Source of the DNA: an uncultured Lachnospiraceae bacterium
GTDB taxonomy: Bacteria > Bacillota > Clostridia > Eubacteriales > Anaerofustaceae
Direction of reading: 5' to 3'
DNA length: 64,000 bases
NCBI GenBank assembly: GCA_944381375.1
Contig: CALWKX010000020.1
Location: forward strand, 20,744 to 84,743
The notes under the pieces were generated by a model. That model had not been told where the DNA came from. It searched no databases and was given only the letters and a program-made list of their open reading frames with translations. Positions 1-64,000 of the stretch are shown here, in pieces. The first letter of the stretch is position 1. Each line of letters begins with the position of its first letter. A program made the position numbers and the translations under genes.

Positions 1-128
1 GAAGCGCTCGAGCGCTCAATTGCGCTTTCTGTTGCTCAAAATACATAAATATCATTAATAATTGTATGTTGTTATATATTTTTGTGCTAAAATACTACGT
101 CATATTTTTTAATAAGAGGAATATAATT

Positions 129-1973
129 TTGCATAAGGAAGAACAAATAAGAAATATAGCCATAATTGCGCATGTAGATCACGGAAAGACCACTCTCGTT
201 GATGCAATGCTCAAACAAAGCGGCGTCTATCGAGAGAACCAGCAAGTTGTGGAACGAGTAATGGATTCCAACGACCTGGAACGTGAGCGCGGGATCACTA
301 TCCTTGCTAAAAATACAGCCGTAGAGTATAAGAACACGAAAATCAATATAGTGGATACTCCCGGCCACGCTGATTTTTCCGGAGAGGTGGAACGTATTCT
401 CAAAATGGTAAACGGCGTTTTGCTTTTAGTGGACGCCTCCGATGGTCCGATGCCGCAAACGCGCTTCGTGCTTTCCAAATCTTTGGAGCTCGGACATAAA
501 GTAATAGTGGTGATAAATAAAATCGACCGTCCTGACGCCAGGATAGATCAGGTTATAGATGAAATCCTGGATTTGTTCATAGAATTGGGCGCAAGCGATG
601 AGCAGTTGGACAGTCCGTTTATATTTTGTTCGGCTAAAAAAGGAACGGCAAGCGTTGAGCAGGATGTTGAGGGAACAAATCTTATTCCTCTTTTTGAAAC
701 GATACTTGAATATATACCTTCGCCTCCTCGCAATAAAGAAATGCCGCTTCAAATGTTGATCTCATCCATAGATTACAACGAATTTGTCGGCAGAATCGCC
801 ATCGGACGAATAGAACGGGGCATGATAAAGCAAAATCAGGAGCTTGTCGTGTGCAATTATCACGATAAAAATATGCTTAAAAAAGCCAAAGCAGTCAATA
901 TTTATCAATTTGAAGGATTGAGCAGAGTGAGTGTCACTGAAGCTGCAGCGGGAAATATTATAGCGCTTTCAGGTATACCGGATATAACAATAGGAGATAC
1001 GGTTTGTTCGGCGGAATGTCCGCAGGCTCTTGAATTCGCTCAAATTTCCGCGCCGACTATTGAAATGACATTTTCTGTAAACGATTCGCCTTTTGCAGGC
1101 AAAGAAGGCAAATACGTTACCTCGCGCAATATACGCGACAGACTCGAAAGAGAGCTTTTGAAAGACGTCTCATTAAAAGTAAGCGAACTTGATACTACTG
1201 ATTCTTTCAATGTAGCAGGACGAGGAGAAATGCATTTATCAATATTGATAGAAACTATGCGCAGAGAAGGCTATGAGTTTCAGGTTTCGCCTCCTCGAGT
1301 GCTTATGAAGGAAATAAACGGTATAAAGAGCGAGCCTGTAGAAAGGCTTGTTGCGGACGTTCCTCAGGAATGTGCGGGCGCGGTTATTGAAAAATTAGGG
1401 CAAAGGCGCGGAGAGTTGCTAAATATGACGCCTATGGGAGCCAGAATGAAATTGGAATTTCTTGCGCCCTCAAGAGGGCTGTTCGGTTACAGAAGCGAGT
1501 TTCTGACAGATACCAAAGGAGAGGGCATAATGGCAAGCGTTTTTGATTCGTATGCCCCGTACAAAGGGACGCTTTCGCGACGTTCGCAAGGCAGTCTTAT
1601 CGCCTATGAAGCCGGTGAAGCGATTACTTACGGTTTGTACAATGCTCAAGAAAGAGGCCGGCTTTTTATCGGGCCGAATACTCCTGTATACGAAGGTATG
1701 GTTGTAGGCATTTCCTCAAATTCTAAAGACATACCAGTAAATGTGTGTAAGAGAAAACAGCTTACAAATATGCGCGCCACAGGACATGACGATGCTTTAA
1801 GGCTTGTGCCGCATTTGAAAATGAGTCTTGAGCAGTGCATGGAGTTTTTGGCGGATGATGAACTTTTGGAGATAACTCCTAAGTCTTTGAGGATAAGAAA
1901 GCGTATTCTCAATCACGAACAAAGAATGAAAGCCCAAAGCCGTGAAAAGAGCGGCGCAGCCGGCATAAAATAA
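129..1973 (+). CDS. typA: TypA/BipA ribosome-associated GTPase
   Basis: Translational GTPase that binds the 70S ribosome and helps 50S assembly and stress adaptation. The G1 motif AHVDHGKTT is followed by [13 protein letters not shown] and NKID, then the EF-G-like domains and the BipA C-terminal domain ([20 protein letters not shown]). I place the start at the TTG at 129 because AAGAGGA lies 8 nt upstream and translation then begins just before [14 protein letters not shown]. Earlier in-frame starts would add a non-family hydrophobic leader. The last ~14 codons and the stop lie inside cloverleaf repeat CL1, so the C-terminal tail ([12 protein letters not shown]) appears to be repeat-encoded. 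Family assignment is firm; the start is likely. Confidence 0.96.
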
Positions 1974-2111
1974 AAAGAGAAAGAAAATCTTTCTCTTTTT
2001 ATTTTATGCGCAAATTGAACGCCTGCGTTCAATTTGCCCAGCGGCAGAAGAAAGCGCAGCGCGCTTTCTTCTGCCGCGGCTGCGCCGCCCTTTATCGGCT
2101 TTGAGCTTTCA
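1927..2111. repeat. Cloverleaf repeat CL1 (overlaps the typA 3' end)
   Basis: Left arm 1927-1962 pairs with right arm 2077-2111, with a perfect GCGGCGCAGCCG core and a second paired block around CAAAGCCG. Enclosed back to back are three hairpins: 1963-2009 (A/T-rich), 2010-2037 (GCAAATTGAACGC arms) and 2042-2076 (CGGCAGAAGAAAGCG arms). The typA stop codon lies in the first hairpin, which may double as its terminator. The architecture matches nine other loci in the window although the sequence differs. Confidence 0.9.
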
Positions 2112-2112
2112 T

Positions 2113-2190
2113 CTAAGTAACCCACCCAGTTCAAGGAAGGAAAGCCTCACGGCTTTCTTTATCTGCCCCACAAAAGCGATCCCCTTGAGG
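2113..2190 (-). repeat. Short element E-I (degenerate)
   Basis: Read on the minus strand it begins CCTCAAGGGG, has GGGGCAGA, then a hairpin (AGAAAGCC / GGCTTTCCT), then a G-rich end containing ACTGGGTGGG. This is the order of parts seen in the other E elements, with a diverged 3' flank. It lies between CL1 and the stop codon of the dipeptidase gene, leaving 1 nt before that stop. Confidence 0.6.
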
Positions 2191-2191
2191 T

Positions 2192-3580
2192 TTACAGTTT
2201 TGCAAGCTTAAGAATTGCATTCACATAAATTTCAATGGCCGTCCATAGTCTGTCAAGTCTGATATTTTCATCGCTGTCATGAATTCGATTATCATCATCC
2301 GCAAATTCCGGACCGAAAGCGACTACGTTTTCAAAAGCCCTCGCATAAGTGCCTCCGCCTATTACTATCGGCTTTGCTTTCGTATCTTTAGTGACTTCGC
2401 AGTAAGCCTCCATTAAATTCTTCACAAGTTCGCTTTCAGGATCAACCAGAAGAGGCAATGAATGACTTACAAATTTTTCTTCAGCGCCCGCGCCTTTTAT
2501 TTTTTCACTGATAATTTCGGCATAAGGCGCAAAATCAATGCTTACAGGATATCTTATGTCTAAAGTAGCAGTCGCTGTTCCCTGTTTATCGGTTTTTACC
2601 ATTCCAACATTAAGCGTCAGTGAACCATATTCGTCGCATGCGGCAGCGCCGATTTTTTCTCCCGAAGTATCCGTACCTATAAGTTTGTTGAAGGTATTCA
2701 CAAAAGGACTGTCATGTACGATTTCTCCCAAAAACTTTATCATATGACAAGCAGCGTTTTTCCCAAGCTCAGGCGTGGAAGCGTGCGCCGCTTTCCCTGC
2801 CATCTTAAAAGAAACCCCGTCATTTAATATTTCAGCATTGCCGTCAATCTCATATGCGCTTAAGTACGATAAGAATTTATCTATTGCTTCCGCCGTTTTT
2901 GTTTCACCGCATATTACCGCTTCACAAAAATCTGCAGCAGCGTTTCTGGCTGTGCCCGCTTGTATCCGTTGTATGACGCGTCTGCCGGCATTAATTGCAA
3001 GCGGCGCGGAAATATCCGTATCATAATGACCTTTTTCCCCGAAAATCAAAGGGAAATCAGCATCCGGCGAAAACCCCATGCTGAAGCCTCCCTCTTTTGA
3101 TTTGTAATACTTAACGCATCCAAACCCGCTCTCTTCATCAGCGCCTATAACAAGGCGAATCCTTTTTTTGAATACTTCCCCTTTTATTTCCCGGGCAATC
3201 TTCATAGCATAAAGCGCCGCAATCAGCGGACCTTTGTCGTCAACTACGCCTCTTGCGTACAAAACACCGTTTTCTTCACTCAAACAATAAGGTTCATGCG
3301 TCCAGCCTCCGCCTTCAGGCACAACATCCACATGGCATAAAATTCCTATAATGTCTTCTCCTTCGCCCATTTGCGCGTATCCTGCATAATTATCAAGATT
3401 CACAGTCTCAAATCCCATCCTGCCGGCAATTTCCAAGGCTTTGTTCAAGGCATGAGCACATTCTTTGCCGAAAGGCATACCTTCACAAGCTTCGCCCTTT
3501 ACGCTTCTTATTTTTACAAGCTCAGCAATATCGTTTATTATGTCGTCTTTGTATGAATTAATTTTTGATTTTATATCCAT
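2192..3580 (-). CDS. M20-family dipeptidase (PepV-like)
   Basis: Cytosolic metallopeptidase that hydrolyses dipeptides. The metal-binding motifs of the M20/PepV family are present: HVDVVPEGGGW, ARGVVDDKGP (bridging Asp), ADEESGFG, and a C-terminal GGGTYARAF with a late HDSDENI. The length of 462 aa matches PepV. AAGGGG lies about 13 nt before the ATG, a rather long spacing. It is monocistronic and convergent with typA, with CL1 and E-I between them. An amidohydrolase acting on another small peptide or amide is possible. Confidence 0.88.
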   Translation of the reverse strand: MDIKSKINSYKDDIINDIAELVKIRSVKGEACEGMPFGKECAHALNKALEIAGRMGFETVNLDNYAGYAQMGEGEDIIGILCHVDVVPEGGGWTHEPYCLSEENGVLYARGVVDDKGPLIAALYAMKIAREIKGEVFKKRIRLVIGADEESGFGCVKYYKSKEGGFSMGFSPDADFPLIFGEKGHYDTDISAPLAINAGRRVIQRIQAGTARNAAADFCEAVICGETKTAEAIDKFLSYLSAYEIDGNAEILNDGVSFKMAGKAAHASTPELGKNAACHMIKFLGEIVHDSPFVNTFNKLIGTDTSGEKIGAAACDEYGSLTLNVGMVKTDKQGTATATLDIRYPVSIDFAPYAEIISEKIKGAGAEEKFVSHSLPLLVDPESELVKNLMEAYCEVTKDTKAKPIVIGGGTYARAFENVVAFGPEFADDDNRIHDSDENIRLDRLWTAIEIYVNAILKLAKL

Positions 3581-3750
3581 TCTAAAACAAATCCCCTTTT
3601 GTTTTCACTATTCACGATTATACTCCCTATCGTTTCTTATGTCTATCAGGCGAGATGAATATTTGGATTCGAACGCAAATATAATTTATTGACGAATTCG
3701 AAAAGGGGGCGAAAAAAATAAAAAATAAATACTATAATATCCTCATAGCG

Positions 3751-4506
3751 TTGGCCCTGTTCGCCTTGATAGTCCAGCTTGCTTATACCGGACGCAATGT
3801 TTATATTACGGCAAACGCTTCAACAATGGATTGGGGGCTGAGTTTTTTTGAAGAAGGCGAAACTCCGCAGGGCAGCGCTGAAGAGGAGTATCTTAAAAAT
3901 TATGATGCATATTTCGTAGGAAATACTGATGAAAAGGTTGTTTATCTGACTTTTGACTGCGGATACGAAAACGGCTACACAAATACGATATTGGATGTGC
4001 TGAAGGAAAAGAACGTGAAAGCGGCATTTTTCGTGGTTGGACATATGATAGAAAGCAGTCCTGATATTGTTAAGCGTATGGCGGATGAAGGTCATCTTGT
4101 ATGTAACCATACATATTCTCATCCGGACGCAACGCTGCTTTCTCAAAGCGAACTTACTAATGAATTAACAAAACTGGAAAATACGGCAAGGGAAATATGC
4201 GGGATTGAAATATCAAAATATTTTCGTCCGCCAGCCGGCAAATTCAGCGAACAAATGCTTATTAATGCCCAAAATGCAGGATATACCACTGTCTTTTGGT
4301 CTCTTGCTTATGCCGACTGGGATGTCAACAACCAGCCGACGCATAAAAACGCTTTAGATAAACTTGTTCCCAGAATTCATAACGGCGCGATAATATTGCT
4401 TCATTCAACTTCGGCTACAAATTCGGAAATCTTGTCAGGCTATATTGATGAACTTATAAGCCAAGGATACCGTTTCGGAACTTTGGATGAGCTAAACGCC
4501 CAATGA
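3751..4506 (+). CDS. PdaA-like polysaccharide/muramic acid deacetylase
   Basis: Extracytoplasmic NodB-fold deacetylase, probably acting on peptidoglycan. Motif 1 VYLTFDCGYENGYT, motif 2 HTYSHP and the RPPAGKFSE block are of the PdaA subfamily, where an Asn or Glu usually sits where this protein has Cys after TFD. The first conventional start is TTG at 3751. It has no ribosome site and would shorten the signal anchor. The open frame runs further upstream, and AAAAGGGGG at 3701-3709 is 8 nt before an ATA codon at 3718 that would give a normal Lys-rich signal peptide (IKNKYYNILIALALFAL). The start is therefore uncertain. It overlaps the next gene by ATGA. Confidence 0.85.
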   Translation: MALFALIVQLAYTGRNVYITANASTMDWGLSFFEEGETPQGSAEEEYLKNYDAYFVGNTDEKVVYLTFDCGYENGYTNTILDVLKEKNVKAAFFVVGHMIESSPDIVKRMADEGHLVCNHTYSHPDATLLSQSELTNELTKLENTAREICGIEISKYFRPPAGKFSEQMLINAQNAGYTTVFWSLAYADWDVNNQPTHKNALDKLVPRIHNGAIILLHSTSATNSEILSGYIDELISQGYRFGTLDELNAQ

Positions 4507-5369
4507 AAATACAAAAAACAAAGCCCGCTGTTTTTTGTATTGCCGCCGCTTTTATCATTGTATTCGCTTTATTGGCGAACTTTGTTTCAGAGGCAAATGC
4601 TGAAGATCTCACAACAAGCGTCGATTTGCCGGTAATCATGTATCACAGCATAAGAGAGGACGGTAAGTATTTCGGCAAATATGTAATATCGCCGCAGCAG
4701 CTAAAACAGGACTTTGAATATTTGAAAGAACATGGCTATACTCCCGTAAGCGTATCTCAGCTTATAGAATATGTGAACGAACCTATGGCGCAGCTTCCTG
4801 AAAAACCGATCCTGATTACTTTTGACGACGGATATTACAACAATTATGTTTATGCATACCCTCTTTTGAAAGAATATGAGTTTAAGGCGTTGATATCGAT
4901 AGTCGGCATATACAGCGAAAAAGAATCAGCGGCAAATGAAGTGAAGCAATCCGCCGCATACTCCTATTTAAAATGGGAACAGATTAGAGAAATGACTGAA
5001 AGCGGATATGTAGAGATAGGACATCATTCCTATGATATGCATTCGGCGTCCGCAAGGCAGGGCTCTAAAATAAAAAGCGGCGAAAGCCGCGAAGCGTATG
5101 CCGCCGTATTTGCCGAAGATATAATCAAATTAAACAATTTGCTAATTGATAATTCAGTGAATTTAAGCCCTGTGTATACCTATCCTTTTGGAGCGTACTG
5201 CGCTGAGAGCGAAACAGTAATAAAAACTCTCGGCTTCAGTGTAAGTCTCACTTGTGAAGAGGGCATTAATACGATAAAAAAAGATTCCGGTTTGTATTTG
5301 CTCAAACGATTTAATCGTCCGTATGGCTTGTCGAGCGAAGAATTTTTCAAAGATATAGGCGTAGAATGA
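4503..5369 (+). CDS. Secreted polysaccharide deacetylase
   Basis: NodB-domain carbohydrate esterase with an N-terminal signal segment (hydrophobic residues ~10-28, then Ala-rich SEANA). PVIMYHSIRED and ILITFDDGYYNNY are the classic YMYH and TFDDG motifs. GHHSYDMH supplies the His pair and YPFGAYC the C-terminal motif. It is translationally coupled to the PdaA-like gene by a 4-nt ATGA overlap, so the two probably act together on cell-wall glycan. The substrate (peptidoglycan GlcNAc, PNAG-like polymer or other) cannot be told from sequence. Confidence 0.88.
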   Translation: MKIQKTKPAVFCIAAAFIIVFALLANFVSEANAEDLTTSVDLPVIMYHSIREDGKYFGKYVISPQQLKQDFEYLKEHGYTPVSVSQLIEYVNEPMAQLPEKPILITFDDGYYNNYVYAYPLLKEYEFKALISIVGIYSEKESAANEVKQSAAYSYLKWEQIREMTESGYVEIGHHSYDMHSASARQGSKIKSGESREAYAAVFAEDIIKLNNLLIDNSVNLSPVYTYPFGAYCAESETVIKTLGFSVSLTCEEGINTIKKDSGLYLLKRFNRPYGLSSEEFFKDIGVE

Positions 5370-5378
5370 AAAAAATGC

Positions 5379-5384
5379 TATAAT
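5379..5384 (+). promoter_or_regulatory. Extended -10 promoter at a near-leaderless start
   Basis: TGCTATAAT is an extended -10 (TG at 5376-5377, hexamer 5379-5384). The following ATG is at 5391, the distance expected for the transcription start. No ribosome site lies between, so the small gene downstream may be translated from a leaderless message. Confidence 0.5.
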
Positions 5385-5390
5385 TCGTAT

Positions 5391-5546
5391 ATGGAAAGAC
5401 TTTTGATATTGTTAATATTGAATTCCGCTTCTTCTTCAGGTATCTACCTTTTGGGAATGATAGGCCTCGTTCTTCTATTCGTTTTGTTTATTATTACATA
5501 TGCGGTCTATTCCATAAAAAATAACGATAAAAATAATAAGCGATGA
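5391..5546 (+). CDS. 51-aa single-pass membrane protein
   Basis: A short open frame, ATG 5391 to TGA 5544-5546. It encodes a small protein with one long hydrophobic stretch (residues ~14-41, GIYLLGMIGLVLLFVLFI) and a basic, hydrophilic tail (NNDKNNKR). It has its own extended -10 and is followed 20 nt later by a strong terminator at 5570-5600, as expected for a one-gene transcript. I do not recognise the family. A small membrane regulator or phage-shock-like peptide is conceivable, and chance coding cannot be excluded. Confidence 0.5.
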   Translation: MERLLILLILNSASSSGIYLLGMIGLVLLFVLFIITYAVYSIKNNDKNNKR

Positions 5547-5569
5547 GTATTGTATATATGATCTGAATA

Positions 5570-5600
5570 AAATCCTGTGTTTTGCAAACAGGATTTTTTA
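5570..5600 (+). terminator. Intrinsic terminator
   Basis: The AAATCCTGT / ACAGGATTT stem has a short loop followed by TTTTTATTTTT. It lies after the 51-aa gene and the deacetylase pair. Confidence 0.85.
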
Positions 5601-5632
5601 TTTTTGGGCATAATCATGCCGCGGACGAAATG

Positions 5633-5718
5633 CCTCAAGGGGCTTTCTCTGTTAGGGGGAGAATATGTACGGAAATAACGCAAAAGCGTAATTTCCAACA
5701 TAAGCGGGGCGGGAATTA
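5633..5718 (+). repeat. Short element E-A
   Basis: It begins CCTCAAGGGGC, passes TAGGGGGAGA and ends AACATAAGCGGGGCGGGAATTA-like, with the variable hairpin GGAAAT..ACGC-AAAA-GCGT..ATTTCC at 5671-5696. The flanks match E-B and E-C closely although the hairpin sequence is different. The rest of the 5547-5980 gap is AT-rich and holds no gene that I can support. Confidence 0.85.
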
Positions 5719-5980
5719 AAAAATGCGGCGCTGATGTTGAATATATGTTTAGGCAGTCAATATTTTGCGTGGTTTTCAAATAATTAGTAATTGCCGCTGT
5801 ATTCAGCGCTGCTGAATCTGCATGCGGTTTTGGCTTGCTGCATATTAAAATCGGGCTTTTTACTCCATATTTTTCATTGTATTACAATTTATAGTAATCT
5901 TAATTATCAATTAAATTCTTTGCCATGTTTGGTATATTCATTATAATAATACTTGTATTGCCTCAAGGGGGAGAGAATAT

Positions 5981-6466
5981 ATGAAACAATTTGCAGAAAA
6001 GCATGCGGCTTTGTGGCAGTTTATAAAATATTCGTTTATAAGTCTTATGATATCTGTCGTTGAACTGGTTGTTTTCGCTTTTATGAATTTTGCTGTATTC
6101 GCCCCTTTCAAAGATCAGCCGTTCCAGTGGTGGATACTCAATTATCCGGCTGACGGAGGCGGTCTTGGTGGTTTTCTAGCGGTTATTTCAACTTATATCA
6201 TAGGACAAACTATTAATTTTTTTCTTCAGCGAAAAAGTACTTTCAAAGCTACAAATTCTACATCCAAAAGCGCTGTTATATACGGTATTATGATTATCTT
6301 AATATGGTTTTTGCAGGCATGGATGGGCGGAGTTCTAATGAAGATTTTAAGAAGGCCGCTCGGTGAAAAATTAGGCGATATGGCAGCGGCTTGTCTCAAT
6401 ATGATGCTTTCATTCTGTATACAATTTCCGATGAATAAATATGTAATAATGAAAAACGATACTTGA
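5981..6466 (+). CDS. GtrA-like membrane protein
   Basis: A 161-aa protein with four predicted membrane helices (about residues 13-38, 55-82, 100-121 and 132-155) and the N-terminal FIKYSFISLMISVVELVVF pattern of GtrA-type proteins. These take part in transfer of lipid-linked sugars during cell-surface polysaccharide decoration, usually beside a glycosyltransferase. No glycosyltransferase is adjacent here. The insert after helix 1 (residues ~40-60, aromatic) is longer than usual. The ribosome site AAGGGGGAGAG precedes the ATG. It is monocistronic. Confidence 0.72.
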   Translation: MKQFAEKHAALWQFIKYSFISLMISVVELVVFAFMNFAVFAPFKDQPFQWWILNYPADGGGLGGFLAVISTYIIGQTINFFLQRKSTFKATNSTSKSAVIYGIMIILIWFLQAWMGGVLMKILRRPLGEKLGDMAAACLNMMLSFCIQFPMNKYVIMKNDT

Positions 6467-6497
6467 ATTTAAAAAAAGCGATATGATAAATATCGCT

Positions 6498-7244
6498 TTA
6501 ATTTGTATTTTCATGCGCGGTTTGGGTCTCTGTTATAACGCAGCGCGTTATTTTTACATACTGACCTTCTTCCAATAAAAATGTTTGAGTTCCTGTAAAG
6601 CTTGCGTTGGTAATAATGCTGTCAAAAGTGCCTGAAGCGTCCTTTAGTATTTCTACATAAGCAGGGTCGGTTTCGGTCGATGTGAACTCATATGTTCCCG
6701 CTTGAATGTCGGTTCCTATATGGTACATTCCATCATAATAATTCCCGTCAGAGGCCGCTGAAGCATGAGATTCATCAGCCGGCGTCATCGAAGCGTTTTC
6801 CAGCGTTATGTATTCTCCTTTTTCAACCTGCACATATCTGTATGTGGAAAAATTATCATTCATTATAATACTGTCGATATTTGCAGGCATGGTAGTGGAA
6901 ACCTGTACGTAGCTGTTAGAATTTGAGGAAGAAACAAAATATACTCCAGGTTCAATATCTTCTCCGGCAAGATAAGTGCCTGATTGGTATACCGTCGGCT
7001 CTTGTTCTGATTGCGCCGTCTGTTGCTGATTATTATTTTGTGTTGCAAAATAATAAATACCGCCTGCCAGAACCAAAATAATTATACCGCTTGCTATTTT
7101 CAGCCATAATTTATTTGAGGTGAAAAATCGTTTTTTATTTTTTTTAAAAGCCTTAGAGCTTTGCTTCTTACGGGAAGGCTTATTAATATTACCCGCATCG
7201 CTTTCGCTTAATACCTTTTCCAGGATATCGTCGTCCGTTATCAT
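6498..7244 (-). CDS. Membrane-anchored protein with two G-x-Y-x-x-G repeats
   Basis: Acidic cytoplasmic N-terminus (MITDDDILEKVL), a basic stretch (KKNKKRFF), one membrane helix at residues ~47-67, a Q/N-rich linker, then two tandem extracellular repeats of ~70 aa: GTYLAGEDIEPGVYFV and GMYHIGTDIQAGTYEF. Each continues into a beta-rich segment ending YVQVEKGEYI or FLLEEGQYVKI. I chose the ATG at 7244 because AAGGTG lies 6 nt upstream; a GTG at 7253 is the alternative. Function unknown. The repeat resembles Bacillota surface modules but I cannot name it. It is monocistronic, between convergent and divergent neighbours. Confidence 0.75.
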   Translation of the reverse strand: MITDDDILEKVLSESDAGNINKPSRKKQSSKAFKKNKKRFFTSNKLWLKIASGIIILVLAGGIYYFATQNNNQQQTAQSEQEPTVYQSGTYLAGEDIEPGVYFVSSSNSNSYVQVSTTMPANIDSIIMNDNFSTYRYVQVEKGEYITLENASMTPADESHASAASDGNYYDGMYHIGTDIQAGTYEFTSTETDPAYVEILKDASGTFDSIITNASFTGTQTFLLEEGQYVKITRCVITETQTAHENTN

Positions 7245-7374
7245 TATGTTCACCTTATTGCTAACTTACAACGCTTATACTTGTAATAAATTCGTAACAT
7301 TATTATACATTCCTTCTGTTTGTGAAGCAATAAAAGTTGTCGAAAAAAAATATGAAATTTTATTAAAATTTATA

Positions 7375-7403
7375 TTGACAAATACTTCTTAATAGTATAT
7401 ATT
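7375..7403 (+). promoter_or_regulatory. SigA promoter of the perR-like/rbr operon
   Basis: TTGACA (7375-7380), 17 nt, TATATT (7398-7403). The region around the -10 (CTTAATAGTATATATTCTCATTAAAG) is a loose AT-rich dyad that could hold a Per/Fur operator, but it does not clearly match the 15-mer consensus. Confidence 0.8.
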
Positions 7404-7428
7404 CTCATTAAAGAAAGGATATCAATAA

Positions 7429-7836
7429 ATGTCAGATAATCGTAATACGCTTCAAAGATCGCTGATTTTGGCTTCTTTAAAACGGCTTGACCATCCTACA
7501 GCGGAAGAAGTGTATAATAACCTTATAAAAGATTATCCCAATATAAGCAAAGCGACAGTTTACAGAAATTTAAATTTGCTTTATAGGCAGGGAGCCATAG
7601 GCAAGGTAATGATGTCTGATTCCGCTGATCATTTTGATGTTACCGCCGAACCGCATTTTCATGTCAGATGCAGGAAATGCGGAGGATTATTCGATATGTA
7701 CAAAGACAGATTCAAAGCTTATTTGGACAGCATATGCGAACACGAAGGTTTTACTATAGAAGAATATGATATACTGTTTAAGGGGATTTGTCCCAAATGC
7801 AAAAAAGAAAATAAATATAAGGAGAAAATTAAATGA
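7429..7836 (+). CDS. Fur-family peroxide-type regulator (PerR-like)
   Basis: DNA-binding metalloregulator of 135 aa. The winged helix at residues ~5-75 contains [11 protein letters not shown] and [12 protein letters not shown], typical of Fur proteins. The dimer/metal domain has [14 protein letters not shown] and two CxxC pairs (CRKCGG, CPKC), which form a structural zinc site. The operon with rubrerythrin suggests PerR rather than Fur or Zur, because PerR controls peroxide-scavenging genes in anaerobes. Rubrerythrin starts within its stop codon (ATGA), so the two are coupled. Autoregulation is likely by analogy. Confidence 0.88.
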
Positions 7837-8372
7837 GTAAATTAAAGGGTACAAAGACGGAAGCAAATCTTATGGAGGCTTTTGCAGGGGAAAGCCAGGC
7901 AAGAAATAAATATTCTTACTTTGCTTCACAAGCAAAAAAAGACGGTTATGTTCAGATAGCTGCTATATTTGAAGAAACTGCCAACAATGAAAAAGAGCAC
8001 GCTAAAATGTGGTACAAGCTTTTGCATGAAGGAATCGGCACAACTGAAGAAAATCTTCTGGAAGCTGCTGAAGGTGAAAATTATGAATGGACTGATATGT
8101 ACGCAAAATTTGCCAAAGAAGCAAAAGAAGAAGGTTTTGACGATATCGCAAGGCTCTTCAATGGCGTAGCCGCTATAGAAAAAGAGCATGAAGAAAGATA
8201 CAGAACATTGCTTGCAAATGTAAAAGAAGGTAAAGTTTTCAAGAGAATCAGCGATACTGAATGGCAGTGCGCCAACTGCGGCCATATTGTAGTGAGCAAG
8301 GAGGCTCCGAAAGTATGTCCCGTATGCGCTCATCCGCAAAGCTATTTCCAGATCAGAGCAAAGAATTATTAA
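7833..8372 (+). CDS. rbr: Rubrerythrin
   Basis: Non-haem diiron peroxidase of anaerobes that reduces H2O2 using electrons from rubredoxin. An N-terminal ferritin-like four-helix domain carries the [20 protein letters not shown]-like and EKEHEERY Glu/His ligands. The C-terminal rubredoxin domain has WQCANCG and CPVCAHP, which bind one iron. The 179 aa length is standard. It is co-transcribed with the PerR-like gene and followed by a terminator at 8379-8412. Confidence 0.96.
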
Positions 8373-8378
8373 TAAGCG

Positions 8379-8412
8379 CAAGGCGCCGCCCCATAAGATA
8401 GGCGCCTTGTTT
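8379..8412 (+). terminator. Intrinsic terminator after rubrerythrin
   Basis: Stem CAAGGCGCC / GGCGCCTTG around a 13-nt loop, then TTTATAT. Confidence 0.8.
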
Positions 8413-8432
8413 ATATAAAGACAATATTTGTA

Positions 8433-8552
8433 TAATTCCCGCCCGCCCGTCTAATGTTAAAAGACGAAAAATCAGGGAATAAAAATACCGCTCAGGCAGC
8501 AGACTGAGGCGGTATTTTATTTTTCATCTTTTATACGGATACAAAGCCCCGG
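8433..8552 (-). repeat. Short element E-H (extended hairpin)
   Basis: In minus orientation it ends with ACATTAGACGGGCGGG..GGAATTA-like sequence, as the other E elements do, and starts near GGGGCTTTGTATCCG. The central part is a two-tier hairpin: an outer stem 8459-8472 / 8519-8532 (AAAAGACGAAAAAT, one mismatch), an asymmetric spacer, and an inner stem within 8482-8518 (AATACCGC.CTCAG / CTGAG.GCGGTATT). It is the longest member of the family here. Confidence 0.75.
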
Positions 8553-8631
8553 GTGCAAACGGCAATTAAATACTGATACGAGGCGAATCAGTTCCGGAAG
8601 AAATAAAATAAAAGGAGGACGATTATACTGC

Positions 8632-8663
8632 TTGACAAATAATACTATGTGATATATAGTATT
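8632..8663 (+). promoter_or_regulatory. padR promoter with palindromic operator
   Basis: TTGACA (8632-8637), 17 nt, TATAGT (8655-8660). A perfect 8-bp inverted repeat, AATACTAT-7 nt-ATAGTATT (8641-8663), covers the spacer and the -10. Placement and symmetry fit an autoregulatory PadR operator. Confidence 0.8.
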
Positions 8664-8682
8664 CTTGAAAAGAGGAGCACCG

Positions 8683-9006
8683 ATGGACGCACAGTTAAAA
8701 AGAGGATTTTTGGATATATGCGTACTCGCTGCCGTAAAAAATGAAGACTCATACGGATATAAAATATTAAAAGATGTACCAAAAGCTTTAGAGCTTACGG
8801 AATCAACATTGTATCCTGTGTTAAAACGTCTGGAAGCAGCGGGTTGCCTTGCCGAATATACTGTTGAATACAACAGCCGCCTCAGAAAATACTACAAAAT
8901 CACACAGCAGGGACTTGAACGCATACAGAAATTCAGCGAAGAACGCAAATGCGTATTGGAAATATACGATTACATACAAAGAGGAAAAAGCAATGACCAA
9001 AAATGA
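8683..9006 (+). CDS. PadR-family transcriptional regulator
   Basis: Small winged-helix repressor of about 107 aa. LKRGFLDICVLAAVKNEDSYGYKI and TESTLYPVLKRLEAAGCL are the canonical PadR start and recognition helix, followed by the Tyr-rich wing (RKYYKITQQG). I use the ATG at 8683, which has AGGAG 6 nt upstream; the earlier TTG at 8665 lacks one. It overlaps the DUF1700 gene by 14 nt. With DUF1700 and DUF4097 it forms a widespread Bacillota envelope-stress-type operon. The palindrome on its promoter suggests self-repression, relieved by an unknown signal. Confidence 0.93.
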   Translation: MDAQLKRGFLDICVLAAVKNEDSYGYKILKDVPKALELTESTLYPVLKRLEAAGCLAEYTVEYNSRLRKYYKITQQGLERIQKFSEERKCVLEIYDYIQRGKSNDQK

Positions 9007-9616
9007 ATTCCTGACAATTCTTACTAAAGAGCTTGCTTTGCTTGAATGGAGCGAGGTGGAAAAAACACTTGCATATTATGATGAGATCATAAACGACAGA
9101 ATGGAAAACGGGGAAAGCGAAGAGCAGGCAGTGGAAAGCCTCGGTAACGTTTATGCTATAGCGTCTCAAATACTTGCGGAAGCTAATGTGAAAGCCAAAC
9201 CAAAAGAGCCTGAAAAGCGCAAGCAAACATCTCCGACGGCAAAGGCATTAGCCATAATCCTTATAATTCTGGGATTTCCGCTATGGTTTCCGCTGCTTAT
9301 ATCAGGCATAGCCGTTGTGCTCGCAATATTTATAACGCTTTGGGCTGTTGCAGTCGGTATCGCCGTTGCGGTAGCCGCAGTGGGAATAGTCGGAATATTT
9401 TTATTCTTCCGCGGTATAATCGGATTTTTTGCTTCTCCGTTTGTTTCCAGCGTGATATATCTGGGCGGCGGTCTTGTAGGTATTGGGGCATGTATGATAT
9501 GCGTGTTTGCCGTTTACGCTTTATTCCGCGCAATAGCATCGTTTACGTCATGGCTTTTCAAGTCTTTGGCTTCTTTGTTTAAAAAGAGAGGTGAGAGTGT
9601 TGAAAAAGGGCGCTAA
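8993..9616 (+). CDS. DUF1700 membrane protein
   Basis: An N-terminal cytosolic helical domain (residues 1-75, MTKNEFLTILTKELALL and EEQAVESLGN) is typical of DUF1700. It is followed by a Gly/Ala/Val-rich membrane region with about four helices (residues 85-195) and a short basic tail. The start is the ATG at 8993 inside the end of padR, preceded by AGAGG. The 17-nt overlap with the DUF4097 gene implies translational coupling. Function is unknown; it is taken to be the membrane partner in PadR-DUF1700-DUF4097 operons. Confidence 0.88.
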   Translation: MTKNEFLTILTKELALLEWSEVEKTLAYYDEIINDRMENGESEEQAVESLGNVYAIASQILAEANVKAKPKEPEKRKQTSPTAKALAIILIILGFPLWFPLLISGIAVVLAIFITLWAVAVGIAVAVAAVGIVGIFLFFRGIIGFFASPFVSSVIYLGGGLVGIGACMICVFAVYALFRAIASFTSWLFKSLASLFKKRGESVEKGR

Positions 9617-10541
9617 AATTTGGCTTCTTACAGGTATTATATTGTTCGTTACGGGCATGATTATACTTGCGGCAATTTATTTGACGCGGGGCAGCCTTAT
9701 ACCGCAGCATTTCGATGTCTCCAATACGTTCGAAGAAAAGATATATACTGCAAATCCGTCGCAGTTAAACGGTATTGTTTTTAATGATCTTAATAATGAT
9801 ATTGTTATCATGCCTTCAGAGGACGAAAATATATACATAGAATATTATGAATCCGATCTGTGCAGTTATGATATAGTTGAGACTGAAGGGGTTGTTACGT
9901 TCGAATATAAGGAAAAGGGCTTTTTGATACTAGATATATTCAACTTTTGTAATACAGTTCATCGAAATACGGTAACTGTATTGATCCCAAATGATATGCA
10001 GGCTTTTATCACGCTTACTACTGTCAATGGTTCGATAAGGGCTGATAATCTTGCTGGTGTTGCTTCATTAAGTATCAGTACCGTAAACGGTGAAGTAGAA
10101 ACCAATGATATTGTATCTAATGGCGATATTTCGTTGAATGCAACTAACGGCTATATATACGCAGGCGATATTGTCTGTAATAAAGCTAATATTTCCACAA
10201 TAAACGGAGTAGTGGAACTTGTTCGTCTGAGTGCGGAAGAGTTAAGTATTTCTAATGTAAATGGTAATATAAGCCTTGATGAAGCTGCTGCACATTCAAT
10301 ATACTGTACTACTACCAGCGCTGATGTGATAATGAATGGTATAAGTGCGGATTACATTCAAACATCTTCTGTTAATGGTGATATAAACATGAATATAAAT
10401 GCGAAGAGTCAGGACTATAATATCAACGCTTCAACAATAAACGGAGATATCCGGTGCGCAGGCGGCAATGATGCGGCTTTAAAAAAGCTGGATTTATCCA
10501 CGGTTAACGGTGATGTAGAAGTAGTGTTTACGCAGGATTAA
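9600..10541 (+). CDS. DUF4097-type beta-helix protein
   Basis: One membrane helix (residues ~8-30) anchors a large extracytoplasmic domain made of short repeats with a recurring STVNG or similar core: TTVNGSI, STVNGEV, ATNGYI, STINGVV, SNVNGNI, SSVNGDI, STINGDI, STVNGDV. This is the right-handed beta-helix pattern of the DUF4097 (adhesin-like) family. The start is probably TTG 9600 (GAGGTG 6 nt upstream), with GTG 9591 or 9597 possible. It is the last gene of the PadR operon and likely a surface sensor or scaffold. Function not established. Confidence 0.87.
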   Translation: MKKGAKIWLLTGIILFVTGMIILAAIYLTRGSLIPQHFDVSNTFEEKIYTANPSQLNGIVFNDLNNDIVIMPSEDENIYIEYYESDLCSYDIVETEGVVTFEYKEKGFLILDIFNFCNTVHRNTVTVLIPNDMQAFITLTTVNGSIRADNLAGVASLSISTVNGEVETNDIVSNGDISLNATNGYIYAGDIVCNKANISTINGVVELVRLSAEELSISNVNGNISLDEAAAHSIYCTTTSADVIMNGISADYIQTSSVNGDINMNINAKSQDYNINASTINGDIRCAGGNDAALKKLDLSTVNGDVEVVFTQD

Positions 10542-10547
10542 TTTATA

Positions 10548-10634
10548 CCTTAAGGGGCCTTGCGTATATCGGGGACAGATAAAAAGTAAAGCGCGCATTA
10601 TGCGCGCTTTACTACATTAGCGGGGCGGGAATTA
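10548..10634 (+). repeat. Short element E-B
   Basis: Starts CCTTAAGGGGCC, contains TATATCGGGGACAGAT, and ends ACATTAGCGGGGCGGGAATTA-like. The variable hairpin is AGTAAAGCGCGC / GCGCGCTTTACT at 10585-10613. It begins 6 nt after the DUF4097 stop and is followed by CL2 after 31 nt. Confidence 0.9.
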
Positions 10635-10665
10635 ATGAAGCGGGATTATCTGGCTCAAACGGCAA

Positions 10666-10766
10666 AGACAAGCGGGCGGGCGCGGCCAACGCTTAAGCGT
10701 TGGCTGAAGCGGCTTCGCCGCTTCAATGGCCGCTTCGCGGCCTGCCGCGCCCGCCCGCACTTGTCT
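10666..10766. repeat. Cloverleaf repeat CL2
   Basis: The outer arms are 10666-10686 (AGACAAGCGGGCGGGCGC) and 10744-10766, paired over ~20 bp. Three hairpins lie between: 10686-10703 (CCAACGCTTAAGCGTTGG, a perfect palindrome), 10705-10725 (TGAAGCGG / CCGCTTCA) and 10728-10742 (GGCCGCTTCGCGGCC). It shares arm and hairpin sequence with CL4 and CL9. It lies between two same-strand genes. Confidence 0.92.
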
Positions 10767-10900
10767 GATTCGCTGCATAAATAACCACACTTATTTAAAG
10801 TTAGAGCTTTTTTAATGAATCTGCATAACGAAGAGGCTTTTCTTTACACAAGAGGCCGATTAATTTATAATAAAAACACTTCATTTTTCAAGGAGCAATT

Positions 10901-11617
10901 ATGAAGCAGACGCTCAGCAAGCTCAGAAGAGCCGTAAACGATTATTCCATGATAAATAATGACGATAAAATCTGTGTAGGCATATCAGGCGGCAAGGACA
11001 GTATGCTTTTGCTTAAAGCATTATCGTTATACAGCAGATTTTCACCTTCGCCGTTTGATCTGACCGCTGTCTTGATAGATATGGGTTTTGGCGGAGATTT
11101 TTCTCCGCTAATACACTATGCCGAAAGTCTTGAAATACCTTTGCATATAATCCCTACTTCAATAGGAAAAATAGTTTTTGATGAACGGGACGAAAAGAAC
11201 CCATGCTCGCTTTGCGCTAAGCTGAAAAGAGGAGCTCTTCATAATGCCGCTTTGCAGTTCGGGTGCAATAAAGTAGCGCTCGGCCATCACTCGGATGATC
11301 TTGCTGAAACTCTGCTTATGTCAGTTTTGTATGAAGGCCGTATCAATACATTCAAAGCCGTAACTTATCTTGACCGAAAAAAGCTCACAGTAATACGGCC
11401 GCTTATTTATATGAGAGAAAAAGAAATCCTTTACGCCGTCAATAAAAATAAAATACCTTTTATGAAAAGCGGCTGTCCGGCTGACGGCGCTACTAAAAGA
11501 GAGCTGATGAAACAAATGATGAAAAAGATTTCCGAAATAATACCCGAAAGCGATGAAAGAATCATATGTTCAGCTTTACCGCTTGCATCAAATGATAGCA
11601 ATGCATACCAACCTTAA
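10901..11617 (+). CDS. TtcA-like tRNA thiolation/ATP-pyrophosphatase protein
   Basis: N-type ATP pyrophosphatase that adenylates tRNA for sulfur transfer. CVGISGGKDSMLLLKAL is the PP-loop, NPCSLCAKLKRGAL carries the CxxC that binds the Fe-S cluster in TtcA, and LGHHSDDLAETLLM is the conserved third motif. The 238 aa length is shorter than proteobacterial TtcA but usual for Bacillota homologues. The expected product is 2-thiocytidine-32 in tRNA. AAGGAG lies before the ATG. It is monocistronic, ending at the terminator at 11616. Confidence 0.85.
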   Translation: MKQTLSKLRRAVNDYSMINNDDKICVGISGGKDSMLLLKALSLYSRFSPSPFDLTAVLIDMGFGGDFSPLIHYAESLEIPLHIIPTSIGKIVFDERDEKNPCSLCAKLKRGALHNAALQFGCNKVALGHHSDDLAETLLMSVLYEGRINTFKAVTYLDRKKLTVIRPLIYMREKEILYAVNKNKIPFMKSGCPADGATKRELMKQMMKKISEIIPESDERIICSALPLASNDSNAYQP

Positions 11618-11666
11618 AATATATTCGGCTGCTCTGGAAAACAGTGGCCGAATATATTTTATTTTA
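11616..11666 (+). terminator. Intrinsic terminator after the ttcA-like gene
   Basis: A 14-bp stem AAAATATATTCGGC / GCCGAATATATTTT with a 17-nt loop, then ATTTTAG. The stem starts over the last codon. Confidence 0.8.
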
Positions 11667-11695
11667 GGGTTATAATTATTATAAAACGGTAGATT

Positions 11696-11713
11696 TCTTA
11701 CAAAATTGTAAGA
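11696..11713. promoter_or_regulatory. Palindrome upstream of the BceAB-type transporter
   Basis: TCTTACAA-AA-TTGTAAGA is a perfect 8-bp inverted repeat, about 90 nt before the ABC ATPase gene. A further TTGTAAG half-site lies at 11726-11732. It could be an operator for a response regulator encoded elsewhere, since no two-component genes are adjacent. Confidence 0.55.
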
Positions 11714-11799
11714 TTAATTGCTTATTTGTAAGCTTATGTTATGGCTGAAGCGGGTAAAACGATTGTACAATTGGCCTGTAAAAGAAAGGAAGATCATAA

Positions 11800-12561
11800 A
11801 TGAAGTTGTTGGAAGTAAAAAATCTCAAAAAAATATATACTCAGCGTTTTGCTCAGGCGTCAGTCACAGCACTTTCTAATGTTACCTTTGACGTAGATTA
11901 CGGTGAGTATCTTGCAATAATGGGTGAAAGCGGAAGCGGAAAAACAACGCTGCTGAATATTTTAGCGGCTTTGGATAAGCCGACAGGCGGAATCGTTGTA
12001 TTGGAAGGCAGAAATATCATTGATATCAGCGAAAAAGATATTTCAGCTTTCAGACGTGATAATCTGGGATTCGTCTTTCAGGATTTTAATCTTTTGGATA
12101 CGTTCAGTGTCAGAGACAATATATTTTTGCCTTTGGTACTAATGGATATGAAATATCCTGAAATGGAAAAAAGACTCAACAGCATAGCGGAATATTTGGG
12201 AATTGAGGATATTGTCGATAAATATCCGTATGAGATATCAGGAGGTCAAAAACAGCGTGCTGCAGTAGCCAGAGCCGTGATCACAAAACCGAAGCTCATC
12301 CTTGCTGACGAGCCTACAGGCGCTTTGGATTCACGTTCGACTGATTCACTCTTGGAGCTGTTTGAAAAGATTAATAACGACGGGCAAACTGTTATTATGG
12401 TTACACATTCAATTAAGGCGGCAAGCCATGCTAAAAGAGTGTTGTTTTTGAGAGACGGAGAAGTATTTCATCATCTTTACCGCGCCGATTTTTCAGTGGA
12501 TAAAATGTATCAGAAAATATCCGATACGCTGTCAATGATAATGGCAGGTGATTTTAAATGA
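11800..12561 (+). CDS. BceA-type ABC transporter ATPase
   Basis: Cytosolic ATPase of an antimicrobial-peptide resistance or MacB-like exporter. Walker A GESGSGKTT, Q-loop FVFQDFNLLD, signature ISGGQKQRAAVARA, Walker B LILADEPTGALDS and H-loop VTHS are all intact. The 253 aa length and the N-terminal LEVKNLKKIYTQRF match BceA/YtsC. AAAGGAAG precedes the ATG. The next gene overlaps it by ATGA. Bce systems are usually switched on by a neighbouring BceRS two-component system; none is adjacent here. Confidence 0.93.
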   Translation: MKLLEVKNLKKIYTQRFAQASVTALSNVTFDVDYGEYLAIMGESGSGKTTLLNILAALDKPTGGIVVLEGRNIIDISEKDISAFRRDNLGFVFQDFNLLDTFSVRDNIFLPLVLMDMKYPEMEKRLNSIAEYLGIEDIVDKYPYEISGGQKQRAAVARAVITKPKLILADEPTGALDSRSTDSLLELFEKINNDGQTVIMVTHSIKAASHAKRVLFLRDGEVFHHLYRADFSVDKMYQKISDTLSMIMAGDFK

Positions 12562-14564
12562 GAAGAGGCTTTTATCTGAAACTTGCGCTTACAAATTTAA
12601 GAAAAAACGCAAGGCTTTATTTCCCATATATGCTTGCATCAATAGGCACAATAATGATGTTTTACATTATATTGTTTCTTGCTTCAAACAGCGGGCTAGC
12701 GAATGTAATCCATGGAGGCTATGTCGGCGTGCTGCTTTCCTTGGGTGCAATAATAATCGGTATTTTTTCAGCTATATTCTTGTTTTATACAAACAGTTTT
12801 GTTATCAAACAGCGTACTAGGGAAATAGGACTTTTCAATATCCTCGGTATGGATAAACCGAATATCGCCAAAATGGTATTTTGGGAAACAGTCATTACAT
12901 CGTCTATAAGTATTTTTCTGGGGCTCGTCTTTGGCATAGCTTTTTCAAAGCTTGTGTATTTGCTGCTTGTAAAAATAATGCATTTTGACGTTTCCTTTAA
13001 ATTCGAAATTTCTTCCGTTTCGGTTTATGTTACTATAATATATTTTTCTATAATCTTTATTGCCACTCTGCTGAGCAATCTCGCGCGTATATCCTTGGCA
13101 AAGCCTACAGAGCTGATACGTGCCGACAAAACGGGCGAAAAAGAGCCTAAAACAAAAAAAGCAGTTGCGATAATCGGCGTTCTGACTTTGGGCGCAGGAT
13201 ATTATATGGCTCTTAGGGTAGATAATCCGCTTGACGCATTCATGCTTTTCTTCGTTGCGGTAATTCTGGTGATTATAGGCACCTACTGTCTTTTTACGGC
13301 CGGAAGCATAGCTTTGTTGAAAGCGCTTAGGAAAAACAAAAGATATTACTATAAATTAAAGCACTTTATTTCCGTATCAGGCATGATATATCGCATGAAA
13401 CAAAATGCGGTGGGCCTGGGTAATATATGTATTCTTTCAACTATGGTGCTGGTTATGATTTCTACAACGCTCAGCATGTATCTGGGCTATGAAGACGCAA
13501 TCAGACGGCAGTGTCCCCGCAATATCGAAATAATGAGCGCAACGCTTGACAACATATCAAAACAGGATGCGGATATACTTTATGATATTGTCTGCGACAA
13601 ACTTGAGGCGGAAAATATAGACACATTAAATATGCTCAACTACAGATATACGTATCTCAACGTGAAAAGAAACGGCGATACTTTTACATTTTATGACCAC
13701 GATAATTCAGGCTCCGAAGAAAACATATACGTATTATACTTTATGACGCTGGAGGACTATAATCATCTTAATGGCTCAAATGTCGCTCTTAGCGAAAATG
13801 AGGTAATCTTCTACAGCGCAGAGAACTCTTATCAATACGAAAGCTTACGTCTTGGCGCTGAGGAATATAGCATAAAACTTATGCCTTCTTCGTTCAATAT
13901 TGAAGAAAGATCCATAGGCTCGTACGCTGATTTATTATATGTGGTAATGGCTGATGAAACTGCTATTGAAAATGTCTACAATATGATAGCTCAAGGCATA
14001 ACTCCTTATACAGGTCTTAGGTTATATATTGGATTTGACCTTGATATGCCGATAGAAGATCAGGATTATATAGGACAAATGATTGAACAAACAATTACAA
14101 ATGCTGAAGGCGGACGTTTTGATAATGTTTATGTCAGAATAGCTGCATACATAAGCGAAGATTTCTTTTCCATGTACGGCGGACTGTATTTTCTCGCTAT
14201 CTTTTTAGGCTTGGTGTTTATCATGGCGGCAGTGCTGATAATTTATTACAAGCAAGTCTCAGAAGGATATGAAGATAAGAAAAAGTTTGAAATTATGCAA
14301 AATGTCGGTATGAGTAAAAAAGAAGTCAAAGCCGCTATCCGTTCACAGATCCTTACGGTATTTTTCCTTCCGCTTATCACATCTGTAATTCATGTTATTG
14401 TGGCTTTTCAAATGATCTCTCAGCTTGTAGGAGTGCTTGGGATTACGAATATTAAGCTTATGTTCATGTGTACATTAGGCACTGTGATATTATTCGTTGT
14501 TTTGTATTCCGCAGTTTATGCGCTCACTGCCAAAGCTTACTACAGAATCGTCGGCAACGTATAA
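12558..14564 (+). CDS. BceB-type ABC transporter permease (FtsX family)
   Basis: A 668-aa membrane protein. An N-terminal helix is followed by paired helices (about residues 20-85), an FtsX block (residues ~105-175, RTREIGLFNILGM), two further helices, a large extracellular domain (residues ~315-530) and a C-terminal FtsX-like block (QNVGMSKKEVKAAIRSQ). This matches the 10-helix BceB layout with its bacitracin/lantibiotic-sensing domain. It is coupled to the ATPase by a 4-nt overlap. The likely role is removal or sensing of cell-wall-active peptides; the exact target cannot be read from sequence. Confidence 0.92.
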   Translation: MRRGFYLKLALTNLRKNARLYFPYMLASIGTIMMFYIILFLASNSGLANVIHGGYVGVLLSLGAIIIGIFSAIFLFYTNSFVIKQRTREIGLFNILGMDKPNIAKMVFWETVITSSISIFLGLVFGIAFSKLVYLLLVKIMHFDVSFKFEISSVSVYVTIIYFSIIFIATLLSNLARISLAKPTELIRADKTGEKEPKTKKAVAIIGVLTLGAGYYMALRVDNPLDAFMLFFVAVILVIIGTYCLFTAGSIALLKALRKNKRYYYKLKHFISVSGMIYRMKQNAVGLGNICILSTMVLVMISTTLSMYLGYEDAIRRQCPRNIEIMSATLDNISKQDADILYDIVCDKLEAENIDTLNMLNYRYTYLNVKRNGDTFTFYDHDNSGSEENIYVLYFMTLEDYNHLNGSNVALSENEVIFYSAENSYQYESLRLGAEEYSIKLMPSSFNIEERSIGSYADLLYVVMADETAIENVYNMIAQGITPYTGLRLYIGFDLDMPIEDQDYIGQMIEQTITNAEGGRFDNVYVRIAAYISEDFFSMYGGLYFLAIFLGLVFIMAAVLIIYYKQVSEGYEDKKKFEIMQNVGMSKKEVKAAIRSQILTVFFLPLITSVIHVIVAFQMISQLVGVLGITNIKLMFMCTLGTVILFVVLYSAVYALTAKAYYRIVGNV

Positions 14565-14619
14565 GCTTATATTCATATTACGCAAAACAGCCAAATTTTG
14601 ATAAGTTCCCACTCTGCTT

Positions 14620-14722
14620 AGGTAGAAAAAAACGCGCGTAGCAACCTGCTGAGACAAAATCAGAATTGTTTTTGAAGGGAAACAGGCAAAAGCGCGTTTT
14701 TTTCTTTTGATTTTGTCCCATA
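14620..14722 (+). terminator. Large structured element after bceB
   Basis: An outer stem AAAAAAACGCGC (14628-14639) pairs with GCGCGTTTTTTT (14692-14703) and ends in a T-rich tract. Inside are CCTG / CAGG and a small CTGA / TCAG hairpin. GACAAAATC (14653-14661) is also complementary to GATTTTGTC (14709-14717), allowing an alternative fold. It is either an elaborate terminator or a small structured RNA. It does not have the three-hairpin layout of the CL repeats. Confidence 0.5.
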
Positions 14723-14790
14723 TCAGGGTAATGCCCGTCAAAGTCTTTTCCGCTCTGCATACGCTGAAATGTTTTGTCTTTTTTATCTTA

Positions 14791-14818
14791 TTGCATATCT
14801 TATTTTTTTAAGTATAAT
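14791..14818 (+). promoter_or_regulatory. Promoter of the PAP2 gene, leaderless geometry
   Basis: TTGCAT (14791-14796), 16 nt, TATAAT (14813-14818). The next ATG (14825) lies 7 nt after the -10, where transcription should start. The same TTGCAT-16-TATAAT pattern precedes both tRNA genes, so the call is well supported. Confidence 0.75.
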
Positions 14819-14824
14819 AATGGC

Positions 14825-15376
14825 ATGATAGAAAAAATAGTCGATATTGATTTTGCTATTCTTGATTGGATAAGAGAGTATCTCACGTGCGGGTTTCTGG
14901 ATTGGTTCATGCCGAAAATTACGCTTTTGGGCAACGGCGGCATCTTTTTTATTATACTTTGTATTATCTTTGTTTTTTTTAAAAGAACGCGCAAATTGGG
15001 GTTAATGATGGCGGCAGGGCTTATTTTGTGCCTGATAACATGCAATCTTATTTTAAAGCCGCTTGTGGCGCGGGAAAGGCCCTTTTATATAAACGAGAGC
15101 GTTCTTCCTTTGCTTATCAAAACGCCGGGAGAATTTTCGTTCCCTTCAGGCCATACAATTGTGAGTTTTACAAGCGCGTTTATTGCAATAAACCATGACA
15201 AACGTTTGGGAGCAGGATTGCTGGTGCTTGCAGTTATAATAGCTTTTTCAAGGCTTTACCTTTATGTGCATTATCCGACGGATATACTTGCGTCTGTTAT
15301 ATTAGCGGCGTTGATAGCTTTAGTGGTTGTAAAGGGCGCTGATTTTATAGAAGGAAAGAAAACCAGGCGGGCTTGA
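14825..15376 (+). CDS. PAP2-family membrane phosphatase
   Basis: Integral membrane lipid phosphatase of the undecaprenyl-pyrophosphate/phosphatidate phosphatase type. The catalytic blocks are KPLVARERPF, SFPSGHT and SRLYLYVHYPTD (C1-C3 of the PAP2 family), with about five helices. I start at the ATG at 14825 (MIEKIVDIDFAILDWI). The upstream frame beginning at 14774 lies before the expected transcription start and includes the promoter. There is no ribosome site, so leaderless translation is probable. The last codons (KTRRA) and the stop sit in the left arm of CL3. Confidence 0.9.
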   Translation: MIEKIVDIDFAILDWIREYLTCGFLDWFMPKITLLGNGGIFFIILCIIFVFFKRTRKLGLMMAAGLILCLITCNLILKPLVARERPFYINESVLPLLIKTPGEFSFPSGHTIVSFTSAFIAINHDKRLGAGLLVLAVIIAFSRLYLYVHYPTDILASVILAALIALVVVKGADFIEGKKTRRA

Positions 15377-15547
15377 GGCGCGCAGCGCGGCAATAGACGT
15401 CAAAGGAAAAATATTTTTCCTTTGACGTCTATTGCTTATCCGCGCGAAGCGTTAAGCTTCGCGCGGATGCACAAAAGAAGGAATTGAAAGTAACCTTTCA
15501 ATTCCTTCTTTTGTGCTGCGCGCCTCAAGCCCGCCATGGTTTTCTTC
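15354..15547. repeat. Cloverleaf repeat CL3 (overlaps the PAP2 gene end)
   Basis: The outer arms 15358-15386 and 15515-15547 pair perfectly over GGCGGGCTTGAGGCGCGCAG and, after a 2-nt bulge, over GAAAACC. The three hairpins are 15390-15435 (a perfect 46-nt palindrome, arm AATAGACGTCAAAGG), 15438-15468 (ATCCGCGCGAAGC arms) and 15469-15516 (GCACAAAAGAAGGAATTGAA arms). It is one of the largest members. Confidence 0.95.
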
Positions 15548-15634
15548 AAGCATGTTCTCACGTATCATTAATTGCCCTCAAAACCTTTTTTAATAATAAA
15601 TATTCTACTATAATATTTAATAGGTGATTAATAT

Positions 15635-16372
15635 ATGAAAATAACAAAAAGACAAAGACGTTTTCTGAGCGTCATATTCATTATTACTGTAATTGAATTT
15701 ATCGCTGCAGTGTTGAAGGCCGTTTTCGCTGATATCAATTACCGCGCGGAAAATATAACTTTAGCGCTTTTATGCCTTGTGATGATAGCCGTTTTATTCT
15801 TTCCTGTCATATTAAAAAAACTGTGGTCCGTGTCTGTTCCCAATTCCATGTATGTATTGTTCATAATTTTCTGTTTTTGCGCAATTATACTCGGTGATGT
15901 AAAAAACTTCTATTCACGGTTTGCTCATTGGGACGATCTTTTGCATTTTTGCTCAGGCATGCTTTTATCAGTGCTCGGATTTATGCTTGTCAATACATTA
16001 AATAATTCGGAAAATATGAATATATCTCTTAATCCGTTTTTCGTCGCCGCCGTGGCTTTTTGCTTTACGATGACTGTTCAGGCTCTCTGGGAAATATATG
16101 AATTTTTAAGCGATGAGTTTCTTGGAACTAACGCCCAAACGTTTATGCAAACAACTACAGGTTCTTTTATCGGGCCTGATGACGTCCCTTTAGTGGGACA
16201 TGAGGCGTTAAGAGATACAATGACTGATTTTATGCTTGACGGACTCGGAGGGCTGATAATTTCCGTACTGGGCTATTTAGAACTGAAAAAAGGCAAAAAA
16301 GGATTTTCAACAGACAAAATGAAAATCAGCAGCGAAAAAAACAGCGTCAACTCCAAAAGCGACGGCGCATGA
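15635..16372 (+). CDS. DUF2238-type membrane protein
   Basis: A 245-aa protein with about six membrane helices. The conserved polar signature FAHWDDLLHFCSGMLL, ALWEIYEFLSDEFLG and DTMTDFMLDGLGGL places the His/Asp/Glu residues expected of the DUF2238 (YjdF-like) family. The C-terminus is a charged Lys/Ser tail. TATAAT at 15609-15614 and AGGTGATT precede the ATG. It sits alone between CL3 and murI. The biochemical role of this family is not established. Confidence 0.78.
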   Translation: MKITKRQRRFLSVIFIITVIEFIAAVLKAVFADINYRAENITLALLCLVMIAVLFFPVILKKLWSVSVPNSMYVLFIIFCFCAIILGDVKNFYSRFAHWDDLLHFCSGMLLSVLGFMLVNTLNNSENMNISLNPFFVAAVAFCFTMTVQALWEIYEFLSDEFLGTNAQTFMQTTTGSFIGPDDVPLVGHEALRDTMTDFMLDGLGGLIISVLGYLELKKGKKGFSTDKMKISSEKNSVNSKSDGA

Positions 16373-16548
16373 CGGTTGCCTCATACATATTGTTTTGCCG
16401 TTTCAAAAACGCATATAGACATTGAAAAATAAAAGCTAAAAGTTTGTTTAATATTAACAGCCGCTTAATTAAACTTAAACAGTTTGCTTTGAGTATATAT
16501 ATAATGGTAAAATCATAAAGTAAAGTAAAAAAAAACGGAGACTGTTAA

Positions 16549-17352
16549 GTGAACGAAAATCTTCCCGTAGGCATAATAGACAGCGGCGTAGGCGGCCTGA
16601 CAGCCCTGCTCCAGGTGAAAAAACTCCTTGCAGATGAATCAATCGTATATGTGGGCGATTCGGAAAGAATGCCCTACGGAAATCTTTCAAGCGCTGAAAT
16701 AGTAAGCAACGCTAATGAAATGATATCGTTTCTTGAACAAAAAAAAGTTAAGGTTATATTGCTTGCCTGCAATACAATATCTGCTAATATTTCATCGCTG
16801 AAAAGCAGCGTTAAGCTGATAAGCGTTGTGAAAGCCGGCGCGCGCGCTTTGGCAAAAGCTCAAAAAAGCGGCAAGATCGGAATGATAGCTACCTGCGCTA
16901 CAGTAAAAAGCGGAGTCTACGAAAAAGAACTCAAAAGCTTAAATCCCGATCTTGAGCTTGTTTCCAATTCCTCCGCCCTGCTGCCCAAAATCATAGACAG
17001 CGAACTCGAAAACATAAACTTGATAGAAGACAGCATAAAGAAATGCGTCGATCCTATACTTAGCGTCCATACAGGCATTGATAAAATACTATTGGGGTGT
17101 ACGCATTTCCCGATAATAAAAAAAGAAATTTCAAGACTTTATCCGTCAGTCGATTTTATAGACCCTGCCGGCGAGCTTGTCATAATGCTCAAAGATTTCC
17201 TTTGTGAAAATTCACTCAGCGCTAAAAATCCGCAAAGCAGAATAGATATATATACAACAGCGGAAAGCTATGAATATGCTGCAGCCATAAAACGGCTTAA
17301 AATTGAAATAGATACTCTCAGCAAGGTAAAACTTACAGAGGCGCCAAAGTGA
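16549..17352 (+). CDS. murI: Glutamate racemase
   Basis: Converts L- to D-glutamate for peptidoglycan. The two catalytic cysteines are in LACNTISA (~residue 72) and LLGCTHFPI (~residue 182). GIIDSGVGGLTAL near the N-terminus and VYVGDSERMPYGN complete the active site. The start is GTG, with ACGGAG 9 nt upstream and a TATAAT at 16500-16505. Its stop overlaps the GTG start of addB (GTGA), so the racemase and the recombination nuclease are coupled, which is an unusual pairing. Confidence 0.94.
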   Translation: MNENLPVGIIDSGVGGLTALLQVKKLLADESIVYVGDSERMPYGNLSSAEIVSNANEMISFLEQKKVKVILLACNTISANISSLKSSVKLISVVKAGARALAKAQKSGKIGMIATCATVKSGVYEKELKSLNPDLELVSNSSALLPKIIDSELENINLIEDSIKKCVDPILSVHTGIDKILLGCTHFPIIKKEISRLYPSVDFIDPAGELVIMLKDFLCENSLSAKNPQSRIDIYTTAESYEYAAAIKRLKIEIDTLSKVKLTEAPK

Positions 17353-20300
17353 ATATAATAGCTGCAAGGCAAGGGAGAGGAAAAACAACAGAAATATACC
17401 GCAGGATAAAAATGCTGGGCGATGAAGAAAAAATATATCTGATAGTGCCTGAGCAATATACATACGAGACAGAATGTGCGCTCTTGAAATATCTGAATAA
17501 AGAAGCAGTAGGCAATATCGAAGTAATCAGCCTTACGCGCTTTGCAGGGATATTGGCCGGAGAAAACACGCGCGGCGGTATTATTGCGCTGAGCGATGAG
17601 ATGAAAAACATGCTTGTTAAAAGCATTATTGACAAAAAAGCCGACTGCCTGAGCGCATATTCCAAATCTGCGGACAAAACGGGCTTTGCCGAAGAGACTG
17701 TGAGAGCCGTGTCTGAGCTGAAGCAGGGCGTCATTACGCCTGAGGCTGTTTTGGATGCGCTTATGAAAGCGCAGGAGCCTTTAAAATCCAAGCTCAGCGA
17801 CATTTACGAAATATATTCAGAATACTGCCGTTTGACTGCCGGCAGATTTTACGACAGCGAAGAGTTGGTTTTGGCCGCAGCGCAATCTGCTGCTGAAAGC
17901 AAAGAGGTATCCGGCTCTTATTTTTTCTTTGATTCGTTTTATACATTCGACGCTTACGCGTACCCGTTACTTCAAAACCTTATGCGCTTTTCCAAAGGCG
18001 TTACATTTACACTTACATGGGATGATACGGAATTTTTTGAAATAACTGACAGAACCAAAAGAAAGCTTACCGGCGCCGCCGCCAAAGCAGGCGACAGCGT
18101 TGAAATAACTATCCTGAAAAACAATAAAAACAGCTCGCCCGAAATATGCTTTCTGGAAGAGACTTTTACCGAATACAAAAATAAAAAATATCCCGATTTG
18201 AACAAATCGGTATTGCTTTACGAATTTGACAGTATTTATAAAGAAGTGCAGAGTGCAGCCGCTTATATCTGCGAATATATAAAACAGACAAACGCGCATT
18301 ACGATGATATAGCGCTTACGGCGTCGGATATCAAGCTTTACGCTCCAGTAATAGAAAATGTATTTTCCCATTATGATATTCCGTACTATGTGGACATGCG
18401 TAAAAAAATATATCATTATGCCCCCGTGCGTGCCGTCGTGCTGCTCATGGAAATATCGCGCGGCGCGTATACGATAGATGATATAACGGAACTTATGAAA
18501 ACGGGCTGCGTACCCATAAGCGACGATGATGTTTCAATGCTCGAAAATTACGCTGCCGAATACGGAATAAAGGCATACCGGTTTAAGCGGGACTTCGATT
18601 TTGACCCAGGCGGCGCATACGATCTTGAAAGACTCAACCGCGCAAGGAAAATACTTATTGATTTTATTGATAAGTTTGTATCAGGCTACAATAGCGCCGC
18701 TACTGAAGGAGAGCGCATTATACATGTAAGCGGCTTTATAAAATCAAATCTTAAAAAGATTTTTTCCGCAAATATTACAATGGCTTCACAAAACGGAGAA
18801 TACGAACGGGCAAACGCATACATACAGATATACAATAAGCTTTTGGATATAATGCAGGGCGCTTACGAGCTTTATAAAGATGAAGCATGCGAATCCGACC
18901 GCCTGTTTGGAGCTGTTAAATTTTGTCTGGAGCAAACGGATATAGGTACAATTCCTGCGGTAATAGATGCAGTGAGCGCAGGCGACATTGTGCGCTCCAG
19001 ATCTCCAGAAGTAAAGCTCATGCTTGTGCTCGGCGTAAATGACGGCGCAGTTTTGTCGGTTCCTTCTCAGGGCGGTATTTTTGACGACAACGATAAACGC
19101 ATACTCAAAACTTTTGGTATTGAGCTTAAGAATACCACAGGATATATTATCAAAAAAGAAAACCTTTCGCTTTACGCCATGCTGGCTAAGCCGTATGAAA
19201 AGCTTTATGTTTCAGCTTTGAGAAATGAAGAAGGGGCGCGCTGTTTTGTATTTGAGCGCCTTATAAGCATGTTTGGATTGATTAAGCAAGATGATCCTCT
19301 CAGATACATAACTAATGAACAGACGGCTTATGATGTGATATGCGAAGAATCAAAAAATTACGAATACGCAAAATGCGCCGCCGCGATAAGAAAATATTTT
19401 GATACTGAATGTGAAAACAGGATTTATTCGGATATTCTTAAAATATCCGAAAATTATAAAAATGAGGCGAAGATCAACGATCTGAAGTCGTATGAAGCAT
19501 TTATATCCCGCTTAGACAGGCTGTCTGTATCGAAGCTGGAAAGATACGCTCAGTGTCCGTTTTCATTTTTTACCCGTCATATGCTGAAACCTAAAGAAAA
19601 AAAGACTTTCGGGATAACAAGACCTGATATAGGTTCGGTAATACACAACTGTTTGGATAATTTCGCCGGAATGCTTTTGGACGGCAATTACGATGTATAC
19701 GCTGTCAGCGATGAAGAGCTTGACGTTCTTTCACATTCGGCGTTGCAAAAAGCGCTTGACGAATACGCCGAAGGCATATTCGCGCGCGTAATGAAAAGCG
19801 AGTATTTCAAAAAGAAAATTTCACGCGCTTGTCTTGCGGCTATAAACCGGACGGTGCAGCTTATCAGAAAAACAAAATTCAGGCCAGAAGCGGCGGAGGA
19901 AAAATTCACAGGTATTATAGTCGATACGCCTGATATGAGATTTGTGCTTGAAGGGCGTATTGACCGCGTGGACGCTTTTGAAGATGAGTCGGTGAAATAT
20001 GTGAGGGTCATAGACTATAAAACATCTCTTCACGAAATAGATAAAGAAGCCATTGCAGCTGGGATAAGCTTGCAGCTTCCCGTATATATGAACGCTGCCG
20101 CCGCATCAAGAAATGCAAAAGCCGCGGGGATGTATTATTTCAGCATACGCCCTAATCCTGAAAAGATCCAAAGCGAGGACATGCTGGAATATATCGAAGA
20201 AGTAGTTTCTGAAAGATTTAAGCTCAGCGGGATTGAGCTTGAAAGCGTAAGTCAAAAGGCCTCGCTTGAACAAGGCGAGGGGGGCGCTCGTATTTTAAAA

Positions 20301-20555
20301 GATTTTTCCAAATCGAGTTCGGTTGTATTTTGCGATGAAGCTGAAATAATGGCATTAAGCCGCGCGGCGGATGAAAATATAGAGAAGCTTGCATGTGATA
20401 TATACAATGCGAATATATCCATAACTCCGTTAAAATACAAGGGCCAGACTGCTTGCAAGCTATGCCCTTATATCGGAATATGCAAATTTTCGCTTTCATT
20501 CAAAGCTAATAAGTACAAAGAAATAAAGCCTGCAGAAAAGGAGGCTTTGGCATAG
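17349..20555 (+). CDS. addB: AddB helicase-nuclease subunit
   Basis: Subunit of the AddAB double-strand-break resection complex. It has an N-terminal ATP site ARQGRGKTTEIYRR, an inactive-helicase core, and a C-terminal RecB-type nuclease domain with RVIDYKTS. The four-cysteine Fe-S staple is visible as RYAQCPFSFF (~residue 736) plus CKLCPYIGIC (~residues 1035-1044). The 1068 aa length is slightly short for the family. Its partner addA is 18 kb away on the opposite strand, whereas the two are normally adjacent. The start codon is GTG. Confidence 0.94.
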   Translation: MNIIAARQGRGKTTEIYRRIKMLGDEEKIYLIVPEQYTYETECALLKYLNKEAVGNIEVISLTRFAGILAGENTRGGIIALSDEMKNMLVKSIIDKKADCLSAYSKSADKTGFAEETVRAVSELKQGVITPEAVLDALMKAQEPLKSKLSDIYEIYSEYCRLTAGRFYDSEELVLAAAQSAAESKEVSGSYFFFDSFYTFDAYAYPLLQNLMRFSKGVTFTLTWDDTEFFEITDRTKRKLTGAAAKAGDSVEITILKNNKNSSPEICFLEETFTEYKNKKYPDLNKSVLLYEFDSIYKEVQSAAAYICEYIKQTNAHYDDIALTASDIKLYAPVIENVFSHYDIPYYVDMRKKIYHYAPVRAVVLLMEISRGAYTIDDITELMKTGCVPISDDDVSMLENYAAEYGIKAYRFKRDFDFDPGGAYDLERLNRARKILIDFIDKFVSGYNSAATEGERIIHVSGFIKSNLKKIFSANITMASQNGEYERANAYIQIYNKLLDIMQGAYELYKDEACESDRLFGAVKFCLEQTDIGTIPAVIDAVSAGDIVRSRSPEVKLMLVLGVNDGAVLSVPSQGGIFDDNDKRILKTFGIELKNTTGYIIKKENLSLYAMLAKPYEKLYVSALRNEEGARCFVFERLISMFGLIKQDDPLRYITNEQTAYDVICEESKNYEYAKCAAAIRKYFDTECENRIYSDILKISENYKNEAKINDLKSYEAFISRLDRLSVSKLERYAQCPFSFFTRHMLKPKEKKTFGITRPDIGSVIHNCLDNFAGMLLDGNYDVYAVSDEELDVLSHSALQKALDEYAEGIFARVMKSEYFKKKISRACLAAINRTVQLIRKTKFRPEAAEEKFTGIIVDTPDMRFVLEGRIDRVDAFEDESVKYVRVIDYKTSLHEIDKEAIAAGISLQLPVYMNAAAASRNAKAAGMYYFSIRPNPEKIQSEDMLEYIEEVVSERFKLSGIELESVSQKASLEQGEGGARILKDFSKSSSVVFCDEAEIMALSRAADENIEKLACDIYNANISITPLKYKGQTACKLCPYIGICKFSLSFKANKYKEIKPAEKEALA

Positions 20556-20589
20556 AGGGAAGAGACGCAGCTATGCCATATATAATTAA

Positions 20590-21414
20590 ATGAAAACAAT
20601 TCTTATTATTGTAATTTCAGCCGCAGCACTGATGGTGCTTTGGCTGTTTATGATAGCGCCGAGAATTATAAGGCGTCCGAAGATAGATTATTTTAGAAAG
20701 TTTTATTATGCGCACAGAGGGCTTTATAACAATGAAGCAGGCGTACCGGAAAATTCTATTGCCGCTTTCAAAAAAGCTGTGGAGCATGGTTACGGCATAG
20801 AGATGGATTTGCAGATAACTAAGGATAATTTCATCGTAATACATCATGATAACAACATAAAAAGAATGTGCGGAAAGAATTTATTCATAAACAAGTCGAA
20901 TTTATCCGAAATAAAACAATACCGGCTTTTGGATACTGGCGAAAGCATACCCACGCTTGAACAGGCGCTTGAAGTCATAGATGGAAAAGTTCCGGTAATA
21001 TTTGAGTACAAAGCGTATGCAAGTTATAAAAAGCTGTGTATAAAGGCTCATGAAATACTTTCTGCTTATAAAGGACGTTATATGACAGAGTCTTTTCATC
21101 CTTTCGCTGTACGCGCCATAAGGAAGCTGGATCCAAAGATTGCAGCAGGTCAGCTTATGTGCAGTTTTAGAGGAAATGAATCGGGAATTCGAGGCAGGGC
21201 TGCGGCATGGGCTTTGAGAAATTTGCTTTGCAATTTTTTGGCGCGTCCTGATTTTATCGCATATAAAGTCGAGGATGGAGTGAACTTAAGCTTTTATCTA
21301 TCAATGAAGCTTTTTAAAGCAGTTCGGGTTGCATGGACGGTAAATGACGAATCAACTTTTAAAAAATTGAAAAGAGAAAATGCAATGATTATATTTGAGA
21401 ATTTTATGCCGTAA
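20590..21414 (+). CDS. Glycerophosphodiester phosphodiesterase
   Basis: Membrane-anchored GDPD hydrolysing glycerophosphodiesters to glycerol-3-phosphate. One N-terminal helix (residues 4-22) is followed by the TIM-barrel motifs AHRGLYN, PENSIAAFKKA, GIEMDLQITKD and VIHHDN, which hold the catalytic His pair and the metal-binding Glu/Asp. A later AWTVND is also typical. TATAAT at 20581-20586 is only 3 nt before the ATG and there is no clear ribosome site, so the start mechanism is uncertain. It is monocistronic, followed by E-C and CL4. Confidence 0.9.
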   Translation: MKTILIIVISAAALMVLWLFMIAPRIIRRPKIDYFRKFYYAHRGLYNNEAGVPENSIAAFKKAVEHGYGIEMDLQITKDNFIVIHHDNNIKRMCGKNLFINKSNLSEIKQYRLLDTGESIPTLEQALEVIDGKVPVIFEYKAYASYKKLCIKAHEILSAYKGRYMTESFHPFAVRAIRKLDPKIAAGQLMCSFRGNESGIRGRAAAWALRNLLCNFLARPDFIAYKVEDGVNLSFYLSMKLFKAVRVAWTVNDESTFKKLKRENAMIIFENFMP

Positions 21415-21415
21415 G

Positions 21416-21502
21416 CTTAAAGGGGCCGGCCGTATATCGGGGCGGATGTATACGGAAAGCGCGCGTTGTGCGCGCTTTCCAACATAAGCGGGGCGGGAAT
21501 TA
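21416..21502 (+). repeat. Short element E-C
   Basis: Begins CTTAAAGGGGCC, contains TATATCGGGGCGGAT, and ends ACATAAGCGGGGCGGGAATTA-like. Its variable hairpin is GGAAAGCGCGC / GCGCGCTTTCC at 21454-21480. It starts one base after the glycerophosphodiesterase stop and is followed by CL4 after 39 nt. Confidence 0.9.
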
Positions 21503-21541
21503 GTGGTGTGTCCCGAATACTTCGCTATGACGCAGCATGCA

Positions 21542-21639
21542 GGGGCGGGCGCGGCGGGCCGCTTCGCGGCCTCTGAAGCGGCTGAAGCCGCTTCAGCCGC
21601 AGCTTGCGGAATCCGTAAGCTGCGGCCGCGCCCGCCCGC
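21542..21639. repeat. Cloverleaf repeat CL4
   Basis: Arms GGCGGGCGCG (from 21544) and CGCGCCCGCC (21627-21639) enclose three hairpins: 21557-21571 (GGCCGCTTCGCGGCC), 21574-21595 (TGAAGCGG / CCGCTTCA) and 21596-21626 (GCCGCAGCTT / AAGCTGCGGC). Two of the hairpins are near-identical to those of CL2. It lies between convergent genes. Confidence 0.92.
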
Positions 21640-21693
21640 TGGCCGCTGTGCATATTTTTAATGCGCTGTAATCGTGATTTTTCTCATTATCAT

Positions 21694-21735
21694 TAAAAAA
21701 TGAAGCCCATTCAATAGGCTTCATTTTTATTTTTC
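21694..21735. terminator. Bidirectional terminator
   Basis: AAAAATGAAGCC / GGCTTCATTTTT with A and T tracts on both sides. It can serve the plus-strand glycerophosphodiesterase and the minus-strand MoxR operon. Confidence 0.8.
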
Positions 21736-21789
21736 AATGTTCAAAACACAATTGTCGGCAGAATAAACCTTAAAAGGTACATGCTGCGT

Positions 21790-23292
21790 CTATTGATTTT
21801 CCTCTTCTTTGAGCTGTTTTATTATCTCCTTGTGCCTGTCGTAAAACAAAAGCTCTTTGTTGTATTCAAAATAATCATCGCACCCGTAACGGCTTATGTA
21901 TTCAGCCGCGTTTTCGTTTGCCGTAAGCTCAGTTACAACAAGCAATATTTCATTGCCGTCCCTTCCGAAGGCGTCAGCCACAAATGAAAACATATTATGA
22001 AGATAACCCGATACTGTTTTGACCTGCTTTTCAAGAGCCGAAACATCTGCCAAATAAGCTTCGTTCAATGCTTTCGTGTCCGTATCTTCATAGTCTTTAT
22101 AAAGCGCCATGTATTTGCCTATCGTCTTTATGGCTTCCTTTTGTATCACGAACTGCTTTTCGCTCATTATCTTTGAAGCGGAATCCTGCGTTATTTTATC
22201 TTCTCTTACTTCACATTCCGTTTCAAGAATTTCGCGCACGCCTGCCCCAGCCATAATGGATTTGCGGACGCGCTTTACGCTTTGCTTAACCTCCCCCAAT
22301 ATGTCCGTAGTCTGATTCACTGCCTTCATATCCGAGGATACCTCTTCCAGCAGCAGCGCTATCAAAGAAAGCCTTTCGTCAAATCTGGCGCGTACCGCCT
22401 GAGTTCTCGCTTCATCACTTTCTATGCCGCGCAGTATATCGCGCACTTTGTATTTATTTTTATATTTGTTGTACAAATCGTAATAAATAGAAAATTCTTT
22501 CGCTGTTTTTCTGTTTTGCAGATATTGACTGACTAAATCTTCATCAACCGTTATATCAAGCTTTTCACTTATCGTTATCATTTTCGAAAGATCTTCCCAT
22601 GCGCGGGGAGTAACAATATTCATTCCGTCCACAGTGGTCTCTGCGACGAAAAAGTCCCCTTTCTTTATATCAAGGTACGATATCACGCTTGAATGTATTC
22701 CGTTTTTATACGCATATTCCTTCCATACGCTGTAATCCTGCTCCACGTTTATCAGCTTGAGACGATCCATTGTTACAATATCAAATTCCCGTACAGACTT
22801 ATTGAATTGCGCCGGATTTCCGGCGCTTACTACAATCCACCCTTCAGGAAGCTTATGCCCTCCGAATATTTTATATTGCAGAAACTGCAGCATGGAAGGA
22901 GCCAGCGTTTCGCTCACGCAGTTTATCTCATCAAGAAAAAGTATTCCTTCCTTTATATTTGTCAATTCCATATAGTCATATACCGAGGCTATTATTTCGC
23001 TCATGGTGTATTCGCTTACGGAATATTCTTTGCCGCCGTAGTTTTTATTGACTATTATAGGCAGCCCTATCGCGCTTTGTCTGGTGTGGTGAGTCATGGA
23101 ATAAGAAATAAGACCAATGCCCATTTCCTTGGAAAGCTGCTCCATTATAGCGGTTTTGCCTATGCCCGGCGCGCCCAGCAAAAATATCGGACGCTGTTTT
23201 TCGGAAGGTATAATATATCTGCCGTAAGTATCTTTCGCAAGATATGATCTTACCGCGTTTTCAATTTGCTTTTTCGCCTGCTTTATATTCAT
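21790..23292 (-). CDS. MoxR-family AAA+ ATPase
   Basis: Chaperone-like AAA+ ATPase of 500 aa. Walker A GAPGIGKTAIMEQL (~residues 40-53), Walker B ILFLDEINCV (~118) and the sensor block VVSAGNPAQFNKSVREFD fit the MoxR clade, which remodels partner proteins with a von Willebrand A protein. The C-terminal ~180 residues are charged and partly coiled (EVSSDMKAVNQTTDIL). It is the last gene of the LRR-VWA-MoxR operon, starting 3 nt after the VWA stop. The substrate is unknown. Confidence 0.87.
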   Translation of the reverse strand: MNIKQAKKQIENAVRSYLAKDTYGRYIIPSEKQRPIFLLGAPGIGKTAIMEQLSKEMGIGLISYSMTHHTRQSAIGLPIIVNKNYGGKEYSVSEYTMSEIIASVYDYMELTNIKEGILFLDEINCVSETLAPSMLQFLQYKIFGGHKLPEGWIVVSAGNPAQFNKSVREFDIVTMDRLKLINVEQDYSVWKEYAYKNGIHSSVISYLDIKKGDFFVAETTVDGMNIVTPRAWEDLSKMITISEKLDITVDEDLVSQYLQNRKTAKEFSIYYDLYNKYKNKYKVRDILRGIESDEARTQAVRARFDERLSLIALLLEEVSSDMKAVNQTTDILGEVKQSVKRVRKSIMAGAGVREILETECEVREDKITQDSASKIMSEKQFVIQKEAIKTIGKYMALYKDYEDTDTKALNEAYLADVSALEKQVKTVSGYLHNMFSFVADAFGRDGNEILLVVTELTANENAAEYISRYGCDDYFEYNKELLFYDRHKEIIKQLKEEENQ

Positions 23293-23295
23293 GCT

Positions 23296-24648
23296 TTAAG
23301 CCTCGCTTTCTTTCATGTTTTCTATAGACTCAGTGCTCAGATAGGCCTTTATTGCCCAGGGCGGCGTTTTTATATCGCGATAATCATCATTCAAAAATAC
23401 AAACGCCGTTTTGTACGCCGGTTTTCTGCTCGGATAAATTCCGTCTCCGTCCGTAAAATATATAAGTCCGGTAAGGTTTTTGAACTGTTTTTCCTCTATA
23501 AGTTTGTCTGTATATTCAAATACAGGTCGAAAATCCGTGCCGCCGAGTCCGTGAATTTTGAAATTATCCAATACGTGTTCCATCTCGTATTTGTTAGTTA
23601 CTTTCGTAACAGACTGTATTTGAGCATCGCACTGCACTATGTGTATGTTTACCTTTTGAGCAAACGTATCGGTGGATTTGAGTATCTCAAAAGTATGACT
23701 CAAAAACAAATTCACGATATCTCCGGAGCACGACTGCGATGTATCCACAGCTATAACGAATTCTTTTATTTCATTTGTATCCTTATATTCCAGCGGTTCT
23801 ATCAAAGGTACGTTTTTGTAAAGCTTCAGTCCGTATGTGTAATATATGTAATCGAATTCATCATCATTGATTTTTACAACTTCATTATGCACTGCGAACT
23901 TTTTTAAAAAGAAATCGTAATCATACTTCTCCGCAGCCGCCTGTCTCAGACTTTCCGCCATTGATCCGCTTTTGTCAGCCCACCCGAGCGACAGCGTCTC
24001 GATATCGGTTTTTATGCGCTTTGCCAAATCTTCCCATGCTTTTTCAAGCTCCTTAGCGCTTCCTAAATCATGAGCGCCGTCCTCTTCCTTTTCCGGTTTG
24101 AAAACGCCTTTTTTCCATCTTGTATGATCGTCACTGATAAAATGATTTCTCAGCTGCGCCGCATCGCTTTCTGATAAATTAATATTAAGAAAATACCTGT
24201 ATAGTTTCTCCGCAGTCAAATTTTTGAGCTTTTGCTTAAACCCTTCAGCAATACTCTCCTGTTTTGCAAACAAACCCTTCCCGCAGATATTCAAATTGAG
24301 TTCGTTTATTATGTTTTCCACGGCTATATCACAGGCAAGATCCCAAAGTGCGTCGTTTGCAATCCTTCTGTCAAAAGCATGCCGGAAAATAAGATGAAGC
24401 ATACTGTGAAAATACACTCTTGTAACGTATTCGCGTCCCTTTAAATAAAGCTCAAGAATATAATCGCTGTTAAAATAAAAGTATCTTCCGTCCGTGCTGA
24501 CAGTAGTTTCCGTCTCGTCGGCTTTTTCGGGCAGCGAATAAATAGCCATATCCAAAAATCTCATGGCGATGAGCAGGCTGTTTTTCGACAGCCTTACGGC
24601 TTCGTAAGCTAACTTTGTCCTTTTATCCTGCGTATTTTCATTTGTCAT
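23296..24648 (-). CDS. VWA-like metal-binding protein (DUF2201-like)
   Basis: A 450-aa soluble protein. The N-terminal half resembles metallopeptidase-like DUF2201 proteins: helical, with YFHSMLHLIFRHAFDR in place of an HExxH motif. The C-terminal von Willebrand A domain has an intact MIDAS: DTSQS (~residue 302), a Thr in GGTDFRP (~375) and YFTDGDG (~405). VWA proteins of this type partner with MoxR ATPases. Its ATG overlaps the stop of the LRR gene (ATGA), and the MoxR gene follows 3 nt later, so the three are one unit. Confidence 0.82.
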   Translation of the reverse strand: MTNENTQDKRTKLAYEAVRLSKNSLLIAMRFLDMAIYSLPEKADETETTVSTDGRYFYFNSDYILELYLKGREYVTRVYFHSMLHLIFRHAFDRRIANDALWDLACDIAVENIINELNLNICGKGLFAKQESIAEGFKQKLKNLTAEKLYRYFLNINLSESDAAQLRNHFISDDHTRWKKGVFKPEKEEDGAHDLGSAKELEKAWEDLAKRIKTDIETLSLGWADKSGSMAESLRQAAAEKYDYDFFLKKFAVHNEVVKINDDEFDYIYYTYGLKLYKNVPLIEPLEYKDTNEIKEFVIAVDTSQSCSGDIVNLFLSHTFEILKSTDTFAQKVNIHIVQCDAQIQSVTKVTNKYEMEHVLDNFKIHGLGGTDFRPVFEYTDKLIEEKQFKNLTGLIYFTDGDGIYPSRKPAYKTAFVFLNDDYRDIKTPPWAIKAYLSTESIENMKESEA

Positions 24649-26876
24649 GTTTGATCTTTCCGCCTGTCAGAAAGGCTTAACCCGTATTCATATGCGTAAG
24701 AGCCTTCGGGAGCTGAGATAATCCCTTTAAAGCCATCAAAAGCATTATCCGCTATATCATCTATGCTTGAAGGAAGCTTGACTGTATTAAGAGATATGCA
24801 ACCTTTAAAAGCTCCCATGCCTATGGAAACAACCCCGTTGGCCACTCTCACGCTTTTAAGCTGCTTTAAATTACTGAAACAGTACGCGCCGATTCGTCTG
24901 ACGGATTTTCCTTTTATCTGAGCAGGTGTGATGATATGAGTATCAGCCGATAAATATCTGCTCAGAGTTATGCCGTCGTTTTCAAGCGTGTAATCCCATA
25001 TCTTTTCTGTATCGGTCTCGTCGTCATTATCTAAATCGGAAAGATTTGCAAAACGAACATCTCCGCCGCCCAGCTCAAAGCCGGTATCCGATTCTTCTAA
25101 AAGCTGGTTTTTGTAATCAAGCAGATATGCCAAAATGTCAGTTTTCGCCTGTTTTGAGGCGCGTAAGATATAAATATCTATGTTTTCGATTGTAAATATA
25201 TTCGCTTCGCTCAGTATGCCCAGAGCGTCAAGATCGTTTGAACGAAAAATTTCATCCAAAGCCGCTTCGGAGTTTTCTTTGAGAAATATTTCGTAATTGT
25301 TTTTGTGATCATCAGAAAGTTCAAAAGGGTTTTTCAGTCTGTAAATTGCAGTTCTGACAGCGCTCTGCACGCTTTTTATCGAAGAAAAAGCTTCGCCGTC
25401 AAAACGGCTGAAATCAAACGCTTTATCAGGCGTTTGGACCATCTCCAATATTTTTTCGCTTTTTTCATAAGGTGGGATGTATACGCTTTTTTCTTCATTT
25501 TCACTGTAAAATGTAAGCTCCAAATCAGAAAAAGCCGCCTCCTGCAGTGTCTTTATGCTGTCAGGCAGTCTTACATTTTTCAGATTTTCGTCAAAGGCGA
25601 ATGCGCGGTAACCGATAAATTCCGTCCTGTAAGGTATGTCGGCGCTGAATAAAGCGCGGCAGCCCTCAAAAGCGCGCGGGCCTATAACGCGCAAGTTTTT
25701 GGGAAGTTGTACCTCTTTCAGAGATGAGCAATATGAAAACGCTCCTTCTGATATTATTTTAAGGTTATCATTGAATATGATTTGTTTGAGAGAAGCGCAT
25801 CTTGCAAAGGCATTGCGGCTTAATGAAATCAGTCCGCCGCCTATATGCGCCTTTTCGAGGTTGCAGCAACCTTCAAATGCTTTCTCATCAATATCTACAA
25901 CGCTTTTAGGTATTATCACTTCTTTCAAATACGGTGAAGCGTAAAAAGCGGCTCCTATTTTTTTGACGCTCTCAGGTATTTTTACTGTTTGCTCCATTCC
26001 TTTATAGTCGTAAAGTATACCATCAGCAAGTATGACAAAATCATCTTTATTGATTTTTTCTGCGCCGCTGCCTTTAAACGCCGCGCGCCCTATATACTCA
26101 ACGCCTAATGGTACATTGCTGATTTTCAGTTTTGAGCAACATTCGAACGCTCCTTCTTCAATTCGCCTGAGTGAAGAAGGAAAAATGATATTTTCAAGCG
26201 ATGTGCAGCCCAAAAAAGCCTCCCAGCCTATTTCCTGTATTGATTCGGGAAGCTCGATTTCAGTCAAATCAGAGCATCCGCAGAAGGTGCGCGCCTGAAG
26301 TCTTGTCAGACTGTTTGGCAAACGTACTTTTTTCAGCGAAACGCAGCCCGAAAACGCCCATTCGCCGATTGACGAAACGCTGTCGGGAATATCAGCGGTT
26401 GTTAAAGCAGAACAGTTTTCAAATGCTCCTTTTTCTATATTTTCCAAAGTTGAAGGAAACGATATTACGGACAAAGACGAGCAGTTTTCAAAGGCGCTTT
26501 TGCCTATTGTTTTGATTTTCTCGCCGAATATTATTTTTTTGAGTTTGCGGCAGCCTTCAAAAGCTCTCCATTGGATTTGTTCGACTCCGGACGGGATCAT
26601 TATTTCACTTAAAGAAACGCATCCTCTGAAGGCGCTGAATCCGATACTTTCAAGCGATTCGTTTAAGCAGACGTTTTTCAGATAGCGGCAGTCGAAAAAA
26701 GCCAACGGCGCAATATTTTTTACATTGCTGCCGAAGATCACGCTTTCTGCTTTTGAGCTCTTGAAAGCGCTGCCGCCGATTTGGGTGATTTCATCAGGAA
26801 GTCTGATTTCTTTTTCGTTGCCATTGTATTTTAATAAAATTCCATCATTAATTTCAAAGTATTCAGCGCTGCCCAT
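24645..26876 (-). CDS. Intracellular BspA-type leucine-rich-repeat protein
   Basis: A 743-aa protein built mainly of ~23-residue LRR_5 repeats of the form IGxxAFxGCxSLxxIxLPxSLxxI, about 16 copies across residues 20-465. A non-repeat helical region (~480-600) and a charged linker (DLDNDDETDTEKIW) follow, then two or three terminal repeats (GAYCFSNLKQLKSV, GMGAFKGCISLNTV). There is no signal peptide, membrane helix or sorting motif, unlike the secreted BspA proteins, so it probably acts in the cytosol. It leads the operon with VWA and MoxR and may be their substrate-recognition scaffold. Confidence 0.85.
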   Translation of the reverse strand: MGSAEYFEINDGILLKYNGNEKEIRLPDEITQIGGSAFKSSKAESVIFGSNVKNIAPLAFFDCRYLKNVCLNESLESIGFSAFRGCVSLSEIMIPSGVEQIQWRAFEGCRKLKKIIFGEKIKTIGKSAFENCSSLSVISFPSTLENIEKGAFENCSALTTADIPDSVSSIGEWAFSGCVSLKKVRLPNSLTRLQARTFCGCSDLTEIELPESIQEIGWEAFLGCTSLENIIFPSSLRRIEEGAFECCSKLKISNVPLGVEYIGRAAFKGSGAEKINKDDFVILADGILYDYKGMEQTVKIPESVKKIGAAFYASPYLKEVIIPKSVVDIDEKAFEGCCNLEKAHIGGGLISLSRNAFARCASLKQIIFNDNLKIISEGAFSYCSSLKEVQLPKNLRVIGPRAFEGCRALFSADIPYRTEFIGYRAFAFDENLKNVRLPDSIKTLQEAAFSDLELTFYSENEEKSVYIPPYEKSEKILEMVQTPDKAFDFSRFDGEAFSSIKSVQSAVRTAIYRLKNPFELSDDHKNNYEIFLKENSEAALDEIFRSNDLDALGILSEANIFTIENIDIYILRASKQAKTDILAYLLDYKNQLLEESDTGFELGGGDVRFANLSDLDNDDETDTEKIWDYTLENDGITLSRYLSADTHIITPAQIKGKSVRRIGAYCFSNLKQLKSVRVANGVVSIGMGAFKGCISLNTVKLPSSIDDIADNAFDGFKGIISAPEGSYAYEYGLSLSDRRKDQT

Positions 26877-27637
26877 AATAACTCCGCATGAAATTATACA
26901 ATAAACACATTATATCAAATCTACTTTGGATAATCAATAAAAGCGGTTATGCGATATTATCCGCGCGCATAGCAAAATATGTAATATTTATTTATGTATT
27001 ATTTATCGTTTTAGAGCGGCTTGAATAAACAGAATTGATTTTTACTGCGTCAAAAAAGCAGAGCTTTTGTTATCAAAAAATCAACGCTGATTCAAATTAA
27101 CAGCAAAATGATATATATTAAAATACGGATTTACGCGTATATTTCAGCTAATAAAATATTTCTGTGGTAATAAAACTGTTTGCTTGACGAACAGCAGTTA
27201 TAAACAGGATTTGAATGACATGCAGTAATAACATGGATTGATAATTGTATGTTTATTAGGGTTGGTTATTGTCGCAGCGGCGTTTTTTTCTTTTACGGCA
27301 AAAGAGCTTTTTGACAGCGGGATATAATACAATGTATGAGGAGGGAAAAACCAAGATAGATTATTGCAAACATTACCGGAATACTGTGCACAGGGAATCC
27401 CGCTTGCTGCACACTGAAAGAAAAATGAGTTTATTTAAGAGGTTTGCTTTCATTAAATAAAAACGGGAGAAAACAAAAGCTTTCATCGTGTGGATTTTAT
27501 AATGCGGCATGTCGGAATACTTTGATTATAATGGACGAGATCATACTTGAAGGTAAAAAAATTTTTGTGCGCTGAAACAGATAAAATAAAAAAATAAATT
27601 GCATTTTATATTAAAGCTGATATAATATAATGTACGT
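26877..27637. other. Long AT-rich gap with no supported gene
   Basis: 760 bp between the divergent LRR operon and tRNA-Pro. It should carry the LRR promoter near 26880-26960 but I cannot fix its hexamers. A 43-63 codon open frame around 27269-27460 lacks a ribosome site and family resemblance, and I do not call it. No cloverleaf or E element is present. Confidence 0.6.
27599..27626 (+). promoter_or_regulatory. tRNA-Pro promoter
   Basis: TTGCAT (27599-27604), 16 nt, TATAAT (27621-27626), 12 nt before the mature tRNA. Confidence 0.7.
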
Positions 27638-27714
27638 CGGGATGTGGCTCAGTTTGGTAGAGCGCTTGGTTCGGGACCAAGAGGCCGGAGGTTCAAATCC
27701 TCTCATTCCGACCA
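27638..27714 (+). tRNA. tRNA-Pro (anticodon CGG)
   Basis: A 77-nt cloverleaf. The acceptor CGGGATG pairs with CATTCCG (one G-T). The anticodon stem CTTGG / CCAAG surrounds loop TTCGGGA, giving anticodon CGG at 27672-27674. The T-arm GGAGG-TTCAAAT-CCTCT is present, and CCA is encoded at the 3' end. It reads CCG codons. Confidence 0.95.
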
Positions 27715-27853
27715 TTTTAAATGAAGGATAATCTTTAAGGATTATTTTTTTTGCATGTTATTCATTTATCTGAATCATATACAAAAAGTTTCAGAAGATA
27801 TAATGAATTTATTTTTTTTGTGTAATACATGCGTATTGACAGCATACAAACTT

Positions 27854-28081
27854 TTATTCAGGAGAGTCGCTTTTGCCAAACAAAAAATCATATGAGACAC
27901 CGAGTATATTGCAGATAGCGTCCAGTTCGAAATCATGCACATAGCGCAGTCCGTTTTCGATTCTTGATAAAGATCCGCGGCAAATATATAACGGCATTAG
28001 TTCGAGTTTGGCGGAAAGTTCGTTTTGCGTCATAGCAGAAAGAAGTCGGGCCTGTCTTATTCTTTCGCCTGTGATATTCAT
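27854..28081 (-). CDS. XRE-family transcriptional regulator
   Basis: A small helix-turn-helix protein of about 75 aa: NITGERIRQARLLSAMTQNELSAKL then GSLSRIENGLRYV and LDAICNILGVSYDFLFG. This is a complete Cro/C1-type domain and nothing else. The ATG at 28081 (MNITGERI) fits the family N-terminus; an upstream ATG at 28114 would add 11 residues and lies inside an operator-like palindrome. Two TGTC..ATAGGACA sites precede it, suggesting self-repression. It stands alone between tRNA genes and beside CL5. Targets are unknown. Confidence 0.82.
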   Translation of the reverse strand: MNITGERIRQARLLSAMTQNELSAKLELMPLYICRGSLSRIENGLRYVHDFELDAICNILGVSYDFLFGKSDSPE

Positions 28082-28102
28082 AGTTTTTCCGTGAATAAAT
28101 TT

Positions 28103-28169
28103 TGTCTTATACATAGGACATAAAAAGTATAAGTTAATTTATATAAGAACGTGTCTATAATATAGGACA
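28103..28169 (-). promoter_or_regulatory. Twin operator-like palindromes at the xre gene
   Basis: Site 1: TGTCTTAT-AC-ATAGGACA (28103-28120), one mismatch between arms. Site 2: TGTCTAT-AAT-ATAGGACA (28152-28169), the same half-sites. They are 49 nt apart and cover the upstream start codon and the likely promoter. A minus-strand TATACT or TATAAA between them could be the -10. Confidence 0.65.
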
Positions 28170-28183
28170 AAATATTAATATAT

Positions 28184-28348
28184 GATTAAAGACAACGGCA
28201 GGGGCGCGCCGCGTGCAAGGGCTTGCGGCCCTTGCAAAATGCAAGGTTTGTAAACCTTGCATTTTCGAGCGGGGCACGTAAAGGCGAATTTTTCGCGCTT
28301 TAATCCGTGCGCCGCTTCCGCGGCGCGCCCTTGCCATTGTCTTTAATC
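28184..28348. repeat. Cloverleaf repeat CL5
   Basis: 30-bp outer arms 28184-28213 and 28319-28348 have two mismatches (core GGGCGCGCCGCG). The three hairpins are 28214-28236 (TGCAAGGG / CCCTTGCA), 28237-28265 (AATGCAAGGTTT / AAACCTTGCATT) and 28267-28318 (GAGCGG..GCACG..TAAAG with imperfect partner). Unlike most members it lies upstream of a gene (xre), not behind a stop codon. Confidence 0.92.
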
Positions 28349-28420
28349 ACCCTTAATATAAGATATTCCGTTTAATTCGCTGTGAACAGCTCAGTATAAA
28401 ATAACTTTTTTATTTTTTTC

Positions 28421-28448
28421 TTGCATTACATAAATTTTAATGTATAAT
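28421..28448 (+). promoter_or_regulatory. tRNA-Tyr promoter
   Basis: TTGCAT (28421-28426), 16 nt, TATAAT (28443-28448), 22 nt before the tRNA. Confidence 0.75.
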
Positions 28449-28470
28449 AAATATTGCTTTATTAAGCAGC

Positions 28471-28555
28471 GGGGAGATGCCCGAGTGGCTAAAGGGGGCG
28501 GACTGTAAATCCGTTGGCGTCGCCTACGATGGTTCGAATCCATCTCTCCCCACCA
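28471..28555 (+). tRNA. tRNA-Tyr (anticodon GTA)
   Basis: An 85-nt class II tRNA. The acceptor GGGGAGA pairs with TCTCCCC, the anticodon stem GCGGA / TCCGT encloses loop CTGTAAA with anticodon GTA at 28505-28507, and there is a long variable arm. The T-arm is GATGG-TTCGAAT-CCATC, with CCA encoded. Confidence 0.96.
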
Positions 28556-28730
28556 TTTTGCTGACGATCACCTTGTAAATTTATATAATTGACAAGCAAA
28601 GATGTCAGTTTTTTTTATTGTAACTAATTAAAACATAAATCAGAAAAAGAAATGATCATTGACTGATTATTATTATTTTAGGAGTATATAGCAAAGAAAG
28701 CATTGAGAGATATAAAAATGCGGCATTATT

Positions 28731-28807
28731 AAATTCCCGCCCCGCTAATGTAGAAAGATCACCTTAAGTGATCTTTCTTTGATTTGCCCCGTTATAAGGA
28801 AGCCCCC
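28731..28807 (-). repeat. Short element E-D
   Basis: On the minus strand it ends ACATTAGCGGGGCGGGAATT-like, with GGGGCAAAT and GGGGCTTCC at the other side. The variable hairpin is AGAAAGATCAC / GTGATCTTTCT (28752-28778). It lies just upstream of the hslV operon control region. Confidence 0.88.
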
Positions 28808-28818
28808 TCGGCGGACAA

Positions 28819-28852
28819 AATTTTCAGAATTTCATGTAAAATTTGAAAATTG
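28819..28852 (+). promoter_or_regulatory. CodY-box-like motifs upstream of hslV-hslU-codY
   Basis: AATTTTCAGAATTTC at 28819-28833 matches the CodY consensus AATTTTCWGAAAATT at 11 consecutive positions, and AAAATTTGAAAATT follows at 28838-28851. TATAAT copies at 28869-28874 and 28877-28882 could be the -10. The position supports CodY autoregulation, by inference. Confidence 0.55.
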
Positions 28853-28920
28853 CTTTTAAATGAGAATATATAATGATATAATAAAAAAACACAACGACAT
28901 ACTATTCGGAGGTAAAACTA

Positions 28921-29450
28921 TGTTTTCTGCAACCACAATAGTTGCGGTAAGAAGAAATGGTCAGACAGCGATCGGAGGCGACGGACAAGTCACCTTCGGT
29001 GAAAATACCATAATGAAAAGCACAGCGCAAAAGGTTAAAACAGTATATTCAGGCAAAGTCGCTGTTGGCTTTGCAGGAAGTGTGGCCGATGCGTTTGAAT
29101 TGAGCGAAAAATTTGAAGCAAAGCTGGAGCAATATTCCGGCAACCTCTCAAGAGCGGCAATTGAATTGGCAAAGGATTGGAGAAACGACCGCGGCTTGAG
29201 AAAGCTGGACGCCCTGCTTATAGCCGCTGACAAAGAAACAATTTTGGTAATATCAGGCGGAGGCGAAGTAATTGAGCCGGAAGAAGGCGTAACCTCCATA
29301 GGTTCCGGCAGCATGTATGCAATGGCTGCGGCAAGAGCTCTCATACGCCACAGCGATATGAATGCAGCCGATATAGTAAGGGAATCCTTGAAAATCGCCT
29401 CGGAAATCTGTGTTTACACTAATGACAACATTAAAGTAATAACCCTTTAA
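28921..29450 (+). CDS. hslV: HslV (ClpQ) proteasome-like peptidase
   Basis: Threonine peptidase forming the HslVU protease. After the short propeptide MFSA the sequence [21 protein letters not shown] supplies the N-terminal nucleophile Thr, and [10 protein letters not shown] and [14 protein letters not shown] are conserved. I start at the ATG at 28921, with GGAGG 8 nt upstream; an upstream ATG adds 20 non-family residues. It is first in an hslV-hslU-codY run, the Bacillota clp/cod order, with xerC missing from its usual place in front. Confidence 0.95.
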
Positions 29451-29467
29451 GAAAAGGAGAAGCTTTC

Positions 29468-30883
29468 ATGAAAGATATGACTCCCTCACAAATAGTTAAA
29501 GAACTCGATAAATATATAATAGGTCAGGAAGAAGCTAAAAAAAGCGTCGCCATAGCGCTGAGAAACCGTTACAGAAGAAGACTTCTGCCCGAAAAAATGA
29601 AAGACGAAATAACGCCGCGCAATATAATTATGATGGGGCCTACAGGAGTTGGAAAAACCGAAATAGCGCGCAGGCTTGCAAAACTGCTCGACGCGCCGTT
29701 TATAAAAGTAGAAGCTACAAAATTTACTGAAGTAGGTTATGTGGGCCGCGATGTTGAAAGCATGATAAGAGACCTTGTCAATACGGCTATACGTCTTGTA
29801 AAACAGCGTGAAATAGATAAAGTATCAAAAAAGACGGAAAGTATCGTAAACGACAGGCTTTTGGATGCGATAGTTCCTGTCAAGAAAAAACAATCAAGTA
29901 ACCGAACGCCCTATGATATGATGTTCGGTCAGAATAATCAAAAACCCAAGCAGCCCGAAGAAGCACTGCTGACAGGGCCTACCGAAGAAGAACTGCGTAA
30001 TAAACGTGCAATGTATAAAGCCCAGCTATTGAACGGAGAGCTGGAAGATTTTATGATCGAAATTATCGTTGAGGATAATTCAAGTATACCCATAGGTGTT
30101 ATGGGTGCGGGCGGCAGCGAAGAAATTACGATGAACATGAACACCATGCTTGGCTCCATATTTCCCAAAAAGAAGAAAAAACGCAGAACTACCGTCGCAC
30201 AGGCGAGGAAAATTTTTACTGCAGAAGAAAGCCAACGCCTTATCGACATGGATGCGATCGTAGAAGAAGGACTGCGCACAGCGGAACAGGACGGAATAAT
30301 ATTTTTAGACGAAATAGATAAAATAGCCGGATCAAATTATAAAGGTTCCGGTCCGGATGTGTCCAGAGAAGGCGTTCAAAGAGATATTTTGCCTATAGTT
30401 GAAGGCTGTACGGTTACTACAAAATACGGCCCCGTAAAAACAGACTATATGCTTTTTATCGGCGCAGGCGCTTTCCACATGAGTAAAGTATCAGATCTTA
30501 TCCCGGAGCTTCAGGGACGTTTCCCTATAAAAGTCAAGCTTGAGGCTTTGAGCGAAGAAGATTTCCTCAAAATACTCACTCAGCCGGAAAACGCCATAAT
30601 CAAGCAGTATAAAGAGCTTTTGAAAACGGAAAACGTGGAGCTTGTATTTGAAGACGCTGCTCTCAAAGCTCTGGCTAAGATGGCATATATGGAAAATGAA
30701 ACAAGCGAAAATATAGGAGCAAGAAGGCTTTACACGGTAATGGAAAAACTCTTGGAGGATATTTCCTTTTATGCCAGTGAGTATGACCGCGATGTGTTTA
30801 CCGTAACGGAAGAATATGTAAAAGGCGTATTCAAGGAAGAAGAAGAGGACTTTAGGAAAGATACAGGAAAATATATAATATAA
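29468..30883 (+). CDS. hslU: HslU (ClpY) unfoldase ATPase
   Basis: Hexameric AAA+ unfoldase feeding HslV. It has an N-terminal MTPSQIVKELDKYIIGQ, Walker A GPTGVGKTEIARR, the pore loop EVGYVGRDVES, an intermediate domain (~residues 110-240), Walker B IIFLDEIDKIAG and a C-terminal sensor domain. At 471 aa it is the normal length. It starts 17 nt after hslV with AAAAGGAG. The extreme C-terminus (RKDTGKYII) fits the tail that docks into HslV. Confidence 0.96.
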   Translation: MKDMTPSQIVKELDKYIIGQEEAKKSVAIALRNRYRRRLLPEKMKDEITPRNIIMMGPTGVGKTEIARRLAKLLDAPFIKVEATKFTEVGYVGRDVESMIRDLVNTAIRLVKQREIDKVSKKTESIVNDRLLDAIVPVKKKQSSNRTPYDMMFGQNNQKPKQPEEALLTGPTEEELRNKRAMYKAQLLNGELEDFMIEIIVEDNSSIPIGVMGAGGSEEITMNMNTMLGSIFPKKKKKRRTTVAQARKIFTAEESQRLIDMDAIVEEGLRTAEQDGIIFLDEIDKIAGSNYKGSGPDVSREGVQRDILPIVEGCTVTTKYGPVKTDYMLFIGAGAFHMSKVSDLIPELQGRFPIKVKLEALSEEDFLKILTQPENAIIKQYKELLKTENVELVFEDAALKALAKMAYMENETSENIGARRLYTVMEKLLEDISFYASEYDRDVFTVTEEYVKGVFKEEEEDFRKDTGKYII

Positions 30884-30905
30884 AATTCCATAAAGGAGCA
30901 ATGCC

Positions 30906-31679
30906 ATGAATGCTCTGCTAGTACAAATAAGAAAACTGAATGAAATATTAAAGCGCACTGCAACCGAAAAAGTGACTTTTGATGAACTTGCTTCGAATCT
31001 GAGCGAGATACTTCAGGTTAATACTTATATATCAAAAGTTGACGGAGAAATAATCGCTTATAAAACAAGCGCAAGATATCACTGCGATCTAAACGACGCA
31101 GCGCTGAGCGGAAAATATTTTCCTGAAGGGTTCAACAATGAAATGCTCAGCCATGCAGATACTGTAGAAAATATATATACCGATCATCCAAAATGCACAT
31201 ACAACCAGGATATATGGTGCGTATACGAAAATCAGTATCTGACGATCATACCGATAAAGGCTTCCGGCAGAAGACTTGGAAACCTTTTGCTTGCAAAATA
31301 TGACGATGCTTTCACTGATGCTGAAATAATCGTATGCGAATATGCATCGGCAATAGTCGCCATGGAAATGATAAGAAACGATCAGGAAGAATATGAAATA
31401 TCGCTTAAACAGATTACTGCCGTTAAAATGGCTTACGCTTCACTTTCATTTTCTGAACAGGAAGCTATAAAGCGCATATTTTCCGACATGGAAAATAACG
31501 AAAAGCTTGTTGTCGCAAGTGCTATAGCTGAGCAGTCCAATATTACAAGAAGCGTTATTTCAAACGCTCTCAGAAAATTCGAAAGCGCGGGCGTAATTAT
31601 GACGCGTTCTTTGGGCATGAAGGGAACATATATTAAAATTACTAACCCAAAGCTCGCTGAAGAGCTCAAAAAGCTTTGA
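30906..31679 (+). CDS. codY: CodY global nutrient regulator
   Basis: GTP- and branched-chain-amino-acid-responsive regulator of low-GC Gram-positives. The N-terminal GAF domain occupies residues 1-155. The C-terminal winged helix is recognisable by EQSNITRSVISNALRKFESA and SLGMKGTYIK, nearly invariant in CodY. AAAGGAG precedes the ATG 22 nt after hslU, so it belongs to that operon. Motifs resembling its own binding site lie upstream of hslV. Confidence 0.95.
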   Translation: MNALLVQIRKLNEILKRTATEKVTFDELASNLSEILQVNTYISKVDGEIIAYKTSARYHCDLNDAALSGKYFPEGFNNEMLSHADTVENIYTDHPKCTYNQDIWCVYENQYLTIIPIKASGRRLGNLLLAKYDDAFTDAEIIVCEYASAIVAMEMIRNDQEEYEISLKQITAVKMAYASLSFSEQEAIKRIFSDMENNEKLVVASAIAEQSNITRSVISNALRKFESAGVIMTRSLGMKGTYIKITNPKLAEELKKL

Positions 31680-31697
31680 TAAACTGAAAAAAATATT

Positions 31698-31726
31698 TGT
31701 ATAACGCATAAGACTATGATAGAATA
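31698..31726 (+). promoter_or_regulatory. rpsB promoter
   Basis: TTGTAT (31698-31703), 17 nt, TAGAAT (31721-31726). It gives a leader of about 100 nt before rpsB. Confidence 0.7.
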
Positions 31727-31732
31727 TCTGAG

Positions 31733-31834
31733 CGTTGTGATAAATGCAAAAAAAATACACACCTGTGCGCGGCCGTTCTTGGTTGTGTTTAAGAGTTAAT
31801 GCGCATGGGGAGGTGAAAACCAAGGAGGAAGAAT
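31733..31834 (+). promoter_or_regulatory. Structured rpsB leader (probable S2 autoregulation)
   Basis: CTTGGTT (31778-31784) can pair with AACCAAG (31818-31824), which overlaps the AAGGAGG ribosome site. CACCT..TGCGC (31760-31770) pairs with GCGCA..AGGTG (31801-31815). Bacillota rpsB leaders are known to mediate S2 feedback. The match here is by structure and position only. Confidence 0.6.
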
Positions 31835-32662
31835 ATGAGTTATATCACAATGAAACAGCTTTTAGAAGCCGGCGTACAATTTGGGCATCAGACAAGAAGA
31901 TGGAACCCGAAAATGAAGAAGTATATTTATACTCAGCGCAACGGCATCTATATTATTGACCTTCAAAAAACCGTGGGTCTTGTTGATGAAGCATGTGAAT
32001 TTTTGAGAAGCGTAGCAGAAGAGGGCGGCGGAATCCTTTTCGTGGGTACAAAAAAACAGGCGCAGGAAGCTATGGAGCAGGAAGCTAAAAGATGCGGAGT
32101 TTTCTATGTAACGCACCGCTGGCTTGGCGGAACGCTCACGAATTTCAAAACCATCAGCCAAAGGATCGCAAGGCTTCATCGCCTTGAAGAGATGGAAACA
32201 GACGGTACTTTTGAAGTTCTTCCCAAAAAGGAAGTGCTTTTGCTCAGAGCTGAACGTGAAAAGCTTGAAAAATTCCTGGGCGGAATCAAAGAGATGAACG
32301 AACTTCCCAAAGCAATGTTCGTTGTTGATCCTAAGAAAGAAAGAATCGCCGTGCTGGAGGGCAAAAAATTGGGTATACCCATTGTTGCCGTAGTAGATAC
32401 CAACTGCGATCCGGATGACGCTGATTATGTTATACCGGGGAATGATGACGCTATCAGAGCGGTTGCGCTTTTGGCTCAGACAGTTGCTAATGCGATACTT
32501 GAAGGCAAACAGGGCGAAAGCTTCTACAACGAAGAAGAAGGCGCTGCCGATTATGTTGAAGGTGAAGCGGACGAAACCGGCGCTGATAATGCTGATATAC
32601 AATCAAATGAAGCTGAACCGGCTGATGACGCGCAGCCGCAGGAAGTATCAGAGGATAATTAA
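31835..32662 (+). CDS. rpsB: 30S ribosomal protein S2
   Basis: Core small-subunit protein. The N-terminal [30 protein letters not shown], the [12 protein letters not shown] and [14 protein letters not shown] blocks and [22 protein letters not shown] are all diagnostic. The C-terminal 45 residues are an acidic low-complexity tail, as often seen in clostridial S2. A strong AAGGAGG site precedes the ATG. The gene is followed 20 nt later by tsf. Confidence 0.98.
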
Positions 32663-32682
32663 TATAAGAGGTATATTTTGAT

Positions 32683-33333
32683 ATGGTAACCGCAGAATTA
32701 ATTAAGACGCTAAGGGAAAAAACAGGCGCAGGCATGATGGACTGCAAAAAAGCCCTTACTGAAACTAACGGAGATTTGGAAAAGGCTACAGTGTATTTGA
32801 GAGAAAAAGGCCTCGCTTCCGCTGCGAAGAAATCTTCGCGCACTACGGCGGAAGGAGCTGTCGGTTCTTATATCCATATGGGCGGCAAAATCGGGGTGCT
32901 TGTAGAAGTAAACTGCGAGACGGATTTTGTGGCGAAGAATACTCAGTTCCAAAACTTTGTGAAAGATATCGCAATGCATATTGCCGCTTCCAATCCTTCT
33001 TATGTGTCTAAAGAGGATGTTCCAGAAGAAGTTATACAAAAGGAAAGAGAAATATTAAAACATCAGGCTGTGAATGAAGGAAAGCCTGAAAACATAGCTG
33101 AAAAAATGGTAGAAGGACGTATTGGTAAGCTTTACAAGGAAATCTGCCTTCTTGAGCAGCCTTTTGTAAAACAGCCGGATATGACTATATCAGATTACAT
33201 TAAGGAAAATATTGCAGTAATAGGTGAAAATATTTCTATCAGGCGTTTTACTCGCTATCAAATGGGTGAAGGTCTTGAAAAGAAACAGGAAAACTTTGCC
33301 GAAGAGATTGCAAAACAAATTTCCGGTAATTAA
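32683..33333 (+). CDS. tsf: Elongation factor Ts
   Basis: Nucleotide exchange factor for EF-Tu. The UBA-like start [23 protein letters not shown] with [16 protein letters not shown] is followed by [13 protein letters not shown] of the core domain. The 216 aa length is of the short Gram-positive type. It pairs with rpsB in one transcript and ends at a long terminator hairpin (33362-33400). Confidence 0.98.
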
Positions 33334-33361
33334 ATTGAATAAAAAAGCGTAAAGCTGAAAG

Positions 33362-33404
33362 AGATAGGGCGAATCTGAATTATTCAGATTCGCCCTATCT
33401 TTTG
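33362..33404 (+). terminator. Terminator after tsf
   Basis: AGATAGGGCGAATCTGAA / TTCAGATTCGCCCTATCT, an 18-bp stem, then TTTTG. Its stem is unusually long. Confidence 0.85.
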
Positions 33405-33540
33405 TTCATTTTCATTTAGCGCCGTCTGATGAATAAAATTTCTGTTATTTATTTTTGTTTCCATGCAAATATAAAGGAATCAAAAATTAAATGTTGCTGT
33501 TATGCTGATCTTTGAGTTTCGGCATATAGTATTATTTAAC

Positions 33541-33619
33541 TTGAGGGCTCGGCTTAAGGCTGGGCAGATCATAGGGAAACGCCTTGCGGCGTTTTTCGAC
33601 ATTAGCCGGGCGGGGATTA
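33541..33619 (+). repeat. Short element E-E
   Basis: Starts TTGAGGGCTCGG, contains GGGCAGATCA, and ends ACATTAGCCGGGCGGGGATTA-like. The hairpin is GAAACGCC-TTGC-GGCGTTTTTC near 33576-33597. It is slightly diverged from the E-A/B/C group. Confidence 0.8.
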
Positions 33620-33771
33620 GTAGGGCGCCGCTTTTTGGGAAAATCGTATTTGTAAAAAAACGAGCATGTGTATTTTAAACATATAAGGGTCGATACCATG
33701 GGGCGAAAACGGGGCTTAGCTTTAAAGACGGAACATATTTATTTATATCTGAAAATTACAAATGGTTAAAG

Positions 33772-33806
33772 TTAAAGTTAAATTTTATGTTCAGTTTTAA
33801 CTTTAA
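33772..33806. promoter_or_regulatory. AT-rich inverted repeat
   Basis: TTAAAGTTAAA (33772-33782) is the exact complement of TTTAACTTTAA (33796-33806), with a 13-nt loop. It lies in the long gap (33405-33987) before an orphan gene. It could be an operator or a weak hairpin. The rest of the gap shows no coding sequence. Confidence 0.45.
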
Positions 33807-33916
33807 GTGTCATTTATGGCAGAAGATATACTTGAATTTTATTTTGGTCATTTTATGTCACTTTTTTTATTTCAAATACACATTAATCTATATATATAAA
33901 AATCGAAAAATTCGGT

Positions 33917-33942
33917 TTAGTGTACATACATATGTATACTAA
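33917..33942. promoter_or_regulatory. Operator-like palindrome before the 110-aa orphan gene
   Basis: TTAGTGTACAT-ACAT-ATGTATACTAA: 11-bp arms with one mismatch. The right arm contains TATACT (33935-33940), a plausible -10, so a bound repressor would block RNA polymerase. The ATGT/ACAT core is reminiscent of PadR-type sites. Confidence 0.6.
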
Positions 33943-33987
33943 ATTGTTTATTATAAAATTACAATATGGATTAATGAGGTGAGTTTA

Positions 33988-34317
33988 ATGAATGAGACTT
34001 ATATAACTGTTATGAAAAAGAGAGAATTTGATTACAGTATGTTAGACAAGGGAGATATCATAAAATGCCGAAAAAGCGGCTTAAATAAGCAAAGCGCATC
34101 GGCTTACTATGCGGATGGTATTATGTGTGGAAAAGTAACGGGTATTATAAAGCCGCGTAAGGAATGTTTTATAAAAAAGGTTTTGAGCTTTTTCCCTGGC
34201 AAGTATTATGCTGAAGTAGTGTTTTGTGTTTCTGATTTATACGTTTGCAGGCTTTTGCCTAAACGTGAAGCTGCGCAAAATAAGCCTGCTGCATTAAGAA
34301 CGCCTCAAGTTGTGTAA
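33988..34317 (+). CDS. Hypothetical 109-aa protein under palindrome control
   Basis: A soluble basic protein of unknown family. The middle has KCRKSGLNKQSASAYYADGIMCGKVTGI and the end FPGKYYAEVVFCVSDLYVC, suggesting a small beta-rich fold. A faint likeness to HIRAN-type domains (Asn-x-x-Asp-x-x-Ala then G-x-x-x-G) is too weak to call. I start at the ATG at 33988, with GAGGTG 6 nt upstream. The C-terminal 20 residues are low complexity (AAQNKPAALRTPQVV) and end next to CL6. It has a private operator and stands alone. Confidence 0.6.
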   Translation: MNETYITVMKKREFDYSMLDKGDIIKCRKSGLNKQSASAYYADGIMCGKVTGIIKPRKECFIKKVLSFFPGKYYAEVVFCVSDLYVCRLLPKREAAQNKPAALRTPQVV

Positions 34318-34329
34318 ACGATTGACCCC

Positions 34330-34450
34330 ACCCACCCGCCCGCCCCGCCGGCGCGGCCTTGTTTAAGGCAATAGCCTTAAACAAGGCTGAGCGGTTCCCG
34401 CTTAATGTCCGCGCAGCGGACAGCCGCGCCGGCGGGGCGGGCGGGTGGGT
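34330..34450. repeat. Cloverleaf repeat CL6
   Basis: Perfect 28-bp outer arms, 34330-34357 (ACCCACCCGCCCGCCCCGCC) and 34423-34450. The hairpins are 34357-34386 (CCTTGTTTAAGGC / GCCTTAAACAAGG), 34388-34404 (short, TGAGCGG / CCGCTTA with one wobble) and 34407-34421 (GTCCGCGCAGCGGAC). It starts 12 nt after the hypothetical gene. Confidence 0.95.
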
Positions 34451-34476
34451 TCAAAAACGCCAATTACATACTGTGC

Positions 34477-34505
34477 TTAACAAATCCTTTTTGAAATGTT
34501 ATAAT
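34477..34505 (+). promoter_or_regulatory. Promoter of the 302-aa gene
   Basis: TTAACA (34477-34482), 17 nt, TATAAT (34500-34505), then AAAAAAGGAG before the ATG. Confidence 0.8.
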
Positions 34506-34528
34506 AAAATAAAAAAAGGAGAAAACGT

Positions 34529-35437
34529 ATGCTGGCAGTATTTAATTTAACAGTGGATGAAGGGAAAAAATTAATAGCAAAGGGAATATGCGCTATGAGT
34601 GAAATAAAAAAAGCGCTCAAAGAAGGAACCATAGCAATACATAACAGCACAAGCGCATATTTTCTGATAGAAGAGCTTATCGGAGAAAGCGTGGATACCA
34701 ACAACGTGTGGCTGTCTGGAATTATAGCCCCGAAAGCAATGTGTGTTCATGAAAATACTCAAAGAAATAACAAATCTCCAAAAAGCGAAGGCTATTCAAA
34801 ACAGATCACCGATGCATCTTCTTTCCCTCATACGCATGTAATTAAAAACGGGAAAAAAGTTTATGGACTTGTTCTTAAAGACCTGTACGAAAATATGGGA
34901 GAAAACGATATCTATATAAAAGGCGTTAACTGCTATGATGCAGACGGAGACGTCGGAGTATTGATAGGAAGCGCCGATGAAAACGGTACAATCGGAAGAA
35001 TGTGCTCAGGCAGAAATAAAAACCACTACAAAATTATTGCATGCGCAGGAAACGAAAAATTTATACCTGAAAGCGTTAGTAAAGCCGCTGCCTTTATAAA
35101 TAAGAAAAAACAATATGCTATGGGCATAAAAGTCAATCTGTTTAAATTTACTCCTGATTATATCATCAACGAAGCAAAAGCTCTCAATATACTTACGGGC
35201 GCTGAAACGATGATATTTTCCGCAGGCGGCCTTGCCGGCGCTCAGGGAGGAGTCTGTATAGCAGCCGAAGGCACAGAGGAACAAATAAATAAGGCTGTTG
35301 AAATATGCGAAAATATCAAAGGAGCAAAACTGCCTGATATCAAAGGCGCAGACTGTGCGATATGTTCTATGGCTACCTGTGCGTATTTGGATAATGTCGG
35401 GACGCAAAAACCATGGATAAAAGAAATCGACTCATAA
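34529..35437 (+). CDS. Conserved-looking protein of unknown function, 302 aa
   Basis: A soluble, well-expressed-looking gene (good promoter and ribosome site) that I cannot assign. Features: the N-terminus MLAVFNLTVDEGKKLIAKGI suggests an alpha/beta fold; a central Gly/Asp-rich stretch (CYDADGDVGVLIGSADENG); a Ser-Gly-Gly loop (FSAGGLAGAQGGVCIAAEG) that could bind a nucleotide or phosphate; and cysteines grouped at the C-terminus (GADCAICSMATCAY), possibly a metal or Fe-S site. No signal peptide or membrane helix. A metabolic enzyme or cofactor-binding protein is plausible. Confidence 0.6.
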   Translation: MLAVFNLTVDEGKKLIAKGICAMSEIKKALKEGTIAIHNSTSAYFLIEELIGESVDTNNVWLSGIIAPKAMCVHENTQRNNKSPKSEGYSKQITDASSFPHTHVIKNGKKVYGLVLKDLYENMGENDIYIKGVNCYDADGDVGVLIGSADENGTIGRMCSGRNKNHYKIIACAGNEKFIPESVSKAAAFINKKKQYAMGIKVNLFKFTPDYIINEAKALNILTGAETMIFSAGGLAGAQGGVCIAAEGTEEQINKAVEICENIKGAKLPDIKGADCAICSMATCAYLDNVGTQKPWIKEIDS

Positions 35438-35496
35438 TATTGACTTATTGAATTTGTAATATTAGACTAAAGGCAAAAGTCGAAAGGAAATACAAA

Positions 35497-36009
35497 ATGA
35501 GAAACAAAAAAATATTAATATTCCTTATCGTAATTTTTGCTGTATTATGCGTATCCGGCTGCTCGCAGGCTACTCCGTATGATGAAGAAGAAAAGCAGAC
35601 ATATGAAATCGGCGGCGTAACAATTACAGTACCGGCAAGCATGAACGTTGATAATACAACTAATCAGGAAATAATCTATGTTCAAATGCCTGACGCTCAG
35701 CTTGCAATGGTTCAAATAACAGTGAATGACGCATATGATACCGAAGCCGATTTTATTCAGGCCTATAAATCAGCTCTTGAAACAAGTTCGTACGAGAACT
35801 TGTCCGTAGGAGAAACCAGCGAAACAAAAATAGGCGGTAAAAATATAAGTGCGTTTACGTACACGTATACTATAGATAATATAACGGTAAAAAATGATTG
35901 CAATGTATATATAACTGACGGGAAAACGATACTTTTTAATGCCATGACTTTGCCTGCCTATGATGAGGATTTAAGCCAGCTTGTAGCGTATATGCTCAAA
36001 AATTTATAA
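35497..36009 (+). CDS. Putative lipoprotein
   Basis: A 170-aa secreted protein with a signal peptide ending in a lipobox (CVSGC, Cys at ~residue 22), so it is probably lipid-anchored. The mature part is a single small domain, IGGVTITVPASM..QMPDAQLAMVQITV..TKIGGKNISAFTYTYTI, of the kind found in PsbP-like or short-term-stress lipoproteins of Bacillota. I do not recognise a defined family. AAAGGAA precedes the ATG. It shares a terminator region (36017-36045) with the convergent GNAT gene. Confidence 0.75.
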   Translation: MRNKKILIFLIVIFAVLCVSGCSQATPYDEEEKQTYEIGGVTITVPASMNVDNTTNQEIIYVQMPDAQLAMVQITVNDAYDTEADFIQAYKSALETSSYENLSVGETSETKIGGKNISAFTYTYTIDNITVKNDCNVYITDGKTILFNAMTLPAYDEDLSQLVAYMLKNL

Positions 36010-36016
36010 AATATGA

Positions 36017-36045
36017 AAAAAAGAGCCGGATAAGCTCTTTTCTTT
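36017..36045. terminator. Bidirectional terminator
   Basis: AAAGAGC / GCTCTTT hairpin with A and T runs, between the convergent lipoprotein and GNAT genes. Confidence 0.6.
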
Positions 36046-36074
36046 ATGCAGTCGTTCGCCGGATATAAAAAATT

Positions 36075-36791
36075 TTATTTTTCATACCATATAACAATGT
36101 CGCTTGAGATTTCAAGCCCCAGCTTCCTTTGAAGCGCAAGAGACGCGTTATTATCAACCGAAACATGGCAATACGCAATATTGCCTTTCTTAATCTGTTC
36201 ATTGATCATATGAGCCTCTAAAGCAAAACCAATCCCCTCTTTTCGGTAAGGCCTATCTACTTCCAAAAGACCTATGGTCCCCTCAGCATGCGTCCCTACA
36301 ATGCCCAAAAGTTTTCTTCCTTTGAATGCTCCAAACATGCCCGCCTTTATTCTCTTTTTTATGTACTCTTCATTATCCATCAGAGAATAAAGTCCTCTTA
36401 CTTTTTTATAGTAATCCATGGGTATATTTTTTATCTCATATCCGTTTAGTTTATATTCAACAGGCTGATGACTCATGTAAACAGCCTGATAGCAGCGTAA
36501 GGATTCACGGTATCCAAGTTTTTTCATTGTTTCGGAATAATCCCCTCTGTGCAGTAAAACTAAAGGATAGTGTTTTTGGGCAACAATACCGAAAACCTTC
36601 TTTGCAGTTTCATTATTATCAGCGGAAATCGCCATCACATCGCCTCTTTTTTCATAAACGGCAAATCCGCCGTCCGATGCGAATATAATTTCGCATGATT
36701 TATTACAAAGACTGTCATATATATTCGCATATGAAAGTTTGTCTTTAGATATGTAGTTTTCAAGTGTTGTTTTGTTGATTGCATTGTTCAT
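36075..36791 (-). CDS. GNAT-family acetyltransferase
   Basis: A 238-aa protein with the GNAT core in the C-terminal half: LLGIVGTHAEGTIGLLEVDRPYRKEGIGFALEAHMINEQIKKG, containing the R/Q-x-x-G-x-G/A acetyl-CoA loop (RKEGIGFAL), then CHVSVDNNASLALQRKLGLEI. The N-terminal half is less conserved and probably sets specificity. The start is the ATG at 36791, 3 nt after the stop of the metallopeptidase gene, so it forms a two-gene operon with that gene. Substrate unknown. Confidence 0.83.
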   Translation of the reverse strand: MNNAINKTTLENYISKDKLSYANIYDSLCNKSCEIIFASDGGFAVYEKRGDVMAISADNNETAKKVFGIVAQKHYPLVLLHRGDYSETMKKLGYRESLRCYQAVYMSHQPVEYKLNGYEIKNIPMDYYKKVRGLYSLMDNEEYIKKRIKAGMFGAFKGRKLLGIVGTHAEGTIGLLEVDRPYRKEGIGFALEAHMINEQIKKGNIAYCHVSVDNNASLALQRKLGLEISSDIVIWYEK

Positions 36792-36793
36792 GA

Positions 36794-37507
36794 TTAGTTT
36801 AATATTACGCTTTCTTTGAGTTTTTTTCTTATTGATTTATTGTGTGGCAGCAGCTTGTCCATCAGGGCATGAAAATTTTTACCGTGGTCAGGGTATATAA
36901 TATGGCATACTTCATGCAGCGCAACATATTCTATACATTCTTCAGGCGCTTCAATCAACCTCAGATTGAGGGTTACTGTATGTTTTGCAGTGTTATAGCT
37001 TCCCCAAAGGGAAGTCATCGCGCACACTTTGACTTTAGGATATTCTTCTTTATCTATGTTCAGCCTGCTGCATGCGGTATATACATAATCCTCAAATACT
37101 TCCAGTGAATATAAAGCAAGCCATTGGTCAAATACTTTCTTTCTGAGCGCTTCATCTTCATTTTTTACTTGGAGAATGATTACATCATCTTTTAGTAGCA
37201 CATTGTTTTCAGATCCCAAGCATACACTTAGAAGGTATTGCCTGCCTCTTATATGTATTTTGGCACCGTCAGAGTAATCTATGGCATAACTTGCATTTTT
37301 TATGATTTCTTGGGCATTTTGTATGAACTGCGCCTTTGAAACAATAAATAATTCAATTTTTTCACGGCTTATATTATAAGGGGCAGAAACGACCACTTGC
37401 GATTTTGAATTGACTTTTAAATATAATCTTTTTATGTTTTTTCTGGTAAGTATGTATTCAATTTTTTTATCTGAGTAAATTACTGAATATTTCATTTTTT
37501 CAGTCAA
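36794..37507 (-). CDS. YgjP-like zinc metallopeptidase (DUF45)
   Basis: Small zinc-binding protein of the YgjP/WLM group. YVALHEVCHIIYPDHGKNFHAL is the HExxH...H motif; LWGSYNTAKHTVTLNLRLI and RKNIKRLYLKV are the other family blocks. I favour the TTG at 37507, which has AAAAAGGAC just upstream and runs into LTEKMKYSVIY; ATG 37495 or 37552 are alternatives. The gene precedes the GNAT gene with a 2-nt gap. The cellular role of the family is unknown. Confidence 0.85.
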   Translation of the reverse strand: MTEKMKYSVIYSDKKIEYILTRKNIKRLYLKVNSKSQVVVSAPYNISREKIELFIVSKAQFIQNAQEIIKNASYAIDYSDGAKIHIRGRQYLLSVCLGSENNVLLKDDVIILQVKNEDEALRKKVFDQWLALYSLEVFEDYVYTACSRLNIDKEEYPKVKVCAMTSLWGSYNTAKHTVTLNLRLIEAPEECIEYVALHEVCHIIYPDHGKNFHALMDKLLPHNKSIRKKLKESVILN

Positions 37508-37576
37508 ATTGTCCTTTTTAATATATTCTAACACATACTTATTTCCATTCAATACTTTAAGCGCGCTTCGGTTTTA

Positions 37577-37605
37577 TTGACTAAGATTGATAACAAAAGT
37601 ATAAT
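37577..37605 (+). promoter_or_regulatory. Promoter of the serine hydrolase
   Basis: TTGACT (37577-37582), 17 nt, TATAAT (37600-37605), a near-consensus SigA promoter. Confidence 0.85.
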
Positions 37606-37656
37606 TTAAATATAGCCATAAAAAATATTAATAAAAATACATGGAGGGTAATATAA

Positions 37657-38583
37657 ATGACGGTTAAGCTCGATGGCTTTGTAAAGAGTATCAACAGTAA
37701 AGGAATTGACATGTACGGTATAAATGTTCTCGAAGGAGGAGAAAAGACCGCCGAATATTATTGGCGCAATAAACTCAGAAAAGAGATACGTTCGTGCAGC
37801 AAAAGCATAACATCGTTGGCCGTGGGTCGAGCAATAGACGAAGGAATGTTTAAGATTACTGACAAAATAGCTGATTTTTTCCCTGAACACCTTACTAAAA
37901 ATCCTCAGCCGGAATTGCTGGAAGTTACGATAAAAGACGTACTCATGATGGCGATGGGATATGATTATTTTATTTTGAATCCGTTTGTACGCGAAAGCTA
38001 TAAAGGTGATTGGCTTGACCTGATTTTCAGCGAAAAGATTAATCTTAAACCCGGCTCGCTTTTTGTTTACAACAATGCCAGCCCTTATCTTTGCGGCGCG
38101 CTTATAGCAAAACTTTCAGGACAAAATTATCTTGATTGGATGAAGGAAAGATTTTTCGATCCTCTCGATATAAATAATCCTCAATGGTTTACGTGCCCTA
38201 TGGGAAGACCTATAGGTCTCGGCGGATTGTTCCTCACAGTAGATGAGCTTTCCCGTTTTGGACAGGTATGCCTTGACAGAGGAATGTGGAAAGGTCAAAG
38301 ACTCGTCAGCGCCGAATGGGTAGACGAAGCGACTTCAAAGCAGATTGAAGTAACTACAGGCGTTGATAAGATAGATAATAAGCCGACAAAGGATTTCGGC
38401 GCAGGATATGGATATTTCTTCTGGATGAATTCGACGGAAGGCTATCATATGTGGGGACGCTACGGTCAGTTTTGCGTGGTGCTTCCAAAACGCAATACTG
38501 TTATTACAATGCTTTCGCTTGAAGAAAAGAATGAGCAGGGTATTTTGGACAGCGTTTGGGATGAGATACTTCCTCAGCTGTAG
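37657..38583 (+). CDS. Beta-lactamase-fold serine hydrolase
   Basis: Class C beta-lactamase/penicillin-binding-protein-like esterase. SCSKSITSLAVGRAIDEG holds the SxxK motif (Ser-Cys-Ser-Lys, ~residue 47), FVYNNASPYLCGALI the YxN motif, and GYHMWGRYGQF the place of the C-terminal HxG/KTG motif. There is no signal peptide, so it is probably cytosolic and more likely an esterase or D-peptidase than an antibiotic-resistance enzyme. GGAGG precedes the ATG. It converges on addA, with CL7 between. Confidence 0.85.
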   Translation: MTVKLDGFVKSINSKGIDMYGINVLEGGEKTAEYYWRNKLRKEIRSCSKSITSLAVGRAIDEGMFKITDKIADFFPEHLTKNPQPELLEVTIKDVLMMAMGYDYFILNPFVRESYKGDWLDLIFSEKINLKPGSLFVYNNASPYLCGALIAKLSGQNYLDWMKERFFDPLDINNPQWFTCPMGRPIGLGGLFLTVDELSRFGQVCLDRGMWKGQRLVSAEWVDEATSKQIEVTTGVDKIDNKPTKDFGAGYGYFFWMNSTEGYHMWGRYGQFCVVLPKRNTVITMLSLEEKNEQGILDSVWDEILPQL

Positions 38584-38689
38584 TTGACGCAGCTATTTAC
38601 AGGTTTAAAATACAATTGGTAAATTAAAATCAAAGAAATTTGCGGGCATAAATTTAATTTGGAAGTCGACAACAGGCGGATCAGATTAC

Positions 38690-38894
38690 GTTGCTGCCCA
38701 AGCAAAAGCGCCGCGGCGCGCTTAATAAAAAAGACGGCGTTTCGAAAGCTTGCGCTTTCGGCCGTCTTTTTTATGCGAAAGAAAAGCCCCGTGCGGGGCT
38801 TTTCTTGAAGCCGCATACAAAAAAGGCGGATAAATCCGCCTTTCGTATGCGGCTTTAAGCGCGCCGCTAAACGGCATTGCTTCGTTGCAGCAAC
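38690..38894. repeat. Cloverleaf repeat CL7 (largest)
   Basis: The outer arms 38690-38724 and 38856-38894 pair over GCGGCGCGCTTA plus a distal GTTGCTGC block with internal mismatches. The hairpins are 38725-38774 (AAAAAAGACGGC with inner CGAAAGC / GCTTTCG), 38779-38806 (AAGAAAAGCCCC / GGGGCTTTTCTT) and 38808-38855 (AAGCCGCATAC plus GGCGGA, interrupted). It lies between convergent genes, ending 1 nt before the addA stop. Confidence 0.9.
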
Positions 38895-38895
38895 A

Positions 38896-41800
38896 TCATA
38901 AACCCACTTCAACCGTCCTGTTTTGTTCAAGGTATACAATAAAGCATTTGTCCGGATTCCTGCCTTTTATTTTGCTAAGAGCCTCCGCATAAAGCCTTAT
39001 CTGCAAAGAGTATTTTTCATCGCTCTCTTTTTTTCTTTCTTCGCTTATGTATTTGTCGGTTTTGTAATCTATAAGATATGTTTCGCCTTTATATACAAAA
39101 TAACAATCTATAACGCCCTGCAAAATAACATCTCTTTTACTTTTCTGCCATCTGCTGTCAAGCCTGGCCGGCTTGATTTGCATTATAAACGCTGTCTCTT
39201 TTTTTATTTGATCTGCATTTAAAAGCGCATGTCCTATATCACTTGAGAAAAACTGCACCACAGCATCCGAATTTACAGCCTCAGCTTCTTTTTCAATCAG
39301 TACGCCGTTGCTGATGAGTATATTTTTTTGCTTATCAATACTCGATAAAAGATCATTCTTATCAAGACTTTTTTCATCAAGATGCTGCATGAATTTATGA
39401 AGCGCGCTTCCAGCAGCCGCCGGTGTAAGGGCCTGATCTTTGTCGAACACTATATCCTCCCTCATGCTTATAAGCTTTTTGCCGTATTCAAGCGTCATTG
39501 ATTCCTTAAGTTCGCTTACTGTGACTTTTGTGGGAATACCTTCGTCATTTTTGTGAGGATATGTATATCCGATACGGCTTTTGATCTGTTTTACCGCAGC
39601 TTCATCTGCCGGATATTTATCCGGTACCGTCTCAGCGCTTTCTTCCGCGGCCTCGGTATGCGTTACGGTTTTTATTTTCCAAAGCCTGGTTTCATAAGAG
39701 CCGCTTTCATCAAGACTTCTTTTATCAGGGACAATGGCAAAGTAAAGCCATTTCAAAAAAGATACGCTCTCAGTCAGTGAAGGCGTCATATCGGGCGGAT
39801 ATGCCTTCATTTCCTCATATGCCTTTTCAGTAATGCATCCTGTGAAATACAGCATTTGCTTTGCGCGGGTTGCCGCAACATACAAAATGCGGGCTTCTTC
39901 CTCCCTGTTTTCGGCGCGGTTAGCCGCCGAGGCCGTCAGTCTGTATATTGTATCACAGCGGTAACTTGCGTCCTCAGAGACAAAAACGGGACATATTCCC
40001 ACATCTTTGTGACAATATATACTCTCAAATGGACTTTTTTCAATAATATTGAGCGCTGTATCAACTACTATTACTGCCTCATACTCCAAACCCTTAGCAG
40101 CGTGCACTGTCACAAGGCTGACTTTGCCTTCTCCAGCAAAAGCTTTCGAAGCGCCTCTTTCGGCTTTTTCCTTGAGCTTTTCCAAATATTTTATAAAACT
40201 GTATAATCCTCTTGACTGTGTTTGTTCAAAAGAAGCGGCGCGCTGCGCAAGTTCGTTAAGATTTTGGGAGCGCTTCTCCCCGTCTTTGAGAGCCGATACA
40301 TACATCGTCAAATTCGTGTCGGCGTATATCTTCATTATGAGATCTTCTATCGAAGAAACGCGCGAATAATGCCTGTAGCGTTTTATTTCATTTATCATGT
40401 ATGAGGTCTTGAGCCTTAAATTATCGTCAGGACCGTCCTTGGCGTATTTTTTTACAGCGTCGTAATAATGAGCAAACGTATAATGCGCCCTTATTTTCAA
40501 AAGCTCGTCTTCGTTAAAGCCGAAAATAAAGCTTCGCATTACTGATATAAGCGCTATATCGTCCATAAAGTTGTCAATTATCTTCAAAAGATTTATCATA
40601 AGCGCAATTTCCATCGCGTCAAAATATTCTTCCTGCTCTATGCAGGCAAAATCTATGCCGGCGTTTTTGAATGCCTGCGTATAATAAGAAGATATACTGT
40701 TCATGCGTCGGCCTATAACGGCTATATCTTCAGGCCGCAGAGGCCTTGTAAGATGCGTTTCCTCATCGTATATGTTTTTGCCTATAAGATTTTTTACCAA
40801 AGAGGCAACGTATTCGGCTTCAGCAGCGATACGCGAATGACTGTCGGAATCGCCGCTGAGGATAATATGAAGCTGAGCGGCATTAGCGCTGTTTAACGTG
40901 CTTAAAGACGTCATGCTTTCATCAGACGCATAGTCGATTCCCGATTTGTCCTTTGTCATAATGCGCGAGAAAACCGTATTTACCGCCTCTACTATTACAG
41001 GCGACGAACGGAAATTTTCTCTCATGCGCACAAGCAGTCCTTTCCCTTTTTCACATTCGCGCTGCTTTTTTAAAAATATTTCTGGTTCCGCATTTCTGAA
41101 ACGGTAAATGCTCTGCTTTATATCTCCCACAGCAAAAAGACTGTTTGTTGCGGCAAGCCGCGTTATGATGGCCTCCTGCAGGGAATTAGTGTCCTGATAT
41201 TCGTCTATAAATATGTATTTATATTCGCTGCTGAGCTGTTTGAGAACCTGTTCGGAATTTAAAATAGCAAGACATTCATGGGCAAGATCCGAAAAATCGG
41301 CAAGCCTCATGCTTTTTTTTATATTGGAATATATATCGCTGAAACGTTCAACTATCTCAACTATCTTGCAAACGCTTTTGGCCGTCAGAAAGATAAACTC
41401 AAGATTTTTTTCATAAGAAAAAGCGGCGATCTCCTTAAGCCTTGTAAACGCGCCTTTGGCTTTTTTGTGCAATAGCTTAAGGCGCATGTAATCTGGATGG
41501 CTTTTGGGGACTGTAAATCGCGGAAATTTTGAAACGGCGCGTATCGTTTCGAAAAAACTTGAAGCGCTTGACGCTAAAGAAGAGACGATCGCATCCGAAA
41601 GTTCTGCCATGCTCGAAAAACATGCCGCACATTTATAATCGGAACGCGTCAGCCTTAAGCCCTCCTGCGCGCAAATTTTGATATCTGATGCATATATTTC
41701 AAGGTGTTTTTTCAGAATTTCGAAAACACGGGAATCGTCAAAATTTTCTGCGCTTTTTTTAAATTCTTCAGCCTTTTGCTTCAGCCATTCTATAGGCTCG

Positions 41801-42342
41801 CATTTGTTTTGAATGTGCAGGTATATGTTTATGATGGTCTGAGTAAGAGACGATTCATACCCGAATGAGTATAAATCTTCCAGCCGTTGAAATTCTTCGT
41901 CGTTCTCCTCCAAAAGCTCTTCGTAGAGCTTCTCACAGGCTCTTTCCATCATCATGAGGCTTTCCTGTGCGGAACCTATTACACTGAAGGAAGGATCTGC
42001 GCCGATGATATGGTAGAAACGCTCTATTATCCTTTTGCATAGCGAATCTATTGTGCATATCGGCGCAAGTTCAAGCTTTGCGAGCTGCTCGCTTATTTTC
42101 ACACTGCTTGCGTCATTTTCACTTTGCATAAGCTGGCGACGTATCCGGCTTTTCAGTTTTGCAGCGGCAGACTTTGTAAATGTTACCGCTATGATTTCAT
42201 CAGCTTCAACAAGGCCCTGCGCAATCAGGCGCGCAATGCGTCCTGCCAGAACGCTCGTTTTGCCGCTTCCAGCTCCAGCGGAAACCAGTATATTTTTATC
42301 TTCGGAATATACCGCTTTTCTTTGAGAATCAGTTAGTTGCAT
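38896..42342 (-). CDS. addA: AddA helicase-nuclease subunit
   Basis: UvrD-type helicase and RecB-type nuclease subunit of AddAB. Motif I SAGAGSGKTSVLAGRI, motif II FIDEYQDTNSLQ, motif III FAVGDIKQSIYRFR, the VTVHAAKGLE motif and C-terminal nuclease YLIDYKTDKY are all present. It encodes ~1148 aa. I start at the ATG at 42342 (MQLTDSQRKAV), with AGGA 6 nt upstream; an ATG at 42348 is in frame. It is monocistronic, 18 kb from addB and in the opposite direction. Confidence 0.95.
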   Translation of the reverse strand: MQLTDSQRKAVYSEDKNILVSAGAGSGKTSVLAGRIARLIAQGLVEADEIIAVTFTKSAAAKLKSRIRRQLMQSENDASSVKISEQLAKLELAPICTIDSLCKRIIERFYHIIGADPSFSVIGSAQESLMMMERACEKLYEELLEENDEEFQRLEDLYSFGYESSLTQTIINIYLHIQNKCEPIEWLKQKAEEFKKSAENFDDSRVFEILKKHLEIYASDIKICAQEGLRLTRSDYKCAACFSSMAELSDAIVSSLASSASSFFETIRAVSKFPRFTVPKSHPDYMRLKLLHKKAKGAFTRLKEIAAFSYEKNLEFIFLTAKSVCKIVEIVERFSDIYSNIKKSMRLADFSDLAHECLAILNSEQVLKQLSSEYKYIFIDEYQDTNSLQEAIITRLAATNSLFAVGDIKQSIYRFRNAEPEIFLKKQRECEKGKGLLVRMRENFRSSPVIVEAVNTVFSRIMTKDKSGIDYASDESMTSLSTLNSANAAQLHIILSGDSDSHSRIAAEAEYVASLVKNLIGKNIYDEETHLTRPLRPEDIAVIGRRMNSISSYYTQAFKNAGIDFACIEQEEYFDAMEIALMINLLKIIDNFMDDIALISVMRSFIFGFNEDELLKIRAHYTFAHYYDAVKKYAKDGPDDNLRLKTSYMINEIKRYRHYSRVSSIEDLIMKIYADTNLTMYVSALKDGEKRSQNLNELAQRAASFEQTQSRGLYSFIKYLEKLKEKAERGASKAFAGEGKVSLVTVHAAKGLEYEAVIVVDTALNIIEKSPFESIYCHKDVGICPVFVSEDASYRCDTIYRLTASAANRAENREEEARILYVAATRAKQMLYFTGCITEKAYEEMKAYPPDMTPSLTESVSFLKWLYFAIVPDKRSLDESGSYETRLWKIKTVTHTEAAEESAETVPDKYPADEAAVKQIKSRIGYTYPHKNDEGIPTKVTVSELKESMTLEYGKKLISMREDIVFDKDQALTPAAAGSALHKFMQHLDEKSLDKNDLLSSIDKQKNILISNGVLIEKEAEAVNSDAVVQFFSSDIGHALLNADQIKKETAFIMQIKPARLDSRWQKSKRDVILQGVIDCYFVYKGETYLIDYKTDKYISEERKKESDEKYSLQIRLYAEALSKIKGRNPDKCFIVYLEQNRTVEVGL

Positions 42343-42765
42343 ATACAATCCTATTTAATATATGATCAAACGCCGTGCTGCGATATTGCGTTTGATTCAT
42401 GCGATTTATAATTTTCAAAGTGATCTGTTTGTATTTTATCATAATATAATGAGAAATGCTTAAATACACATTGGTGTTATATTATATATTTTTTTGCCGG
42501 ATAAAAAGTATTCGATCACAGAAATTGCTTCGAGTCATTTTTCTGCGGCTGTTTGCAGCATGTTATATGCGCTGTTTCTTTAATAAAGGCATATTCAAAA
42601 TAAGCTTTATTTTAAAGCTGTTTTTGTCGATAAGCATAAATATTATTCAGACTGTAAAAATGCGAATCAAAAACTAAAATAAACAAGTCATTTTCACAAA
42701 AAATACACTCAAGACTATTGTGAAATTATTTTTTAGGACTTGCCGCAAACTTAAGCCGAATTGAG
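42343..42765. other. Gap without a supported gene
   Basis: Divergent region between addA and metG. A 73-codon frame at 42456-42677 is hydrophobic and Cys/Phe/Ile-rich, and it has no ribosome site, so I do not call it. I see no repeat element. The addA promoter should lie here on the minus strand. Confidence 0.55.
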
Positions 42766-42794
42766 TTGACAAATATATTGCGCGGGTATATAAT
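42766..42794 (+). promoter_or_regulatory. Consensus promoter of metG
   Basis: TTGACA (42766-42771), 17 nt, TATAAT (42789-42794). The leader is only about 60 nt, too short for a T-box. Confidence 0.9.
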
Positions 42795-42863
42795 TTTACA
42801 ATATTAAATTTATCTCCTAAAAATTTTAAAAAAAATAGTTTATAAGAGAAAAGAGGTCTGAAA

Positions 42864-44810
42864 ATGAAGAAGCCGTACTATGTAACTACAGCGATCACCT
42901 ACACTTCGGGCAAGCCTCATATCGGTAATGTGTATGAAATAGTTTTGTCCGACGCACTGAGCCGCTTCATGCGAATGTACGGTTACGATGTTTATTTTCA
43001 GACGGGAACCGATGAGCACGGACAAAAAATCCAAGCAAAAGCCAACGAGGCAGGCGTGTCGTGTCAGGATTTTGTCGATAAAACCGCCGCCGAAATAAAG
43101 CGTAATTGGGATTTGATGAATACAAGCTATGATGCGTTCGTGCGTACAAGCGATCCTTTTCACAAGAAAAAAGTTCAGCAGATTTTCAAAAAACTTTATG
43201 AAAAAGGCGATATATACAAGGGAGAATACGAAGGCATGTATTGCAGCCCTTGTGAATCCTTTTTTACAAAAAGTCAGCTTGTGGACGGAAAATGTCCCGA
43301 TTGCGGAGCTGAAGTCAGTTATGCAAAAGAGGAAGCGTATTTTTTCAAACTCAGCAAGTACCAAAAACGTCTCGAAGAATATATCTCCGAACATCCTGAC
43401 TTCATACAGCCGGAGGCGCGGAGAAACGAAATGCTTAATAATTTTATCCGTCCCGGTCTGAAGGACTTATGCGTATCGAGAACATCGTTTTCCTGGGGCA
43501 TACCTGTAGATTTTGATCCTGCTCATGTCGTTTATGTATGGATTGATGCTCTGAGCAATTATATAACGTTTCTGGGATATGACGCTGACGGTAATCACGG
43601 CGATAATTACAAAAAATACTGGCCGGCGGATATTCATATAATAGGTAAAGATATACTGCGTTTTCATACGATATATTGGCCTGCAATGCTCATGGCGCTG
43701 GATATACCTTTGCCTAAAAAGGTGTTCGGGCATCCGTGGCTTTTGATCGGCGAAGGCAAAATGAGCAAATCAAAGGGAAACGTTATATATGCGGACGATC
43801 TTGTTGAAATGTTCGGAGTAGACGCTGTAAGATATTATCTTTTGAGCGAGATGCCTTTTGCGCATGACGGAACCATAACGTACGAACTCATGATTGAAAG
43901 GTTCAATTCCGATCTGGTTAATATATTCGGCAACTTAGTGAACCGCACTTTTGCAATGGTCAATCAGAATTTCGGGCCTGTTGTTCCGTCGCCTCATTAT
44001 ATAGAGGCCGAAGACAAAGAAATTTTAGAATCAGTAACTTCGCTTCATGAGCGCTGCGCTTTAGCCATGCATGAGATGCGTATATCTGATGCTTTAGGCG
44101 AGATATTTACAGTTTTGAGAAGACTGAATAAATATATTGACGAAACTATGCCCTGGGCGCTCGCAAAGGATGAGACAAAAAGGTCTCGTTTGGGAGGGGT
44201 TCTGTACAATTTATTGGAATCTTTACGAATTTGTGCAATTCTTATCGGAGCGTTTATGCCTGAAACAAGCGGCAAATTACTGAACATGCTTGCAACTGAT
44301 AAAACTGATTATGAATCCGTAAAAAGTTTCGGAGCGTTAAAAGAAGGCGCAAGCCTCAATAGAGCTGAAGTATTGTTTATGCGGATTGATCCCGTAAAGA
44401 AGCTGAAAGAAATCGAAGAAACTTACGGCAAAGTCAAAAACATAGGGTCAAAAGATAAGCAAAGCGTCGTAGAAAAGAAGCTTAAGGATTATATCAGCAT
44501 TGAAGAATTCGCGAAGGTAAAACTCAAAACGGGCAAGATACTTTCCGCTGAAAAACATCCCAATGCCGATAAGCTTTATGTTCTCAAAGTAGATACAGGC
44601 GAAAAAATACGCACTATAGTATCAGGGATTGCAGAATATTTTACATTGGAAGAGCTTGAAGGCCGCCAGGTTGTAGTGGCTGCGAACCTCAAACCGGCAA
44701 AGCTCAGAGGTGTAGAAAGCGATGGAATGCTTTTGATGGCTCAGGATGGAGATAAGCTCGCCATAATAAGGGCGAATGATGATACAACTGCCGGAAGCAA
44801 CATCAGATAA
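42864..44810 (+). CDS. metG: Methionyl-tRNA synthetase
   Basis: Class I synthetase charging tRNA-Met. HIGH-type signature KPHIGNVYE, zinc knuckle YCSPCESFF..CPDCGAEV (four Cys), KMSKSKGN loop, anticodon-binding helical domain (residues ~380-510) and a C-terminal EMAP/Trbp111 tRNA-binding domain (residues ~545-648, KLKTGKILSAEKHPNADKLYVLKV). 648 aa is normal for the fused form. GAAAAGAGG precedes the ATG. Confidence 0.97.
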   Translation: MKKPYYVTTAITYTSGKPHIGNVYEIVLSDALSRFMRMYGYDVYFQTGTDEHGQKIQAKANEAGVSCQDFVDKTAAEIKRNWDLMNTSYDAFVRTSDPFHKKKVQQIFKKLYEKGDIYKGEYEGMYCSPCESFFTKSQLVDGKCPDCGAEVSYAKEEAYFFKLSKYQKRLEEYISEHPDFIQPEARRNEMLNNFIRPGLKDLCVSRTSFSWGIPVDFDPAHVVYVWIDALSNYITFLGYDADGNHGDNYKKYWPADIHIIGKDILRFHTIYWPAMLMALDIPLPKKVFGHPWLLIGEGKMSKSKGNVIYADDLVEMFGVDAVRYYLLSEMPFAHDGTITYELMIERFNSDLVNIFGNLVNRTFAMVNQNFGPVVPSPHYIEAEDKEILESVTSLHERCALAMHEMRISDALGEIFTVLRRLNKYIDETMPWALAKDETKRSRLGGVLYNLLESLRICAILIGAFMPETSGKLLNMLATDKTDYESVKSFGALKEGASLNRAEVLFMRIDPVKKLKEIEETYGKVKNIGSKDKQSVVEKKLKDYISIEEFAKVKLKTGKILSAEKHPNADKLYVLKVDTGEKIRTIVSGIAEYFTLEELEGRQVVVAANLKPAKLRGVESDGMLLMAQDGDKLAIIRANDDTTAGSNIR

Positions 44811-44840
44811 ATAATTCAATTCATGAAAGAGGTAATAATA

Positions 44841-46079
44841 ATGAGCACTCATATGGTAGCTAAGCATGCTTTAAGAGAAAAGAGCGGAGATATAATATTC
44901 GGCATTGCGGCTAGGGCAAAAGAAAGAGCTGAAAAAATAGGAAGTGAAAATATAATAAATTCAACAATAGGATCGCTGCTTGATGATAATGGGAAACTGA
45001 TTACGCTTGATACAGTATATAACAGTTATAAAAAACTTCCGAATGAAAAAATTGCTGATTACGCGCCGCCGGAAGGTATACATGAATTTTTGGAAGCAGC
45101 GAAAAAAGCCTGTTTCATGGGACATGAACCGAAATGTCATATAAGAGCTGTTGCTACTCCCGGAGGTACAGGGGGAATAAGGCACGCTGTATATAACTTT
45201 ACGAATGAAGGCGACAAAATACTTACAGCCAATTGGTATTGGGCTCCTTATAAAACGATAGCGACGGAATACGAAAGAGGCTTTGATACTTTTAATTTGT
45301 TCAACGACAAGAAAGAATTTGATTTTGAAAGCTACAAAGCGAAATTCGACGAACTTTTAGACGCGCAGGGACGTTTGCTGATAATATTGAACACTCCTGC
45401 TCATAATCCTACCGGATATACTATAAGCGATGAGGAATGGGACAAAATAATCGCGCTCGCTTCCGACAGAGTTGCAGACGGCTCAAAGAAAGTAATTTTC
45501 CTTTGCGATATAGCATACATAGATTTTTCGAGAGACTGCTGCCGCAATTTTATGGAAAAATTTGGCGGACTGAGCGAAAATATACTTGCATTGTTTTCAT
45601 TTTCCACATCAAAAAGTTTTACCATGTATGGGCTCAGAAACGGAGCGCTGCTCATGTGTTCTTCAGATGAGGAAATAGCGGAAGAATGTTATTATTCATG
45701 TTCTTTTTCAAACAGGGCGAGCTGGTCAAACGGAAGCCGCGGCGCCATGCAGGTAGTGGTGGACATATTTTCGGACGATAAACTTTTGGCTGAGTTCGAA
45801 AAAGAACGCGATGGTTTCAGAAAGCTTCTTGCTGACAGAGGAGCGGCATTTTGGAAAAGCGCTAAAGAAAACAATCTGCCCGTAACTAATTATAAAGACG
45901 GATTTTTCGTAAGCGTTGAATGTAAAGACCCGAAGGCGCTATGCGAACGGCTTATTGAAGATAATCTTTTCACAGTACCTCTTCAAAACGGCATAAGGCT
46001 TGCGCTTTGCGCTATAAGCGAAGAAAAATGCGCTGTAGCTCCAAAACTCATAAAAAAAGCGCTTGAAGAACTTGAGTAA
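44841..46079 (+). CDS. PLP-dependent class I aminotransferase
   Basis: Fold-type I aminotransferase of about 412 aa. ILNTPAHNPTGY is the conserved Asn-Pro turn, FLCDIAYIDF the PLP-binding Asp-x-x-Tyr, and SFSTSKSFTMYGLRNGAL carries the Schiff-base Lys. The C-terminal RLALCAI provides the carboxylate-binding Arg. I use the ATG at 44841 with AGAGGT 8 nt upstream; an ATG at 44823 is in frame. It follows metG by 30 nt and precedes the pseudouridine synthase by 3 nt, possibly one transcript. The amino-acid substrate (aromatic or aspartate type) is undetermined. Confidence 0.88.
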   Translation: MSTHMVAKHALREKSGDIIFGIAARAKERAEKIGSENIINSTIGSLLDDNGKLITLDTVYNSYKKLPNEKIADYAPPEGIHEFLEAAKKACFMGHEPKCHIRAVATPGGTGGIRHAVYNFTNEGDKILTANWYWAPYKTIATEYERGFDTFNLFNDKKEFDFESYKAKFDELLDAQGRLLIILNTPAHNPTGYTISDEEWDKIIALASDRVADGSKKVIFLCDIAYIDFSRDCCRNFMEKFGGLSENILALFSFSTSKSFTMYGLRNGALLMCSSDEEIAEECYYSCSFSNRASWSNGSRGAMQVVVDIFSDDKLLAEFEKERDGFRKLLADRGAAFWKSAKENNLPVTNYKDGFFVSVECKDPKALCERLIEDNLFTVPLQNGIRLALCAISEEKCAVAPKLIKKALEELE

Positions 46080-46082
46080 AAA

Positions 46083-46997
46083 ATGGCGGACATGATATTT
46101 CCCAAAATGATTTCATATGAATATACAGTCCCTTCCTTTTATGAAGGGACTGTTTGTGATTTTTTGAAAAGCAGATATAATTATTCTTCACGAGTGATAA
46201 ATGCCGTCAAGCAAGACGGAAAGCTTTTGGTAAACGGTGAATACGCTTATTTTATAACTAAAATACGTGAAGGCGATAAAATTTGCATTATATTGCCCAA
46301 AGAGAAAAACGCTTTAGATGAAAGTGATTTACCGCTTGATATCATATACGAAGATGCTGATATTCTCATTATAAACAAGCAGGCGAACGTTGTGGTTCAT
46401 CCCACGAAATCACATGCGGAAAATACCATAGCTAATGCGGTAGCAAAACATTGGAGAATAAACGGTTACAGCGCTAAGCCGCGGTTTGTCAACAGGATAG
46501 ATATGGATACTACCGGGATTGTGGTATGCGCAAAAAATAAATATGCGCATCACGTGATTCAAACAGACTTTATAAGCGGCAAAAGCGTAAAAAAATACAT
46601 TGCAATTACTGCCGGAATTCCCTCTGAAAATAAAGGGATAATTGATGTAAATATAGCTCGGACAGAGCCTTTTTCGATAAAGCGAGAGGTAACGGAGTGC
46701 GGAGACAGGGCAATAACTCATTACGAGGTTTTAAAGCGTTACAAAGATTATGCGCTTATATCGTTGAGGCTTATGACCGGGCGGACGCATCAGATAAGAG
46801 TTCATTTGAGTCATATAGGCTGTCCAATAGCAGGAGATAGTCTGTATGGAACTGATACGCTTATAAAAAGGCAGGCGCTGCACGCACAGTATATAAGTTT
46901 TACACATCCTAGAAGCGGCCGTAAAGCGGAATTTTCGGCTCCTTTGCCTTCCGATATGCTGCAAGCTTTGAAAATGCTTGAAGAGGAGTGCGTCTGA
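46083..46997 (+). CDS. RluA/RluD-family pseudouridine synthase
   Basis: rRNA or tRNA pseudouridine synthase. An N-terminal S4-like RNA-binding segment (residues 10-75) precedes the catalytic domain. FVNRIDMDTTGIVV has the catalytic Asp (normally H-R-L-D-x-x-T-S-G, so the His is replaced by Asn), and MTGRTHQIRVHL is the second signature. Codons ~16-25 contain a hairpin in the DNA (46126-46155). The start ATG is 3 nt after the aminotransferase stop. Site specificity is not deducible. Confidence 0.88.
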   Translation: MADMIFPKMISYEYTVPSFYEGTVCDFLKSRYNYSSRVINAVKQDGKLLVNGEYAYFITKIREGDKICIILPKEKNALDESDLPLDIIYEDADILIINKQANVVVHPTKSHAENTIANAVAKHWRINGYSAKPRFVNRIDMDTTGIVVCAKNKYAHHVIQTDFISGKSVKKYIAITAGIPSENKGIIDVNIARTEPFSIKREVTECGDRAITHYEVLKRYKDYALISLRLMTGRTHQIRVHLSHIGCPIAGDSLYGTDTLIKRQALHAQYISFTHPRSGRKAEFSAPLPSDMLQALKMLEEECV

Positions 46998-47016
46998 TAA
47001 ATATATGAATGAATAA

Positions 47017-47143
47017 AGAGCAAGCATGGCGGCCCGCCGCGCCGTAAGGCTTGCCTTACGGCGCAGCGCAGGCGAAGCTTCGCCTGCGCTTGCAGCCAAC
47101 AGGGCATGCCCTGTTGGCTGCGGCGGGCCGCCATGCTTGCTCT
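47017..47143. repeat. Cloverleaf repeat CL8 (most regular)
   Basis: Perfect 23-bp outer arms, 47017-47039 (AGAGCAAGCATGGCGGCCCG) and 47121-47143. The hairpins are 47041-47062 (GCCGTAAGGC / GCCTTACGGC), 47066-47089 (a perfect 24-nt palindrome, GCGCAGGCGAAG arm) and 47093-47120 (a perfect 28-nt palindrome, CAGCCAACAGGGCA arm). Only 1-3 unpaired bases separate the arms. It lies between convergent genes. Confidence 0.96.
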
Positions 47144-47182
47144 GAAAACTGCGCGGCGCGTTTGAATGATTATTAAAATCAA

Positions 47183-47207
47183 AAAAGCGCGTCAGGCGTG
47201 CTTTTTA
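47183..47207. terminator. Terminator for the convergent pair
   Basis: AAAAAGC / GCTTTTT with a GC-rich loop, upstream of the 47223 stop codon. Confidence 0.5.
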
Positions 47208-47222
47208 CATTAATCAGGCAAT

Positions 47223-47630
47223 TTAATTAAGTTCAATTATCTCTTCGTCATCATCATTCGACTTTTCGGGCAGCAAACGCTCGAACATATTCTTTAAAGT
47301 ATCCACATCAAGCACTTCTGAATAAGCTGCCGTCTTTCCGTTTATGACCAAGTTCGGAGAATTAAGCTCATAGCTCATCGCTGCTATCCTTGTAGGATCC
47401 TTTATCCATTCCATGGCTATATGTTCTCTGCCGCTGAGCTTGAGAGCCGTAACAACATTGTGATAAAGCATCGCCGGCTTATCTCCGACTCCCGTTACTT
47501 TTACAATACAGCCCGCTTCTTTCGCTCTGCGCGCTCGTTTGATCTCTTCCTGAGGATCATTCGATTGTGAAAAGCCGCCGCTTCTCGGCGAGCCCTGAAT
47601 CATCTGTATAATAGCTGAAAAAATTCCCAT
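47223..47630 (-). CDS. Thioredoxin-fold protein lacking the CxxC motif
   Basis: A 135-aa protein. The core VKVTGVGDKPAMLYHNVVTALK..ELNSPNLVINGKTAAYSEVLDVDTLKNMFE aligns by eye with thioredoxin_3-type proteins (normally V-x-G-x-G-C-P-x-C, then TPALVINGK). The cysteine pair is replaced by Gly-Asp-Lys-Pro, so it is unlikely to do disulfide chemistry. The cis-Pro context (NSPNLVING) is kept. The N-terminus has a short extension and the C-terminus is very acidic. GGAGCACATC precedes the ATG. Possible structural or binding role; function unknown. Confidence 0.72.
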   Translation of the reverse strand: MGIFSAIIQMIQGSPRSGGFSQSNDPQEEIKRARRAKEAGCIVKVTGVGDKPAMLYHNVVTALKLSGREHIAMEWIKDPTRIAAMSYELNSPNLVINGKTAAYSEVLDVDTLKNMFERLLPEKSNDDDEEIIELN

Positions 47631-47712
47631 GATGTGCTCCTGAGATTATTTGTTTAATTTATTATACCAGAAATAAAGCTGAAATATAAATATTTTGCCG
47701 ATTTTAATTTTA

Positions 47713-49044
47713 TTAATTCTCGGATTTTATCTTGTGCCAATATTCAATGAATTTTTTTTCAGTTCCTATCATGTCGGGAATATAATATTTTATATTTTCA
47801 TATCCTTCCGGCAGATAGCTTTGCCTTACATAATGGCCTTTGTACTCATGCGGATATTTATAACCCACCCCGTTTCCAAAAGTTTTGTTTTTTGGATGTC
47901 CGTCAGAGCGCAGCGGCGCAGGAACCTGAGCAGTAGGCTTATTTTCTATATCTCTCATAGCGCGTTCAAGCCCCATGTAAGAAGCGTTGCTTTTCGGACA
48001 AAGCGCCAAATATACAGCGCCCTGTGCTAAATTTATGCGACATTCCGGCATACCTATTACCTCTACTGCCTTAAAAACACTCACGGCAACGCTTAAAGCC
48101 TCCGGGACAGCGTTTGAAATGTCTTCTGAAGCGAATATTACCATTCTTCTTGCTATGAATTTTGGATCCTCTCCGGCATAAAGCATCTTTGCAAGCCAAT
48201 AAAGCGCAGCGTCAGCATCGGAACCGCGCATGCTTTTTATAAACGCGCTTATAGTATCATGGTGATTATCAGCATGCTTGTCATATTTAACCGCTCGTTT
48301 TTGGATACAGTCCTGCGCTGTGGCAATATCTATTACAATATCGCCGTCTTTGTTTTTTTCCGTGGTAAGAAATGCAAGTTCAAGCGCATTCAAGGCAATT
48401 CTCAAATCACCGTTCGCAGTATCGCTCAGAAAATCAACAGCCTCCTTGCTTATATTGACTGAATATTCTCCAAGACCGTTTTTTTTATCTGTTAAAGCCC
48501 TTTTCAGCGCAGTTTTTATGTCATCTGCGCGCAAAGGCTCAAGTTTGAAGACAGTTGTTCTTGAAACCAAAGCATTGTTTACTTCAAAATACGGATTCTC
48601 CGTAGTCGCGCCTATAAGTATGAGAGTTGCGTTTTCCACAGCAGGAAGCAAAGCGTCCTGTTGAGCCTTATTAAAACGATGTATTTCATCTATAAACAGT
48701 ATCGTTGTGCGTCCGTATTGACCCAAAAGCGCTTTTGCGTTTTCTATCTCAGTTTTAATATCAGCAACACCGCTAGTTACTGCATTGAGCTTTACAAATG
48801 CGCTTTTTGTGCTTTTGGCAATAATATTTGCAAGCGTCGTCTTTCCCGTTCCGGAAGGACCGTAAAAAATTACGCTTGTCATTCTGTCCGCCGCGATCAT
48901 TCTCCTCAGCAGTCTGCCTTTTCCGACAATATGCCGCTGTCCGACAAAATCATCAAGCGAATCAGGACGCATACGCGCCGCTAAAGGAGCAATGGCATTT
49001 AATTTGTTGTTATATGACGTATCAAAAAAACTTTCCGTATTCAT
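47713..49044 (-). CDS. rarA: RarA/MgsA replication-associated AAA+ ATPase
   Basis: Recombination factor related to clamp loaders that acts at stalled forks. LAARMRPDSLDDFVGQRHIVG, Walker A FYGPSGTGKTTLANIIA, Walker B TILFIDEIHRF, sensor 1 LIGATTENPYFEVN and the C-terminal MgsA block (YMGLERAMRDIE, GYKYPHEYKGHYVRQSYLP) are all present. I start at the ATG at 49044, giving 443 aa, the family length; an upstream frame adds 110 unrelated residues that overlap plsY. It is coupled to plsY by ATGA. Confidence 0.94.
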   Translation of the reverse strand: MNTESFFDTSYNNKLNAIAPLAARMRPDSLDDFVGQRHIVGKGRLLRRMIAADRMTSVIFYGPSGTGKTTLANIIAKSTKSAFVKLNAVTSGVADIKTEIENAKALLGQYGRTTILFIDEIHRFNKAQQDALLPAVENATLILIGATTENPYFEVNNALVSRTTVFKLEPLRADDIKTALKRALTDKKNGLGEYSVNISKEAVDFLSDTANGDLRIALNALELAFLTTEKNKDGDIVIDIATAQDCIQKRAVKYDKHADNHHDTISAFIKSMRGSDADAALYWLAKMLYAGEDPKFIARRMVIFASEDISNAVPEALSVAVSVFKAVEVIGMPECRINLAQGAVYLALCPKSNASYMGLERAMRDIENKPTAQVPAPLRSDGHPKNKTFGNGVGYKYPHEYKGHYVRQSYLPEGYENIKYYIPDMIGTEKKFIEYWHKIKSEN

Positions 49045-49652
49045 TTTTCTTTCTTTTTTTCGCCTATTTTGCTTTCGCTGCCGTTTATGATTCTTTTTAT
49101 ATTCCCGCGATGTTGATAAAACGTAAGCGCCGTAAGTATCAAAATTCCCGAAAACAGAATAATGTCCCCGCTGATTAAATATACCGAAATACATGCAGCG
49201 ACAAAGCCGACAAGCGCACCTAATGATACCATTCTGAACGCAATTATAACTAAGATAGCGGTAACTAAAGCTATTGCGCCGCATAAGGGTTCGAGCGCCA
49301 AACATGCGCCCAGGCTTGCCGCCACTCCCTTGCCTCCTCTGTAGCTCATAAAAAATGGCCAGTTGTGTCCGCATACTACAAATAAAGCGGCAATAACTTC
49401 TGCCAGCACTTCCTTGTTTGTGAATAAGCCCGTAAGAAATACAACTGCAAAACCTTTAAACGTGTCAAACAGAAAAACAGGTAAAGCTGCTTTTATTCCG
49501 TATACTCTGAGTACATTTGTACTTCCGGCGTTTCCGCTGCCGTATTTTCTTATATCGTCGTTTTTTATCTTGCTCGAATAAATATACGCGGCATTAAGAC
49601 AGCCTATAAAATATGCGGCCGCAGCGCATATTATGTATTTCAATACAACCAT
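49041..49652 (-). CDS. plsY: Glycerol-3-phosphate acyltransferase PlsY
   Basis: Membrane acyltransferase using acyl-phosphate for the first step of phospholipid synthesis. The conserved cytoplasmic loops are seen: DIRKYGSGNAGSTNVLRVYG (motif 1), GHNWPFFMSYRGGKGVA (motif 2) and the third loop LVGFV. Five membrane helices, 203 aa. It is upstream of rarA, overlapping by 4 nt. It diverges from iorA, sharing a ~115-bp gap. Confidence 0.93.
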   Translation of the reverse strand: MVVLKYIICAAAAYFIGCLNAAYIYSSKIKNDDIRKYGSGNAGSTNVLRVYGIKAALPVFLFDTFKGFAVVFLTGLFTNKEVLAEVIAALFVVCGHNWPFFMSYRGGKGVAASLGACLALEPLCGAIALVTAILVIIAFRMVSLGALVGFVAACISVYLISGDIILFSGILILTALTFYQHRGNIKRIINGSESKIGEKKKEK

Positions 49653-49768
49653 TTTCTTTTGTTACTCGCTTATTTCAATATTTAACCGTATTATTGATTT
49701 TACCACATCTTAAGGTTATAATTAATAAACTTTAGTATATTTGTAAATATATGCGCGCGGAGGTCAAC

Positions 49769-51562
49769 ATGAAATCATTGCTTACAGGAAACGAAGCTCT
49801 CGCACAAGGCATAATGGACGCAGGCGCGTCCTATGCTTCAGCATATCCGGGAACGCCGAGCACGGAAATATTGGAAAACCTTGCTTTATGCAAACAAAGG
49901 ATATATGCGGAATGGGCTCCTAACGAAAAAGTTGCTTTGGAAGGAGCCATAGGCGCTTCATACGCCGGCGCAAGAAGCGCAGCTTTAATGAAACAAGTCG
50001 GTCTGAATGTGGCGGCGGACGCATTCTTTACTTCAGCTTCAACAGGAGTAAACGCCGGTCTTATAGTTGTCAGCGCTGACGAACCTGGTATTCATTCGTC
50101 TCAGAACGAACAGGACAATCGTTGGTATGCGCTGCATGCTAACATTCCAATGCTTGAACCGTCGGATTCTCAGGAATGTTACAGCATGGCTTTCGAAGCT
50201 TTTGACTTGAGTGAAAAATATTCAACTCCTGTGCTGATCAGAATGACTACGCGGGTTTGTCATTCCAAATCTTTGGTAGAACTGAGAGAACCTTTGGAAA
50301 AAAGGATTCTGCCCGTTGTGAATGATCCCAAAAAATTCGTGCCTGTACCGGCAAATGCACGATTGCATAAATCAAACGTGTTAAAAAGAGCGAAACTGCT
50401 ATATGAGGAAAGCGAAGAAAGCAATTTGAATTATGACGAATACATATCTGACGATACGGGGATAATCGCTTCCGGAATATGTTATCAGTATGCAAAGGAA
50501 GTATTTGGAGATAACGCTTCATATTTTAAAATAGGCTTTTCGCATCCTCTTCCGTATAAAAAAATCGCTGAATTCGCGTCTAAGGTCAAAAAGCTTTACA
50601 TAATAGAAGAGGACGATCCGTACATGGAAACGCTTATTGCCGCTCATGGAATCAAGGCTTTGGGCAAGGAAGTTTTCCCGTCCGAAGGTGAGATCACTCC
50701 CGATGTGATCAGAAAATGCGTGTTCGGCAAGACTTTGGAAACCATAGACTATGACAAAAGCCAGACGCCCTTAAGAGCTCCCGCCCTTTGCGCAGGCTGT
50801 CCGCACAGAGGAATATTTTATATGTTGGGCAAACAGAAAAACGTTTATCTTTCGGGAGATATCGGATGCTATACGCTCGGGTTCGCGCCGCCGTACAATG
50901 CAATTCATTCTGTAACATGTATGGGCGCAAGCATTTCCGCCGCGCACGGAGCCCAGAAGATATTTACCTCAACTGACAGCAAAATGCGTGCAATCGCTAT
51001 CATAGGCGACAGCACATTTTTCCATACAGGCGTTAATTCTTTGATGAATGTAGCATATAATAATTCAAATACCATAACAGTCATCTTAGACAACCGCATA
51101 ACGGGAATGACGGGACATCAGGAAAATCCGGGCAGCGGCAAAACCGCGCAGATGGAAGACGCCAATATAATCGATATACCCGCATTGTGCCGTGCGCTCG
51201 GCGTCAAAAACGTAAGGACATTTAATCCGAACGATCTTGTTCAGACAGAAAAAACTCTTGAATGGGCTTTGTCCCTTGACGAAGCCAGCGTTATCATATC
51301 CAGATATCCTTGCGTACTCAAAAAAATGTCTGCAAAGGATACGGAGGAATTCAAAGGAGCGTTCAAATCAAAATGCGGTTTGGACAAAGATAAATGCATA
51401 GGCTGCAAAATGTGCCTGAAAGCAGGATGTCCTTCAGTATCATATGACGCTGAAAACAAGAAAGTCAAAATAGACGCCAACACTTGCGTGGGCTGCGGCG
51501 TATGCATGCAGATATGCCCCAAGGGCGCTATATATACCGTTTCGGAGGAGAAGCATAAATGA
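49769..51562 (+). CDS. iorA: Indolepyruvate ferredoxin oxidoreductase alpha subunit
   Basis: Thiamine-pyrophosphate enzyme oxidising aryl pyruvates to aryl-acetyl-CoA with ferredoxin. LLTGNEALAQGIMDAGASYASAYPGTPSTEILE starts the pyrimidine domain, DIGCYTLGF and IAIIGDSTFFHTGVNSLMNVAYNN the TPP domain. Two C-terminal clusters CIGCKMCLKAGCP and CVGCGVCMQICPKG bind 4Fe-4S. ATG 49769 has GGAGGT just upstream; an in-frame ATG at 49751 is less likely. It is coupled to iorB by ATGA. Confidence 0.95.
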   Translation: MKSLLTGNEALAQGIMDAGASYASAYPGTPSTEILENLALCKQRIYAEWAPNEKVALEGAIGASYAGARSAALMKQVGLNVAADAFFTSASTGVNAGLIVVSADEPGIHSSQNEQDNRWYALHANIPMLEPSDSQECYSMAFEAFDLSEKYSTPVLIRMTTRVCHSKSLVELREPLEKRILPVVNDPKKFVPVPANARLHKSNVLKRAKLLYEESEESNLNYDEYISDDTGIIASGICYQYAKEVFGDNASYFKIGFSHPLPYKKIAEFASKVKKLYIIEEDDPYMETLIAAHGIKALGKEVFPSEGEITPDVIRKCVFGKTLETIDYDKSQTPLRAPALCAGCPHRGIFYMLGKQKNVYLSGDIGCYTLGFAPPYNAIHSVTCMGASISAAHGAQKIFTSTDSKMRAIAIIGDSTFFHTGVNSLMNVAYNNSNTITVILDNRITGMTGHQENPGSGKTAQMEDANIIDIPALCRALGVKNVRTFNPNDLVQTEKTLEWALSLDEASVIISRYPCVLKKMSAKDTEEFKGAFKSKCGLDKDKCIGCKMCLKAGCPSVSYDAENKKVKIDANTCVGCGVCMQICPKGAIYTVSEEKHK

Positions 51563-52146
51563 ATGTAAAGTGCATAATGATGGCAGGAGTCGGCGGCCAG
51601 GGAACAATACTTGCAAGCAAGCTGATGACAATAGGACTGACTCAAGCCGGATATGATGTAAAAATGAGCGAAATACACGGTATGAGCCAAAGAGGCGGAA
51701 GCGTAACCAGCCAGATACGTTATGCAGACAAAGTCTACAGCCCATTTATTGAATTGGGCAGCGCCGATGTGATATGCGCTTTTGAAAGGCTGGAGGCTTT
51801 GAGATGTCTTGAATATCTTAAGCCGGGCGGAACAGTCATAGTAAACGACTACCGCATAGATCCCATGAGCGTAATTACGGGAGCCGCTCAGTATCCCGAA
51901 AATGTAATACAAACGCTTAAACAAAAAGCCAACACTATTGTTATAGAAGCTACGAAGCTGGCGGAGAGCATAAACGCCTACAGGTCCACAAACATAGTGC
52001 TACTCGGAGCCGTCGTAAGCGCGCTCGGCCTTGATGATATTAACTGGGAAAAAATTATCGAAAACAACGTCAAACAGCAATTCGTCGAAATAAATAAAAA
52101 AGCTTTCTGCTTGGGTGTTGAGAGCTTCAGGGTAAAAACTGCATGA
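51559..52146 (+). CDS. iorB: Indolepyruvate ferredoxin oxidoreductase beta subunit
   Basis: Gamma-type subunit of 2-oxoacid:ferredoxin oxidoreductase. GVGGQGTILASKLMTIGLTQAGYDVKMSEIHGMSQRGGSV is the family N-terminus, followed by ERLEALRCLEYLKPGG and TNIVLLGAVVSALGL. 195 aa. It overlaps iorA by 4 nt and the following membrane-protein gene by 4 nt (ATGA). The pair supports amino-acid (aromatic) fermentation in an anaerobe. Confidence 0.95.
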   Translation: MNVKCIMMAGVGGQGTILASKLMTIGLTQAGYDVKMSEIHGMSQRGGSVTSQIRYADKVYSPFIELGSADVICAFERLEALRCLEYLKPGGTVIVNDYRIDPMSVITGAAQYPENVIQTLKQKANTIVIEATKLAESINAYRSTNIVLLGAVVSALGLDDINWEKIIENNVKQQFVEINKKAFCLGVESFRVKTA

Positions 52147-52454
52147 AAGTTTGTAAAAAAAATCTTCTAATTTGGTCGCTGTCAATAGTGGCGTTAATAA
52201 TCGCGATAGTGTTTTTTCCGAGAATGCCGGAAACCATAAGCCTGAGTATAGGAGCAAACGGCGCAAATCTTTCTATTGACAGAATAGCTTTGTTTTACGT
52301 GCCTGTGATTATTGTATTGATATGCCTGAAAGACGGGCCTTTTCCGTTTTATGACAAACGTACCGAAGAGCCGCCCAAATACGCCTCATGGCAGCTTATT
52401 GCCTGCGCGTTGGTTCTGGCAGCTATGATTTATGTGATATATTTACACCTTTAG
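52143..52454 (+). CDS. Small three-helix membrane protein
   Basis: A 103-aa protein with three hydrophobic segments (about residues 8-24, 48-63 and 82-101) and a P-F-Y-D-K-R loop. The first helix and the following loop FPRMPETISLSIGANG resemble the start of DUF1648-type membrane proteins (the sequence around Pro-Asp/Glu-x-I-P in that family), but the protein is too short to be certain. It overlaps iorB by ATGA, so it is translated with the ior operon. Function unknown. Confidence 0.65.
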   Translation: MKVCKKNLLIWSLSIVALIIAIVFFPRMPETISLSIGANGANLSIDRIALFYVPVIIVLICLKDGPFPFYDKRTEEPPKYASWQLIACALVLAAMIYVIYLHL

Positions 52455-52468
52455 ACAAAGGAGAATCT

Positions 52469-52891
52469 ATGATAAAATCCACAATAAAAAAAATAACTTT
52501 ATGCGCTTTGATTCTTATAAGCGTACTGACATTAGGCGCTTGCTCGTCACTTCCAGATGGTGTTGATGAAGAAAAACTCAAAAATTCCGCATACGATATT
52601 ATCACTATGCTTGACGAAGGGCGTTATGACGAGGTTTATGCTTTGTTCAGAAGCGATGTTGCGCAAACTGTAGATGCGGACAATCTCAGGGATACTTTGG
52701 AGCCCGTTTTATCATCGATAGGCTCCTTTACGCAGATAAAGCGTGAAAGATACAAAACGCAGACTTCTGAGGAAGGCGAAGAATATCTGCTGTGTCAAAT
52801 TACTGTGGAATATTCCGACGGCGCTGCAACGTTCGGTGTAGGATTTGATTATGATTATACGCTCATAGGCATTTCTGTTCTGACCAGGTAA
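52469..52891 (+). CDS. DUF3887-like lipoprotein
   Basis: A signal peptide with lipobox LGACSS (Cys at ~residue 25) precedes a ~110-aa domain, YDIITMLDEGRYDEVYALFRSDVAQTVDADNLRDTLEPVLSSIGSF, typical of the DUF3887/NTF2-like group. The C-terminal half is a beta-rich segment (YLLCQITVEYSDGAATFGVGFDYDYTL). I start at the ATG at 52469 because AAAGGAG lies 6 nt upstream. It follows the ior operon by 15 nt and may be co-transcribed. Role unknown. Confidence 0.8.
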   Translation: MIKSTIKKITLCALILISVLTLGACSSLPDGVDEEKLKNSAYDIITMLDEGRYDEVYALFRSDVAQTVDADNLRDTLEPVLSSIGSFTQIKRERYKTQTSEEGEEYLLCQITVEYSDGAATFGVGFDYDYTLIGISVLTR

Positions 52892-52926
52892 CGAAGCGAC
52901 TGGATGAAACTAAGCGTAAAATATGT

Positions 52927-52956
52927 AAGGCCGGTTTATAAACCGGCCTTTTAATT
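52927..52956. terminator. Bidirectional terminator
   Basis: AAGGCCGGTTTA / TAAACCGGCCTT then TTTTAATTTT, between the convergent lipoprotein and zinc-ribbon genes. Confidence 0.85.
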
Positions 52957-52962
52957 TTAAAA

Positions 52963-53109
52963 CTATTTCTGTTTGAATTCCGTATTTGTGCAGTTAGGGC
53001 ACGGAGGAAGCGTATCAGAAGCATTGTCAAGCACGACCTTCTGAGAGCAATTAGTGCATACATACGTGCCTTTGCCGGGCTTTTCACCAGTCGTAGCGAT
53101 ATGAGCCAT
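52963..53109 (-). CDS. 48-aa zinc-ribbon protein
   Basis: A small gene on the minus strand: ATG at 53109, stop at 52963-52965, preceded by a strong AAAGGAG site. The translation has two cysteine pairs, TYVCTNCSQKV and PPCPNCTNTEF, 24 residues apart, making a complete zinc ribbon (rubredoxin-like knuckle), with an N-terminal GEKPGKGTY segment. Similar tiny proteins are annotated as zinc-ribbon or rubredoxin-like in clostridia. A partner cannot be named. The 5' leader contains an 18-nt perfect palindrome. Confidence 0.82.
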   Translation of the reverse strand: MAHIATTGEKPGKGTYVCTNCSQKVVLDNASDTLPPCPNCTNTEFKQK

Positions 53110-53135
53110 TGTATAGTCTCCTTTCGTGTGGATAA

Positions 53136-53153
53136 GCGCAGAAAATTCTGCGC
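53136..53153 (-). promoter_or_regulatory. Palindrome in the zinc-ribbon gene leader
   Basis: GCGCAGAAAATTCTGCGC is a perfect 18-nt dyad, 27 nt before the start codon on the minus strand and a few bases after a likely -10 (TATACT, minus strand). It could be an operator or an RNA hairpin. Confidence 0.5.
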
Positions 53154-53208
53154 TGTAAGTATATTGCCCAACTTGCTTTAAGAATATTCATCAAATAATT
53201 TTTATATT

Positions 53209-54144
53209 TTAAAACAGCTTTTTCTTTTTGAAAATAAATATGAGCACAGCGGCTACAATAAGGCACAGCGCAGCGGCGAATAAATATCCGTAACGCCAGT
53301 CAAGCTCCGGCATATAAGTAAAGTTCATTCCGTACCAGCTTGTTATGAGTGTGAGCGGAAGGAAAATAGTGGCAATAAGAGTAAATATTTTCATAATATT
53401 ATTAAGATTATAATCAAGAAATGACTGATACGCCTCACGAAGCTGCGCCAGATCTTCTCTGAGCATTTGAACGCGCCTGTTAAGCCTGTCGGCTCTGTCT
53501 GTTATCATTCTGAAAAAACGCAGATTTTCATCTTTAAAAAGGCGGTTTTCATTTTCGCAGAGCGCAAGGCCGAGATCCGAAAGCTGTTCATAATAATTAT
53601 GCAGAATGAGGAGTTTTTTCTTTATCAGCATAATTTCGGTGCTGAAATCTTTTTTTATCCTTCCTTTTGACAATGCTTCCTCCATTGCCGCTATTCTGAG
53701 CTCTATAGTCTCTATTGCTTTTGCGTCCGAGCCCAAAAGTTTTTCGAACATGCCGAAAATCAAACGTTCAATAGTTATTTTTCCTATCGAAAAACGGCTG
53801 ACAGCGTAATTCATGATCGACAATGTGCTTTTATCATCATCTTTGACATCAATTATCAAGAACAGATTTTTTGCAATATAAAAACCGATTTTATCTTTAG
53901 CCCCGAGTATATCCTTTGTATTGACGATATTCAGAAGTCCGAAACTGTAAAGTGGATAAGAATCTACGGTATTTCGTATACTTTTAATATCGAGCGCACA
54001 TTCTGCAACTGTTTCTTTTGAAAAGCCCAAACGTTCATAAGTCTCTTTAAGCTCATTAAGGCTTAAAACACCCACTGTGATTTTGTTCGGATTGATTTTG
54101 TCAAGATCAATCTGTTTTATTTCGCTGTCGATTTGATAAAGCAT
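53209..54144 (-). CDS. CorA-family divalent cation transporter
   Basis: Pentameric Mg2+/Co2+ channel, 311 aa. The long cytoplasmic N-terminal domain and stalk helix (residues ~1-245) are followed by two C-terminal membrane helices. The first ends in the signature SWYGMNFTYMPEL, carrying the GMN selectivity motif. The basic C-terminus (FIFKKKKLF) is typical. It lies alone between the zinc-ribbon gene and an intergenic region. Confidence 0.92.
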   Translation of the reverse strand: MLYQIDSEIKQIDLDKINPNKITVGVLSLNELKETYERLGFSKETVAECALDIKSIRNTVDSYPLYSFGLLNIVNTKDILGAKDKIGFYIAKNLFLIIDVKDDDKSTLSIMNYAVSRFSIGKITIERLIFGMFEKLLGSDAKAIETIELRIAAMEEALSKGRIKKDFSTEIMLIKKKLLILHNYYEQLSDLGLALCENENRLFKDENLRFFRMITDRADRLNRRVQMLREDLAQLREAYQSFLDYNLNNIMKIFTLIATIFLPLTLITSWYGMNFTYMPELDWRYGYLFAAALCLIVAAVLIFIFKKKKLF

Positions 54145-54453
54145 AGTTTTGCCCTTTTAAGTTTGTTTTATATTATTATAATCGAAAAATCAGATAAAAA
54201 CAGAAAGTAATTTAAAATACATAATATAAATGCAATAAAATTGAAGTGCATATTAATGCATTTATTTTATAGTAGTTTTATCTGTATCAAATGAAGTATA
54301 CCCATGAGAAAATACATGGATCAGGGCTTGCTGCGGATAATGAAATACGCTGATTTCGAATCAATTTCGTTTAAATCGTTTTAACAGCAGCAGAACAAAT
54401 TTACAGAAAGGATCGCTGATGCTGGCGTTGTCCGTAATCGAATATTATATCTT
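54145..54453. other. AT-rich gap upstream of corA
   Basis: No gene seen. It should hold the corA promoter (minus strand). A GAAAGGATC repeat half appears at 54406-54414 and again near 54456 within element E-G. Confidence 0.45.
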
Positions 54454-54506
54454 CAGAAAGGATGTGTTGCAAAGCGTTCTTTCCAACATTAAGGGGCAGG
54501 GATTTT
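54454..54506 (+). repeat. Short element E-G (degenerate)
   Basis: A weak hairpin GAAAG / CTTTC is followed by CAACATTAAGGGGCAGGGATTTT, which is the E-element 3' flank with three or four changes. The 5' flank is not recognisable, so it is probably a decayed copy. Confidence 0.55.
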
Positions 54507-54520
54507 AAAACGCAAAACAA

Positions 54521-54545
54521 GCGCATTGGATTTGCCAATGCGCGA
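54521..54545 (-). terminator. Terminator of the SDR operon
   Basis: GCGCATTGG / CCAATGCGC hairpin downstream of the minus-strand SDR stop; on that strand it is followed by TTGTTTTGCG. Confidence 0.6.
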
Positions 54546-54570
54546 AAGCTTAAACCATGCGTATAATATA

Positions 54571-55350
54571 TCAATACATCTTGCCTACGATAAAATTTTG
54601 GAGTCTTGCAGGAAGCGCTTTTGAAAGAAATACAAAAAATTTATACTTCCCGCCCACAGTAATATGAGGTTTGGGGTTATTTTTGTTTGCGGCAGCATAT
54701 ATAACCCTTGCGACTTTTTCGGGACGCATACCGTTTATTTCATCTTTTTCCATTGAAGAGACAGCTTTATCCGCATGTATATAAATATCATCGCCTTGAG
54801 TATTTTTTATTCTGTTGCTCGTAAAGCCCGTTTGCACATCGCCTGGAAGCACGGCGCACACTTTTATACCGAATGTTTTCAGCTCATTTCTCAAAGCGTC
54901 TGAAAGTGAAAGCACCGCCGCCTTGGTAGCGGAATAAAAAGCCTGATACGGTATGGCAAAATGAGCAGCCACGGAACTTATGAAAACAAGATTGCCTTTT
55001 GAACTTCTGAGGTATTTGACAGCGGATTTTGCAGTATTTACCGCGCCTGTGAAATTGACGCTTAATATTTTTTGTATATCATTATCAGGAGCGAACTCAA
55101 CAGGCCCGGATATGCCCATGCCTGCGTTTGCTATTACTATATCTATGCTGCCTTCTTTTTCATATACAGCTTCAAAAGCGGCGTTGATAGAAGCGGCGTT
55201 TGTAACGTCAGCGCTTATGTGTTTTATTTTGCCATTATCCGTACCACTTCGGCTGAGTTCATAAACGTTAAAACCGTTTTGTGCAAAGATTTCGGCGCAG
55301 GCTTTTCCTATTCCGCTGCTGCCGCCCGTTATTACGACTGTTTTGTTCAT
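54571..55350 (-). CDS. Short-chain dehydrogenase/reductase
   Basis: NAD(P)-dependent oxidoreductase, 259 aa. TGGSSGIGKA is the cofactor loop, IANAGMG follows, and the catalytic Ser, Tyr and Lys lie in FISSVAAHF and YQAFYSATKAAV. Its ATG overlaps the stop of the oxoamine synthase gene (ATGA), so the two are translated together. That context fits a reductase of the 3-ketone made by the synthase, such as 3-ketosphinganine reductase. The assignment rests on gene order and is an inference. Confidence 0.85.
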   Translation of the reverse strand: MNKTVVITGGSSGIGKACAEIFAQNGFNVYELSRSGTDNGKIKHISADVTNAASINAAFEAVYEKEGSIDIVIANAGMGISGPVEFAPDNDIQKILSVNFTGAVNTAKSAVKYLRSSKGNLVFISSVAAHFAIPYQAFYSATKAAVLSLSDALRNELKTFGIKVCAVLPGDVQTGFTSNRIKNTQGDDIYIHADKAVSSMEKDEINGMRPEKVARVIYAAANKNNPKPHITVGGKYKFFVFLSKALPARLQNFIVGKMY

Positions 55351-56537
55351 ATGCCATACCTGTTGAGTACGTCTTTTATAATATCCATTGCTTCGTCAAG
55401 AATGTCGTATGTATGAGAAGCCATATAGCTTGTTCTGAGCAGGCATTCGGTAGGTGAGGTTGCGGGAGGAAGCACAGGATTTACATAAACGCCTTCATCA
55501 TAAAGCGTTTTGCCGATTTTCAAGGTTGTATGAGCATCGTTGGTATAAATCGGAACAATAGGAGTTGAGCTCATTTTTATTTTTATATTTCTTTTCAGCA
55601 TGCCTTCCCGCACATAATGAGATATATCGGCAAGCTTTGTTACGAGTTCAGGGTGCGCTTTTAAGTGTCTGAGCGCGGCGAGAGCAGTTGCGCAGCTTGC
55701 GGGAGTGATTGATGCGGAAAATATATAAGGCCGTGCATTATGCTTTACATAGTCTACTACATAATCTTTGGCTGCCATATATCCTCCCAGACTTGCCAAA
55801 GATTTTGAGAATGTACCCATTATAACGTCGACTTCGTCAGTCAAACCGTAGTAATCAGCAGTCCCGCGTCCGCCGTTGCCCAATACTCCCAGACCATGGG
55901 CGTCGTCAACCATGACCCGCGCGCCGTATTTTTTAGCAAGATCTATAATAGCGGGAAGATTTGCGATATCTCCTCCCATCGAAAAAACGCCATCAGTTAT
56001 AATTAATTTGCCTGCATTTTCCGGAATATTTTTGAGCGTTTGTTCAAGATCATCCATATCGGCATGACGGTATCTGAGCATTTTACCGTAGCTGAGTTTG
56101 CATCCATCGTATATACTTGCGTGATTTTCGCGATCGCATATGGCATAATCAGATTTTCCTACAAGTGCGCTTATGATTCCCAAATTAGATTGGAAGCCTG
56201 TCGAAAATGTCATGACGGATTCTTTATTCAGAAATTCGGCCAGCTCTTTTTCGAGTTCTATATGCATAGTAAGCGTTCCGTTAAGAAAGCGCGAACCTGA
56301 ACATCCAGTACCGAATTTTTGCATTGCCGCTATTCCCGATTTTATAACCTCATCGTTTACAGTAAGACCAAGATAGTTGTTGGAGCCGAGCATTATGCGG
56401 CGTTTGCCTTCCATTACGACTTCAATATCCTGGCGTGTTTCTAAAGCATGAAAATAAGGGTAGATGTTTTGTTGTCTTAATTCGTTTACAAAAGTATAAT
56501 TTTCACATTTATCAAATAAATCCATTGTATTCTCCAA
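55347..56537 (-). CDS. Alpha-oxoamine synthase, serine-palmitoyltransferase-like
   Basis: PLP enzyme condensing an amino acid with an acyl-CoA. IYPYFHALETRQDIEVVMEGKR and MLGSNNYLGLT start the family fold, DDAHGLGVLG supplies the PLP-stacking Asp/His, and GTFSKSLASLGGY contains the Schiff-base Lys. GTFSKS-type motifs with RPYIFSASITPAS are seen in bacterial serine palmitoyltransferases and CqsA-like enzymes, not in BioF or KBL (which have GTLGKA). At 396 aa it is a normal length. It is paired with an SDR. A sphingoid-base or long-chain aminoketone product is inferred. Confidence 0.72.
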   Translation of the reverse strand: MENTMDLFDKCENYTFVNELRQQNIYPYFHALETRQDIEVVMEGKRRIMLGSNNYLGLTVNDEVIKSGIAAMQKFGTGCSGSRFLNGTLTMHIELEKELAEFLNKESVMTFSTGFQSNLGIISALVGKSDYAICDRENHASIYDGCKLSYGKMLRYRHADMDDLEQTLKNIPENAGKLIITDGVFSMGGDIANLPAIIDLAKKYGARVMVDDAHGLGVLGNGGRGTADYYGLTDEVDVIMGTFSKSLASLGGYMAAKDYVVDYVKHNARPYIFSASITPASCATALAALRHLKAHPELVTKLADISHYVREGMLKRNIKIKMSSTPIVPIYTNDAHTTLKIGKTLYDEGVYVNPVLPPATSPTECLLRTSYMASHTYDILDEAMDIIKDVLNRYGI

Positions 56538-56706
56538 TTCTTTTTATTATGACTTAATATAATATATTAAAACAAAAACGGATAAAAAGTCAATGATTAA
56601 GGTTTCTTGCGGCAAAAGCTGCGCTGTCTGTTCTGCTTTAATATTTGTACTGCCGTTTTATTATTATCCCTAAATGTGTTAAAATCAAAAAAAACTCTGT
56701 ACTGCC

Positions 56707-57798
56707 ATGAAAAAATTTGAAAAAGAAAAATCAGTAAAATTTATTTTTTCAATTATATGTTTGATTTTTGTAATTAACTTTTTTTCGAATAAAAAAGTAT
56801 TTTTTGACATGGCAAATAAAGATCTACTATACTGTTTTGCTTTTGTAAGCGCTTTTGATTTATCTGTCTTAGCAAATGTTTATCAACCCGAATACGCTTT
56901 AAATGTAATTTGTCTTATAAATAATACTGTTTTTGTTGCGGCGAGTATTATTGCGCTGGGTATTATAGCTGCATTGCTGATAGTGTTGAGTAGATTCAAA
57001 AAGGAAAATCATAGGTTATCTTCTGTTGAAAAACGATACAGATCAGTGGAAGAATTTACAGGAACAGCCTTGTTTGCAGCGGATTTTGCTGATGGCGTCA
57101 TCAATTATTCCGAAAGTTATGAAACTCTTTATAAAAGGAAGCCTTTTGTAAAGAATATTAGCGAATTTGGGAATAATAATCCTTATATTTTCGCGGAGGA
57201 TAAGCAGGAATATGCAAAAATCAGCGAATTGATAAGAAATAAACAACCCAGCGGTTCTGCCGAATACAGAGTATATCTGGGAGATGGGCGCTGTCAATGG
57301 CATCGGTTTGAATTTAAAATCGTATTCGCTTCATCCGGCGAACCCGACAAGCTGATTGGCAAGATCAGTAACATTGATGGCGCTAAAAGACGCATGGAAA
57401 TACTCAGCGCGGCAGCCGAAACTGATTCGCTCACAGGGCTTATTAATTATGAAGCAATGTCTTCGCGGGTAAACGCTTATCTTAAAAATGAAGGCAAAGA
57501 CGGAATACACGCGTTGATGATATTGGATGTAGACAATTTCAAATTTGTAAATGATAAATACGGACATCTTGCAGGAGATGAGATTTTGCGCAGGATTGCA
57601 AACGGCATCAATAAGCAGATCAGAGCGACTGATATAGCGGCGAGATATGGGGGAGATGAATTTTTAATATTTTTAAAGAATATTTCGTCTGCTGATTTTG
57701 CCGCTGTAAAAGCAGGCTTTTTATGCGAGTTATTGCAATACGCAGCAAATTTTGAGAATAAATATATAAATGTGACAAGCAGCATAGGAATTATTTAA
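56707..57798 (+). CDS. PAS-GGDEF diguanylate cyclase, interrupted
   Basis: A membrane-bound c-di-GMP synthase in origin. Two or three N-terminal helices (residues ~12-90) are followed by a PAS-like domain (~110-230) and a GGDEF domain (~240 on) with ARYGGDEFLIF intact and an RATD I-site (product inhibition) 5 residues before it. The frame stops right after SIGI, inside the GGDEF domain, missing the last ~30 residues. The continuation lies in another frame just downstream. It may be inactive unless frameshifting occurs. Confidence 0.78.
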   Translation: MKKFEKEKSVKFIFSIICLIFVINFFSNKKVFFDMANKDLLYCFAFVSAFDLSVLANVYQPEYALNVICLINNTVFVAASIIALGIIAALLIVLSRFKKENHRLSSVEKRYRSVEEFTGTALFAADFADGVINYSESYETLYKRKPFVKNISEFGNNNPYIFAEDKQEYAKISELIRNKQPSGSAEYRVYLGDGRCQWHRFEFKIVFASSGEPDKLIGKISNIDGAKRRMEILSAAAETDSLTGLINYEAMSSRVNAYLKNEGKDGIHALMILDVDNFKFVNDKYGHLAGDEILRRIANGINKQIRATDIAARYGGDEFLIFLKNISSADFAAVKAGFLCELLQYAANFENKYINVTSSIGII

Positions 57799-58316
57799 AG
57801 ATATTGCATGAAAGCGCTGCTGATGGTGAAAGTAGGCAGATGGCGTATAAAACGGCGTCTGACAATGGGGAATTGAATTTCAGATATGTACGCACAGCCA
57901 AAGTTCCATATATGGTAGGAGAATATCCGCTCGTAATTGCTGTTGTTGCTGAAATTGCAGACGTCATGCTTGAGGATATCAGTCCCATTGAAATGATAAA
58001 TTCTCTTCCTGTTGGTATCGCTGTGGTTAAGTTTTTCGATGATAACATAAGCTTAAGTTTTGCGAATGATTATTTTATATCTTTGAGCGGATACAGCAAA
58101 GAAGAATTTGAAAAGAAATATATGTTTGATAACTTTTTAGCTTTAAATAAGTATAAGAAAGAAATAGTTATCAATTCCTTAATAAAAGCGTATAAAAACA
58201 GCTTGCCTGTAAAATTTGATTATGAACTTGAGAATAAGAAGATATTAAAAATTACTGTGTCTTATTACAGGGAGAATGAATCAGGACGTGAGTTTTTTGT
58301 AGTGGCAGATTTATAA
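57799..58316 (+). pseudogene. Displaced C-terminal part of the GGDEF protein with a PAS-like domain
   Basis: The frame shifts relative to the GGDEF gene and resumes as LHESAADGESRQMAYKTASDNGELNFRYV, which resembles the end of a GGDEF domain (A-D-x-A-M-Y-x-A-K-x-x-G). About ten residues after SIGI are missing, so a small deletion plus frameshift is likely. A PAS-like segment (MINSLPVGIAVVKFFDDN, GYSKEEFEKKY) follows to 58316. The annotated TTG at 57804 has no ribosome site, arguing against a separate gene. Confidence 0.65.
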
Positions 58317-58328
58317 TTATATTTTAAG

Positions 58329-58446
58329 CGTCAAAAAAGTAAGCGGGCGGGCGCGGCAATAGCTTGAGTCAAGCTATTTTTGAGCGGTGAAGCCGCTCAA
58401 AGGCCGCTTCGCGGCCGGCCGCGCCCGCCCGCTTGCCTTTTTGACG
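58329..58446. repeat. Cloverleaf repeat CL9
   Basis: 29-bp outer arms 58329-58357 and 58418-58446, two mismatches, with core AAGCGGGCGGGCGCGGC identical to CL2. The hairpins are 58358-58378 (AATAGCTT / AAGCTATT), 58381-58399 (TGAGCGG / CCGCTCA) and 58402-58416 (GGCCGCTTCGCGGCC). It lies between the broken GGDEF gene and a convergent operon. Confidence 0.94.
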
Positions 58447-58471
58447 TATCATGCCGAGCAATTACCGCTTT

Positions 58472-58561
58472 TTAATTCCCACCCCACTTATGTTGGTAAG
58501 TGCGCATTATGCGCACTTACCTTACGTATAAATTCCCAGTAAACGGCAGGCCCCTTAAACG
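58472..58561 (-). repeat. Short element E-F
   Basis: In minus orientation it begins GTTTAAGGGGCC and ends ACATAAGTGGGGTGGGAATTA-like. The hairpin GGTAAGTGCGC / GCGCACTTACC spans 58495-58521. It follows CL9 by 25 nt, in tail-to-tail arrangement. Confidence 0.88.
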
Positions 58562-58591
58562 TAATTAAGAAATTTTTTACAACGAGAAAAT

Positions 58592-59290
58592 TCACATGAA
58601 AAGACGTTTTTTAATTTCTTCTTTAAGGCGCTGCTTTTTTTGTATGAACAATAATGCCAGCGCTGTAATAAACACTGACGTTGTAACAATCAGCGACCAG
58701 AAAAGTTTAATATATCCGAAAGCAAAATTATCAATCAGTATTTCGATTGCCACACAAGCGATGCCTGTTAGAACAAGTATAGCAGCCGCCGCAGAAAAAG
58801 GTTTGGCATGTTTCGAAATGTATATGGACGCCATGAAAACAGAAGCTGTGATTACAGTAATAGGAGCTGCAAGCGGCAAATACCAGCTGAAAGAAGTCAA
58901 ACGTGCTATCAATGCCAGATATATCAGCACTGCGGCAAAATCAAGCGCAACATTCAGATATATGTGACGCTTTTTTAACAGTATAGGCATCAGGAAAAAA
59001 CAGAATATACATAATCCGGCGCCTAAAACGTACCACGACCATGTTATATTTCCGCTTATGCAAATATCCGTAATAATGGATACTGCTACAGGCACTGCTA
59101 AAAACAAAGAAGCGTAAATAGCAGAGTAGCGCTTATCAATAGAATCATAAGTGCGTTGAAGTGTTTTGGGGTAAGGATAATGTTTCGGTTCTTCCCAAGG
59201 TTTAATCGTATCGATAACGGCAGCGCCGCAAAGAGGACATTCTTTTTCTGAAGGAGCCAGTTCGACTCCGCAATGTACGCAGTAAGACAT
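58592..59290 (-). CDS. Zinc-ribbon membrane protein (DUF6320-like)
   Basis: The N-terminal zinc ribbon YCVHCGVELAPSEKECPLCGAAV has two CxxC pairs. A short linker and six predicted membrane helices (residues ~58-225) follow, then a basic tail. It is the third gene of a minus-strand operon after an esterase and a condensation-type acyltransferase, an order seen in several clostridia. Function is unknown; it may anchor or regulate the acyltransferase at the membrane. Confidence 0.72.
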   Translation of the reverse strand: MSYCVHCGVELAPSEKECPLCGAAVIDTIKPWEEPKHYPYPKTLQRTYDSIDKRYSAIYASLFLAVPVAVSIITDICISGNITWSWYVLGAGLCIFCFFLMPILLKKRHIYLNVALDFAAVLIYLALIARLTSFSWYLPLAAPITVITASVFMASIYISKHAKPFSAAAAILVLTGIACVAIEILIDNFAFGYIKLFWSLIVTTSVFITALALLFIQKKQRLKEEIKKRLFM

Positions 59291-59295
59291 TTTTA

Positions 59296-60576
59296 TTACC
59301 TCCTGTTGCTTTCTACTAAAACGGGTATTCCCATTTTCACCATAGTCGTGAGGACAAGCCGCTGGAAGTCCGTTTGTTTAATTGTAGAAGAAAAGTTTAA
59401 ATACAATTTATCTTTAAATGATACGCAGGCGCACATTACAGGATTAACACTGAAAGGGCCCAAAATGAATTCTACTCTTTCCAAATATTTTTCCATTTGC
59501 TCAGGAAGCTTTACAACACCCAGGTTGGATAAAGTCACGCTGTTGCATCTGTCTCCCTGTATATAAAAGAAAGCTTTCATAGTAAGGCTTTTGATGACAA
59601 GAGGCACGGGACGAAGCAGGATATTTTTTTCGCTTGCAACATTCGCGCTCATGCGCGCGTTAAGCTGTTTTTCCGTAACCTCATACCCCATAAAATGTTT
59701 GACTCGTTTTGTTATTTCTTCAAAGGAATAAATGCCATGAGCAGGCTCAAGTCCTGGATTGACGTAATTTGCGAAATTACGCAGAGTTTTCGTATCGTAA
59801 AATTTTCTTAAATTTACCGGCACGCTTACTTTGGGAGGGAGCATCTTAGCTTTTTTGCTGATTTCCGCCGACTGCATCTTCTGTAAACTCATTAGCATGA
59901 CGGCCGTTAAAAATTCGTTGACCGTAACGGAATATTGTTTTGCTTTATCCTTAATTTTGTCTACGGGAATTATGGCAGTTATTATATTTAGAATGTCTTT
60001 TTCTTCTTTAGTCCCTTTAATATGGTAAGCTTTGCTTTCTCCTCTTGAGCTTTTTGCATCACGCGCATAACGCAGAAAACTGTCCTCCCATTCCTCTTTT
60101 GATGCTTCATCATTGCAGTCCAATACATATTCTGAATGTGTAATTTGCTCTTTATATTTTAGTTTTATATATTCAGCGATCAGCGTGTTTAAAAAAATCA
60201 TACCTCCAGTGCCGTCAGTAAGCACGTGAAAAATTTCAACCGCTATTCTGTTTTCGTAATAACGGACTCTGAACATGAAACCGCTGTCTTCATTAAGACG
60301 CATTCTGACTAACGGATTTTTATAGTCCTTGGTCACTTTCGGCATACCGTCTATTTTTTCAAGATAATACCAAAATATGCCTTTTTTTAATCTCAGTGCA
60401 AACGAAGGTATTCTTTTTAACGTTGATGAGAGCGCTTGCTGCAAAATTAAGGGATCTATGCTTTCTTTCAGTGTAGCCGAAAGCCTGAACATTGCTGTCC
60501 AATTCCGCGACATTGCAGCAGGATATATTTTGGCAGCGTTGTCAAGTTTGAGCCATTCAAAGTTCTTTTCTTTCAT
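59296..60576 (-). CDS. Alcohol/condensation-domain-type acyltransferase
   Basis: A 426-aa protein related to condensation/chloramphenicol-acetyltransferase-fold enzymes. The pivotal HHxxxDG-type motif appears as IFHVLTDGTGGMIFLN (H-V-L-T-D-G, the second His only), and the C-terminal TLSNLGVV matches the conserved N-L-G motif. No signal peptide or helices. It starts 5 nt after the alpha/beta hydrolase stop and precedes the zinc-ribbon gene by 5 nt. It probably makes an ester or acylated lipid; substrate unknown. Confidence 0.75.
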   Translation of the reverse strand: MKEKNFEWLKLDNAAKIYPAAMSRNWTAMFRLSATLKESIDPLILQQALSSTLKRIPSFALRLKKGIFWYYLEKIDGMPKVTKDYKNPLVRMRLNEDSGFMFRVRYYENRIAVEIFHVLTDGTGGMIFLNTLIAEYIKLKYKEQITHSEYVLDCNDEASKEEWEDSFLRYARDAKSSRGESKAYHIKGTKEEKDILNIITAIIPVDKIKDKAKQYSVTVNEFLTAVMLMSLQKMQSAEISKKAKMLPPKVSVPVNLRKFYDTKTLRNFANYVNPGLEPAHGIYSFEEITKRVKHFMGYEVTEKQLNARMSANVASEKNILLRPVPLVIKSLTMKAFFYIQGDRCNSVTLSNLGVVKLPEQMEKYLERVEFILGPFSVNPVMCACVSFKDKLYLNFSSTIKQTDFQRLVLTTMVKMGIPVLVESNRR

Positions 60577-60580
60577 TGCT

Positions 60581-61477
60581 TCACCTTTTTTCTAACAGGT
60601 GTTGATGTAGAAAATCGACTATATCCTGCAAAGCTTCTTTAGCTTCAGGAATACCATACAGTACATATACATGCCACATCCCGTCCTTTATTGTGACAGC
60701 GCACGGCGATCCCGCGTCATTAAGCTTATCAGCCATTTTTACGGAATCGTCAAGAAGAATCTCCTGTGAACCCACATGTATTTGGGAAGGAGGGAGCCCT
60801 TTAAGATTTGCTAAAAGCGGTGAAACATAAATATCGCTTTTGTTTTGTCCTGCGTACACTTGCGCGAAATATTCAAGATCGTCTTTGAATAAGACGGGAT
60901 CGTCTTCTTTATTTGTAATATATGAAGGCGAACTCATAGTAAGATCAGTCCATGGAGATATAGCGCTTATGCATGCAGGTAATGGAATCCCAGTGTCTCT
61001 GAGTTTCAAAGCGAGTGCGTAGCAAAGTCCTCCTCCAGCCGATTCTCCTACTAAAGCGATTTTGTCGGCGGAGTATTTTTTGAGTATTCGTTTATATGCG
61101 GCAAGCGCGTCATCTAAAGCGCAAGGATATTCATATTCAGGGGCAAGCCTGTAGCTTATACACAATGTCTTTAAGGAAGCATTTTTTGCAAGAACGCCGC
61201 CAAAGCCTTTGGCATAATCTATGCTGCCGGCTGTATAACCTCCTCCGTGTAAATACAAAATGACGCTGTCATGCAAATAATTTTCCGGAATTGCCCATGA
61301 AGCGTCAAAGTCGGCAAAAAATTCGTTTTCATAATGTATTTGGTCGCCTATGACTTTAGCTTTGAGTTCACCAAGCGCATCCTGAAGTTTTCGCTGCGCT
61401 TTTATATCAAGTCTTTTTAAAATAGGTTTTAATAGTTTGATTTGCCCCTTCATAATGCGGCCGGCTACTGATGGCAT
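60581..61477 (-). CDS. Alpha/beta hydrolase, hormone-sensitive-lipase family
   Basis: Esterase of 298 aa. LYLHGGGYTAGS is the HGGG oxyanion motif, VGESAGGGLCYAL holds the nucleophile Ser, LLANLKGLPPSQIHVGSQEILLDDS the catalytic Asp region, and GMWHVYVL the catalytic His. No signal peptide, so it is probably cytosolic or membrane-associated. It leads the operon with the acyltransferase and the zinc-ribbon protein. Acetyl-ester or acylglycerol hydrolysis is likely. Confidence 0.88.
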   Translation of the reverse strand: MPSVAGRIMKGQIKLLKPILKRLDIKAQRKLQDALGELKAKVIGDQIHYENEFFADFDASWAIPENYLHDSVILYLHGGGYTAGSIDYAKGFGGVLAKNASLKTLCISYRLAPEYEYPCALDDALAAYKRILKKYSADKIALVGESAGGGLCYALALKLRDTGIPLPACISAISPWTDLTMSSPSYITNKEDDPVLFKDDLEYFAQVYAGQNKSDIYVSPLLANLKGLPPSQIHVGSQEILLDDSVKMADKLNDAGSPCAVTIKDGMWHVYVLYGIPEAKEALQDIVDFLHQHLLEKR

Positions 61478-61594
61478 ATATAAATTCCTTTTCTTTTTAT
61501 TTTGTACTTATGATGGGTAAATTATAGCACACACTTTTTGAGTTCAAAAATCATATAGTTTAAGCTTTGTTTATTTTGGGAAGAATCTTTGAAT

Positions 61595-61715
61595 GATAAA
61601 AACATCTGCCGCCGCAGGCGCATGCGCAACAGCGCATGCACAGGCCGATAAGGCCTGTGCCGCAGGCTTTCGAATTGCGAAAGTCTGCGCGCCTGCGGCG
61701 GCAGATGTTTTTATC
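61595..61715. repeat. Cloverleaf repeat CL10
   Basis: Perfect 27-bp outer arms 61595-61621 (GATAAAAACATCTGCCGCCG) and 61689-61715. The hairpins are 61622-61637 (ATGCGC / GCGCAT), 61638-61660 (GCACAGGCC / GGCCTGTGC) and 61661-61689 (CGCAGGCTTTCG / CGAAAGTCTGCG, one mismatch). It sits in a divergent intergenic region, and its right edge touches the -35 of the next gene. Confidence 0.96.
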
Positions 61716-61744
61716 TTTACACAAAACTTGCAAAGTGGTAAAAT
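61716..61744 (+). promoter_or_regulatory. Promoter adjoining CL10
   Basis: TTTACA (61716-61721), 17 nt, TAAAAT (61739-61744); transcription would start just before the AAGGAA ribosome site. Confidence 0.75.
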
Positions 61745-61764
61745 CAACAAAAAAGGAATGTGAT

Positions 61765-62175
61765 ATGATTAAACTTACTGATGAATTTGCAAGATATCAA
61801 ATTGATATTTCTTTTCTAAAAGGATTCACTGATAATCTTGAAAAAGCTCAACAACTTTTGTGCGAAAATGAATATGTAAGACTTTTGCTTCCAATAAATT
61901 TTTATTACACTATAAAATCCGGCGATGAAAGTTTTGAAGGTAGAACTTCAAATGGCAGAGCCGTATTTACAAATAAAAGGTTTTTACATATAAGCGAGAA
62001 TAAGCTGTTTGATGCATTATATGATGATATTGAAATAAGAACATACGAACTTTATACCCAGGATTTGCTTTTGGAAATAACTTCGGAAAAGTTCGAATTA
62101 AAATACGAAAACGATTTTAAAACAGTAGATACTTTAATGAAAAGAATAATGGAAATTTCAGGAAAAGATTTTTAA
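61765..62175 (+). CDS. PH-like domain protein, 136 aa
   Basis: A soluble protein. After a helical N-terminus (ISFLKGFTDNLEKAQQLLCENE) the rest is beta-rich: LLLPINFYYTIKSGDESFEGRTSNGRAVFTNKRFLHISENKL and a final helix KTVDTLMKRIMEISG. The G-x-x-VFTNKRFLHI stretch is the usual signature of bacterial pleckstrin-homology-like domains. I start at the ATG at 61765 with AAGGAA upstream; earlier in-frame codons lie inside CL10. It is monocistronic and followed by a terminator. The ligand is unknown. Confidence 0.75.
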   Translation: MIKLTDEFARYQIDISFLKGFTDNLEKAQQLLCENEYVRLLLPINFYYTIKSGDESFEGRTSNGRAVFTNKRFLHISENKLFDALYDDIEIRTYELYTQDLLLEITSEKFELKYENDFKTVDTLMKRIMEISGKDF

Positions 62176-62212
62176 AAGAAAGCATGCAATAAAATGCATG
62201 CTTTCTTTGATA
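62175..62212 (+). terminator. Intrinsic terminator
   Basis: AAAGAAAGCATGCA / TGCATGCTTTCTTT, a 14-bp stem with a 6-nt loop. The remaining gap to 62505 is AT-rich with no gene seen. Confidence 0.8.
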
Positions 62213-62505
62213 CTATGGTTATGTTAATTGAATTGAGCGATGATATTTTTTATAGATTAAAGTGGATTTGAGATTCATTTTATAATTCATACACAAAATG
62301 GCGTACGATATGCGGCGCTTTTTTTCATAATATTAATGATAATATTTTCGCGATATTTTAGTGCGTTGCTGTCTTTTACAGCGTTTTTATTATATGTACA
62401 TATTAAATTTCGCAAAAGTAAATAAAATAATTTCAGCAGACCCCTTTAAAAAACACTGAATGGAGTGTATTATTATATTAAATATATGTTAAGCGGACGA
62501 ATTGT

Positions 62506-63873
62506 ATGAAAAGCAAAAATGATTTTTCTAAAGGCAGCGTTTTGTCACACATAATATCAATGGCTGTTCCCATGACGCTGGCTCAGCTTATAAATATTCT
62601 TTACAACATCGTAGACAGACTGTATATCAGAGGCTTGGGAGATATTGCGTTTAACGCGCTTACGGGGCTCGGCGTTTGTCTGCCAATAGTTTCACTTATT
62701 ACTGCTTTTGCCAATCTTTTCGGTATCGGAGGATCGCCTTTATGTTCGATAGAAAGAGGCAAAAAAAATAATGAAAAAGCTGAAAATATCATCGGCAATT
62801 CGTTTACGATGCTAACTGTCAGCGGTATTGTCATTTTTGTTTTATGCCTTATTTTTGAACGGCCCTTATTGTATCTTTTCGGTGCAAGCGATATTACATA
62901 TCAATACGCTTCCGATTATTTTTCGATCTATGTTATCGGAACGGTATTTGTTATGATAAGTCTTGGGATGAATCAGTATATAAATTCTCAGGGGTTTGCA
63001 AAATACGGTATGCTTACTATTTTGATAGGAGCAATAATTAATATCGTTTTAGATCCTTTATTTATATATGTTTTTAATATGGGCGTAAAAGGCGCGGCTG
63101 TTGCAACAGTAATTTCTCAGTTTGTTTCAGCAGTATGGGTAATAAAATTTCTAACAGGCGAAAAAGCAATTCTTAAACTAAAAATTCAGGCTATGAAGCT
63201 CAAATGGAGTATATGTTCCAGAATAATGGCTCTTGGTTTTACGGGTTTTGTAATGCAGGGCACCAATTCACTTGTTTTAATACTTTACAATTCGACGCTT
63301 CAAACTTTCGGCGGAGACCTTTATGTTGGCATAATGACTGTTCTTACGACAGTACATGAACTTTTGAGAATGCCGGTACATGGCATAAACAATGGAGCGC
63401 AGCCTGTTATAGGTTTTAATTACGGCGCCGGGGAGTATGACAGGGTAAAGAAATGCATAAATATTATGTCGATTATTCCGTTTTGCTATACATTGATAGC
63501 TTGGAGTTTGCTTATGCTTTTCCCTGAGTTTTTTATACGATTGTTTAATGCTGATCCAAATATAATCGCTTTCGGAGTAAAACCTTTCAGGATTTACTAT
63601 TGTGCTTTTATAATAATGTTTTTGCATTATGCCGGTCAAAGCGTTTCTCTGGGATTAGGACGGGCAGGTTATGCAATTATGTTTTCACTTTTGAGAAAAG
63701 TAGTCTTTGTTATACCGTTGATTATCATATTACCGCGTACGTCTTTAGGAGTAATGGGTATATTTTTAGCTGAACCTATAAGTGAAGTATTTGCCGGCAG
63801 CGCCTGTTATATTACGATGCGTATAACTACAAGGAAAGAACTGCAAAAAAAAATTTCTGAAAAAATAACTTAA
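62506..63873 (+). CDS. MATE-family efflux transporter
   Basis: A 455-aa protein of 12 helices exporting small molecules with Na+ or H+. MAVPMTLAQLINILYNIVDRLYI is the MATE N-terminus, the FANLFGIGGSPLCSIERGKKNNEKAENIIGNS block and the second-half GINNGAQPVIGFNYGAGEYDRVKKC are hallmark repeats. It has only a weak ribosome site (GCGGACG). Substrate unknown. The downstream gene begins 17 nt after its stop. Confidence 0.93.
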   Translation: MKSKNDFSKGSVLSHIISMAVPMTLAQLINILYNIVDRLYIRGLGDIAFNALTGLGVCLPIVSLITAFANLFGIGGSPLCSIERGKKNNEKAENIIGNSFTMLTVSGIVIFVLCLIFERPLLYLFGASDITYQYASDYFSIYVIGTVFVMISLGMNQYINSQGFAKYGMLTILIGAIINIVLDPLFIYVFNMGVKGAAVATVISQFVSAVWVIKFLTGEKAILKLKIQAMKLKWSICSRIMALGFTGFVMQGTNSLVLILYNSTLQTFGGDLYVGIMTVLTTVHELLRMPVHGINNGAQPVIGFNYGAGEYDRVKKCINIMSIIPFCYTLIAWSLLMLFPEFFIRLFNADPNIIAFGVKPFRIYYCAFIIMFLHYAGQSVSLGLGRAGYAIMFSLLRKVVFVIPLIIILPRTSLGVMGIFLAEPISEVFAGSACYITMRITTRKELQKKISEKIT

Positions 63874-63890
63874 AAGAAAGGAGCAAATAA

Positions 63891-64000
63891 ATGACGTCAA
63901 AAACAGGCAGTAAGAATTGTTCCGGCAAGAATATAGCGAGGATAAGAAAAAGTAAAGTACCGCGCTTAACGCAGGAAGCGTTAGCAGTGAAGCTGCAGTT
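63891..64000 (+). CDS. XRE-family regulator, cut off by the window end
   Basis: A strong GAAAGGAG site precedes the ATG at 63891. The visible 36 codons read GKNIARIRKSKVPRLTQEALAVKLQ, the first two helices of a Cro/C1-type helix-turn-helix. It may be co-transcribed with the MATE pump. The rest is outside the window. Confidence 0.75.
   Translation, partial: MTSKTGSKNCSGKNIARIRKSKVPRLTQEALAVKLQ

What the first reader, a model, noticed from the sequence alone, without database searches (positions are those of the whole stretch)
1927..61715. A family of ten cloverleaf-forming DNA elements conserved in structure but not in sequence
Seen directly: CL1 to CL10 each have one outer inverted repeat enclosing exactly three adjacent hairpins with only a few unpaired bases at the junction, so each strand can fold into a four-way junction. 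Most stem sequences are unrelated between loci, while the topology (three inner arms, never two or four among those I found) is constant. They occur about every 6 kb in convergent, tandem and divergent gaps, so they are not simply terminators. Loosely, they resemble a viral inverted terminal repeat with one more arm. Inference: a non-autonomous element made or maintained by a structure-specific enzyme (HUH/Y1 type, junction resolvase or template switching), or a chromosome-organising site. I know of no described family with this exact behaviour, but I could not search.
Basis: partly seen in the sequence, partly recalled or inferred. Interest (0 to 1): 0.92.

Follow-up and report, generated by a model that had tools for sequence, protein, structure and literature searches.

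The report
Three-armed cloverleaf DNA repeats
This bacterial genome carries dozens of short DNA repeats that share a predicted shape, an outer stem closed almost always by three hairpins, far more than they share a sequence, and they are likely kept perfectly paired by the DNA-copying machinery jumping between the two halves of each hairpin.

Summary
All ten cloverleaves are in the window; shuffled sequence does not give them. In 766 kb of this unnamed 1.54 Mb genome two detector passes together find 45 three-arm elements, one two-arm, none larger. A strict hairpin count gives 21 triples here and 0 in 1.29 Mb of 80 loci from other bacteria. Three relatives carry their own sets: nine copies in one; in another seven-arm copies, one of which folds as two three-arm units in tandem. 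Elements lie near gene 3' ends (median 28 nt) and are scarce in divergent gaps.

They are not without sequence kinship: subfamilies exist and copies at different loci align. Pairing looks kept at DNA level: related arms differ by 181 two-sided against 17 one-sided changes, and loops are reverse-complemented as often as identical (13 against 12 of 92), as polymerase template switching would do. In 17 of 40 the outer stem continues into a locus-specific inverted repeat; at bipA this looks like an inverted copy of the gene's conserved end. The clear G-T excess that RNA selection would predict is missing. No Y1/RAYT, IS110 or reverse transcriptase match was found in this genome; how elements spread is unknown. 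I rate it a new variant of dispersed palindromic repeats.

The parts
1923..2114 (.). CL1, three arms (22, 12, 17 bp). Outer stem 33 pairs with mismatches; its 5' side is the bipA 3' end and the bipA stop codon (1971-1973) lies in arm 1
10666..10766 (.). CL2, three arms (6, 9, 6), core GGGCGGGCGCGGC; subfamily A
15356..15546 (.). CL3, three arms (21, 13, 20); outer stem 31 pairs overlapping the end of ORF 14774-15376
21526..21654 (.). CL4, three arms (6, 10, 11), core GGGCGGGCGCGGC; subfamily A
28183..28349 (.). CL5, three arms (9, 12, 20), between tRNA-Pro and tRNA-Tyr genes; extended outer stem
34330..34450. CL6, three arms (12, 5, 7); perfect 28 bp outer stem, 12 nt after an ORF end; not passed by the filter
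38684..38897. CL7, three arms (21, 12, 20); imperfect outer stem reaching the end of the UvrD-like (AddA-like) gene; not passed by the filter
47017..47143 (.). CL8, three arms (11, 11, 13); perfect 22-24 bp outer stem, between convergent ORFs after the pseudouridine synthase gene
58329..58446 (.). CL9, three arms (9, 9, 6), core GGGCGGGCGCGGC; subfamily A; extended outer stem
61592..61718 (.). CL10, three arms (6, 9, 10); extended outer stem with A and T tracts, upstream of ORF 60581-61477 (minus strand)
1923..1950 (+). Host part of the CL1 outer stem: codons that align with the C-terminal end of relatives' BipA; an imperfect inverted copy lies at about 2094-2114

Best explanation
These are copies of a dispersed, apparently non-coding DNA repeat whose shared trait is a predicted four-way junction (a GC-rich outer stem, commonly 12-13 bp, plus three hairpins), likely kept perfectly paired by DNA-polymerase template switching between the halves of each stem. 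Shown: the architecture, its recurrence in one genome and in other genera of the family, copies at different loci that align, two-sided compensatory changes, loops reverse-complemented between copies, location near gene 3' ends, and locus-specific extension of the outer stem in 17 of 40 elements. Inferred: the hairpins form in DNA, probably on single-stranded template at the replication fork; the nascent strand switches templates there, which copies one half of a stem onto the other and sometimes flips the loop. The same event reaching past the core would copy adjacent host DNA in inverted form into the other flank, so the outer stem grows. Sequence can then drift while shape stays. Spread to new sites is inferred from related copies at different loci; its enzyme is unidentified. 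Three arms are probably selected, by the mobilising machinery or by whatever tolerates the structure.
For: Pairing is Watson-Crick at DNA level: 2429 pairs and 35 single mismatches (16 G-T, 10 A-C, 9 other; bulges and larger internal loops not counted) in 46 elements, 3 of them from relatives. In eight aligned G007 copies 96.2% of cells pair, and 18 pairs and 40 cells change on both sides, against shuffled means of 9.8 and 14.5; partners slid by 1-3 columns give 4-12 cells. Over five groups of related copies (26 elements chosen by hand), of 1205 stem positions compared pairwise 181 differ on both sides with pairing kept and 17 on one side. Of 92 loop comparisons 13 are reverse complements, 12 identical, 9 involve a self-complementary loop and 58 are other; reverse-only matches 0, complement-only 2. 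Flank extension: 17 of 40 elements exceed the 99th percentile of 1560 permuted flank pairs and 14 exceed their maximum. At bipA the extension's coding side aligns with the C-termini of ten relatives, and by eye none of these folds its coding end into a long stem with DNA beyond the stop codon. Template switching is known to homogenise inverted-repeat arms and invert the spacer (PMC8604942, abstract and passages) and to make and mend hairpin stems (PMC8794818, abstract and passages).
Against: No empty site was seen, so movement is inferred. No enzyme was found. Loop comparisons are pairwise and not independent, and most (58 of 92) fit neither identity nor inversion; shuffling loop letters gave a mean of 5.5 reverse-complement matches and at most 13 in 2000 rounds, so the excess is moderate. 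PMC8794818 (passages) found compensatory changes together with loop inversion very rare in rRNA. Template switching alone does not explain why there are three arms. Crowding near stop codons would also suit an RNA role. I have no transcripts and no probing of the DNA structure.
Confidence: 0.65

Rival explanations
1. RNA element: the cloverleaf is transcribed at gene 3' ends and selected as an RNA fold, for termination or mRNA protection.
For: Median 28 nt from the nearest gene 3' end (32 elements), nearer the 3' end in 15 of 18 tandem gaps, convergent gaps enriched (14 of 36 against 43 of 226), divergent depleted. In G010 7 of 9 examined lie beside a terminator-like hairpin (by eye).
Against: Little wobble: 16 G-T against 10 A-C single mismatches beside 2429 Watson-Crick pairs. 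Loops invert between copies. No Rfam family reaches threshold at the window's elements. Placement could equally be avoidance of promoters.
Confidence: 0.15
2. Ordinary non-autonomous insertion element (MITE-like) moved by a transposase that reads the GC-rich outer stem as terminal inverted repeat; arms are passengers.
For: A perfect outer run of 12-13 bp in 18 of 42 elements of this genome; 13-14 pairs in five of seven complete G007 copies. Related copies at different loci in G004, G007 and G010.
Against: Outer-stem sequence differs between subfamilies and genera. No target-site duplication seen by eye in the flanks of unextended copies. PF01797, PF01548 and PF00078 have no match in G000 or G007; other transposase families were not searched.
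Confidence: 0.3
3. Independent origin: each cloverleaf was built where it stands by repeated template switching, with no movement.
For: Outer extensions are locus-specific and at bipA appear to derive from the neighbouring gene; arms differ widely.
Against: Copies at different loci share arm 1, arm 2 and outer stem in G007 and share arms in G010, G004 and subfamily A of this genome. Constant arm number is not expected.
Confidence: 0.05
4. Chromosome-organising or protein-binding sites that need a four-way junction.
For: Shape kept while sequence varies.
Against: Density is very uneven, 28 in 264 kb of contigs C20 and C22 against 1 in 220 kb of C14 and C10; nine of 12 relatives show none in the DNA sampled.
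Confidence: 0.05

Closest known systems
REP / BIME / REPIN repeats with RAYT transposases
   Same: Short intergenic palindromes in many copies, mainly in convergent and tandem gaps; PMC3733652 (passages) reports this placement for REPs.
   Different: No common sequence or tag found; one outer stem with three hairpins instead of one hairpin or a pair; no PF01797 match in G000 or G007.
Mitochondrial repetitive hairpin-forming elements, including double-hairpin elements
   Same: Dispersed, lineage-specific hairpin repeats described as potentially mobile (PMC2800124, passages).
   Different: For two sponge types that paper reports conserved stems with variable loops; here stems vary by paired changes and the arm number is almost always three.
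Quasipalindrome correction / template-switch hairpins
   Same: Arm homogenisation and spacer inversion (PMC8604942, PMC8794818; abstracts and passages).
   Different: Those studies concern inverted repeats in protein or rRNA genes; here the stems of a dispersed multi-arm repeat family show it, with an outer stem that appears to have copied host DNA.
Parvovirus (AAV) inverted terminal repeat (recalled)
   Same: Outer stem enclosing adjacent hairpins at a junction.
   Different: Two inner arms rather than three and part of a viral genome end; here isolated chromosomal repeats.
Stem-loop repeat families of bacterial genomes (PMC2267715; abstract and passages)
   Same: Systematic catalogue of intergenic folded repeats.
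   Different: The words cloverleaf and cruciform do not occur in its main text; its families are defined by sequence models (abstract).

Membership tests
REP/REPIN | RAYT (Y1, PF01797) gene in the genome | tested here: not met
   0 matches in G000 (92.65% complete) and G007; three matches in G004, the best one partial at a contig edge; G010 not in that search
REP/REPIN | Conserved palindrome sequence across copies | tested here: not met
   Several unrelated subfamilies in one genome
REP/REPIN | Intergenic, mostly convergent and tandem gaps | tested here: met
   32 of 36
MITE | Terminal inverted repeats | tested here: met
   Outer stem in every element by definition of the scan; perfect run of 12-13 bp in 18 of 42
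MITE | Target-site duplication | tested here: inconclusive
   None seen by eye in the flanks; extended outer stems could hide one
MITE | Parent transposon with the same ends | not tested
   Only PF01797, PF01548, PF00078 and one serine recombinase were searched
IS110/IS1111 related | DEDD transposase PF01548 | tested here: not met
   No match in G000, G004, G007, G010
Group II intron, retron or DGR product | Reverse transcriptase PF00078 | tested here: not met
   No match in G000, G007, G010; one in G004
Known structured RNA | Match to an Rfam family | tested here: not met
   Only two tRNAs in the window reach threshold
Template-switch-maintained inverted repeats | Paired double changes and spacer inversion | tested here: met
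   181 against 17 changes; 13 inverted loops of 92; A1 covariation
Integron attC | Integrase and cassette array | not tested
   No integrase search was made

The most novel reading that the evidence does not exclude
A class of genetic element inherited by shape: a three-hairpin four-way DNA junction is the unit that is recognised, moved and kept, while its letters drift freely because template switching rewrites both halves of every stem together. Different genera carry versions with no common sequence, one of them doubled in tandem, and the outer stem grows by copying neighbouring host DNA.
Probability: 0.35. Interest if true: 0.92.

Novelty: new variant of a known kind. Interest (0 to 1): 0.76.

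Why it matters
Repeat families are mostly found and named by sequence. Here sequence search largely fails while shape persists, so such families would be missed. The element offers natural, many-copy material for watching template switching in bacteria: loop orientation and arm sequence would record each event. It also raises a testable question of which protein, if any, needs a three-hairpin four-way junction, and whether loss of the hairpin nuclease SbcCD lets such families build up.

Tried and rejected
Chance: rejected. Known RNA family: none at threshold in the window. Y1/RAYT, IS110 and reverse transcriptase as movers: no match in the window's genome. The serine recombinase lying between two G004 copies: no homologue in G000; a first strict test of its homologues' loci was worthless, since it also missed the two known G004 copies in L259, and the fold detector then found both in L259 and none in the nine other loci tested, L260-L268. 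Phage or plasmid origin: CL2 with its flanks has no match in either collection; no other element was searched there. Capture of a pre-existing terminator as origin of the outer extension: disfavoured at bipA but open elsewhere; A and T tracts at the ends of several extensions would fit it. A link with SbcCD loss: TIGR00619 reaches cut-off in 0 of 4 element-bearing genomes and 5 of 9 relatives without elements in the sampled DNA (one of the five, G008, only with its neighbouring matches added); by hand the one-sided Fisher value is about 0.1, so only suggestive. Origin position from DnaA: the one PF00308 match is weak, dropped. Naming the organism: protein search gave only a few distant names, Eubacteriales, Clostridia and Omnitrophota.

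Rows dropped or added: L130 4787 (looks like a tRNA gene, recalled, not checked by tool), L112 16333 (two arms, probably coding) and, in most counts, the two-arm L103 12675 were dropped; elements cut by a stretch end drop out. Three elements seen only (L102 12687, L115 12551, L130 1255) and a third G004 element (L170 1705) came to light in the recount; they are in the totals but not. One search stopped after L060 and before L087; one search covers all 80 loci. In one search, left out: the GCGGCG hairpin of the G010 seven-arm copies, one divergent G007 copy, further G010 copies, and all elements of this genome except eight of subfamily A.
Full report
Setting. The proteins scanned include BipA-, AddB- and UvrD-like ones, and the few organism names among AddB relatives are Eubacteriales, Clostridia and Omnitrophota. 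No other genome of its genus appeared among 60 relatives; twelve relatives of the same family (G001-G012) were available.

Observation. The ten cloverleaves are there. My detector accepts any number of arms from two up, so three is a result. In the 766 kb sample of this genome the set used has 42 three-arm elements and one two-arm element (ten of them, in the window, accepted by hand); the filter gives 43 and one. Together they make 45 three-arm elements and one two-arm element. The strict hairpin count gives 21 clusters of three, 28 pairs and nothing larger. In 80 loci of other bacteria (1.29 Mb) it gives 12 pairs and no triple. Local dinucleotide shuffles give 5.7 pairs on average and no triple in 20 rounds. 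Fold scans of 885 kb and 811 kb of loci give hits only in this genome and, among relatives, in G004 and G007.

Architecture. Outer stem: the perfect run from the junction has its mode at 13 bp, 12 of 42, and the 5' outer segments are 74% GC against 53% in the arms. Arms are 5-13 bp or 19-24 bp, with 6 of 137 in between; loops are mostly 3-4 nt and the junction has few unpaired bases. Within this genome subfamilies are visible once elements are turned to a common orientation; for instance several share the core GGGCGGGCGCGGC with arms GGCCGC and TGAAGCGGC.

Relatives. Nine of twelve show no convincing element in the DNA I held, 21 to 124 kb each (two weak two-arm folds in G001 and G006; one unenclosed triple in G006; I read these as chance). 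G004 has two near-identical copies and a third element of other sequence (L170). G007 has nine in 212 kb, two of them cut by contig starts, with 13-14 outer pairs in five of the seven complete ones and in most a third arm of about 25 bp that varies strongly. G010 has copies with seven hairpins; one of them (L180) folds as two three-arm units in tandem, each with its own short closing stem, inside a common C-rich/G-rich outer stem, while the others fold as seven arms; a second set has three arms. Three-arm elements thus occur in four genomes of three genera.

How they evolve. Three findings point to copying at DNA level. First, pairing is almost perfect with no clear wobble excess, 16 G-T against 10 A-C. 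Second, copies differ by paired changes: in eight of the nine G007 copies 18 pairs change on both sides, above every shuffle and well above slid controls (the structure was taken from two of the rows, which favours it over slid versions), and over five groups of related copies, 26 elements chosen by hand, there are 181 two-sided against 17 one-sided differences in 1205 positions. Third, loops appear as reverse complements as often as identical, 13 against 12 of 92 comparisons; 58 are neither. Comparisons share copies and are not independent, and letter-shuffled loops give 5.5 such matches on average with a maximum of 13 in 2000 rounds, so the third finding is the weakest alone. Clear cases are GGA/TCC, TGC/GCA and CAGG/CCTG between the two G010 copies in L178. 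Arm homogenisation plus spacer inversion is the described outcome of template switching (PMC8604942, abstract and passages), and stem creation and repair likewise (PMC8794818, abstract and passages); the latter found compensatory change joined with loop inversion very rare in rRNA.

Outer extension. Beyond the 13 bp core, 17 of 40 elements have flanks that are inverted repeats of each other above the 99th percentile of permuted pairs, 14 above the permuted maximum; most of the others look random. At CL1 the 5' flank is the end of bipA. Ten relatives align into these codons, to residues 624-629 of 635, and end close by; by eye none folds its coding end into a long stem with DNA beyond the stop codon, though short or weak pairings occur. 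The matching 3' flank therefore looks like an inverted copy of host DNA made with or after the element, and the gene now ends inside arm 1. This is one locus; for the others a captured terminator hairpin is not excluded.

Location. Counting ORFs of at least 90 codons, 36 elements fall in gaps: 18 tandem, 14 convergent, 4 divergent, against 116, 43 and 67 for element-free gaps of 100 bp or more (divergent p = 0.025, convergent p = 0.015). The median distance to the nearest gene 3' end is 28 nt (n = 32), to the nearest 5' end 142 nt (n = 22). Gene calls are mechanical. Between G010 and its sister G004, the gene-order tests at elements were broken 4 of 4 times (three gaps) against 30 of 102 elsewhere, a hint that elements lie in rearranged places.

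Mover. G000 has no match to PF01797, PF01548 or PF00078, nor to the serine recombinase found between two G004 copies. Other enzyme families were not searched. SbcD reaches cut-off in none of the four element-bearing genomes but also fails to in four of nine others.

Literature. The listings of searches showed no description of a three-hairpin, sequence-variable intergenic repeat family in bacteria; I read abstracts or passages of five papers, no whole text. The nearest are REP/REPIN repeats and mitochondrial hairpin elements.

Verdict. A real, many-copy family of shape-conserved DNA repeats, most likely a dispersed repeat maintained by template switching. Movement, the mover and the reason for three arms remain inferred or unknown.

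Noticed in passing
G000 contigs C20, C22 against C14, C10: Element density is very uneven: 28 in 264 kb against 1 in 220 kb, and the poor contigs have lower GC.
   Followed up: partly
G000, G004, G007, G010: SbcD (TIGR00619) reaches cut-off in none of the four element-bearing genomes and in 5 of 9 relatives without elements in the sampled DNA.
   Followed up: partly
L146 16214-17758: Two near-identical cloverleaves in the same orientation flank a serine-recombinase-like gene in G004; in G010 a longer recombinase-like ORF lies 275 nt from an element (L180) (gene names recalled from sequence).
   Followed up: partly
L115:1, L241:1, L242:1, L232:33, L234:5: Contigs start at or close to elements, so they probably break assemblies.
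   Followed up: no
window 1950-1973: bipA ends inside the element, adding a few C-terminal residues that do not align in relatives.
   Followed up: partly
window 33359-33403: A single hairpin of about 21 bp with a loop of 3 nt, not part of a cloverleaf.
   Followed up: no
L103 12675-12766: The one two-arm element, with a perfect 25 bp outer stem and 10 unpaired bases at the junction, perhaps a lost arm.
   Followed up: no
G010 elements L226, L230, L178: They sit at breaks of gene order against sister genome G004.
   Followed up: partly
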